Assembly: GCF_005403045.1 (NCBI RefSeq)
Contig: NZ_BJCL01000027.1
Coordinates: 1 to 38,979 of the forward strand
Direction of reading: 5' to 3'
Source: Pseudaquabacterium pictum
Lineage (GTDB): Bacteria > Pseudomonadota > Gammaproteobacteria > Burkholderiales > Burkholderiaceae_C
Length of the DNA stretch: 38,979 nucleotides
The translations under genes and the position numbers were made by a program. Of this stretch, positions 1-38,979 are shown in pieces (position 1 is the first letter of the stretch; each line of letters opens with the position of its first letter). Under the pieces are notes generated by a model. The model worked only from the letters and a program-made list of their open reading frames with translations. It was not told where the DNA came from and ran no database searches.

Positions 1-128
1 CACACCGGCCCGCCCAGCTTCTGCGCCGCCTCCACCGCCTCCTGCACAGTGAACGCCGGCACGCCGCGCGGCACCGGCACGCCAAACTGGCGCAGGATCT
101 CTTTACCCTGGTATTCGTGGATCTTCAA
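1..128 (-). CDS. sucC: Succinyl-CoA ligase (ADP-forming) beta subunit, N-terminal fragment
   Basis: Only the first 42 codons are in the window; the gene runs off the left edge. The translation opens [20 protein letters not shown], the standard opening of the ATP-grasp domain of SucC in Betaproteobacteria. The start is a TTG codon (126-128) with a GAGGAG ribosome-binding site 6 nt upstream (135-140), and no in-frame ATG competes. SucC with SucD interconverts succinyl-CoA and succinate in the cytoplasmic TCA cycle. Its position next to methylmalonyl-CoA mutase fits, because the mutase product is succinyl-CoA. Malate-CoA ligase is a related family, but this opening is the SucC form. sucD should lie just outside the window. 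Confidence 0.9.
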
Positions 129-223
129 AGTGGGCTCCTCGGGTGGTGTGGGGGAAGTGTCGGGTGGGTGGCTGACCGGAAGCTGATCGCATCGGGGCCT
201 GTGTGAAGCGGTTCGGCGCCGGG

Positions 224-895
224 TCAGCCGGCGGCAGCCGCCAGGCCGTTGTCGAAGTGGGCGCGCATCAGGCGCGTGGCCTCGGCCGGGTTGCGGGCGG
301 CGATGGCGGCCATCACCGCGCGGTGCTCGGCCAGGCTCTCGGCCAGCCGGCCTTGCTTGAACAGCGACAGGTGGCGGTTGAGCTTCATCACCTTGCGCAG
401 GTCCATCACGATCTGCGCGCTCCAGCGGTTGCCCGCCAGTTCCAGCAGGCGCAGGTGGAACTGCTCGTTGGTGTCGAAGAAGGCATCGCGCTGGCGCACC
501 TGCTTCTCCAGCCGGTCGTGCAGGGCCTGCAGGTCGGCGATCTGGGCATCACTGCCGTGCGCGGCCACGCGGCCGGCGGCGTCACTCTCCAGCAGGGCCA
601 TCAGGTGGTAGACCTGCGCCACGTCGGTGGTGCTCATCTCGGTGACATAGGCACCGCGGCGCACCTTCATCGTCACCAGGCCTTCCACGGCCAGCACCTT
701 CAGCGCCTCCCGCAGGGGGGTGCGGCTGATGCCGTACTCGGCGGCGATCTTCAGCTCGTCGATCCAGGCGCCGGGCTCCAGCTCGCGGTTGAAGATCTGC
801 TGGCGCAGGCGCTCGGCCACGTCCTGGTACAGGGCGCGGGGCGTCAGCGGGCCACCCTTGGGTGGCTTGGTGGCCGGCGCGGCGGTGGCGGGCAA
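224..895 (-). CDS. GntR/FCD-family transcriptional regulator of the propionyl-CoA module (inferred target)
   Basis: This 223-residue protein has an N-terminal winged helix-turn-helix of the GntR type (about residues 20-85, with [20 protein letters not shown]) followed by an all-helical FCD ligand domain (about 90-215). The FCD domain keeps the spaced histidines (FHLRL, EHRAV, RAHF) that usually bind a metal and a carboxylate ligand. The chosen start is TTG at 893-895, the first possible start after an in-frame stop, with GGAG 9 nt upstream. The gene is divergent from methylmalonyl-CoA mutase and lies upstream of sucC in the same direction. A ligand such as propionyl-CoA, methylmalonate or methylcitrate is a guess from context; FCD regulators are often encoded beside their targets. 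Confidence 0.85.
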
Positions 896-961
896 GGCGG
901 TGGGCTCCGATGTGGGGTGCGTTGGCGGTGGTGCGGACGATTGTCAGCCACAACGCGGGAA

Positions 962-991
962 TTGAATTCATAATTATGCATCATGTATCAT
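962..991 (+). promoter_or_regulatory. Candidate sigma-70 promoter for the methylmalonyl-CoA mutase operon
   Basis: TTGAAT (962-967) and TATCAT (986-991) are separated by 18 nt in an AT-rich island that stands out from its GC-rich surroundings. They point toward the mutase start at 1067. On the other strand, TTGCCT (995-1000) and CATAAT (973-978) with a 16-nt spacer could serve the divergent regulator. These are pattern matches only; no transcript start is known. Confidence 0.45.
976..988. promoter_or_regulatory. Candidate GntR/FCD operator, dyad ATGCAT-C-ATGTAT
   Basis: The 13-bp sequence is an almost perfect inverted repeat (one mismatch per half, half-site AT(G/A)CAT) centred on 982. It overlaps the putative -10 regions of both divergent promoters. 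Short AT-rich dyads with a one-base centre are typical of FadR-subfamily operators. Binding by the adjacent regulator (224-895) is inferred from position and shape. Confidence 0.5.
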
Positions 992-1066
992 GACAGGCAA
1001 GATGACAGGTGGCGCCCGGCCGCCTGCGGGCCTGCCAGGCCCAGCGCACGCACCAAGGATTCCGCC

Positions 1067-3223
1067 ATGTCGAACGCCCCCGAGTTCAACCCCGCCACGC
1101 TGGAGCAATGGGCCAAGGCGGCTGCCAAGTCTGCCCCCGGTGGTGACGTGGCAGCGCTGAACTGGACCACGCCCGAAGGCATCACCGTCAAGCCGCTGTA
1201 CACCGCGGCCGACACCGCCGCGCTGCCGCACACCGACACGCTGCCTGGCTTCGAGCCCTTCATCCGCGGCCCGCAGGCCACTATGTATGCGGTGCGGCCC
1301 TGGACCATCCGACAGTACGCCGGCTTCTCCACCGCTGAGGAAAGCAATGCCTTCTACCGCAAGGCCCTGGCCGCCGGCGGGCAGGGTGTCAGCGTGGCCT
1401 TCGACCTGGCCACCCACCGCGGCTACGACAGCGATCATCCGCGGGTGACGGGTGATGTCGGCAAGGCCGGCGTGGCGATCGATTCGGTCGAGGACATGAA
1501 GATCCTGTTCGACCAGATCCCGCTGGACAAGGTGAGCGTCAGCATGACCATGAACGGCGCCGTGCTGCCGGTGCTGGCCGGCTATGTGGTGGCGGCGGAA
1601 GAGCAGGGCGTGCGCCAGGACCAGCTGGCCGGGACCATCCAGAACGACATCCTCAAGGAGTTCATGGTCCGCAACACCTACATCTACCCGCCCGAGCCGT
1701 CGATGAAGATCATCGGCGACATCATCGAGTACACGGCCAAGCACATGCCGAAGTTCAACTCGATCTCCATCAGCGGGTACCACATGCAGGAAGCCGGCGC
1801 CAACCAGGCGCTGGAGCTGGCCTTCACGCTGGCCGACGGGCAAGAGTACGTGCGCACCGCCATCGCCAAGGGCATGGATGTGGACGACTTCGCCGGCCGC
1901 CTGAGCTTCTTCTGGGCGATCGGGATGAACTTCTACCTCGAGATCGCCAAGATGCGGGCCGCCCGCCTGTTGTGGACGCGCATCATGAAGGGCTTCCACG
2001 CCAAGAACCCGAAGAGCCTGATGCTGCGCACCCACTGCCAGACCAGCGGCTGGAGCCTGACCGAGCAGGACCCGTACAACAACGTGGTGCGCACCACGGT
2101 GGAGGCGATGGCCGCGGTGTTCGGCGGCACGCAGAGCCTGCACACCAACAGCTTCGACGAGGCCATCGCGCTGCCCACCGAGTTCTCGGCCCGCATCGCC
2201 CGCAACACCCAGCTGATCATCCAGGAAGAGACCCACATCACCAACGTGGTCGACCCCTGGGCTGGCAGCTACATGATGGAGTCTCTGACGCAGGAGATGG
2301 CCGACAAGGCCTGGGCCATCATCGAGGAAGTCAACGCCATGGGCGGCATGACCAAGGCGGTGGACAGCGGCTGGGCCAAGCTGAAGATCGAGGCCAGCGC
2401 GGCCGAGAAGCAGGCCCGCATCGACAGCGGCAAGGACGTGATCGTCGGGGTCAACAAGTACAAGCTGAAGACCCAGGATGCGGTCGAGGTGCGCGAGGTC
2501 GACAACGTGGCGGTGCGCGACAGCCAGATCGCCCGGCTGCAGCAGATCAAGGCCACGCGTGACGGCGCCAAGGTGCAGGCCGCGCTGGCCGCGCTGACCG
2601 CCGCTGCCCAATCGGGCCAGGGCAACCTGCTGGCGCTGAGCATCGATGCCATCCGCCTGCGCGCCACCGTGGGCGAGGTCAGTGATGCGCTGGAGGCGGT
2701 GTACGGCCGCCACCGTGCCGACATCCAGAAGGTGACCGGCGTCTATGCCGCCGCCTACGATTCCGCCGAGGGCTGGGACAAGCTGAAGGCCGAGATTGCC
2801 GCCTTTGCCGACGAACAGGGCCGCCGCCCGCGGGTGATGATCGCCAAGCTGGGCCAGGACGGCCATGACCGTGGCGCCAAGGTGGTGGCCACCGCGTTTG
2901 CCGACCTGGGCTTCGACGTCGACATGGGACCGCTGTTCCAGACACCCGAGGAATGCGCCCGCCAGGCCATCGAGAACGACGTGCATGCGGTGGGCGTGTC
3001 CACCCTGGCCGCCGGCCACAAGACCCTGGTGCCCGCCATCATTGCCGAGCTGAAGAAGCAGGGCGCCGACGACATCATCGTCTTCGTCGGTGGCGTGATC
3101 CCGGCGCAGGACTACGGCTTCCTGTTCGATGCCGGCGTCAAGGGCGTGTACGGCCCCGGCACGCCGATCCCGGCCAGCGCCAAGGATGTGCTGGAGCAGA
3201 TCCGCAGCGCGGTCGCCGCCTGA
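1067..3223 (+). CDS. scpA: Methylmalonyl-CoA mutase, adenosylcobalamin-dependent (single-chain type)
   Basis: The 718-residue enzyme isomerises (R)-methylmalonyl-CoA to succinyl-CoA. It has the full TIM-barrel substrate domain ([20 protein letters not shown], then [18 protein letters not shown], then [19 protein letters not shown]) and a C-terminal B12 domain. The B12 domain carries DGHDRG near residues 598-603 (His600 as lower cobalt ligand), then [12 protein letters not shown] and VFVGGVIP. Length and motifs match the classical catalytic chain; the HCQTSGWSL region argues for methylmalonyl- rather than ethylmalonyl-CoA mutase. The ATG at 1067 is chosen because AAGGA lies 7 nt upstream; an in-frame ATG at 983 would overlap the putative promoter. 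It heads the operon with the MeaB chaperone and propionyl-CoA carboxylase. Confidence 0.95.
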
Positions 3224-3273
3224 CAGCGCCACACCAGACGCCGACCCGGGCCGACACGCACCACCGCCGCACG

Positions 3274-3762
3274 ATGTCCAACACGTCTGGCCCGGGCGCC
3301 ACTGCCCTGTCGCTGGCCCCGGCCTACGACGACGACTTCGAGGCCCTGCTGTCGCTGCGCATGGCGGCCATGCAGGAGAGCCTGCAGCGCCTGGGCCGCT
3401 TCGACCCGCAGCGCGCGCGTGAGCGGCTCAGCCGGGCCTTCGAGCCGGCGCACACCCGCCACATCCTGCAGGGCAGCGAGCGGGTCGGCTTCGTGGTGGT
3501 GCTGCCGCGCATGGACCACCTGGTGCTGGACCACCTCTACATCGCTCCGCCGGCGCAGGGCCAGGGCATCGGCAGCTGGGTGATGTCCCAGGTGATCGAT
3601 GAAGCCGACCGGCTGGGCCTGTCGGTCCGGGTGACGGCGTTGAAGCACAGCGATGCCAACCGCTTCTACCAGCGCCACGGCTTCGAGCTGCAGCACGCCA
3701 GCGACTGGGACCTGCACTATGTGCGCCCTGCCGCCGGGGACCGCGATGACGGCCCCTATTGA
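3274..3762 (+). CDS. GNAT-family N-acetyltransferase
   Basis: This protein of 162 residues has one GNAT fold. Acetyl-CoA-binding motif A is visible as LDHLYIAPPAQGQGIGSWVM (about residues 87-106), and motif B as KHSDANRFYQRHGFE. The substrate cannot be read from the sequence. It starts 50 nt after the mutase stop and its last 17 nt overlap the start of the MeaB gene, so the three are surely co-transcribed. It may acetylate a lysine or a small molecule linked to acyl-CoA metabolism, but that is only positional inference. No strong ribosome-binding site is seen before the ATG. Confidence 0.8.
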   Translation: MSNTSGPGATALSLAPAYDDDFEALLSLRMAAMQESLQRLGRFDPQRARERLSRAFEPAHTRHILQGSERVGFVVVLPRMDHLVLDHLYIAPPAQGQGIGSWVMSQVIDEADRLGLSVRVTALKHSDANRFYQRHGFELQHASDWDLHYVRPAAGDRDDGPY

Positions 3763-4786
3763 TCCGGTGGTCACGCTGCCGGCCGCCGACCAGGGCCTGC
3801 ATGCCGACGTCACCGGTGCCCCCGGTGCGGCCCAGCGCCGTGCGGTGGCCAAGACCATCACCCTGCTGGAATCCACCCGGCCTGACCACCGCGCCCGCGC
3901 CGATGCGCTGCTCAATGCCCTGCTGCCGCACAGCGGCCGCAGCTTCCGCCTGGGCATCAGCGGCGTGCCGGGCGTGGGCAAGAGCACCTTCATCGAGGCG
4001 CTGGGCCTGTTTCTGATCGAACGGGGCCACCGGGTGGCGGTGCTGGCGGTCGACCCGTCGTCCAGCATCAGCGGTGGCTCCATCCTGGGCGACAAGACGC
4101 GCATGGAGCGGCTGTCGATGGACACCCGCGCCTACATCCGCCCCAGCCCCAGCAGCGGCACGCTGGGCGGCGTGGCCGAGAAGACCCGCGAGGCCATGCT
4201 GGTGTGCGAGGCGGCGGGGCACGATGTGGTCATCGTCGAGACCGTGGGCGTGGGCCAGAGCGAGACTGCGGTGGCCGGCATGACCGACATGTTCGTGCTG
4301 CTGCAGTTGCCCAACGCCGGTGACGACCTGCAGGCCATCAAGAAGGGCGTGATGGAGCTGGCCGACCTGGTGGTGATCAACAAGGCCGACCTGGATGAGG
4401 CCGCGGCCACCCGGGCACGGGCGCAGATCAGTTCGTCATTGCGCTTGATCGGCATGCATGGCAACCCCGACCACCTGCACCACGACCAGCAGGTCTGGCA
4501 CCCGGACGTGATGCAGCTCAGCGCACTCAAAGGCTCCGGCCTGGCCGAGTTCTGGGCCGCCATCACCCGCTTCCGCGATCTGCAGACCGCCAACGGCCGC
4601 CTCGCCGCCCGCCGCCAGCTGCAGGACCAGGCCTGGATGTGGAGCCTGATCGACGCTGGCCTCAAGCAGCGGTTCAAGGCCCATCCGGCGGTGACCACCG
4701 CGCTGCCCCAACTCACCGGCGATGTGCATGCGGGGCGCATGGCGGCGTCCGTCGCGGCACGCCGCCTGCTCGACCTGTTCCATTGA
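3746..4786 (+). CDS. meaB: MeaB/ArgK-type GTPase, methylmalonyl-CoA mutase chaperone
   Basis: The product (346 residues) is a G3E P-loop GTPase. Visible motifs are the Walker A GVPGVGKST, DPSSSISGGSILGDKTRM (switch region typical of MeaB), ETVGVGQSE (Walker B/base region) and NKAD for guanine recognition. MeaB proteins load adenosylcobalamin into methylmalonyl-CoA mutase and protect it from inactivation. The ATG at 3746 gives MTAPIDPV, has GGGGA just upstream and overlaps the end of the GNAT gene. The family was once called ArgK, an arginine transport kinase; position beside the mutase supports the chaperone role. Confidence 0.93.
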   Translation: MTAPIDPVVTLPAADQGLHADVTGAPGAAQRRAVAKTITLLESTRPDHRARADALLNALLPHSGRSFRLGISGVPGVGKSTFIEALGLFLIERGHRVAVLAVDPSSSISGGSILGDKTRMERLSMDTRAYIRPSPSSGTLGGVAEKTREAMLVCEAAGHDVVIVETVGVGQSETAVAGMTDMFVLLQLPNAGDDLQAIKKGVMELADLVVINKADLDEAAATRARAQISSSLRLIGMHGNPDHLHHDQQVWHPDVMQLSALKGSGLAEFWAAITRFRDLQTANGRLAARRQLQDQAWMWSLIDAGLKQRFKAHPAVTTALPQLTGDVHAGRMAASVAARRLLDLFH

Positions 4787-4810
4787 CATCCGAACGAGGA
4801 GAACCTCCCC

Positions 4811-6343
<1,533 letters not shown>

Positions 6344-6365
6344 TCACGCGCTAGGAGACTTCAAC

Positions 6366-8414
<2,049 letters not shown>

Positions 8415-8423
8415 GGAACTGCC

Positions 8424-8888
8424 ATGGGCGCCAAACCTTTCAAGATCCTCGGCATCCAGCAGATCGCCATCGGCGGCCCCGACAAGGCCAAGCTCAAGAG
8501 CCTGTGGGTGGACATGCTGGGCCTGACGGTGAAGAGCACCTTCGTGTCCGAGCGTGAGAACGTCGACGAGGACATCTGCCAGCTGGGCAGTGGCCCCACG
8601 GCGGTGGAAGTCGACCTGATGCAGCCGCTGGACCTGGAGAAGAAGCCGGCGGTGCACACCACGCCGCTGAACCATGTGGGCCTGTGGGTGGACGACCTGC
8701 CCAAGGCGGTGGAATGGATGACGGCCAACGGCGTGCGCTTCGCGCCTGGCGGCATCCGCAAGGGCGCCGCCGGCCACGACATCACCTTCATCCACCCCAA
8801 GGGCAATGAGCAGTTCCCGCTGGGCGGCGAGGGTGTGCTGATCGAGCTGGTGCAAGCGCCGCCCGAGGTGGTGGCAGCGCTGGGTTGA
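8424..8888 (+). CDS. mce: VOC-fold protein, probable methylmalonyl-CoA epimerase
   Basis: The 154-residue protein has the paired beta-alpha-beta-beta-beta modules of the VOC superfamily. It lies 9 nt after pccA at the end of the operon, where an epimerase converting (S)- to (R)-methylmalonyl-CoA is needed. Expected metal ligands are seen in [10 protein letters not shown] (His), AVEVDLMQP (Glu) and VLIELVQ (Glu). The usual first-strand histidine of epimerases is replaced by glutamine (IQQIAIGG, residue 13). Many relatives are annotated only as lactoylglutathione lyase-like. The epimerase role is context-based and the odd ligand lowers certainty. Confidence 0.7.
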
Positions 8889-9089
8889 GCTTCTGAATGG
8901 GGTTCGTTGCGGCAGTTGCCGGTTCACCATCTTCAGCACGAGGATGAACGCCTCGGTCGTGCCTGAGCGCAGGGCCTCCCGGCCCGGCGCGATCGCCCAG
9001 ACTCAGCGACCGCAACGAGCCCGGAACAGCCGCAATTCACAGGCCGTTGTGGTGCAGGCAGACTGGCGGTCCCGAACACAGGAGACCGC

Positions 9090-10088
9090 ATGACCGCCAC
9101 CAACCGCCAGATCCAGCTCGCCAGCCTGCCCACTGGCAAGCTGGGCCCTGAACATTTCCAGCTGGCCGAGGCGCCGATGCCGGTGCCTGGCGACGGCGAC
9201 GTGCTGCTGAAGGTGCTGATGATCAGCCTGGATGCTGCCAACCGCGCCTGGATGCAGGGCGCCACCTACCGCGCAGCGCTGGCCGCCGGGCAGGTGATGG
9301 CCGGCGGCAGCATCTCGGAAGTGGTGACCTCCAATGCGCCCGGCTTCGTCCCCGGTGACCTGGTGTTTGCCGACACCGGCTGGCAGCAGTACACCGCGCT
9401 GCCGGCCAAGCTGCTCACGAAGCAGCAGCGCCGCGGCCCGCTGAGCCACCTGCTCAGCGTCTACGGCATCGCCGGGCTCACCGCCTATTTCGGCCTGCTG
9501 CAGGTGGGCCGCCCGAAGGCGGGCGAGACGGTGGTGGTCTCGGCCGCTGCCGGGTCGGTGGGCAGCCTGGTCGGCCAGATCGCCAAGATCCAGGGCTGCC
9601 GGGTCGTCGGCATTGCCGGCGGTGCCGCCAAGTGCGCCTGGCTGCAGACCGAGCTGGGCTTCGACGCGGTGGTCGACTACAAGGCCGGCAACCTCAACGG
9701 CCAGCTCAAGGCGGCGGCGCCCGGTGGCATCGACGTCTACTTCGACAACGTGGGCGGCGACATCCTGGAAGCCTGCCTGTTCCGCATGAACCTCGGCGGC
9801 CGCGTGGCCTGCTGCGGCGCGGTGTCGCAGTACGACGGTGCGCCGCCGGCCCATGGCCCGCGTGGGGTGCCGGGGCTGATCGTCACCAAGCGGTTGACGC
9901 TGCAGGGCTTCGTGCTGTTCGACTTCGCCGCCCAGTTCGATGCTGCGCTGGGTGCGTTGCAGGGCTGGGTGGAGAGCGGCCGGCTCAAGGTGCCCGAGGA
10001 CATCATCGATGGCCTGGAGAACACGCCGGCTGCACTGATCGGCCTGCTGGCGGGCGAGAACGTGGGCAAGCGCATGGTGCGGGTCTAG
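9090..10088 (+). CDS. NADP-dependent zinc-independent MDR oxidoreductase (CurA/prostaglandin-reductase-like)
   Basis: The product has 332 residues and is of the medium-chain dehydrogenase/reductase superfamily. It has an N-terminal GroES-like domain and a Rossmann domain with AAAGSVGSLVGQIAK followed by GCRVVGIAGG. YFDNVGGDILEA is characteristic of the leukotriene B4 12-hydroxydehydrogenase/CurA group, which reduces activated C=C bonds with NADPH. The structural-zinc cysteine cluster is absent. CAGGAGA precedes the ATG. It is probably a separate unit from the propionyl-CoA operon (201-nt gap). The physiological substrate is unknown. It converges with the GntR gene 19 nt downstream, with no convincing terminator between. 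Confidence 0.85.
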   Translation: MTATNRQIQLASLPTGKLGPEHFQLAEAPMPVPGDGDVLLKVLMISLDAANRAWMQGATYRAALAAGQVMAGGSISEVVTSNAPGFVPGDLVFADTGWQQYTALPAKLLTKQQRRGPLSHLLSVYGIAGLTAYFGLLQVGRPKAGETVVVSAAAGSVGSLVGQIAKIQGCRVVGIAGGAAKCAWLQTELGFDAVVDYKAGNLNGQLKAAAPGGIDVYFDNVGGDILEACLFRMNLGGRVACCGAVSQYDGAPPAHGPRGVPGLIVTKRLTLQGFVLFDFAAQFDAALGALQGWVESGRLKVPEDIIDGLENTPAALIGLLAGENVGKRMVRV

Positions 10089-10107
10089 CCGCAGGCCCGC
10101 GGCGTCC

Positions 10108-10866
10108 CTATCCCGCCTGCTTCAGCACCGCCGCCCGCTCCACCCGGCTGCGCTCGCGCGCCTCCAGCAGCGCATGCAGGGTGATCTTGCGCACCTCCAG
10201 CTTGCTCTGCTCGATGTGGCTTCTCAGCAGCAGCTTGGCCGCATCGGGCTTGCGCTGGATGACGGCGCGCAGGATCTTGGCGTGCTCGGCATAGGTGGCA
10301 TGGATGCGGTCGCCGCGGGTGAAATCGAGCCGGCGCACGATGCGGATGCGCTCGGTCACGTCCTGGTGCACCCGGGCCATCTCGCGGTTGCCGGTGGCGG
10401 CCACCAGCTGGGCATGGAACTGCTCGTCCAGCGCGCCCACCGCATGGCCGTCGGCCAGGCGCTGCTCTTCGGGCACCAGCCACACCGCCTTCAGCGCCTG
10501 CAGCTCGGCCGGCTCGTCGGCGCGGTGGGCCAGGCGGTCCAGGCTGGCAGTTTCCAGCACGATGCGCAGGTCGTAGAGCTGGTCGAGCCGGTCGAAGTCG
10601 ATCGGCTTGACGAACCAGCCGGCCTTGCTCTCGACATCCAGGAAGCCCTCGTTGCGCAGGCGGAACAGCGCCTCGCGCACCGGCGTGCGGCTCACGCCCA
10701 GGCGGGCGCCGATGTCGGTCTCGCTGAAGCGGTCGCCCGGCACCCACAGGAAATCATGCAGCTCGGCCTTGATCTGGGCATAGACCTGCTCGGCCAGCGC
10801 GGCGCGGGGCTTGGCGTCGGTGGCAGTGCCCAGGGTGGCGGATCGGTGTGGCATGGTCGCCATCAT
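10108..10866 (-). CDS. GntR/FCD-family regulator, last gene of the biuret/ureide operon
   Basis: This 252-residue regulator has a GntR winged helix (LGVSRTPVREALFRLRNEGFL, about residues 50-80) and a C-terminal FCD domain with the spaced histidines FHAQL, EHAKI and SHIEQ. The first ATG overlaps the dppF stop codon as ATGA, so it is probably translationally coupled. MPHRS four codons later is an alternative start. As the last gene of the 17-gene run it is the obvious candidate to control that operon and itself. The palindromic GTATAC site near the operon start is its candidate operator. The ligand is unknown; a ureide or its breakdown product is a reasonable guess. Confidence 0.85.
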   Translation of the reverse strand: MMATMPHRSATLGTATDAKPRAALAEQVYAQIKAELHDFLWVPGDRFSETDIGARLGVSRTPVREALFRLRNEGFLDVESKAGWFVKPIDFDRLDQLYDLRIVLETASLDRLAHRADEPAELQALKAVWLVPEEQRLADGHAVGALDEQFHAQLVAATGNREMARVHQDVTERIRIVRRLDFTRGDRIHATYAEHAKILRAVIQRKPDAAKLLLRSHIEQSKLEVRKITLHALLEARERSRVERAAVLKQAG

Positions 10867-11822
10867 GCGGCAAAGTGGCAGGCCGCCAGATGCTGGGCGC
10901 TGCCGTGCCAGGCCGGCGCCTCGCGGCCGCAGCGGTCGGTGCCACTGCCGCAGCGGCCATGGAAGCGGCAGGCCGATGCCGGCGGGTCGATCGGGCTGGC
11001 CACCTCGCCCACCAGCTGGATGCGCGGCCCCTGGCCGGGGATGGCCGACACCAGGGCCCGGGTGTAGGGGTGGCGCGGTGCGCGGAACACCTGCTCCGAC
11101 GGCCCCACCTCCACCAGCTTGCCCAGGTACATCACCGCCACCCGGTCGGTGAGCAGGCGCACCACGTTCAGGTCGTGCGAGACGAACAGCACGCTCAAGC
11201 CCAGCTCGCGGCGCAGCCGGTCCAGCAGCTGCAGCACCACCGCCTGCACCGACACATCCAGCGCCGCGGTGGGTTCGTCCAGGATCAGCAGCTGCGGCTG
11301 CACCGCCAGCGCCCGGGCGATGCCCACCCGGGCCTTCTGCCCGCCCGACAGCTGGTGCGGATAGCGCGCCAGCAGCTCGGCCGGCAGGCCCACCTGGGCC
11401 GCCACCTGCTGCACCCGCTGCGCCAGTGCCTCGCCCCCCAGGCCGGCCAGCAGGCGCAGCGGCTCGGCGATGCTGTCGTGCGCGGTGTAGCGCGGGTTCA
11501 GGCTGTCGGTCGGATCCTGGAACACCATCTGGATGGCCGGGCGACGTGCATGGCGGGCAAAGCGTGCGGCGGGGATGGCCGCCAGGTCGTCGCCGTCGAA
11601 GACGATGCGGCCTTCGGTCGGATCGTGCAGCCGCGCCAGCAGGCGCACCAGGGTGCTCTTGCCGCAGCCCGACTCACCGACCAGGCCCAGGCTCTCGCCG
11701 CGGCCGATGACCAGGTTCACATCGTCCACCGCATGCAGCTGCGCGCCGCGCCGGCCGCCCACGGCGCCTTTGACCGGAAAGCGCTTGTGCAGTCGCTCCA
11801 CCTGCAGCAGCGGCTCAGCCAT
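10863..11822 (-). CDS. dppF: Dipeptide/oligopeptide-type ABC transporter ATP-binding protein (DppF-like)
   Basis: The 319-residue ATPase shows Walker A GESGCGKST, signature LSGGQKARVGIARAL and Walker [13 protein letters not shown]. It has the C-terminal oligopeptide/dipeptide extension with clustered cysteines (ACRFHGRCGSGTDRC and a final AACHF). The ATG at 11822 gives MAEPLLQVERLHKRF and overlaps the end of dppD by 8 nt; the longer upstream reading is not homologous. It energises the dppBC permease in the inner membrane. The gene set may carry peptides, but in this operon a ureide or biuret-like compound is more likely. Confidence 0.9.
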   Translation of the reverse strand: MAEPLLQVERLHKRFPVKGAVGGRRGAQLHAVDDVNLVIGRGESLGLVGESGCGKSTLVRLLARLHDPTEGRIVFDGDDLAAIPAARFARHARRPAIQMVFQDPTDSLNPRYTAHDSIAEPLRLLAGLGGEALAQRVQQVAAQVGLPAELLARYPHQLSGGQKARVGIARALAVQPQLLILDEPTAALDVSVQAVVLQLLDRLRRELGLSVLFVSHDLNVVRLLTDRVAVMYLGKLVEVGPSEQVFRAPRHPYTRALVSAIPGQGPRIQLVGEVASPIDPPASACRFHGRCGSGTDRCGREAPAWHGSAQHLAACHFAA

Positions 11823-12825
11823 CGGCCAGCTCCGGTGTGACGGCGTCCAGCGGGTGCCAGCAGGCCACGGCATGGGTGGTGCCGCCATCCAGCGGCGGGC
11901 GCTGGCTGTGGCAGCGGCTGTCGGCGTGGGCGCAGCGGCCGGCAAAGCGGCAGGCGGGCAGGTCGCTGCGGCGCAGGTCGGGCAGTTGGCCGGGTACCGG
12001 TTCCAGGCTCTGGATGCTGCTGTTGGCGCCGGGCGTGCTGCTCATCAGCCGGGCGGTGTAGGGGTGGCGCGGCATGCTGAACAGCGACCGGGTGGGGGCC
12101 GACTCCACCACATGGCCGGCATGCATCACCACGATGCGGTCGCAGTAGTCGGCGGCCAGCGCCAGGTCATGGGTGATGAACAGCGTGGCCATCTGTCGCT
12201 CCCGCGCCAGGCCGGTGATCAGGTCCATCACCGCGGCCTGGGTGGTCACGTCCAGGCCGGTGGTGGGCTCGTCGGCGATCAGCAGGCTCGGCCGGCAGGC
12301 CAGGGCCAGGGCGATCATCACCCGCTGGCACATGCCGCCGCTCAGCTCGAAGGGGTGGGCGCTGGTGCGGCGCTCGGGGTCGGCGATGGCCACATCGCGC
12401 AGGGCCTGCACGCTGCGTTCACGCAGGCTGCGGCCCAGGTCGGGGCTGGTGGCTGCGGCATGGCGGCGCAGCACGTCCTGCAGCTGGTCACCCACGGTGC
12501 GGATCGGGTTCAGCGCGGTGCGCGGGCTCTGGAACACCATGCTGATCTCGCGCCCGCGCAGGCCGGCCAGCGTGGCCTCGTCGGCCTGCAGCAGGTCCAT
12601 GCCGCCGAAGACTGCGGTGCCGGCGGTGACCTGGGCCGCTGCATCGCTGATGCCCAGCAGCGCATAGCTCAGCACGCTCTTGCCCGATCCGCTCTCGCCC
12701 ACCAGGCCGACGATCTCGCCCTTGCGCAGCGTCAGGTCCACGCCTTCCAGCGCCCGCACCGTGCCGCTGCGGGTGCGGAATTCCAGGCTGAAGCCGCGCA
12801 CGTCGAGCAGGGGTGGCTGGCTCAT
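11815..12825 (-). CDS. dppD: Dipeptide/oligopeptide-type ABC transporter ATP-binding protein (DppD-like)
   Basis: The 336-residue ATPase begins MSQPPLLDVRGFSLEFRTRS. It has Walker A GESGSGKS, signature LSGGMCQRVMIALAL and Walker B LLIADEPTTGLD, then the oligopeptide-family C-terminal segment with cysteines in ACRFAGRCAHADSRC and AVACW. The start codon overlaps the dppC stop as ATGA and GAGGA lies upstream inside dppC. It pairs with DppF as the two nucleotide-binding subunits. The cysteine pattern resembles that of Dpp ATPases reported to bind an iron-sulphur cluster; whether this one does is not known. Confidence 0.9.
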   Translation of the reverse strand: MSQPPLLDVRGFSLEFRTRSGTVRALEGVDLTLRKGEIVGLVGESGSGKSVLSYALLGISDAAAQVTAGTAVFGGMDLLQADEATLAGLRGREISMVFQSPRTALNPIRTVGDQLQDVLRRHAAATSPDLGRSLRERSVQALRDVAIADPERRTSAHPFELSGGMCQRVMIALALACRPSLLIADEPTTGLDVTTQAAVMDLITGLARERQMATLFITHDLALAADYCDRIVVMHAGHVVESAPTRSLFSMPRHPYTARLMSSTPGANSSIQSLEPVPGQLPDLRRSDLPACRFAGRCAHADSRCHSQRPPLDGGTTHAVACWHPLDAVTPELADG

Positions 12826-13697
12826 GTGCGTTTCCTCGGGTCGAACACGTCGCGCAACGCATCCCCCAGCAGGTTGAAGGTGAACACCGCCAGCATCAGC
12901 GCCGCACCGGGGAACAGGCTGACCCACCATTCACCGCTGACGATGAACTGCGCGCCTTCGGCCACCAGGATGCCCCACTCGGCCTCGGGCGGGCGCACGC
13001 CCAGGCCGATGAAGCTCAGGCCCGCCGCATTCAGGATGGCCCAGCCCATGTTCAGGCTCAGCTGCACCATGGCCGGCGGCAGGGCGTTGGGGAACAGGTG
13101 GCAGGCCAGGATGCGCCAGTCGCTGTTGCCCGACAGGCGTGCCGCCTCCACCCAACCGGCGTTGCGCCGCACATTGGCCTCGGCCCGCGCCACGCGGATG
13201 TAGAACGGCAGGTTGATGATGGCTGTGGCCAGCACGATGTTGCCCACGGTGTTGCCCAGCGCCGCCACGATGCCCATGGCCAGCACGAACAGCGGAAACG
13301 CCATGATGGTGTCGGACAGCCGGGTGACCAGGCGGTCCCACCAGCCGCCGAAGTAGCCCGCCGCCAGCCCCAGCGGCATGCCGATGGCGAAGGACACCGC
13401 CACCGCGCCCAGCGCCAGGCCCAGGTCGAGCCGGGTGGCCACCACCACGCGCGAGAAGATGTCGCGCCCCAGTGCGTCGGTGCCGAACCAGTGCGCAGCC
13501 GACGGCGGCTGCAGTGCCACCGCGGCGTTGGTCGCCAGCGGGTCGTGCGGCACCAGCGCCGGCCCCACCAGCGCCAGAAGCACGAAGAACACGAACAGCG
13601 CCGCGGCGATGCCGGTGACCGGGTTCTCCGACAGCACATGCCGCAGGTGGCTGCGGGTGGGCGCGGGTGGCGTGGACGGGGCGGGCAGGGCGCTCAT
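12822..13697 (-). CDS. dppC: ABC transporter permease, DppC/OppC type
   Basis: This inner-membrane protein of 291 residues has the OppC N-terminal helix (PVTGIAAALFVFFVLLALVG), the family segment HWFGTDALGRDIFSRV, and about five further membrane helices. The EAA-type coupling loop is seen in EAARLSGNSDWRILACHLFP. It ends FDPRKRT, typical for DppC. The start at 13697 overlaps the dppB stop as ATGA; a longer open frame upstream is only the dppB gene read in another frame. With DppB it forms the channel of the importer. Confidence 0.9.
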   Translation of the reverse strand: MSALPAPSTPPAPTRSHLRHVLSENPVTGIAAALFVFFVLLALVGPALVPHDPLATNAAVALQPPSAAHWFGTDALGRDIFSRVVVATRLDLGLALGAVAVSFAIGMPLGLAAGYFGGWWDRLVTRLSDTIMAFPLFVLAMGIVAALGNTVGNIVLATAIINLPFYIRVARAEANVRRNAGWVEAARLSGNSDWRILACHLFPNALPPAMVQLSLNMGWAILNAAGLSFIGLGVRPPEAEWGILVAEGAQFIVSGEWWVSLFPGAALMLAVFTFNLLGDALRDVFDPRKRT

Positions 13698-14707
13698 GCC
13701 GAGACATCCACCCGCGGGTCGATCAGGCCATACAGCACATCCACCAGCAGGTTCAGCAGCACGAACAGGATGCCCATCGCCAGCACGAAGCCCTGCACCG
13801 GCGCATAGTCGCTGGCGGTCAGCGCGTCGATGGCATAACTGCCCACGCCGGGCCAGCCGAACACCTTCTCGACGATCACGCTGCTGCCCAGCATGAAGCC
13901 GAACACCATGCCCAGCGTGGTGACCACCGGCAGCAGCGCATTGCGCAGCGCGTAGGTGATCAGCACGGTGCTGCGCGTCAAGCCAGAAGCGCGCGCGGTG
14001 CGCACGAAGTCGGCCGACAGCACCGCCAGCATCGATGCGCGTGTCATCCGGGCGATCGGCGCCAGCACGAACAGCGCCATCGTCACCACCGGCAGGATCA
14101 TCTGCCGTAAGCACGCCCACCACAGCGCGCCGTCACCAGCCAGCGCGGCATCCACCAGGTACAGGCCGGTGATGCCTGGTGGCGGCGAGAACATCGGGTC
14201 CAGGCGGCCCAGCGGGCTGGGCGCCCAGCCCAGCAGGAAGTAGAAGACATAGGCCAGCAGCAGCCCGGTGAAGAAGGTGGGCAGCGAGACGCCGGCGGTG
14301 GTCAGCACCCGGCAGAGCTGGTCGATCCAGCTGCCAGGCCGGGTGGCGGCCAGCACGCCCAGCGGCAGCGCCACCGCGCAGGCCAGCACCAGAGCCAGGA
14401 AGACCAGTTCCAGGCTGGCGGGCAGGCGCTGCAGCAATTCCGTCAGCACCGGCTGGCCGGTGCTGATCGACAGGCCCAGGTCGCCCTTGGCCAGCGCACC
14501 CAGGTAGCTGAAGAACTGCTCGACCATCGGCCGGTCCAGCCCCAGCTGGGCGCGCACCTGGGCCACCGCCTCCTGCGTGGCCGCGGCGCCGGCGAAGTAG
14601 GCGGCCGGGTCGCCCGGCAGCGCGCGGGTCAGCACGAAGGTGATCACCACCACCCCGGCCAGGTTGGGCAGCGCGGCCAGCAGGCGGGTGAGGATCAGGC
14701 GCAGCAT
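13694..14707 (-). CDS. dppB: ABC transporter permease, DppB/OppB type
   Basis: The 337-residue inner-membrane protein opens [20 protein letters not shown], the usual OppB/DppB start with ALPGDPAAYF soon after. It has about six membrane helices. The coupling segment is FVRTARASGLTRSTVLITYALRNALLP, and the end is LYGLIDPRVDVSA. The ATG overlaps the last base of the upstream hydrolase stop (TGATG). It belongs with DppC, DppD and DppF here, but its solute-binding protein is encoded 9 kb upstream (23929-25533), after the AtzF gene. Confidence 0.9.
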   Translation of the reverse strand: MLRLILTRLLAALPNLAGVVVITFVLTRALPGDPAAYFAGAAATQEAVAQVRAQLGLDRPMVEQFFSYLGALAKGDLGLSISTGQPVLTELLQRLPASLELVFLALVLACAVALPLGVLAATRPGSWIDQLCRVLTTAGVSLPTFFTGLLLAYVFYFLLGWAPSPLGRLDPMFSPPPGITGLYLVDAALAGDGALWWACLRQMILPVVTMALFVLAPIARMTRASMLAVLSADFVRTARASGLTRSTVLITYALRNALLPVVTTLGMVFGFMLGSSVIVEKVFGWPGVGSYAIDALTASDYAPVQGFVLAMGILFVLLNLLVDVLYGLIDPRVDVSA

Positions 14708-15384
14708 CAGGCGCCGTCCGGCAGCGCGGCCAGCACCGCCGCCAGCGGGGCGGCCCAGCCGACGATGCCGCCTTGTGCCACCACCATCTCGATGGTGGCG
14801 GCCTTGAACGCCGGGAAGTAGCTGGCGGTGGCCTCTTCCACCAGCAGACAGTCGTAGCCGCGGTCGTTGGCCTCGCGCAGCGTGGTCTGCACGCAGACCT
14901 CGGTGGTGACGCCGGCCACCACCAGCTGGGTCACGCCGCGGGCCTGCAGTTCGGCCTGCAGCGGGGTGGCGTAGAACGCGCCCTTGCCGGGCTTGTCGAT
15001 GACGATCTCACCGTCGATCGGCGCCAGTGTGGGGATGATCTGGTTGCCTGGCTCGCCGCGCACCAGCAGCCGCCCGCCAGGGCCCGCATCGCCGATGCGC
15101 AGGCTGGGGTTGCCTCGGGAGCGTTTCGCCGGCGGGCAATCCGACAGGTCGGGCAGGTGGGATTCGCGGGTGTGCACCACCGGCCAGCCCCGGGCGCGCC
15201 AGGCCTGCAACAGCGCCAGCGTGGGGCCGACGGCGGCCTCCAGCAGTGACACGTCGTTGCCCAGGCTCTCGCCAAAGCCGCCGGGCTCGATGAAGTCCCG
15301 CTGCATGTCGATGATCACCAGCGCTGCGCGGCCGGGCTGCAGGTCGAACTGGAACGGGCGGGCGGCGATGGGCGTGGTGCTCAT
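14707..15384 (-). CDS. Isochorismatase-like cysteine hydrolase, paralogue of biuret hydrolase
   Basis: The 225-residue protein is of the isochorismatase-like hydrolase family. The catalytic triad can be placed at Asp26 (VIIDMQRDF), Lys131 (IDKPGKGAF) and Cys164 (TTEVCVQTT), with the cis-peptide VT before TEVC. It is clearly related to the BiuH at 16996-17679 along its length ([13 protein letters not shown]) but diverges in the N-terminal and substrate-facing loops ([21 protein letters not shown]). It probably cleaves a different C-N bond of a ureide. The ATG overlaps the upstream ABC ATPase stop as ATGA. Relatives include ureidoacrylate and N-carbamoylsarcosine hydrolases; the substrate cannot be named from sequence. 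Confidence 0.85.
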
Positions 15385-16985
15385 GCGGCCTCCTTGTGCT
15401 GCGCGGCGGCAGCCACGCTGGCCGGACTGTCGGCCACTGCCACCACCGCATGCCCGCCGGCGTGTCCCCCCATGTGCCGGCCGATGTCGTGCCGGTCAGC
15501 GCCGGCCGCGGCGCAGGCATGCACCAGCCGGCCGCCGCTCATCACCACGATGCGGTCGGCCACATGCAGGAGTTCGTCCAGATCTTCGCTGACCATCAGC
15601 ACCGCGGCGCCACGGTTGCGCGCGGCCACCAGGCGGGCATGCACCTCGGCCACGGCGGTGAAATCGAGCCCGAACACCGGGTTGCTGACCAGCAGCACGT
15701 CGGCGTCGTCGCTCAGCTCACGCGCCAGCACCGCGCGCTGCACGTTGCCGCCCGACAGCGAGCCGATCGGTGCGCCCTCGCCCTGGGTCTTGACGCGGTA
15801 GGTGGCGATCAGCGCCCGCGCCCGCCTGGCCAGTGCGCCTGGCACCCGCAGCCCGGCGTGGGCGAAGGGCGGCTCGTCGAAGCTGCGCAGGCCGATGTTG
15901 TCGGCCACGCTCATGCTGGCCACGCAGGCATTGCGCAGCGGCTCCTCGGGCAGGCCGCGCACCTTCAGGTCGCGGTTCTGGCGCCGGGTGGCGGTGTAGA
16001 TCTGACCATTGACGGTGACCGTGCCGCCGGCGCGCCGGCGCTGGCCGGCCAGGGCCTCCATCAGCTCGCGCTGGCCGTTGCCCGAGACACCGGCCACACC
16101 GACGATCTCGCCGGCATGCACGTCCAGGTCCAGCCCGTCCACCGCCGTCTCGCCGCGGTCACCGTCGACGGTGAAGCCGCGCAGCGCCAGCCGCACCGGC
16201 CCGGGCGGCTGGGCGCTGCGCTGCAGGGTTGCCGCGCCGGTGGCCTCGCCCCGTGCGCTGGCGTCCTCGCCCACCATGCTGGCCGCCATCTCGGCCGGCT
16301 GCGTGCCGGCCACGGCGCGGCTGTCGACCAGCCGGCCGCGGCGCAGCACCGTCACGTCGTCGGCAAAGGCCATCACCTCGCGGAACTTGTGGGTGATCAT
16401 CACCACGCTGCACTGGCCGGCATGGGCGCGGTCGCGCAGCGCGCCCAGCACCTCGTCGGCCTCCTGCGGCGTCAGCACGCTGGTGGGCTCGTCCAGGATC
16501 AGCAGGCGCGGTTTCAGGAACAGCTGCTTCAGGATCTCGAGCTTCTGCTTCTCGCCGGCCGACAGCGCCTGCGGCGTGGCATCCAGATCGAGCTGGAACG
16601 GCGCGGTGGCCATGAAGGCCTGCAGCTCGGCGCGCACCGCTGTCCAGTCGATGACGGCCGGCAGCGCGCCGCGGGCGATCAGCAGGTTCTCGGCCACCGT
16701 CATGCCCGGCACCACGGTGAAGTGCTGGTAGACCATGCCGATGCCCAGTGCCCGTGCCACCGTGGGGGCGTGGATGTCGTGCTCGCGGCCATCGAGCAGC
16801 ACCGCACCGTCGTCGGGCCGCTGGTAGCCGACGATGCACTTCACCAGCGTGCTCTTCCCCGCGCCGTTCTCGCCGAGCAGCGCATGCACCGTGCCGGGCC
16901 GCACATGCAGCGACACGCCGTCCAGCGCGGTGAAGGCGCCGAAGCGCTTGGTGAGGTGGACGGTCTCCAGCGACAGGGCGGTCAT
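15381..16985 (-). CDS. BMP/nucleoside-type ABC transporter ATP-binding protein, two fused ATPase domains
   Basis: The product (534 residues) contains two tandem ABC domains, as in the sugar/nucleoside importers related to RbsA and YufO/NupO. The N-terminal domain is complete: Walker [10 protein letters not shown], signature [15 protein letters not shown], Walker [12 protein letters not shown]. The C-terminal domain has the degenerate P-loop GVSGNGQRE usual in this family and the signature [14 protein letters not shown]. Its partners are the permeases at 18715-20711 and the BMP binding protein at 20743-21879, but biuH and the amidase gene sit between. It starts 10 nt after the biuH stop. Confidence 0.9.
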
Positions 16986-16995
16986 GGGCGGTCCC

Positions 16996-17679
16996 TCACA
17001 AGGCCGAGATGGCTTCGACGATGGCGGCGGCGTTGCTGACCGCGCCGAACACGCCGCCCTGCATCGTCACCATCTTCAGCGCGGCCTGGTGGTTGCCCAG
17101 ATCGGTGGCGCCAGTGGCGTCTTCGACGATCGCGCATTCGAAGCCACGGTCATTGGCCTCGCGCATGGTGGTGTGCACACACACGTCGGTGGTGATGCCG
17201 GTGAGCACCAGGTTGCGGATGCCGCGGGTGTGGAGGATCAATTCGAGATCGGTGGCGCAGAAGCTGCCCTTGCCCGGCTTGTCGATCACCACCTCGCCGG
17301 GCAGCGGCGCCAGCTCGGGGATGATCTGCCAGCCCGGTTCACCCCGCACCAGGATGCGGCCGCAGGGGCCGGCATCACCGATGCCTGCGCCGATGCGCTG
17401 GCTGCGCCAGCGCTTGTTGGCCGGCAGGTCCGACAGGTCGGGCCGGTGGCCTTCGCGGGTGTGGATCACCGGCGCGCCCTTGGCGCGGAAGGCTTCCAGC
17501 AGCCGGCTGATCGGGCCGATCGGCGCGCGGGTCAGCGAGATGTCGTAGCCCATGGTGTCGACATAGCCGCCGACACCGCAGAAGTCGGTCTGCATGTCGA
17601 TGACCACCAGGGCGGTGTTGTCGGCGCGCAGCGCGCCGTCGAACGGCCAGGGGTAAGGGGTGGAGGCGATGTGGGGCAT
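16996..17679 (-). CDS. biuH: Biuret amidohydrolase (isochorismatase-like)
   Basis: The enzyme (227 residues) hydrolyses biuret to allophanate and ammonia. The sequence closely follows what I recall of Rhizobium leguminosarum Biu[89 protein letters not shown]. The catalytic residues fall at Asp28, Lys134 and Cys167, with the same spacing as the reported Asp36, Lys142 and Cys175. The ATG at 17679 lies 5 nt after the amidase stop. The allophanate hydrolase and AtzG/E/H genes in the same operon complete the pathway. The end segment [17 protein letters not shown] is also BiuH-like. Cytoplasmic. Confidence 0.87.
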
Positions 17680-17684
17680 GGCCG

Positions 17685-18698
17685 CTACTCCACGGGGTTG
17701 GGTTCTGGCCCGCGGTAGGTGCGGGTCGGCGCGTCGAAGCCGCAGGGCGTGCCATCGCGCACCTGGATGCTGGCGTCCCAGGGCAGCTTGTAGCGGCCGG
17801 CAACCATGTCCTGCATGAAGGTGTAGGGGCAATCTTGCGCACCGCCCTGCACCGCCACATAGCCGCGGTGGTACAGCTGGTAGGGGTTGTTCTCCACGCC
17901 CCACACCGCGCGGGCCTCGCGCACCAGATCGGGCCGCAGCTCGGCGGTGATGATCTCGTCGACCCGTCCGCCGCCTTCGGCCAGCACCGTGCCGTCGAGG
18001 TGGCAGAACATGCCTTCGCCCATGCTGTCGAAGCTGCCGTCCGATCCGCAGAGGCAGACGCTGGCGGTCTGCGCGAGGTTTTGAAAGGCGTTGCTCTGGT
18101 TGGTGATCTTCCACGCATGCCGGATCGGCGCTGTGTAGCCTGCTGTGCGCAGGATGATCTCCGCACCCTTGTACGCAGCCTCGCGGGCCATCTCGGGGAA
18201 CATGCCGTCGTGGCAGATGATCAGGCCGATCTTGCTGCCCTTGGGCCCGTCGCACACCGGCACGCCCATGTTGCCGGGCTCCCAGGGCTCGACCGGCACC
18301 CAGGGGTGCAGCTTCCGGTAGTACAGCTTGACCTGGCCCTGGTCGTCGATGATCAGGCCGGTGTTGTAGGGGTTGCCGTGCGGGTTGTGCTCCATGATCG
18401 AGAAGCAGCCCCAGATGCGGTGCTCCACGCAGGCGGCCTTGAACATTGCCACCTCGGGGCCGTCCATCGTCACCATCAATTCCCGGTCGGTGCGCATCGA
18501 CAGCCCGTGCAGCGCGTACTCGGGGAACACCACCAGGTCCATCGTGCCCTGGTTGCGCCGGGCCTTGCCCACCATCCACACGATGCGCTCGGCCTGCGCC
18601 CGCAGCTGCGCCGGTGTTTCCACCAGCGGCAGCTGCAGCTGCACCAGGCCCACCACCACGCCGTTCGGCGATTTGTTCAAGCCACCCAATCCGGTCAT
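17685..18698 (-). CDS. amiF: Formamidase-type amidase, nitrilase superfamily
   Basis: The 337-residue enzyme is of the aliphatic amidase/formamidase branch of the nitrilase superfamily. The catalytic Glu60 ([10 protein letters not shown]), Lys129 (YYRKLHPW) and Cys162 ([15 protein letters not shown]) are all present. The opening [20 protein letters not shown] and the segment [13 protein letters not shown] match bacterial formamidases as I recall them. Formamidase gives formate and ammonia from formamide; related enzymes cut short aliphatic amides or deformylate small molecules. The ATG at 18698 follows AAGGA and lies 16 nt after the permease stop. Placement between transporter genes and biuH suggests an N-formyl or simple amide intermediate of ureide breakdown. 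Confidence 0.85.
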
Positions 18699-18714
18699 GC
18701 TCGGTCCTTGTCGG

Positions 18715-19644
18715 TCAATGTGAAACGCCCAGCTCCGCCGGTGCACCCTGCAGGCTGCGCCGTGGTGAGCAGGCCCACACCAGGATGGCCAGCGTCAGCA
18801 CATAGGGCACGGCGTTGAACAGGTGGTAGTAGCCGGTGACACCCACCGACTGCAGGGCCGGGCCGAGCGCGCCGGCGCCACCGAACAGCAGGGCCGCCCA
18901 GAGGCAGCGCACCGGGTGCCAGCGGGCGAAGATCACCAGCGCCACCGCGATCAGGCCCTGGCCCGAGGACAGCGCCTCGTTCCAGCTGCCCGGGAAGTAC
19001 AGCGACAGCGACGCCCCGCCCAGCCCGGCGATGAAGCCACCCGCGGTGGTGGCGGCGATGCGCACGCCGTTGACCGACGTGCCCTGGGCCCGCGCCGCAT
19101 CGGCCGAGTCACCCACCATGCGCACGGTGAGCCCCCAGCCGGTGTTCTTCAGCGCCCAGGCCAGGGCCAGGGCCATGGCCACGCCGATCGGGAACAGCGC
19201 GTTGATGGCCAGGGCCGATCCCACCGCGCCCTGCGGCTCGGCGCCCAGCCAGGCGCCCAGCGGGATGGCCGGGATTTGCGCAGCCTGCGGCTGGATCAGC
19301 GGCTTGCCCAGATAGAAGGCCAGGCCGCCGCCCAGCAGCATGATGGCGATGCCGGCAGCGATGTCATTGACCCGTGGCAGGCTGCTGACGAGGCCATGCA
19401 GCAGCGCGATCAGCGCACCGCTGAACCCGGCAGCCAGCACGCCCAGCCACCACACGCCGGTGAGGTAGCTGGCGCCGAAGCCGGCCATGGCCGAGAACAC
19501 CAGCACGCCTTCCAGCCCCAGGTTGATGCGGCCGGCCTTCTCGGTGAGGCACTCGCCCAGGCTGACGAACAGAAACGGCGTGCCCACCCGGATGGCGCCG
19601 CCCAGCACGGCCACCAGCACATCGAACCAGGCCATGCCGGTCAT
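18715..19644 (-). CDS. BMP/nucleoside-type ABC transporter permease (second)
   Basis: This inner-membrane protein has 309 residues and is of the BPD_transp_2 (branched-chain/RbsC-like) permease family, the YufQ/NupQ branch. The family segment LGECLTEKAGRINLGLEGVL is near the N-terminus, and RAQGTSVNGVRIAATTAGGFIAGLGGASLSL marks the cytoplasmic coupling loop. About eight to ten hydrophobic helices are visible. Its ATG overlaps the stop of the preceding permease as ATGA. Relatives import nucleosides, purines or other small ring compounds. Confidence 0.88.
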   Translation of the reverse strand: MTGMAWFDVLVAVLGGAIRVGTPFLFVSLGECLTEKAGRINLGLEGVLVFSAMAGFGASYLTGVWWLGVLAAGFSGALIALLHGLVSSLPRVNDIAAGIAIMLLGGGLAFYLGKPLIQPQAAQIPAIPLGAWLGAEPQGAVGSALAINALFPIGVAMALALAWALKNTGWGLTVRMVGDSADAARAQGTSVNGVRIAATTAGGFIAGLGGASLSLYFPGSWNEALSSGQGLIAVALVIFARWHPVRCLWAALLFGGAGALGPALQSVGVTGYYHLFNAVPYVLTLAILVWACSPRRSLQGAPAELGVSH

Positions 19645-20711
19645 GCGGGCGCTCCTGCGGTGGCCGGCATCGGCCGGCGGATGCTGAACAGCTCACCCAG
19701 CCGGCCGCGCAAGGCTTCGCTGGCCAGGATGAACACGAAGCAGAAGCCCATCAGCACCTGCACGCTGGCATCGGGCAAGCCCATGCGCCGCTGCAGCAGG
19801 CTGCCTGCGGCCAGGAAGCCGCCAAACAGGATGGCCACCGGCACGATGGCCAACGGCTGGTGCCGCGCCACGAAGCTGACCAGGATGCCGGTGTAGCCCA
19901 GGCCGACGATCAGCGAGGCATTGGCCGCCGTGTGCACTGCCGCCACCTCGATGCCACCGGCCAGGCCCGCGCAGGCGCCGCCCAGCGCGCAGGCGGTGAT
20001 GATCAGCCGGGTGGCTGGCAGGCCGACGAGTTGCGCCGCCCGCGGGTTGCCACCCACCACCCGGGTGGCAAAGCCGTGGGTGGTGGCCAGCAGCCACAGC
20101 CCGGCGGCGATGCACAGCGCCACGCCCCACACCAGGCCCCAGTGCACATCCCAGCCGCCCAGGGTGCCGATGCGCAGGCTCTCTTCCAACGGCAGGGTGG
20201 ACGGCTTGTTCAGGCTGGCCGGGTCGCGCAGCGGCCCTTCGACAATGTGCTTGAACAGCGCGATCGCGATGTAGCCCAGCAGCAGGCTGCTGATCGTCTC
20301 GTTGACGCCGCGCCACTGGCGCAGCCAGCCGGCCAGCGCGATCCAGGCCGCGCCGGCAGCGGCCGCGGCCAGCAGCATCAGCCCGGTGCCGGCCGCGCCA
20401 CCAGGCAGTGGCAGGGCCGAGGGCAGGGCGGCACAGGCCAGACCGCCCAGCACCAGCGCGCCCTCGCCCCCGATCACCGTGAGCCCGGCGCGCGCCGGGA
20501 TGGCCACGCAGAGGGCGGTCAGCATCAGCGGCGCGGCGCGTTGCAGCGTGTTCTGCAGCGAGAAGGCATCGCCGAAGGCGCCGAGGAACAGCAGGCGCCA
20601 GGCCTGCACCGGATCCTGCCCGTTGAACCAGACGAACAGCCCGAACAGGCCCAGGCCACCGGCCAGGGCCAGCACTGGCAGGGCCAGGGATTCCAGCGTG
20701 GGATGTTTCAT
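19641..20711 (-). CDS. BMP/nucleoside-type ABC transporter permease (first)
   Basis: The 356-residue inner-membrane protein is of the YufP/NupP branch of the BPD_transp_2 family. It contains GAFGDAFSLQNTLQRAAPLMLTALCVAIPARAGLTVIGGEGALV and NETISSLLLGYIAIALFKHIVEGPLRDP, both typical for this branch. Two in-frame ATGs lie two codons apart. The second (20711, MKHPTLES) is preferred because GAGGAG then lies 9 nt upstream, against 3 nt for the first (20717). It forms the channel with the permease that follows. Confidence 0.88.
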   Translation of the reverse strand: MKHPTLESLALPVLALAGGLGLFGLFVWFNGQDPVQAWRLLFLGAFGDAFSLQNTLQRAAPLMLTALCVAIPARAGLTVIGGEGALVLGGLACAALPSALPLPGGAAGTGLMLLAAAAAGAAWIALAGWLRQWRGVNETISSLLLGYIAIALFKHIVEGPLRDPASLNKPSTLPLEESLRIGTLGGWDVHWGLVWGVALCIAAGLWLLATTHGFATRVVGGNPRAAQLVGLPATRLIITACALGGACAGLAGGIEVAAVHTAANASLIVGLGYTGILVSFVARHQPLAIVPVAILFGGFLAAGSLLQRRMGLPDASVQVLMGFCFVFILASEALRGRLGELFSIRRPMPATAGAPA

Positions 20712-20742
20712 CGGCATGCCCTCCTCGGTGCTGCGGGGTGGG

Positions 20743-21879
20743 TCAGGCTTTTCCGATGACGCCTTCGATCAGGTAGTTCATGCCTTCCAGCTCGATGTCG
20801 GTCTGCTTGAAGGCCTTGCCCTTGGGGACCACCACCTTGCCGGTGTTGTCCTTCAGCTCGCCGGCAAAGATGTCGAAGCTGCCGGCGATCATCTTGGCGC
20901 GGATGTCCTCGGCGTTCTTGCGCGCGCCCTCGGGCACCATCGATCCGTAGGGCGAGCTCTTGACAAAGCCGTCCTTCAGCCCGCCGCGCACGAAGTTGGG
21001 GTGCGGCTTGCCGGTGCGTGCGGCCTCCAGGATGCGGGTGTAGGCGGTCAGCCAGTTCCACTCCGCCCCCGTCAGATAGGCGTTGGGCGCCAGCTTGGCT
21101 TGGCTGGCGTGGTAGCCGCAGACCATCTTGCCGCGTTTGGCCGCCGTCTCGACGATCACCTTGGGGCTGTCCACATGCATGGTGAACACGTCCACGCCCT
21201 GGTCGCTGAGGCTGTTGGTGGCCTCGGCCTCCTTCACCGGCATGCTCCAGTCGCCGGTGAAGATGGCGTTGCAGGTGATCTTGGGGTCGACCGAGCGCGC
21301 GCCCATGGTGAAGGCATTGATGTTGCGCAGCACCTGCGGGATCGGCTTGGCCGCGATGAAGCCGATCTTCTTGCTCTTGCTCATGTGGCCGGCGATCACG
21401 CCGTTCAAGTACTGCGCCTCGTCGATGTAGCCGAAGAAGCTGCCGGTGTTGGCCGGGTGCTTGCCCTGGGTCCACATGCCGCCGCAGTGGGCGAAGCGCA
21501 CCTTCTCGTTCTTGGCCGCCATGGCCAGCATGTGCGGGTCGAAGTAGCCGAAGCTGGTGGGGAACAGCAGGGCGGCGCCGTCCTGGCTGATCATGCCCTG
21601 CATGCTCTTCTGCACGGCCTGGGTCTCGGGCACGTTCTCTTCCTCGACCACCTTCACGCCGGCCAGCTTCTTCAACTGGGCCGCGGCCTCAGCGTGCGCC
21701 TGGTTGTAGCCGAAGTCGTCACGCGGGCCGACGTAGATGATGCCCACGGTGATCGGCGCCTGCGCCCAGGCCTGGCGCAGCGCACCGGGCAGGGCCAGCG
21801 AGGCACCGGCCAGCGCACCGCCGGCCAGCAGGCGGCGGCGTTGCAGGTCGGCCAGCAGGGTCTTGTTGGAATCGGTCAT
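20743..21879 (-). CDS. BMP-family ABC transporter substrate-binding protein, Tat-type signal
   Basis: The 378-residue protein belongs to the basic membrane lipoprotein (BMP/Med) family of type 1 periplasmic binding proteins. It carries an N-terminal export signal with three arginines (LQRRRLLAGG, residues 13-21), then a hydrophobic stretch ending AWAQA, consistent with Tat export; no lipobox is seen. The mature part starts PITVGIIYVGPRDDFGYNQ. Similar proteins bind purine nucleosides, but in ureide gene clusters the ligand is often unknown. It heads the transporter gene group and is followed 31 nt later by the first permease. Confidence 0.88.
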   Translation of the reverse strand: MTDSNKTLLADLQRRRLLAGGALAGASLALPGALRQAWAQAPITVGIIYVGPRDDFGYNQAHAEAAAQLKKLAGVKVVEEENVPETQAVQKSMQGMISQDGAALLFPTSFGYFDPHMLAMAAKNEKVRFAHCGGMWTQGKHPANTGSFFGYIDEAQYLNGVIAGHMSKSKKIGFIAAKPIPQVLRNINAFTMGARSVDPKITCNAIFTGDWSMPVKEAEATNSLSDQGVDVFTMHVDSPKVIVETAAKRGKMVCGYHASQAKLAPNAYLTGAEWNWLTAYTRILEAARTGKPHPNFVRGGLKDGFVKSSPYGSMVPEGARKNAEDIRAKMIAGSFDIFAGELKDNTGKVVVPKGKAFKQTDIELEGMNYLIEGVIGKA

Positions 21880-21938
21880 GGTCTCTCGCTCCTGTGTGAA
21901 TCGGGTGTTGGACGGGTCAAGGGCGGCGGGTCGGCAGC

Positions 21939-22331
21939 TCAGGCGGGGGGATCGATCAGCGACACATGGGCCGCCACCACCTGCCAGCCCGCGGGCATGC
22001 GCACCCAGGTCTGGCTCTGGCGGCCGACCTTGGTGCTGCCCTCGCGGCGGAAGGTGGTCATTGCGGTGGCCATGTCGCGGCCGAAGGTGGTGATGACGGT
22101 GTCGTGCAACTGCCGGGCCAGGCCCACGGCCGGCCGGGCGACGCGGAAGGCGCGGATGGCGGCGATGCCGTGCAGGTTCTCGGCTGCGCCGTAGCGCACG
22201 GTGTGGTCGCTGGGCCAGAACAGGGCATCCAGCTCGTCGACCAGGTTGTTCACCAGTGCGTGTTCGTAACGGGCGAAGACAGCGGTCACTTCCGCATGCA
22301 CCTCGGGCAGGTTGATGTCGGTGTGGCTCAT
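21939..22331 (-). CDS. atzH: AtzH/HpxZ-like protein (DUF3225, SnoaL/NTF2-like fold)
   Basis: The 130-residue protein opens MSHTDINLPEVHAEVTAVFA and contains YEHALVNNLVDELDALFWP and VRYGAAENLHGIAAIRAFR, the DUF3225 pattern of AtzH (cyanuric acid pathway) and HpxZ (oxalurate catabolism). The fold is a small alpha+beta barrel. Its exact role in those pathways is not settled; it is nearly always encoded beside the AtzG/AtzE pair. The ATG overlaps the atzE stop as ATGA. The protein ends with AGWQVVAAHVSLIDPPA. Confidence 0.83.
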   Translation of the reverse strand: MSHTDINLPEVHAEVTAVFARYEHALVNNLVDELDALFWPSDHTVRYGAAENLHGIAAIRAFRVARPAVGLARQLHDTVITTFGRDMATAMTTFRREGSTKVGRQSQTWVRMPAGWQVVAAHVSLIDPPA

Positions 22332-23713
22332 GGAAGCTCCGCAATCGGCGCGCTGCACATGCCCTGCGCTTCCAGCGCAGCGGCCACACGCAGGCACAGG
22401 TCTTCGCGCCAGGGCGCGGCGATGAGTTGCACGCCGATGGGCAGGTGCGGCGCGGCCGGGTTGCAGCCCCACAGCGGCACGGTGGCCACCGGCAGGCCGA
22501 TGCAGCTGATCGGCTGCGTCAGCAGGCCCATGCTGGCGCGGGCCGGCAGGCGCTGGCCGCCGATCTCCAGCCACTCGGTGCCGATGGCCGGCGCGGTGCA
22601 GGGTGTGGCCGGCGCGATCAGGATGTCCACCGTCTGGAAGGCCTTGGCCACCCGGCGGGCGAACCAGTGCCGCACCCGCTGGGCCTGCACCGTCCACGCG
22701 GCCGGAACCAGCGCATTGGCCAGGAAGCGGTCGCGCGTGTGGGGGTCGAAATCCTGCGCGCGGCTGCGCAGGTCGGGCAGGTGCAGCGCGCCGCCCTCGG
22801 CGCAGGTGATCAGGAAGGCGGCGGCGCGGGCGCGCTGCACCTCGGGCAGTTCCACCAGCCGGGTGGTGCCCAGGGCCTCGGCCACGCGGTCGACTGCGCT
22901 CAGCGCCTCGGGGTTGGCCATCTCGCGGAACCAGCCGCCCAGCACGCCGATCCGCAGGCCACCGGCGCCGCGGTCCAGCGTGTCGGCGGTGGGCTCGATG
23001 CTGCGCTGGGCGCAGGCCGGGTCGTCGACGTCGGGGCCTTGCAGCAGGTCGTAGCACAGGGCCAGGTCGGCCACGCTGCGCGCGAACGGACCGAGATGGT
23101 CCAGGCTGGCCACGAAGGGGTAGCTGCCGGTGCGCGGCAGGCGGCCGTAGGTGGGTTTCAGGCCATAGGTGCCGCACAGCGACGCCGGCACGCGGATGCT
23201 GCCGTTGGTGTCGCTGCCCAGCGTCAGCGGCACCTGGCCGGCAGCCACCGCGGCGGCCGATCCGCCCGACGAGCCGCCGCTGATTCGCGCCAGGTCATGC
23301 GGGTTGTGGCAGGCGCCGGCATGGCTGTTCTCGGTGGTGAAGCCGTAGGCGTACTCGTCCATGTTCAGCGCGCCCACCAGCACAGCGCCCTCGGCCTCCA
23401 GGCGGCGCACCAGCACCGCATCGCGCCGCGCTGGCGCGGCCGTGGCCTCGATCTTCGAGCCGGCCAGCGTGGCGATGCCGGCCACGTCGAACAGGTTCTT
23501 CACCGCAAACGGCACACCCGCCAGGCGCATGCGGCTGCGGCGCGGGCTGGCATCGACCAGGTCGGCGCGCTTGAGCGCCCGCTCTTCCAGCACGGCCGTG
23601 AAGGCGTTCACCCGCCCGTCGGTGGCGGCGATGGTGGACAGACTGAGCTGCACCGCGGCGCGTGCGCTCAGCGTGCCGGCGCGCACCGCGGCGGCTGTGG
23701 TCACAGCGGTCAT
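22328..23713 (-). CDS. atzE: AtzE-family amidohydrolase (1-carboxybiuret hydrolase type)
   Basis: The 461-residue enzyme is of the amidase-signature family. The Ser-cisSer-Lys triad can be placed at Lys72 (GVPFAVKNLFDVAG), Ser148 (SGGSSGGS) and Ser172 (GSDTNGSIRVP). In the cyanuric acid pathway AtzE with AtzG deaminates 1-carboxybiuret to 1,3-dicarboxyurea, which yields allophanate. The adjacent atzG and atzH genes make this assignment much firmer than for a random amidase. The start overlaps the atzG stop as ATGA, which suits a fixed-ratio complex. The oxalurate-related HpxX is the alternative identity. Confidence 0.85.
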   Translation of the reverse strand: MTAVTTAAAVRAGTLSARAAVQLSLSTIAATDGRVNAFTAVLEERALKRADLVDASPRRSRMRLAGVPFAVKNLFDVAGIATLAGSKIEATAAPARRDAVLVRRLEAEGAVLVGALNMDEYAYGFTTENSHAGACHNPHDLARISGGSSGGSAAAVAAGQVPLTLGSDTNGSIRVPASLCGTYGLKPTYGRLPRTGSYPFVASLDHLGPFARSVADLALCYDLLQGPDVDDPACAQRSIEPTADTLDRGAGGLRIGVLGGWFREMANPEALSAVDRVAEALGTTRLVELPEVQRARAAAFLITCAEGGALHLPDLRSRAQDFDPHTRDRFLANALVPAAWTVQAQRVRHWFARRVAKAFQTVDILIAPATPCTAPAIGTEWLEIGGQRLPARASMGLLTQPISCIGLPVATVPLWGCNPAAPHLPIGVQLIAAPWREDLCLRVAAALEAQGMCSAPIAELP

Positions 23714-23913
23714 GGTGCGCCCTCGCCCAGGTCGGGGCTGACCGGCTGGAACACGTTGCCCGACTCATCGGCCGGCGTCAGCGGCAGGCCGTTGACCAGC
23801 GCGGCCATGTCGGCCGCCAGCGTGAAGAAGCGGGTCACGCCGGGCCGCTGCTCGGCGGTGATCTTCAGGCCCAGCGTGGCCGCTGCGGCGTCGATGTAGG
23901 CAGTGTGGTCCAT
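23710..23913 (-). CDS. atzG: AtzG-like small subunit (DUF4089)
   Basis: This 67-residue protein matches the size and pattern of AtzG, the small partner that binds and stabilises AtzE in a heterotetramer resembling the GatC-GatA pair. Visible segments are YIDAAAATLGLKIT and GVTRFFTLAADMAALVNGLP, followed by a tail running to PVSPDLGEGAP. It lies 15 nt after the solute-binding-protein stop and overlaps atzE by 4 nt. HpxY in the oxalurate cluster is its equivalent. On its own the gene would be called hypothetical; the neighbours decide it. Confidence 0.82.
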   Translation of the reverse strand: MDHTAYIDAAAATLGLKITAEQRPGVTRFFTLAADMAALVNGLPLTPADESGNVFQPVSPDLGEGAP

Positions 23914-23928
23914 CGGCGGTCGCCTTGG

Positions 23929-25533
23929 TCAGGCCTTGAACAGCTGCCGGTAGTCGGGCTGCAGGTGGAACCAGTACTGGTAGCCCTGCACGTCCTTCTG
24001 CATCGCCACGTCCATGGTGGGCTGCATGATCGGGATGCGCGGCACCTCGTCGTAGGCCAGCTGGATCATCTCCTTCACTGCGCCCTCGTAGATCGGCTTG
24101 CTCTCGGCGAAGCGGGCGTTGGTGATCAGCTTGTCCAGCTTGGGGTTCTGGTAGCCCATGGTGTTGAACACCGCGTTCTGGCCGTGGTAGCACCAGAAGA
24201 AGAAGTACTCCGGATAGTCCAGCCAGCCGCCGAAGCGGTTGATCAGCATCGGCATGTCCTTCTTCAGCAGCGCGGCGCGCCAGGTGGCCCCGGGGATCTT
24301 GTTGATCTGCACCTTGATGCCGATGGTGGCCAGCGCCTCCTGGATCAGCACCGCCATCGGCTCGCCGACGGTAGCGCCGCCCAGGTCGAAGCTGAGCGTG
24401 GTCTCCAGCCCGCCGGCCAGGCCGGCCTCGGCCATCAGCGCCTTGGCCTTGGCCACGTCGGTCTTGTACTGGGTGGGCTGCGGCCAGGCGATGGTCTTGA
24501 CCGGGCCGGCCGCGCCATACAGCTTGTTGGCGCGCTGGTAGATGGCGTTGTCGAACAGCTTGTCGTAAGGCAGCACCCAGGCCACGGCCTGGCGCACCTT
24601 GGGGTTGTCGAACGGCGGCTTGTTGACGTTCATGCCCAGGTAGAACATCGCGTTCTCGATGGGCATCGAGGTCACCTTGACCGCCGCGCCCTCGCGCGCC
24701 AGCTCGCTGAAATCCTTGGGCGGCAGGTCGAAGGTGATGTCGATGTCGCCCTTGAGCAGCAGCGCGCGGCGGTTGCCGGCGTTGGGCACGTCGCGCTGGA
24801 CGATTCGGCGCAGCTTGGGCAGCGGGCCGCACTTCCAGTCGTCATTGCGCACGTAGACGATTTCCTGGCCCGAGCGCCAGCTCTCCACCTTGAAGGCGCC
24901 GCCGCCTGCCACGTTGTTGCGTGTCCAGAGCAGGCCCCAGGGGTCCTGCGGCGTGGCGTTCTTCTTCACCAGCTCGCTGTTGAAGATGCTGGGCACCGGC
25001 ACCGCCAGGTCGGGCATGCTCAGCTTGTCGCGGCGGATGAACTTGACGCGGAAGGTGTGGTCGTCCACCACCTCGAACTGCTCGGGCTTCTCCAGCGATC
25101 CGGCCGCCATCTGGAAGGTGGGAAAGCCGCCCACGGTGACGGCGCGGTCGAAGCTCCACTTCACGTCCTTGGCGGTCACCGGCGTGCCGTCGTGGAACTT
25201 GGCGTTCTTGCGCAGCTTGAAGGTGACCGAGTTGCCATCGGGTGCCATCTGCCAGCTCTCGGCCAGCTCGGGTTCCAGCTTGTCGCGGTCGTAGACGATG
25301 CGGCCGTCGGGCAGCTTCTTCTTGCCGTAGGTCATCAGCCGGTCGTAGCAGACCCAGCTCACGCCATAGCTCGGCCGGTTGGCGCCCACGGTGTGGATGT
25401 CCAGCGAGTTGGGGCCGAACTCGTTGGCCACCACCAGCACGTCCTTGGGGCGGGCCTGGGCGGCGGCGCCCAGCGGCAGGGCGCCCGCCAGCGAGCCGGC
25501 GGCGGTGTGGGACAGGAACTGGCGTCGTTGCAT
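23929..25533 (-). CDS. Dpp/Opp-type ABC transporter substrate-binding protein (family 5), Tat-type signal
   Basis: The 534-residue periplasmic protein is of solute-binding family 5. It starts MQRRQFLSHTAAGSLAGALP, a short signal with a twin-arginine motif (RRQFL) and an AAAQA cleavage region. The typical family segments are LEPELAESWQMAPDGNSVTFKLRKNAKFHDGTPVTAKDVKWSFDR and VRQAVAWVLPYDKLFDNAIY. The ATG at 25533 is chosen because the signal peptide begins there. It is the presumed binding subunit for DppBCDF, although those genes are 9 kb downstream in the same run. Ligand unknown. Confidence 0.9.
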   Translation of the reverse strand: MQRRQFLSHTAAGSLAGALPLGAAAQARPKDVLVVANEFGPNSLDIHTVGANRPSYGVSWVCYDRLMTYGKKKLPDGRIVYDRDKLEPELAESWQMAPDGNSVTFKLRKNAKFHDGTPVTAKDVKWSFDRAVTVGGFPTFQMAAGSLEKPEQFEVVDDHTFRVKFIRRDKLSMPDLAVPVPSIFNSELVKKNATPQDPWGLLWTRNNVAGGGAFKVESWRSGQEIVYVRNDDWKCGPLPKLRRIVQRDVPNAGNRRALLLKGDIDITFDLPPKDFSELAREGAAVKVTSMPIENAMFYLGMNVNKPPFDNPKVRQAVAWVLPYDKLFDNAIYQRANKLYGAAGPVKTIAWPQPTQYKTDVAKAKALMAEAGLAGGLETTLSFDLGGATVGEPMAVLIQEALATIGIKVQINKIPGATWRAALLKKDMPMLINRFGGWLDYPEYFFFWCYHGQNAVFNTMGYQNPKLDKLITNARFAESKPIYEGAVKEMIQLAYDEVPRIPIMQPTMDVAMQKDVQGYQYWFHLQPDYRQLFKA

Positions 25534-25567
25534 CGCGGTGTCTCGGTGTCGTGATGGAAGGGCGGCG

Positions 25568-27391
25568 TCAGGAGGCGGCCAGGTGGGCACGCCAGCCGCC
25601 GGTGTGGCTGATGTCGCGCGCGCCTTCCAGCGCCGCGGGCTCGCACAGGAAGCCATGCACGGCGCTGCCGTCGGCCAGGGTCAGCGTGCCCAGACCCAGC
25701 GGTTGCGGGATCAGTGCCAGGAAGCTGCCGACCTGGTCGACCGGCATGTCCCAGACTTCCAGCGCGATGGCATGGCCGCCGGGGCCGCAGCGCAGCAGAC
25801 CGGGCTTGCGCGGCTGGGTGCCGGGCAATTCATAGAGCCTGTAGAGCGGCGCGGTCTGCGCCGCACCCCGCAGCGTGGCGCCGCGTTCGGTGAGCTGCCA
25901 GTTCAGCGGCAGGCCGCTCAGGTGCGCACCCACGACGGCCAGCGGCAGCGTGCGTCGGCTGGCCGGCCAGGCGGCGGGCGGCGGTGGCGCCGACCAGACC
26001 CGGCCGGTGGCGCCCAGCACCTGGCTGCACTGCGCCTGCCAGCGCTGGCCCAGGCCGGCCAGGGCGGCGTCATGCCCGCCCGGCGCGATGAACGTCACGC
26101 CGAAGGGCAGGCCGCTGGCGGTGGTGCAGGCCGGCAGCGCCAGCGCGCACCAGCCCAGCAGGTTGACGAAGTTGGTGTAATTGCCCAGCAGGGCATTGGC
26201 ACCCACCGGATCGGCGCGCAGGTCGTCGAAGCTGGGGTGGCGCGGCGCGGTGGGCACCAGCAGCACGTCCACCTGGGCCCACAGGTGGACAGCCTGGGCC
26301 TGGTGGTGGCGCAGCGTGTACTGGGCGCGGAAGGTGTCGGCCGCGCTGAAGCCGCGCGCCGCACCGATCACCGTGGCCACCGTGGGGTCCAGTGCGTCGG
26401 GTGTCTCGTCGAGCAGCCGCTGCACCACCGCATAGCGCTCGGCCACCCAGGGCCCGCTGTACAGCAGCCGCGCCACCTGGTGCAGCGGCTCGACGTCGAG
26501 TTCGACCACATCGGCGCCCAGCGCGCGCAGCTGCTGCAGGGCCAAGGCCCAGGCCGCCGGGTAGCCCTGGTCGGCATCCAGCACCGGCGCGCGCGGCACG
26601 CCCACCCGCAGCCGCCCCGGCAGGGCGGCCGGGCCGGGGCGGAAATCGCTGTAGTCGTCGGCGGCATCGGGGCCTTCGATCTGCGCCAGCACGGTGGCCG
26701 CGTCGTCGACCGTCAGCGCGAACACCGACACGCAGTCCAGGCTGCGGCAGGCTGGCAGCACGCCGGCGGTGCTGACCCGCCCTGGCGTGGGCTTCAGCCC
26801 TACCAGGTGGTTGAAGCCGGCCGGCACCCGGCCCGAGCCGGCGGTGTCGGTGCCCAGGGCGAAGGCCACGTCACCCCGCGCCACCGCCACCGCCGACCCC
26901 GAGCTGGAGCCGCCGCTGACGCGATCGGCCGCCCAGGTGGAGGCCGGCGCGCCGTAGGGCGAGCGGGTGCCCACCAGGCCGGTGGCGAACTGGTCGAGGT
27001 TGGTCTTGCCCAGCAGCACCGCACCGGCATCGAGCAGCTTCTGCACCACGGTGGCGCTGGCTTCGGCCGGGCGCGCCCAGGCGGGGCAGGCGGCGGTGGT
27101 GTCCAGGCCGGCGACGTCGATGTTGTCCTTCACCGCGAAGGGCACGCCGAACAGCGGGAACCTGGCCAGCAGCGCTGCACGGTCGGGGGTGGCGGCGGCC
27201 AGGGCGTCCAGTTCCTGCAGGCGGGCGTCCAGCATCGCCGGGCTGCAGCGGAGGATCCAGGCATGCGGCGCCGTGTCCGGGCCGTGGATGCGCGCCAGCC
27301 GGGCCTGCAACAGCGGCCGCCAGGCCGCGCCATCGCGCACGGCCTGCTGCCAATCGGCGATGGTGAGGAGCTGGGATTCCGCAGGCTGCAT
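25568..27391 (-). CDS. atzF: Allophanate hydrolase
   Basis: The enzyme (607 residues) hydrolyses allophanate to ammonia and CO2. It has an N-terminal amidase-signature domain with Lys88 (GVPFAVKDNIDVAG), Ser162 (SGGSSSGS) and Ser186 (GTDTAGSGRVP). These sit exactly three residues before the Lys91/Ser165/Ser189 triad I recall for Pseudomonas sp. ADP AtzF, whose length (605) is also close. The C-terminal allophanate hydrolase domain follows, with LPLAVVGAHLSGLPLNWQLT and LYELPGTQPRKPGLLR. The ATG at 27391 (MQPAESQLL) fits this length; an upstream ATG at about 27427 would overlap the candidate operator. It is the first gene of the biuret/ureide operon. Confidence 0.92.
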   Translation of the reverse strand: MQPAESQLLTIADWQQAVRDGAAWRPLLQARLARIHGPDTAPHAWILRCSPAMLDARLQELDALAAATPDRAALLARFPLFGVPFAVKDNIDVAGLDTTAACPAWARPAEASATVVQKLLDAGAVLLGKTNLDQFATGLVGTRSPYGAPASTWAADRVSGGSSSGSAVAVARGDVAFALGTDTAGSGRVPAGFNHLVGLKPTPGRVSTAGVLPACRSLDCVSVFALTVDDAATVLAQIEGPDAADDYSDFRPGPAALPGRLRVGVPRAPVLDADQGYPAAWALALQQLRALGADVVELDVEPLHQVARLLYSGPWVAERYAVVQRLLDETPDALDPTVATVIGAARGFSAADTFRAQYTLRHHQAQAVHLWAQVDVLLVPTAPRHPSFDDLRADPVGANALLGNYTNFVNLLGWCALALPACTTASGLPFGVTFIAPGGHDAALAGLGQRWQAQCSQVLGATGRVWSAPPPPAAWPASRRTLPLAVVGAHLSGLPLNWQLTERGATLRGAAQTAPLYRLYELPGTQPRKPGLLRCGPGGHAIALEVWDMPVDQVGSFLALIPQPLGLGTLTLADGSAVHGFLCEPAALEGARDISHTGGWRAHLAAS

Positions 27392-27404
27392 GTCGGTGCA
27401 CTGG

Positions 27405-27416
27405 CTTGTATACCTG
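27405..27416. promoter_or_regulatory. Candidate GntR/FCD operator around a GTATAC palindrome
   Basis: The sequence CTTGTATACCTG contains the perfect palindrome GTATAC (27408-27413) with near-symmetric flanks. It sits 14 nt upstream of the atzF start. Many FCD regulators recognise TTGTATACAA-like sites. TATACA within it could double as a -10 box for the minus-strand operon, so a bound repressor would block RNA polymerase. The GntR gene at the far end of the operon (10108-10866) is the candidate binder. Confidence 0.45.
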
Positions 27417-27435
27417 AACGTGTGCATGCATTTGG

Positions 27436-27460
27436 CGTGCCAGCCTGCGGGGCTGGCACG
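27436..27460. terminator. Strong hairpin between the helicase gene and atzF, possible terminator
   Basis: CGTGCCAGCC and GGCTGGCACG form a perfect 10-bp stem with a 5-nt loop. The hairpin lies about 50 nt after the helicase stop (minus strand) and 45 nt before the atzF start. It could end helicase transcription or insulate the operon promoter. There is no T-tract on either side, so it is not a textbook intrinsic terminator. Confidence 0.4.
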
Positions 27461-27509
27461 GCCGCCTGGCGCTGCCTGCGGCGGTCTCGGGTGGGCGCCC
27501 GGCCCGGGC

Positions 27510-30500
27510 TCAGTCGCGCAGCAGCGCCAGCATCTGCGCCGCATCCATCAACGTGCCGGCGGTGTCGCCGTCAGCGCCGGCCAGCACGCCGTCGGCCAGT
27601 GCGCGCTTGTGGTGGTGCAGCTGCACGATGCGGTCCTCGATCGAGCCCTGCGTCACCAGCCGGTAGACGGTGACCGGCCGCTGCTGGCCGATGCGGTGGG
27701 CGCGGCCGCTGGCCTGGTCTTCGGCGGCGGGGTTCCACCAGGGGTCGGCGATGATCACGTAGTCGGCCATGGTCAGGTTCAGGCCGAAGCCGCCGGCCTT
27801 CAGGCTGATCAGGAAGAAATCCCCCTCGCCGCCCTGGAAGGCCGCCACCCGCTGGGTGCGCTGCGCTGCCGGCGTGCTGCCGTCCAGGTACTGGTAGCGC
27901 AGGCCGGCGGCGTCCAGCCGGTCGCGCAGCAGCGCCAGGAAGTCGGTGAACTGGCTGAACACCAGCGCCTTGTGGCGGCCGGCCACCAGCTCCTGCGCCA
28001 GGCGCTCGAACTCCTGCACCTTGGCGCCGACCAGGCCCAGCTCGGGCGCCACCAGGCGCGGGTCGCAGGCGGCGCGGCGCAGCTTGGTCAGCGCCGCCAG
28101 GATGTGCATCTGCGCCTGGCCCGGCGCGCCGCCTTCCAGCGCCTGGGCCACGCTGGCCTCGGCCTGCTGGCGCAGGGCCTCCAGCAGCGCACGTTCCTTG
28201 GTGCCGGGCACCACCTCGTGCACGATCTCGGTGCGCGGCGGCAGGTCGGCCAGCACCTCGGCCTTGGTGCGGCGCAACAGGAATGGCGCCACCAGCCGGC
28301 GCAAACGGCGGCTGGCCGCCGCATCGCCATCGCGCTCGATCGGGCCGGCAAAGCGGGTGTTGAACTGCTCGGCACTGCCCAGCAGGCCCGGGTTCGCAAA
28401 GGCCATGATGGCCCACAGCTCGCCCAGCCGGTTCTCCACCGGCGTGCCGGTCAGCGCCAGCTTGAAGTCGGCCGCCAGCGCCTGGGCGGCACGGGCGCGG
28501 CGGGTGCCGGCGTTCTTGATCGCCTGCGCCTCGTCCAGCACCGCGGTGTGCCAGGGCCGGCCGGTCAGGATGTCGCCATCGAGCTGCAGCAGGCCGTAGC
28601 TGCACACCAGCACCTGGCCCGGGCCCAGGGCCTGCACCTGCTTGCGGCGGGCGGCCTGGCGGGCGCTGTCGGCCGGCGCGTCGCCGTCGGCTGGCGGGTT
28701 GTCGCTGTCATCGTCGGGTTCGGCCACCAGCGCCGTGTCGCCATACATCTCCACCTGCAGGCCGGGCGCGAAGCGCGCCGCCTCGGCCAGCCAGTTGCCG
28801 CAGACCGACGTGGGCGCCACCACCAGCGCCGGCCCGCCGGCGCTGCGCGCCAGCAGCAGGGCCAGGGTCTGCAGCGTCTTGCCCAGGCCCATGTCGTCGG
28901 CCAGCACCGCGCCGAAGCCGCTGGCCGCCAGCCGCATCAGCCACAGCCAGCCGCTGGCCTGGTAGTCGCGCAGCTCGGCGGCCAGGCCGGCGGGCACGGG
29001 ATAGGTCTGCGCCTGGGCGGCGGCCCAGGCCTCGCAGCGGCGTTGCCAAGCGGTGTCGCCGTCCAGGGCCGGCGCGCCGGCCTGGGCGCTCCAGGCCAGC
29101 GCGGCCAGCGCGGCCACGCGTTGCTGCTCGCCCTGCGGCGTGCTGATCGCCCGCAGGTCGGCCAGCTGCTGGCGCAGGGTGTCGCCCAGGGCCAGGAAGT
29201 CGCCGTCGCCCAGCGCCACGTAGCGGCGCTTGCCCTGGGCCACCAGTTCCAGCAGCTGCTTCAGGCGCAGCACCTCGCCGCCGTCCAGCGCCAGGCTGCC
29301 GTCCAGCTGCAGCCAGTCGCCCTGGCTCTTGACCTGCAGCGTCAGCTGCGGCGCGGCCACGCTGCGCACCCGCATCGGCTTGCCCTTGGGCCATTCGCTG
29401 ACGATGGTCTCGCCCAGGCCGGCCAGGGCTTCCACCACCGCCAGCGCCTGCTCGGGATCGTCCAGCGTCCAGGCATGGGCGCCGTCGTCCAGCCAGTCCA
29501 CCGCATTCACCAGCGCCCGCAGGTGGGCGCGCTCGGTGGCCAGGTCGCGCTTGGTCGACAGGGTGATGCCCTGGTGCACCGTGGTCACCCGCTCGCGGCC
29601 CAGGCCGGGCGCCTGGCGCGGGCCGAAGTCGCCGAAGGGCGCGGCCACCAGCCGCAGTGCCAGGCCGTCGCCCTGCGGCGTCAGCTCGGCGCGCAGCACC
29701 GCACTGGCCGGCACCTCGTGGCCGGCCTCGGCATCGCTGGCCAGCTGGAAGTGGGTGCCCAGCACCCGCAGGGCCGATTCCAGCTCGGCGCGCGCGGCCA
29801 CCGGCACCTGCCAGCCCTGGCTGACCAGCTCGGCCACCCGCAGCTGCGCCGGCGTCACCCGCACCAGGCGGGCCTGCTCGGGGCCGTCGCGCAGCAGCAG
29901 CACCTCGGGCTTGCCGGCCTCGCCGCTGCGGCGGCTGCGGGTCCAGGTGTCGTCGTCGTCCTCATCGTCGTCGGGCGCGTCGGCCGGGGCCACGTCGTCG
30001 GGGCGGATCGGGTCCAGCACCTTGAACTGCAGGTGGTCGCCGCGGGTCAGCACCTCCAGCTGCGGCAGGCCTTCGGTCACCTCCACCAGCTGCAGCGGCG
30101 CGTCGGCCCAGGCCACCTGCGGATGGCGCACCAGGGCCTGCACCGCCTGGGCCTTGTCCAGCGTGAGGCGGCCGCCGTAGGGCAGCTTCTTCACCGCGCG
30201 CAGCACGGCGGCATCGTGCGCCGGCAGGTCGGTGCGCTTGGCCAGCGCGGCCAGCGAGGCGGGCTTGGGCTTGCCCAGGCCGCGGGCGCCGGCCTTCTGC
30301 TCGAGCGGCTCGATGCGGCGCACGCGGCCATGGGCATCGGTCAGCACCGTCCAGATCAGCCGGTCGGCCAGGGCATCGGGCCCCGGCGCCGCCACGCCGC
30401 CGCCCACCGGGCCGAGTGCCACGATGGCGTTCAGCGCCTCGCGCCAGCGGTCGGTGGGCGCGCCGACCGGAAACGGCTGGGCCGCATCCGCCGGCGCCGG

Positions 30501-31775
30501 CGGCTGGCCCAGCAGCAGGGCGGCGCTGCGGCGCGTCAGCATCGCCAGCCAGGGCAGGCCGGCGTGCTCGAACCCCTGCGACAGCGCGCGCGATTCGGCC
30601 TCGAAGGGCGCCAGCTGCGGCGGCTGGTGGCCCAGCCAGGCGCCCAGCAGCCAGTGGCTGAGCTGCTGCAGCCCGTGCATGCGGCCGGTGCTGATGCCGT
30701 TGAGCAGCAGCCGCCGCGGGTTGCGCGGCGCGTCGCCCAGGCGCTGGTCGATGGCCTCTTGCCACACGCCCCAGAAGCTGTAGGCATCGGCGTCGCGCTT
30801 GCCGGCCTCGCCGGCGGCGAACTTGCGCGCCTTGGTCCAGGCCGCCGGGTCGGGCTGGGCGATCAGCCCCAGCAGGTAGACCCAGCTGGTGGGCTCGGCA
30901 AACAGCTGCTTGCGCCGGCCGCTGAGGGTGGCCGCCTCCTTCCAGGCCAGCTCGAAGGCGCGCACGCCGCTGGCCTGGTGGCCGGCGGCGATGTCGACCG
31001 CGGCGCGCAGCGCCTGGGCTTCGGGGAGATCGAGCCCGCGCAGCACCCGCAGGCAGGCATCACGCTGGCCGGCCAGCAGCAGGCGCTCGGCCAGGCGCAG
31101 GCGGTGGCCGTCGTGCAGCACGCCGGCATCGGGCGTGGCCTCGGCCAGCAGCCAGTCCCACAGCGGGCGGGTCACGCCTTCGGCATCGCCGCCCAGGTGG
31201 CGCAGCAGCGTGCCCAGCAGGCGGTGGCGCAGCTCCACATCCAGCGCGTTCCACAGCCCGGCGTCGAACGGGTCCAGCAGCGCTGCAGCCAGCAGCGCCG
31301 GATGCTCGGGCGAGGCCTGGCGGCTGAGCTGGCACAGCCGCTCGAAGGCCTGCGGCGTGCCGCCGGCCAGCACCACCACCCGGATCGCGCCGACCATGGC
31401 CTCGGGCGCAAACAGCTCCAGATGCCAGCTGTGGTCGAAGCGGTACAGCCGCCGCCAGCTGGCCCACCAGGCGCTGCGCGCGCGGTCGTCGCGCAACAGG
31501 GCCAGGAAACGCGGCCAACCCCGCTCCCGCGGCGCGAACCAGGGGCCCTGCGGCAGCGTGGCAGCCAGGCCGGCGGCCTGCAGCTCGCCCAGCAGCTTGC
31601 GCAGCTCCGGCCCGTGGAAGTGGGTGCCGCGGGCGGTGGAATGGTCGCCCAGGAACTCGGCCAGCCGGGTGATGTTCAGCGGCGCCTGCAGGAAGCACAG
31701 CGCGTCGAACACCGTCTGCGCATCGGGCGAGAGGGCGGGCAGGCCGGCAGTGGCGTCGTCGGGCAGATCGGGCAT
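27510..31775 (-). CDS. Large SNF2-family DEAD/DEAH-box helicase
   Basis: The 1421-residue protein has a C-terminal SNF2 ATPase from about residue 940. The Walker A is ADDMGLGKT (about 960), followed by VVAPTSVCGNW, motif II LDEAQAIKN (about 1080), LALTGTPVENRLGELWAIM, and the helicase C domain with FSQFTDFL, GFGLNLTMADYVIIADPWWNPAAEDQASGRAHRIGQ. The first 900 residues have no domain I recognise apart from an acidic patch (DDDEDDDD). ATP-driven translocation on DNA or remodelling of DNA-protein complexes is the family activity; the target here is unknown. The ATG at 31775 is followed by MPDLPDDATAGL. It is separate from the ureide operon downstream. Confidence 0.9.
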   Translation of the reverse strand: MPDLPDDATAGLPALSPDAQTVFDALCFLQAPLNITRLAEFLGDHSTARGTHFHGPELRKLLGELQAAGLAATLPQGPWFAPRERGWPRFLALLRDDRARSAWWASWRRLYRFDHSWHLELFAPEAMVGAIRVVVLAGGTPQAFERLCQLSRQASPEHPALLAAALLDPFDAGLWNALDVELRHRLLGTLLRHLGGDAEGVTRPLWDWLLAEATPDAGVLHDGHRLRLAERLLLAGQRDACLRVLRGLDLPEAQALRAAVDIAAGHQASGVRAFELAWKEAATLSGRRKQLFAEPTSWVYLLGLIAQPDPAAWTKARKFAAGEAGKRDADAYSFWGVWQEAIDQRLGDAPRNPRRLLLNGISTGRMHGLQQLSHWLLGAWLGHQPPQLAPFEAESRALSQGFEHAGLPWLAMLTRRSAALLLGQPPAPADAAQPFPVGAPTDRWREALNAIVALGPVGGGVAAPGPDALADRLIWTVLTDAHGRVRRIEPLEQKAGARGLGKPKPASLAALAKRTDLPAHDAAVLRAVKKLPYGGRLTLDKAQAVQALVRHPQVAWADAPLQLVEVTEGLPQLEVLTRGDHLQFKVLDPIRPDDVAPADAPDDDEDDDDTWTRSRRSGEAGKPEVLLLRDGPEQARLVRVTPAQLRVAELVSQGWQVPVAARAELESALRVLGTHFQLASDAEAGHEVPASAVLRAELTPQGDGLALRLVAAPFGDFGPRQAPGLGRERVTTVHQGITLSTKRDLATERAHLRALVNAVDWLDDGAHAWTLDDPEQALAVVEALAGLGETIVSEWPKGKPMRVRSVAAPQLTLQVKSQGDWLQLDGSLALDGGEVLRLKQLLELVAQGKRRYVALGDGDFLALGDTLRQQLADLRAISTPQGEQQRVAALAALAWSAQAGAPALDGDTAWQRRCEAWAAAQAQTYPVPAGLAAELRDYQASGWLWLMRLAASGFGAVLADDMGLGKTLQTLALLLARSAGGPALVVAPTSVCGNWLAEAARFAPGLQVEMYGDTALVAEPDDDSDNPPADGDAPADSARQAARRKQVQALGPGQVLVCSYGLLQLDGDILTGRPWHTAVLDEAQAIKNAGTRRARAAQALAADFKLALTGTPVENRLGELWAIMAFANPGLLGSAEQFNTRFAGPIERDGDAAASRRLRRLVAPFLLRRTKAEVLADLPPRTEIVHEVVPGTKERALLEALRQQAEASVAQALEGGAPGQAQMHILAALTKLRRAACDPRLVAPELGLVGAKVQEFERLAQELVAGRHKALVFSQFTDFLALLRDRLDAAGLRYQYLDGSTPAAQRTQRVAAFQGGEGDFFLISLKAGGFGLNLTMADYVIIADPWWNPAAEDQASGRAHRIGQQRPVTVYRLVTQGSIEDRIVQLHHHKRALADGVLAGADGDTAGTLMDAAQMLALLRD

Positions 31776-31823
31776 GGTTGGCCGGCAGTGTAGGAGGGTG
31801 CTGCCGCCGCCGATTGCGCTAGA

Positions 31824-31840
31824 CTTCGCTTGGCGCGAAG
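31824..31840. promoter_or_regulatory. Candidate LysR-type binding dyad CTTCGC-N5-GCGAAG
   Basis: The 17-bp element is a perfect 6-bp inverted repeat with a 5-nt centre, and it contains a T-N11-A core (31826-31838), the usual LysR box shape. It lies in the 236-nt gap between the divergent helicase and LysR genes. No other clear element was seen in that gap apart from a weak TAGACT just upstream. Confidence 0.4.
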
Positions 31841-32011
31841 GCTCGGTTCACATCTTCCGTGCAAGCGGTGGGCAGCCTTCGCGCATCATCGGTGCGTGGC
31901 ACCTGCCGGCCCCTGGCCCCACCCGGGCCGACCCCAACGCCCCCGCCCACGCTCACCGGTGTGAGGCGGCGGCGCTGCCGGCCGGTGCCACACCCCGCCG
32001 ATCGACCGGCC

Positions 32012-32974
32012 ATGCGCTTCGACCTGATCACCCTCAACCTCGTGCTGGCCATCGCCGACACCCGCAGCATCACCCGCGGCGCCGCGCACGAGCACCTGGC
32101 GCTGGCGGCGGCCAGCAAGCGCCTGTCCGATCTGGAAAGCCGCCTGGGCGTGGCGCTGTTCGAGCGCCGCGCCCGCGGTGTCGACCTGACCGAGGCCGGC
32201 CGCGCGCTGGTGCGCCACATCCGCTCGCTCAATGCCAGCCTGCATGCGCTGGAGAGCGAGGTGGTGGAGTTCTCGCGCGGCATCAAGGGCCATTTGCGCA
32301 TTGCCGCCAATGCCAGCGCCATCACCGAATGCCTGCCGGCCGACCTGGCCGCCTTCAGCCAGGCCCACCCGGGCATCCGCATCAGCCTGGAAGACCTGAC
32401 CAGCGCCGAGGTGCAGGCGGCCGTGGCCGAAGGCCGCGCCGATGTCGGCATCTTCGTGCCGCCGCAGCACGACGGCCGGCTGAGCAGCCGCCACTACCGC
32501 GATGGTGAGCTGGCGGTGCTGGTGCCGCGCGACCATGTGCTGGCGCGGCGATCCGGCGTGCCGTTCGACGCGCTGCTGGATTTCGACATCGTCGGCCTGC
32601 ACCTGGGCGCCGCGGTGCATGAGCAGATGCGCGAGCGCGCCCAGGCCCTGGGCCGCACCCTGAACGTGCGGCTGCAGGTGCGCGGCTTCGACGCCATCGC
32701 CCAGCTGGTGGAAGCCGGCCTGGGCGTGGCGGTGCTGCCGGCGGTGGTGGCCCAGCGCTTTGCCCGCATCTTCGCGGTGCAGCCGCTGGCCTTGCAGGAA
32801 GACTGGGCGAAGCGCCCCTACCTGCTGGCGGTGCGCACCCAGGAGGTGCTGCCGGCGGTGGTGCAGCGCTTCGTTGAATCCCTCTGCCCGCCGCCCGCTT
32901 CCAGCAACCCCGCCGACACCCCCGCGCCGGCCGCCGCCGCGCCACAATCACACCCCCGCCCGAGGACGCCATGA
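32012..32974 (+). CDS. LysR-family transcriptional regulator
   Basis: The 320-residue protein starts [20 protein letters not shown]. It has a LysR helix-turn-helix (about residues 15-65, with [32 protein letters not shown]) and a LysR substrate domain (about 90-295, [21 protein letters not shown]). The tail is rich in proline and alanine. The stop codon overlaps the leuC start as ATGA, so the regulator is coupled to the leucine genes. Control of leucine biosynthesis is possible, but the effector is not evident; the gene position may be only a conserved arrangement in Burkholderiales. Confidence 0.88.
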
Positions 32975-34398
32975 CCGCTGCACGCACGCTCTATGACAAG
33001 CTCTGGGACGACCATGTCGTCCACACCGAGGACGACGGCACCGCCACCCTCTACATCGACCGCCACCTGGTGCATGAGGTGACCAGCCCGCAGGCCTTCG
33101 AGGGCCTGCGCCTGGCCGGCCGCAAGGTGTGGCGCGTCAGCTCCATCGTGGCCACCGCCGACCACAACACCCCCACCACCGGCTGGGAGCGCGGCTATGA
33201 CGGCATCACCGACCCCACCAGCAAGCAGCAGGTGGTGACGCTGGACGCCAACATCGCCGCCTTCGGCGCTGCGGCCTACTTCCCCTTCCTGGACAAGCGC
33301 CAGGGCATCGTGCACGTCATCGGCCCGGAGCAGGGCGCCACCCTGCCGGGCATGACGGTGGTATGCGGCGACAGCCACACCAGCACCCATGGCGCCTTCG
33401 GCGCGCTGGCCCACGGCATCGGCACCAGCGAGGTCGAGCATGTGCTGGCCACCCAGACCCTGCTGGCCAAGAAGGCGAAGAACATGCTGGTGAAGGTGGA
33501 AGGCACCCTCACCAAGGGGCTGACTGCCAAGGACATCGTGCTGGCCATCATCGGCAGGATCGGCACCGCTGGCGGCACCGGCTACACCATCGAGTTCGGC
33601 GGCAGCGCCATCCGCGCGCTCAGCATGGAAGGCCGCATGACGGTGTGCAACATGGCCATCGAGGCCGGCGCCCGCGCCGGCCTGGTGGGTGTGGACGAAA
33701 CCACCATCAACTACGTCAAGGGCCGGCCCTTCGCGCCCAAGGGCGTGGAGTTCGACCACGCCGCGGCGCTGTGGCGCACGCTGCGCAGCGACGAGGGCGC
33801 GCACTTCGACGCCGTCGTCGAGATCGACGCCAGCGCCCTGAAGCCGCAAGTCACCTGGGGCACCAGCCCGGAGATGGTGCTGTCCATCGACGACCGCGTG
33901 CCCGATCCTGACAAGGAGAAGGACGACGTCAAGCGTGGCGCCATCGAGCGGGCCCTGGTCTACATGGGCCTGGAGCCGAACAAGCCGATCGCCGACATCC
34001 GCATCGACAAGGTCTTCATCGGCAGCTGCACCAACAGCCGCATCGAGGACATGCGCGAGGCCGCCGCGGTGGTGCGCCGCATCGGCGGCCGGGTGGCGTC
34101 CAACGTCAAGCTGGCGATGGTGGTGCCCGGCTCGGGCCTGGTGAAGGCGCAAGCCGAGGCCGAGGGCCTGCACGAGGTGTTCAAGGCCGCCGGCTTCGAG
34201 TGGCGCGAGCCCGGCTGCAGCATGTGCCTGGCGATGAACGCCGACCGGCTGGAACCCGGTGAACGCTGCGCCAGCACCAGCAACCGCAACTTCGAAGGCC
34301 GGCAGGGCAACGGCGGCCGCACCCACCTGGTCAGCCCGGCCATGGCCGCCGCCGCGGCCTTGAACGGCCACTTCGTCGACATCCGCCGCATCGCCTGA
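32971..34398 (+). CDS. leuC: 3-isopropylmalate dehydratase, large subunit
   Basis: This 475-residue aconitase-family protein isomerises 2- to 3-isopropylmalate in leucine synthesis, with LeuD. It begins [20 protein letters not shown]. The [4Fe-4S] ligands are Cys353 ([14 protein letters not shown]), Cys416 and Cys419 ([10 protein letters not shown]). The substrate region [26 protein letters not shown] is present. GAGG precedes the ATG, which overlaps the LysR stop. Length and residues fit LeuC and not AcnA/AcnB. Confidence 0.96.
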
Positions 34399-34409
34399 AG
34401 GAGACCGCC

Positions 34410-34532
34410 ATGACCCGCATCGTCATCGCCATCGCCGCCGTGCTGGCCCTGAGCGCCTGCAACACCATCAAGGGTGTCGGCCAGGACATCAAGAAGGCCG
34501 GTGAGACCATCGAAGGCGCCGCCAGGAAGTAA
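34410..34532 (+). CDS. ecnB: Entericidin-like small lipoprotein
   Basis: A 40-residue protein, translated [20 protein letters not shown] and then a charged tail with [19 protein letters not shown]. The lipobox LSAC predicts lipidation at Cys17. The short hydrophobic signal and the KGVGQD-type core are the entericidin A/B pattern. AGGAGA lies 7 nt before the ATG. It fits neatly between leuC (11-nt gap) and leuD (11-nt gap). The function is unclear; entericidins have been linked to envelope stress and cell lysis. Confidence 0.85.
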
Positions 34533-34543
34533 CGAGGATCACC

Positions 34544-35191
34544 ATGCAAGCATTCACCGTGCACCAGGGCCTGGTGGCCCCGATGGACCGCGCCAACGTC
34601 GACACCGACGCCATCATCCCGAAGCAGTTCCTGAAGTCGATCGCCCGCTCGGGCTTCGGCCCCAACCTGTTCGACGAATGGCGCTACCTGGACAAGGGCG
34701 AGCCCGGCCAGGACCCGGCCAGCCGCCGGCCCAACCCCGACTTCGTGCTGAACCAGCCGCGCTATGCCGGCGCCAGCGTGCTGCTGGCGCGCAGCAACTT
34801 CGGCTGCGGCTCCAGCCGCGAGCACGCGCCCTGGGCGCTGGACCAGTACGGCTTCCGCGCCATCATCGCACCCAGCTACGCCGACATCTTCTTCAACAAC
34901 TGCTTCAAGAACGGCCTGCTGCCCATCGTGCTGCCCGAGGCCGCGGTGTCCCGCCTGTTCGACGCGGTGGCGGCCTTCCCCGGCTACCGCCTGACCATCG
35001 ACCTGCCGCGCCAGGTGGTGGTGCAGCCCGACGGTGCCGAGATCCCGTTCGAGGTGCAGGCCTTCCGCAAATACTGCCTGGTCAACGGCTTCGACGACAT
35101 CGGCTTGACGCTGCGGCATGCCGACAAGATCAAGGCGTTTGAAGCCGAGCGCATCGCCCGCATGCCCTGGCTGGCCCACAAAGAACTCTGA
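34544..35191 (+). CDS. leuD: 3-isopropylmalate dehydratase, small subunit
   Basis: The 215-residue swivel-domain subunit partners LeuC. It contains [20 protein letters not shown] near the N-terminus and [20 protein letters not shown] and [20 protein letters not shown] further on, all conserved in LeuD. GAGGA lies just upstream of the ATG. leuB follows after 14 nt. Confidence 0.96.
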
Positions 35192-35205
35192 ACCCGAGGA
35201 ACCCC

Positions 35206-36306
35206 ATGAAGATCGCGATCCTGCCCGGCGACGGCATCGGCACCGAGATCATGGCCGAGGCCGTCAAGGTCCTGGCCGTGCTCGATTTGAAGTTCGAGAC
35301 CGAGACCGCCCTGGTCGGCGGCGCCGCCTACGAGGCCCATGGCCATCCGCTGCCCGAGGGCACGCTGAACCTGGCGAAGGCCGCCGATGCGGTGCTGTTC
35401 GGCGCCGTGGGCGACTGGAAGTACGACAAGCTCGAGCGCCAGTTCCGGCCGGAGCAGGCCATCCTGGGGCTGCGCAAGCACCTGGGCCTGTTCGCCAACT
35501 TCCGTCCGGCGATCTGCTACGAGCAACTGACCCATGCCTCGTCGCTCAAGCCGGAACTGGTGGCGGGCCTCGACATCCTGATCATCCGCGAACTCACCGG
35601 CGACATCTACTTCGGTCAGCCCCGCGGCCGCCGGGTGGCGATCGACGGCCATTTCCCCGGTGCCGAGGAAGCCTTCGACACCATGCGCTACAGCAAGCCC
35701 GAGATCGAGCGCATCGCCCACGTGGCCTTCCAGGCCGCACGCCGCCGCAACAAGAAGGTGACCTCGGTCGACAAGGCCAACGTGCTGGAGACCTTCCAGT
35801 TCTGGAAGGACGTGGTCACCGAGGTGCATGCCCAGTACCCCGATGTGGCGCTGGAGCACATGTACGTGGACAACGCGGCGATGCAACTGGTCAAGGCGCC
35901 CAAGGCCTTCGACGTGGTGGTCACCGGCAACATGTTCGGCGACATCCTGAGCGACGAGGCGGCGATGCTGACCGGCTCGATCGGCATGCTGCCCAGCGCA
36001 TCGTTGGACAAATCCAACAAAGGCCTGTACGAACCCAGCCACGGCAGCGCACCCGACATCGCGGGCAAGGGCGTGGCCAATCCGCTGGCTACAATCCTGT
36101 CCGCTGCCATGATGCTCCGCTACACCCTCAACCAGCCCGAAGCTGCCGACCGCATCGAATCTGCGGTCAAGGCGGTGCTGTCCGCCGGTCTGCGCACCGG
36201 CGACATCTGGTCCGAGGGAACGCAGCGGGTGGGCACGCGCGCGATGGGCGATGCCGTCGTCGCCGCGCTGTCCGGCAAAACCATCACCACCATTACCAAG
36301 GGCTAG
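35206..36306 (+). CDS. leuB: 3-isopropylmalate dehydrogenase
   Basis: The 366-residue NAD-dependent enzyme oxidises and decarboxylates 3-isopropylmalate to 2-oxoisocaproate. It opens [20 protein letters not shown]. It has [14 protein letters not shown], the metal/substrate segment [28 protein letters not shown] and [21 protein letters not shown] for NAD binding. The length is normal (E. coli LeuB is 363). GAGGA precedes the start. Confidence 0.96.
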
Positions 36307-36311
36307 TCAGC

Positions 36312-36373
36312 TCCGGATCGTCTCGCCCCTTTGGACCCCGGCGACACGAGCCGGGGAACCTGGGGTCCGGATC
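36312..36373 (+). promoter_or_regulatory. Structured leuB-asd spacer with competing hairpins
   Basis: In the 86-nt gap, CCCCGGC (36336-36342) can pair with GCCGGGG (36350-36356), or the overlapping GGACCCC (36333-36339) can pair with GGGGTCC (36362-36368). The two pairings exclude each other. The 8-mer TCCGGATC occurs as a direct repeat on each side (36312-36319 and 36366-36373). It could be an RNA stability or attenuation element, or a leftover of duplication. No terminator T-tract is seen. Confidence 0.35.
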
Positions 36374-36392
36374 TGTACTGAAAGGCTTTGAC

Positions 36393-37520
36393 ATGGCACT
36401 CGTAGGATTGGTCGGCTGGCGCGGCATGGTCGGCTCGGTGTTGATGGACCGCATGCAGGCCGAAGGTGACTTCGCCCTGATCGAACCGGTGTTCTTCTCG
36501 ACGTCCGACGCTGGCGGCAAGGCGCCGGCGATGGCGAAGAACGAGACGACGCTGAAGAGCGCGTACGACATCGACGCGCTCAAGCGCTGCGACATCGTCA
36601 TCACCTGCCAGGGTGGCGACTACACCACCGAGGTGTTTCCCAAGCTGCGCGCTGCTGGCTGGACCGGTCACTGGATCGACGCCGCCAGCACCCTGCGCAT
36701 GGACCCGAGCGCGGTCATCATCCTCGACCCGGTGAACATGCCGGTGATCAAGCAAGCGCTGACCAAGGGTGGCAAGAACTGGATCGGCGGCAACTGCACC
36801 GTCAGCTGCATGCTGATGGGCGTGGGCGCGCTGTACAAGGCCGGCCTGGTCGAGTGGATGAGCACCCAGACCTACCAGGCGGCCTCGGGCGGCGGCGCGC
36901 AGCACATGCGCGAGCTGCTGACCCAGTACGGCACGCTCAACGCCTCGGTCAAGGCCCTGCTCGACGACCCCAAGAGCGCCATTCTGGAGATCGACCGCCA
37001 GGTGGCGGCCACCCAGCGCGGCCTGTCGGCCGAGCAGACCGCCAACTTCGGCGTGCCGCTGGGCGGCTCGTTGATCCCCTGGATCGACAAGGATCTGGGC
37101 AACGGCGTGTCGAAGGAAGAATGGAAGGGCATGGCCGAGACCAACAAGATCCTCGGCCAGGGTGAAGGCTTCGGCTCGGCCGCGGTGCCGGTCGATGGCT
37201 TCTGCGTGCGCGTGGGCGCGATGCGCTGCCACAGCCAGGCACTCACCTTCAAGCTGAAGAAGGACGTGCCGCTGGCCGACATCGAGGCCATGATCGCCGC
37301 CGACAACGCCTGGGTGAAGCTGGTGCCCAACACCCGCGAGGCCACCATCCGCGACCTGACGCCGGTGGCCGTGACCGGCACGATGACCATCCCCGTGGGC
37401 CGTGTGCGCAAGCTGGCCATGGGCCCCGAGTACCTGGGCGCCTTCACCATCGGCGACCAGCTGCTCTGGGGCGCTGCCGAGCCGCTGCGTCGCATGCTGC
37501 GCATCCTGATCGACGCCTGA
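36393..37520 (+). CDS. asd: Aspartate-semialdehyde dehydrogenase
   Basis: The 375-residue NADP-dependent enzyme makes aspartate semialdehyde for lysine/diaminopimelate, threonine and methionine. It begins [20 protein letters not shown] (Rossmann loop). The catalytic cysteine is Cys135 ([12 protein letters not shown]), matching the E. coli position. Other segments are [20 protein letters not shown] and [19 protein letters not shown]. The ATG at 36393 follows AAAGG; a longer open frame upstream is only leuB in another frame. Confidence 0.96.
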
Positions 37521-37612
37521 GTGCTGCGGGCGGCTGGCGCCGGTTGGCACATGGCAACATACGGCTTTGGCCGGCTGCAAGCCGCCGGCTGCGGGTCTGT
37601 TGTGGAGACGCC

Positions 37613-38979
37613 TTGAAAAACCGCCCCTACCTTGCCGGCCGCACTGCGCTGGCCCTGGCTGCCCTGGCAGCCCTTGGCGCTGCGCCGATCGATGTCCAGG
37701 CCGTGGGGCTGGGCCGGTTGAATGTGCAATCGGCCCTGGGCGAGGGGATGCGGGCCGAGATCGACATCACCAGCCTGAGCCCGGAAGAGGCCGCCACGCT
37801 GCAGGTGCGGTTGGCGTCCCCCGAGGCCTACCGCGCGGCGGGTGTCGACTACAACGCCGTGCTGTCGGGCGCCAGTGCCACCGTGGCGCGCCGCGCCGAC
37901 GGCCGCGCCTATGTGCGGGTCACCAGCGACCGGGCGGTGCAGGAGCCGTTCGTCGAGGTCATCGTCGAGCTGAATTCGTCGTCCGGCCGCATGGTGCGCG
38001 AGTTCACCCTGTTGTTTGATCCCCCGGGCAGCCGCAACGCACCGCCGGTGCAGGCCACTGCGCCGGTGGCGCCGGTGATGGGCGCTGCGCCCACCACCCT
38101 GCCGGCACCCGCCCCGGCCCTGCCGCCAGCCACGCCGCTCGCGCAGGCCCGCCCGGCGCCGGCGCCGCGGCCGGCACCGGCTTCGGCGCCCCTGCCGCAG
38201 GCGCCGATGCAGGCCGCCAGCCCGGCACCAGCGCCCATGGCTGCCGCGCCGGTCCCGCCACGGCCGCGGCCGGCACCCCGCCCGGCCGACGCCGCCCCGG
38301 CACCCGCCGCACCGGCCAAGGGCCTGCCACCGGCCGTGGCATCCACCAGCAACAAGCGTTACCAGGTGCGTCCGGGCGACACGCTGTACCGCGTGGCCGG
38401 CCGCAATCCGGCAGAGGGCGTCTCGCTGGACCAGATGCTGGTCGGCCTGTACCGCGCCAACCCCGATGCCTTCATCGACAGCAATGTCAACCGGCTGCGT
38501 GCCGGCTCGGTGCTGACGGTGCCCGCGGCCGACGAGGTGCGCGACGTGACCTCGGGCGATGCCAAGCGCCTGCTGTCTGCGCAAAGCGCCGATTTCAGCG
38601 CCTACCGGGCGCGGCTGGCCCAGGCCGCGCCGCAAGCCCAGGCGCCCGAAGCCGGCCGCGCCACCCAGGGCAAGGTGCAGGCCGCGGTGGACGACCGCAA
38701 GCAGTCGGCCGCGCCGTCGCCCGACAAGCTCAAGCTCAGTGATCCGGCGATCAAGGCGTCCGCCCCGGCCGCCGGCCCAGCCCAAGGCAAGGACGAGGCC
38801 ACCCGCGTGGCCGAGCTGACACGCAACGTCGAAGAGCTGAAGAAGCTGCAGCAGGGCACGGCTGCGGTGCAGGCCGACCAGCATCTGGTCCAGCGAGACG
38901 CCCTCTGCCGGATTGCGGCCGGCCACGCGGTACAGCGTGTCGCCCGGACGCACCTGGTAACGCTTGTTGCTGGTGGATG
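37613..38979 (+). CDS. fimV: FimV-like peptidoglycan-binding polar protein, partial and probably chimeric at its end
   Basis: The frame starts with TTG (GGAG 5 nt upstream) and runs off the right edge, 455 codons visible. A signal peptide (LKNRPYLAGRTALALAALAA) is followed by the FimV N-terminal module VGLGRLNVQSALGEGMRAEI (about residues 33-140), a Pro/Ala-rich linker (about 143-240), a LysM domain from residue 250 (YQVRPGDTLYRVA) and a coiled coil (AELTRNVEELKKLQQ). FimV organises the cell pole and type IV pili. From base 38870 (residue 420) the sequence is a reverse complement of the LysM region, so those last residues are probably not real. The order asd-fimV is usual in Burkholderiales. 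Confidence 0.85.
   Translation, partial: MKNRPYLAGRTALALAALAALGAAPIDVQAVGLGRLNVQSALGEGMRAEIDITSLSPEEAATLQVRLASPEAYRAAGVDYNAVLSGASATVARRADGRAYVRVTSDRAVQEPFVEVIVELNSSSGRMVREFTLLFDPPGSRNAPPVQATAPVAPVMGAAPTTLPAPAPALPPATPLAQARPAPAPRPAPASAPLPQAPMQAASPAPAPMAAAPVPPRPRPAPRPADAAPAPAAPAKGLPPAVASTSNKRYQVRPGDTLYRVAGRNPAEGVSLDQMLVGLYRANPDAFIDSNVNRLRAGSVLTVPAADEVRDVTSGDAKRLLSAQSADFSAYRARLAQAAPQAQAPEAGRATQGKVQAAVDDRKQSAAPSPDKLKLSDPAIKASAPAAGPAQGKDEATRVAELTRNVEELKKLQQGTAAVQADQHLVQRDALCRIAAGHAVQRVARTHLVTLVAGG
38340..38449 (+). repeat. Left arm of a 110-bp perfect inverted repeat
   Basis: This segment encodes the start of the FimV LysM domain. Its exact reverse complement is found at 38870-38979, the last bases of the window. 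I compared the arms base by base: every position matches, and pairing ends at 38449/38870. The left arm may extend further only if the right arm continues beyond the window edge. Confidence 0.97.
38870..38979 (-). repeat. Right arm of the 110-bp inverted repeat at the window edge
   Basis: Exact reverse complement of 38340-38449, separated by 420 bp. The plus-strand frame through it stays open but loses FimV character. A fold-back chimera at a contig end is the simplest explanation. Confidence 0.97.

Follow-up and report, generated by a model that had tools for sequence, protein, structure and literature searches.

A predicted 17-gene operon of Pseudaquabacterium pictum joins two modules and probably serves nitrogen scavenging from triuret and biuret

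Which nitrogen source is served by 17 consecutive genes of Pseudaquabacterium pictum (contig NZ_BJCL01000027.1), and what supplies carboxybiuret to the AtzG, AtzE and AtzH proteins encoded among them? We analysed the genes within a window of 38,979 nt, the whole stretch of DNA considered here. A previous sequence-only reading had described a system that takes up and degrades a biuret-like nitrogen source, with two importers and a dedicated regulator, and had suspected a substrate range wider than biuret; our analysis supports both, the additional substrate probably being triuret, through TrtA. The operon is a variant of known systems, with two modules joined into one, and it probably serves nitrogen scavenging for triuret and biuret.

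Gene layout and predicted enzymes

The 17 genes lie on the minus strand, from the atzF start at 27391 to the stop of the GntR-FCD gene at 10108, and a Pfam or NCBIfam family match was obtained for 17/17. At the 16 junctions we observed seven overlaps of 4 nt, one of 1 nt and one of 8 nt; with a widest gap of 59 nt, the uninterrupted same-strand run with gaps of at most about 60 nt, as first proposed, is borne out. This spacing, together with the sigma-54/GTATAC site 5' of atzF, suggests a single transcript. The features are as follows.

27427..27442, minus: putative sigma-54 (-24/-12) promoter TGGCACGCCAAATGCA, 11/12 consensus letters
27408..27413, no strand: GTATAC palindrome, probable GntR-FCD operator (predicted), sole GTATAC in the window
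25568..27391, minus: atzF, allophanate hydrolase, 607 aa; TIGR02713 743.1 bits (cut-off 511), Amidase + AH_C
23929..25533, minus: sbp5, Dpp-type importer solute-binding protein; SBP_bac_5
23710..23913, minus: atzG, carboxybiuret hydrolase small subunit; PF13318 AtzG-like 58.3 bits (cut-off 24)
22328..23713, minus: atzE, carboxybiuret hydrolase amidase subunit; NF006631 711.2 bits (cut-off 461)
21939..22331, minus: atzH, probable 1,3-dicarboxyurea decarboxylase; PF11533 AtzH-like, NF033625 HpxZ 200.5 bits (cut-off 135)
20743..21879, minus: BMP-family solute-binding protein of the second importer; Bmp PF02608, closest solved structure AtzT 6pi5
19641..20717, minus: BMP importer permease; BPD_transp_2
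18715..19644, minus: BMP importer permease; BPD_transp_2
17685..18698, minus: formamidase, AmiF-like; NF009803 550.9 bits (cut-off 406), closest solved structure 5g3o, a formamidase
16996..17679, minus: biuH, biuret hydrolase; NF050097 416.7 bits (cut-off 370)
15381..16985, minus: BMP importer double ATPase; two ABC_tran stretches
14707..15384, minus: trtA, triuret hydrolase; closest solved structure 6xix (319.5 bits), residue test
13694..14707, minus: dppB-type permease; BPD_transp_1
12822..13697, minus: dppC-type permease; NCBIfam Dpp/Nik/Opp C models only, all below cut-off
11815..12825, minus: dppD-type ATPase; ABC_tran + oligo_HPY
10863..11822, minus: dppF-type ATPase; ABC_tran + oligo_HPY
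10108..10866, minus: GntR-FCD transcriptional regulator; GntR + FCD domains

A simple terminator scan of the operon region on both strands gave 7 hits (shuffle mean 4.5, sd 2.2), and searches for Rfam families and tRNAs found nothing in the window. A plus-strand frame at 26967-31793, over the upstream helicase gene and without a family match, was set aside as a shadow frame; scanning for sigma-70 promoters yielded one hit for a shuffle mean of 0.7, and this was dropped.

The gene identities given earlier were correct overall, except that the protein at 14707-15384 is not a generic second hydrolase but TrtA-like. It is 68% identical to TrtA and identical at 15/15 residues of a TrtA test, including the triad D24/K129/C162 and Q202; the test residues that differ from BiuH are F35, N41, A134, E160, Y187 and I205. 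Among solved structures it scores best with 6xix, which is TrtA (PMC7948467), the best BiuH reaching 219 bits; with the BiuH model it scores 258.6 bits, below the cut-off of 370. The protein at 16996-17679 is 75% identical to Rhizobium leguminosarum BiuH over the aligned part and keeps 11/11 test residues (D36, F41, Y47, Y53, K142, K145, S147, D173, C175, Q215 and V218), which come from PMC7948467, Y47, S147 and C175 being placed by alignment. On sequence, residues and context we assign the two proteins as TrtA triuret hydrolase and BiuH biuret hydrolase; as for the other enzymes, we predict their reactions from the published activities of the respective families. Triuret and biuret are small nitrogen-rich compounds that occur as impurities in urea fertiliser. 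The name formamidase also agrees with the score above the NCBI cut-off; the role and substrate of this protein in the operon are putative.

Concerning the BMP solute-binding protein, Glu165 of AtzT is replaced by Gln in 98/110 rows with 48% or more identity to the window protein and in 2/8 other BMP rows, and Asn218 by His in 110/110 and 4/8, respectively. The change of Asn220 to Asp was rejected as a mark of triuret-linked BMP proteins, being found in 110/110 rows but also in 7/8 others, and so were the NCBIfam 'B6 transporter' names for this importer, every score being below cut-off.

Two modules and their relatives

Block B (bmp-perm-perm-formamidase-biuH-ATPase-trtA) is nested in block A (atzF-sbp5-atzGEH-dppBCDF-gntR), between atzH and dppB. 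A gene-neighbourhood comparison, which the sequence-only reading had called for, found the complete set of 17 genes, with unchanged order, in 2/216 other loci (L085, L161), and 16 in order with the formamidase missing in two more (L056, L133), some of the 216 loci being cut by contig ends. This recurrence indicates that the arrangement is not due to chance. In the best 80 named BiuH loci, we observed the BMP protein in 71, TrtA in 58 and the formamidase, which is thus optional, in 27; in 72 of them, the recognised gene that most closely precedes biuH encodes the second permease or the formamidase, and in 27/27 of those with a formamidase it is the formamidase gene. The suggestion that the gene set is unusual is therefore overstated, as the BMP importer/formamidase/BiuH/TrtA core is widespread and present for instance on R. 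leguminosarum pRL10; the joining of the Dpp-type importer and AtzGEH to this core in one gene run is rarer (4/216 loci with 17 or 16 genes).

The published TrtA-BiuH-AtzF pathway of Herbaspirillum sp. BH-1 and R. leguminosarum (PMC7948467) shares these three enzymes and the specificity residues with the window; relative to the parts of that paper considered here, the window adds AtzG-AtzE-AtzH in the same gene run, a Dpp-type importer and the nested order. The pRL10 cluster (CP049733, strain A1, 22.7 kb examined) has bmp, two permeases, formamidase, biuH, ATPase and trtA in the same order, but atzD stands between biuH and the ATPase, a small cupin gene follows trtA, the GntR gene is divergent (product 26% identical to that of the window), and the 22.7 kb hold neither AtzGEH nor a full Dpp set. 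The presence of biuH together with atzD on pRL10 has been reported (PMC5806882). In beta-proteobacterial clusters of atzF, an ABC transporter and atzGEH, atzF lies 5' of atzGEH as in the window, the transporter lying between them in about half, with transporters and amidases downstream (PMC6219798); in the AtzH-homolog section of that paper, TrtA and BiuH are not mentioned for these clusters and no particular substrate is assigned. Contigs of nitrifiers that carry biuH, trtA, trtB, atzF, bmpA-nupABC and gntR (PMC12625717) have TrtA, BiuH, AtzF, the BMP importer and GntR in common with the window; the parts of that paper considered here name TrtB (absent in comammox) and, in the abstract, atzH, but not AtzG-AtzE or Dpp genes. 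PMC13209695, in the part considered, deals with other amidases.

The source of carboxybiuret and the competing readings

The atzG and atzE genes overlap by 4 nt and both products score above their family cut-offs; AtzE is 58-60% identical to that of Pseudomonas sp. ADP, and AtzH keeps 9/9 residues of the published pocket (Y22, R46, R63, R66, R73, F94, R96, Q106 and Q108; PMC6219798, numbering shifted by an offset of 3). AtzD (PF09663) gave no match in the genome of the window (G000, 99.97% complete) in a search where the pRL10 control matched; another search, in which no control genome matched, likewise gave none. The product of TrtA, 1-carboxybiuret, is the published substrate of AtzEG, as already pointed out in PMC7948467, so that TrtA would supply AtzG-AtzE-AtzH even though no AtzD was found; triuret is the likely source of carboxybiuret. 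However, carboxybiuret is reported to decarboxylate spontaneously with a half-life of about 20 min (PMC7948467), and if it does so by itself, TrtA, BiuH and AtzF alone would be enough for triuret, a point against the reading proposed here.

In a draw of 250 genomes of the host's family, BiuH or TrtA was found in 51/61 genomes with AtzE and in 26/189 without it; the distance to AtzE is at most 25 kb in 44/51, and the remaining 7 have the genes on separate contigs. The sbp5 gene occurs in 13/250 genomes, 12/13 with a BiuH/TrtA match. The AtzD family occurs in 12/250, 10/12 also with AtzE, so AtzE goes with AtzD too. For 18 genomes of the order without TrtA/BiuH in the roughly 9 kb around AtzE, we obtained an AtzD-family match in 11 and neither this nor a BiuH/TrtA match in 7; AtzGEH of these 7 would draw carboxybiuret from elsewhere or act on a different compound.

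These 7 genomes also speak for two nitrogen systems placed on one transcript, block B with the BMP importer for triuret and biuret, and block A with the Dpp importer for another ureide that also ends in allophanate. So do two unlike importers, which suggest two ligands, and block A alone, which occurs with unchanged gene order in L229, L230 and L249, whose genomes have no BiuH/TrtA match (AtzD-family match in two, none in one). Yet AtzE and sbp5 co-occur with BiuH/TrtA in the family far above expectation, even when not adjacent, and AtzEG has the TrtA product as its published substrate; we regard this reading as rather unlikely.

We judge it quite improbable that the operon serves oxalurate/allantoin catabolism, AtzGEH being really HpxXYZ. 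The three genes of Klebsiella hpxXYZ follow each other in this order too, and AtzH scores above the HpxZ cut-off; the same model also names AtzH of pADP-1 and thus does not tell AtzH from HpxZ. None of AtzF, BiuH and TrtA is known to take part in oxalurate degradation, which argues against this reading. Two trees place the window AtzE among AtzE rows from the host's family, many of which are TrtA-linked, and the only HpxY row elsewhere; but this row groups with other TrtA-linked AtzE rows and the deep forks are weak, so that the trees do not separate the two functions.

Mineralisation of cyanuric acid (s-triazine), as with pADP-1 atzDGEHF, is even harder to accept. AtzG, AtzE, AtzH, AtzF, a BMP importer and the sigma-54 promoter type (reported for pADP-1 in PMC6834077) are common to both, but the window has TrtA, with the same product, in place of AtzD and GntR in place of the LysR-type AtzR. 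The BMP importer subunits are 32-38% identical, the solute-binding protein only 37% to the pADP-1 one beside atzD, and its pocket residues differ. The cyanuric acid link drawn from the sequence alone is thus not indicated, given the AtzD search above. Finally, scavenging of formamide or other amides with the isochorismatase-type hydrolases as accessories would agree with the formamidase score, but is hardly credible with a formamidase that is optional and missing from two loci that keep the other 16 genes in order.

Considering again AtzGEH as a carboxybiuret branch, we tentatively propose that this was their original function, within triuret catabolism of this bacterial group, that the cyanuric acid operon of the atrazine plasmid pADP-1 was drawn from such an operon with atzD replacing trtA, and that TrtA operons cope with the unstable carboxybiuret in one of three interchangeable ways: through AtzGEH, a lone AtzH-like protein or a small cupin. 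In a broader AtzE tree (quick method, 101/102 rows, one short row dropped; genomes mostly chosen regardless of BiuH, L158 from the BiuH scan), the closest partner of pADP-1 AtzE is that of a chromosomal locus with atzD, atzE and atzH from the host's family (G472); the supported clade that holds this pair has 27 rows, of which 16 are linked to TrtA or BiuH and 9 have neither in view. A first tree, of loci mainly chosen by BiuH, had nested pADP-1 AtzE among TrtA-linked rows only; this was abandoned, since the broader tree also includes rows without TrtA and joins pADP-1 to the atzD locus. The lone AtzH-like protein has lost pocket Arg66 in 24/25 rows, which would suit a substrate with one carboxylate. 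The small cupin goes with neither AtzE nor AtzH (0/9 TrtA loci; chance 3e-5 ignoring kinship). It is found in none of 35 loci of the order, and the lone AtzH-like protein occurs in L128, a locus of Herbaspirillum; for the published TrtB, these loci favour the lone AtzH-like protein over the cupin.

Predicted control and proposed mechanism

In related operons, the sigma-54 motif was found 5' of the first gene in 89/140 cases (shuffle mean 1.45; 3 cases on the reverse complement) and in 46/97 vs 6 in a second, partly overlapping set, and GTATAC 5' of 40/140 (shuffle mean 1.2); these and the other locus counts given here are not independent, since loci overlap between collections and are related. 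In 49/65 motif pairs, GTATAC follows the first letter of the sigma-54 motif by 17 or 25-30 nt, and in L106 and L141 both motifs precede the atz operon as well as the bmp operon. The sigma-54 motif is rare where the first gene is atzG (1/19) or gntR (0/5). GTATAC, present in only 27/48 loci with a similar GntR, is probably the operator of the GntR-FCD regulator of the operon.

The putative regulation, regulator ligand and pathway would then be as follows. Under nitrogen limitation, sigma-54 RNA polymerase would start 5' of atzF, where the GntR protein may occupy GTATAC near the start point until a pathway compound frees it. Triuret, biuret or a related ureide would enter through the BMP importer and probably also through the Dpp-type one. 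TrtA would convert triuret to 1-carboxybiuret and ammonia, AtzG-AtzE would split off another ammonia, leaving 1,3-dicarboxyurea, AtzH would decarboxylate this to allophanate, and AtzF would free the last two ammonia from allophanate. Carboxybiuret losing CO2 spontaneously would give biuret, and BiuH would convert this or imported biuret to allophanate.

In the host's family, TrtA/BiuH are apparently the usual partners of AtzGEH, and the natural source of carboxybiuret becomes directly testable. The conserved sigma-54/GTATAC arrangement is offered as a control code for testing, and the operon bears on the assembly of the atrazine plasmid genes.

Layout of the operon and its enzymes

The source genome G000 (6.14 Mb) is assembled in 64 contigs, of which C27 carries the window. 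As the sequence-only reading had noted, seventeen closely spaced genes lie on the same strand. Their gaps are at most 59 nt, and 7 of the 16 junctions are 4-nt overlaps.

Features of the operon and of its upstream region
27391-10108, minus strand: 17-gene operon, atzF (27391) to a GntR-FCD gene (10108), from gene calls and family matches
16996-17679, minus strand: biuH, above the NCBI equivalog cut-off
14707-15384, minus strand: trtA, second isochorismatase-type hydrolase, best match TrtA 6xix
27408-27413: GTATAC site upstream of atzF
27427-27442: putative sigma-54 motif upstream of atzF
27510-31775, minus strand: gene for an SNF2-type helicase, next upstream of the operon, frame end at 27510

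The helicase gene is separated from atzF by 118 nt, and an oxidoreductase gene follows the operon on the opposite strand. The window also holds a second GntR-FCD gene (224-895, minus strand); transcribed away from it is a cluster for methylmalonyl-CoA mutase, MeaB and propionyl-CoA carboxylase (983-8888, plus strand).

BiuH keeps all 11 tested residues of the R. leguminosarum enzyme. The second hydrolase falls below the BiuH model cut-off (258.6 vs 370) and keeps 15/15 tested residues, including F35, N41, A134, E160, Y187 and I205, the six positions picked where TrtA, the protein of structure 6XIX, differs from BiuH (PMC7948467). AtzE, AtzF and AtzH (the last via the HpxZ model) pass their NCBIfam cut-offs, AtzG its Pfam cut-off and the formamidase the NCBI formamidase cut-off; all nine pocket residues published for AtzH (PMC6219798) are conserved. 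The enzymes and gene context of the operon are well supported, and the formamidase presumably has a role in it.

Two gene blocks and their distribution

In three loci from other genomes (L229, L230, L249) we observed the order atzF-sbp5-(atzG)-atzE-atzH-dppB-dppC-dppD-dppF-gntR (block A; atzG was not picked up in L229 and L230) without the bmp-trtA genes (block B); L236, at a contig end, has the same order minus gntR. The window order is block A with bmp...trtA placed between atzH and dppB, and the two blocks lie side by side in L079 and L113. We examined 216 loci: L085 and L161 have all 17 genes in this order, and L056 and L133 have 16 of them, lacking the formamidase gene. In L163, L164 and L165 dppBCDF comes directly after sbp5, so the five apparently form a single importer. 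Two genomes of the same genus (L172, L173) carry a different triuret operon, with an AtzH-like protein alone and neither AtzE nor Dpp, and a BiuH/TrtA search of a third gave no match, which suggests that the operon type is exchanged within the genus.

The combination had been called unusual, and this holds for the combination only, because its core recurs elsewhere. In the best 80 of at least 545 confirmed BiuH loci from genome contigs, a sample biased to close relatives of the query and with many loci cut by contig ends, we found the BMP protein in 71, TrtA in 58, AtzF and AtzH in 38 each, formamidase in 27, AtzE in 24, cupin in 10, Dpp in 7 and AtzD in 6; Rubrivivax, Aquabacterium, Leptothrix and Ideonella loci are among the closest named matches listed for BiuH. 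The core is also known from R. leguminosarum plasmid pRL10 (bmp-perm-perm-formamidase-biuH-atzD-ATPase-trtA-cupin) and from an Enterobacter IncR plasmid (L075, NZ_CP058178.1, 4647-16388), where atzF-bmp-perm-perm-formamidase-biuH-ATPase-trtA-gntR has an IS1 transposase gene on either side. A BiuH-query match at E 1e-30 was found in 293 plasmid records, including 133 from Rhizobium and 78 from Escherichia; it is 60-80% identical in 177 and below 60% in 116, the latter being perhaps TrtA or other kin.

Among 250 genomes of the family, sbp5 was found in 13, AtzE in 61, BiuH/TrtA in 77 and the AtzD family in 12. AtzE and BiuH/TrtA occur together in 51, AtzE alone in 10, BiuH/TrtA alone in 26 and neither in 163; the two lie within 25 kb in 44 of the 51 genomes and on separate contigs in the remaining 7. 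BiuH/TrtA accompanies sbp5 in 12 of 13 genomes, the exception being 83% complete (Fisher p, kinship ignored, 1e-23 for AtzE and 4e-6 for sbp5). However, AtzE is also present in 10 of the 12 AtzD-family genomes, which counts against a pairing specific to TrtA/BiuH. In addition, of 18 Burkholderiales genomes with AtzE but without TrtA or BiuH inside about 9 kb, 11 have a match to the AtzD family, which may include barbiturases (one match is a short fragment), and 7 have neither an AtzD-family nor a BiuH/TrtA match; block A can thus be of use where TrtA is lacking.

Putative control sites shared by the blocks

Upstream regions of first genes were compared with their reverse complements and with shuffles. 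A sigma-54 motif (at least 10/12) precedes 89 of 140 first genes (reverse complement 3; shuffle mean 1.45, maximum 5) and, in another set made of AtzE loci and overlapping in part with the first, 46 of 97 (6; shuffle mean 1.4). By first gene, both sets give 79/105 for bmp, 49/97 for atzF, 6/11 for sbp5, 1/19 for atzG and 0/5 for gntR. GTATAC was found upstream in 40/140 and 26/97, against shuffle means of 1.2 and 0.95. Of 65 pairs, 49 have it beginning 17 or 25-30 nt past the motif start, which places it on the start point or close to it; it would be the site bound by the operon's GntR protein. Both sites stand before the atz operon and before the bmp operon in L106 and L141, which makes it probable that the blocks shared their regulation before they were joined. 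The atz operon of the atrazine plasmid pADP-1 was reported to be sigma-54-dependent (PMC6834077). Among the papers listed by literature searches, in a collection short of most subscription journals, no title or abstract opening dealt with control of biuH/trtA operons.

Import, carboxybiuret and the proposed pathway

The closest solved relative of the BMP protein is AtzT, whose ligand is guanine (PMC6834077). AtzT Tyr45, Ser97, Phe98, Asn169 and Trp194 are conserved in the BMP protein of the window. Rows of BMP proteins that share 48% identity or more with it (110) were compared with 8 others: Glu165 is replaced by Gln in 98/110 vs 2/8, Thr139 by Gln in 87/110 vs 0/8, and Asn218 by His in 110/110 vs 4/8. 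By this eight-row contrast the first two are the best marks of the group and the third a partial one; Asn220 to Asp (110/110) was rejected as a mark, being shared by 7/8 of the others. The ligand would be a planar compound different from guanine, with triuret or biuret as the simplest candidates. Next to some of the loci (L045, L187, L191 and L200-L202) stands another BMP importer set of distant kinship, with 24-42% identity; in L200-L202 it accompanies biuH and trtA, the usual set not being in view.

The 58 TrtA loci in the best 80 of at least 545 BiuH loci have AtzE with AtzH (21), AtzH alone (15), AtzE alone (1), a cupin (9) or none of these (12). Neither AtzE nor AtzH occurs in any of the 10 cupin loci of these 80 (chance 3e-5 for the 9 with TrtA, kinship ignored). 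AtzH rows, which include some repeats of one genome, have Arg66 and Arg96 each in 43/45 beside AtzE (pADP-1 and Klebsiella included), and in 1/25 and 14/25 with no AtzE in view. The lone AtzH-like protein would act on carboxybiuret, a substrate with a single carboxylate, and could be the TrtB of the literature; the AtzH of the window belongs with the AtzE-linked kind. The cupin after trtA is a candidate carboxybiuret decarboxylase; on pRL10 (L074, 14937-15290) this 117-aa protein is annotated "allophanate hydrolase".

In a broader AtzE tree, made by a quick method with a midpoint root and mixed gene contexts, AtzE of pADP-1 pairs with that of an atzD-atzE-atzH locus in G472, a genome of the same family (SH-aLRT 91), inside a 27-row clade (SH-aLRT 100) with 16 TrtA- or BiuH-linked rows and 9 not so linked; this would fit AtzGEH having been drawn late into the breakdown of cyanuric acid.

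Following the published reactions (PMC7948467, PMC6219798), TrtA would convert triuret to carboxybiuret, AtzEG carboxybiuret to dicarboxyurea, AtzH dicarboxyurea to allophanate, and AtzF would release ammonia from allophanate, four ammonia in all from triuret. BiuH would be the entry point for biuret, whether imported or formed by spontaneous decarboxylation. AtzD, the other known source of carboxybiuret, was absent from a search of G000 that detects the pRL10 control. The action of AtzEG on the TrtA product is already in print (PMC7948467); what is new here is the pairing of the genes, and the operon is quite likely a nitrogen-scavenging system for triuret and biuret.
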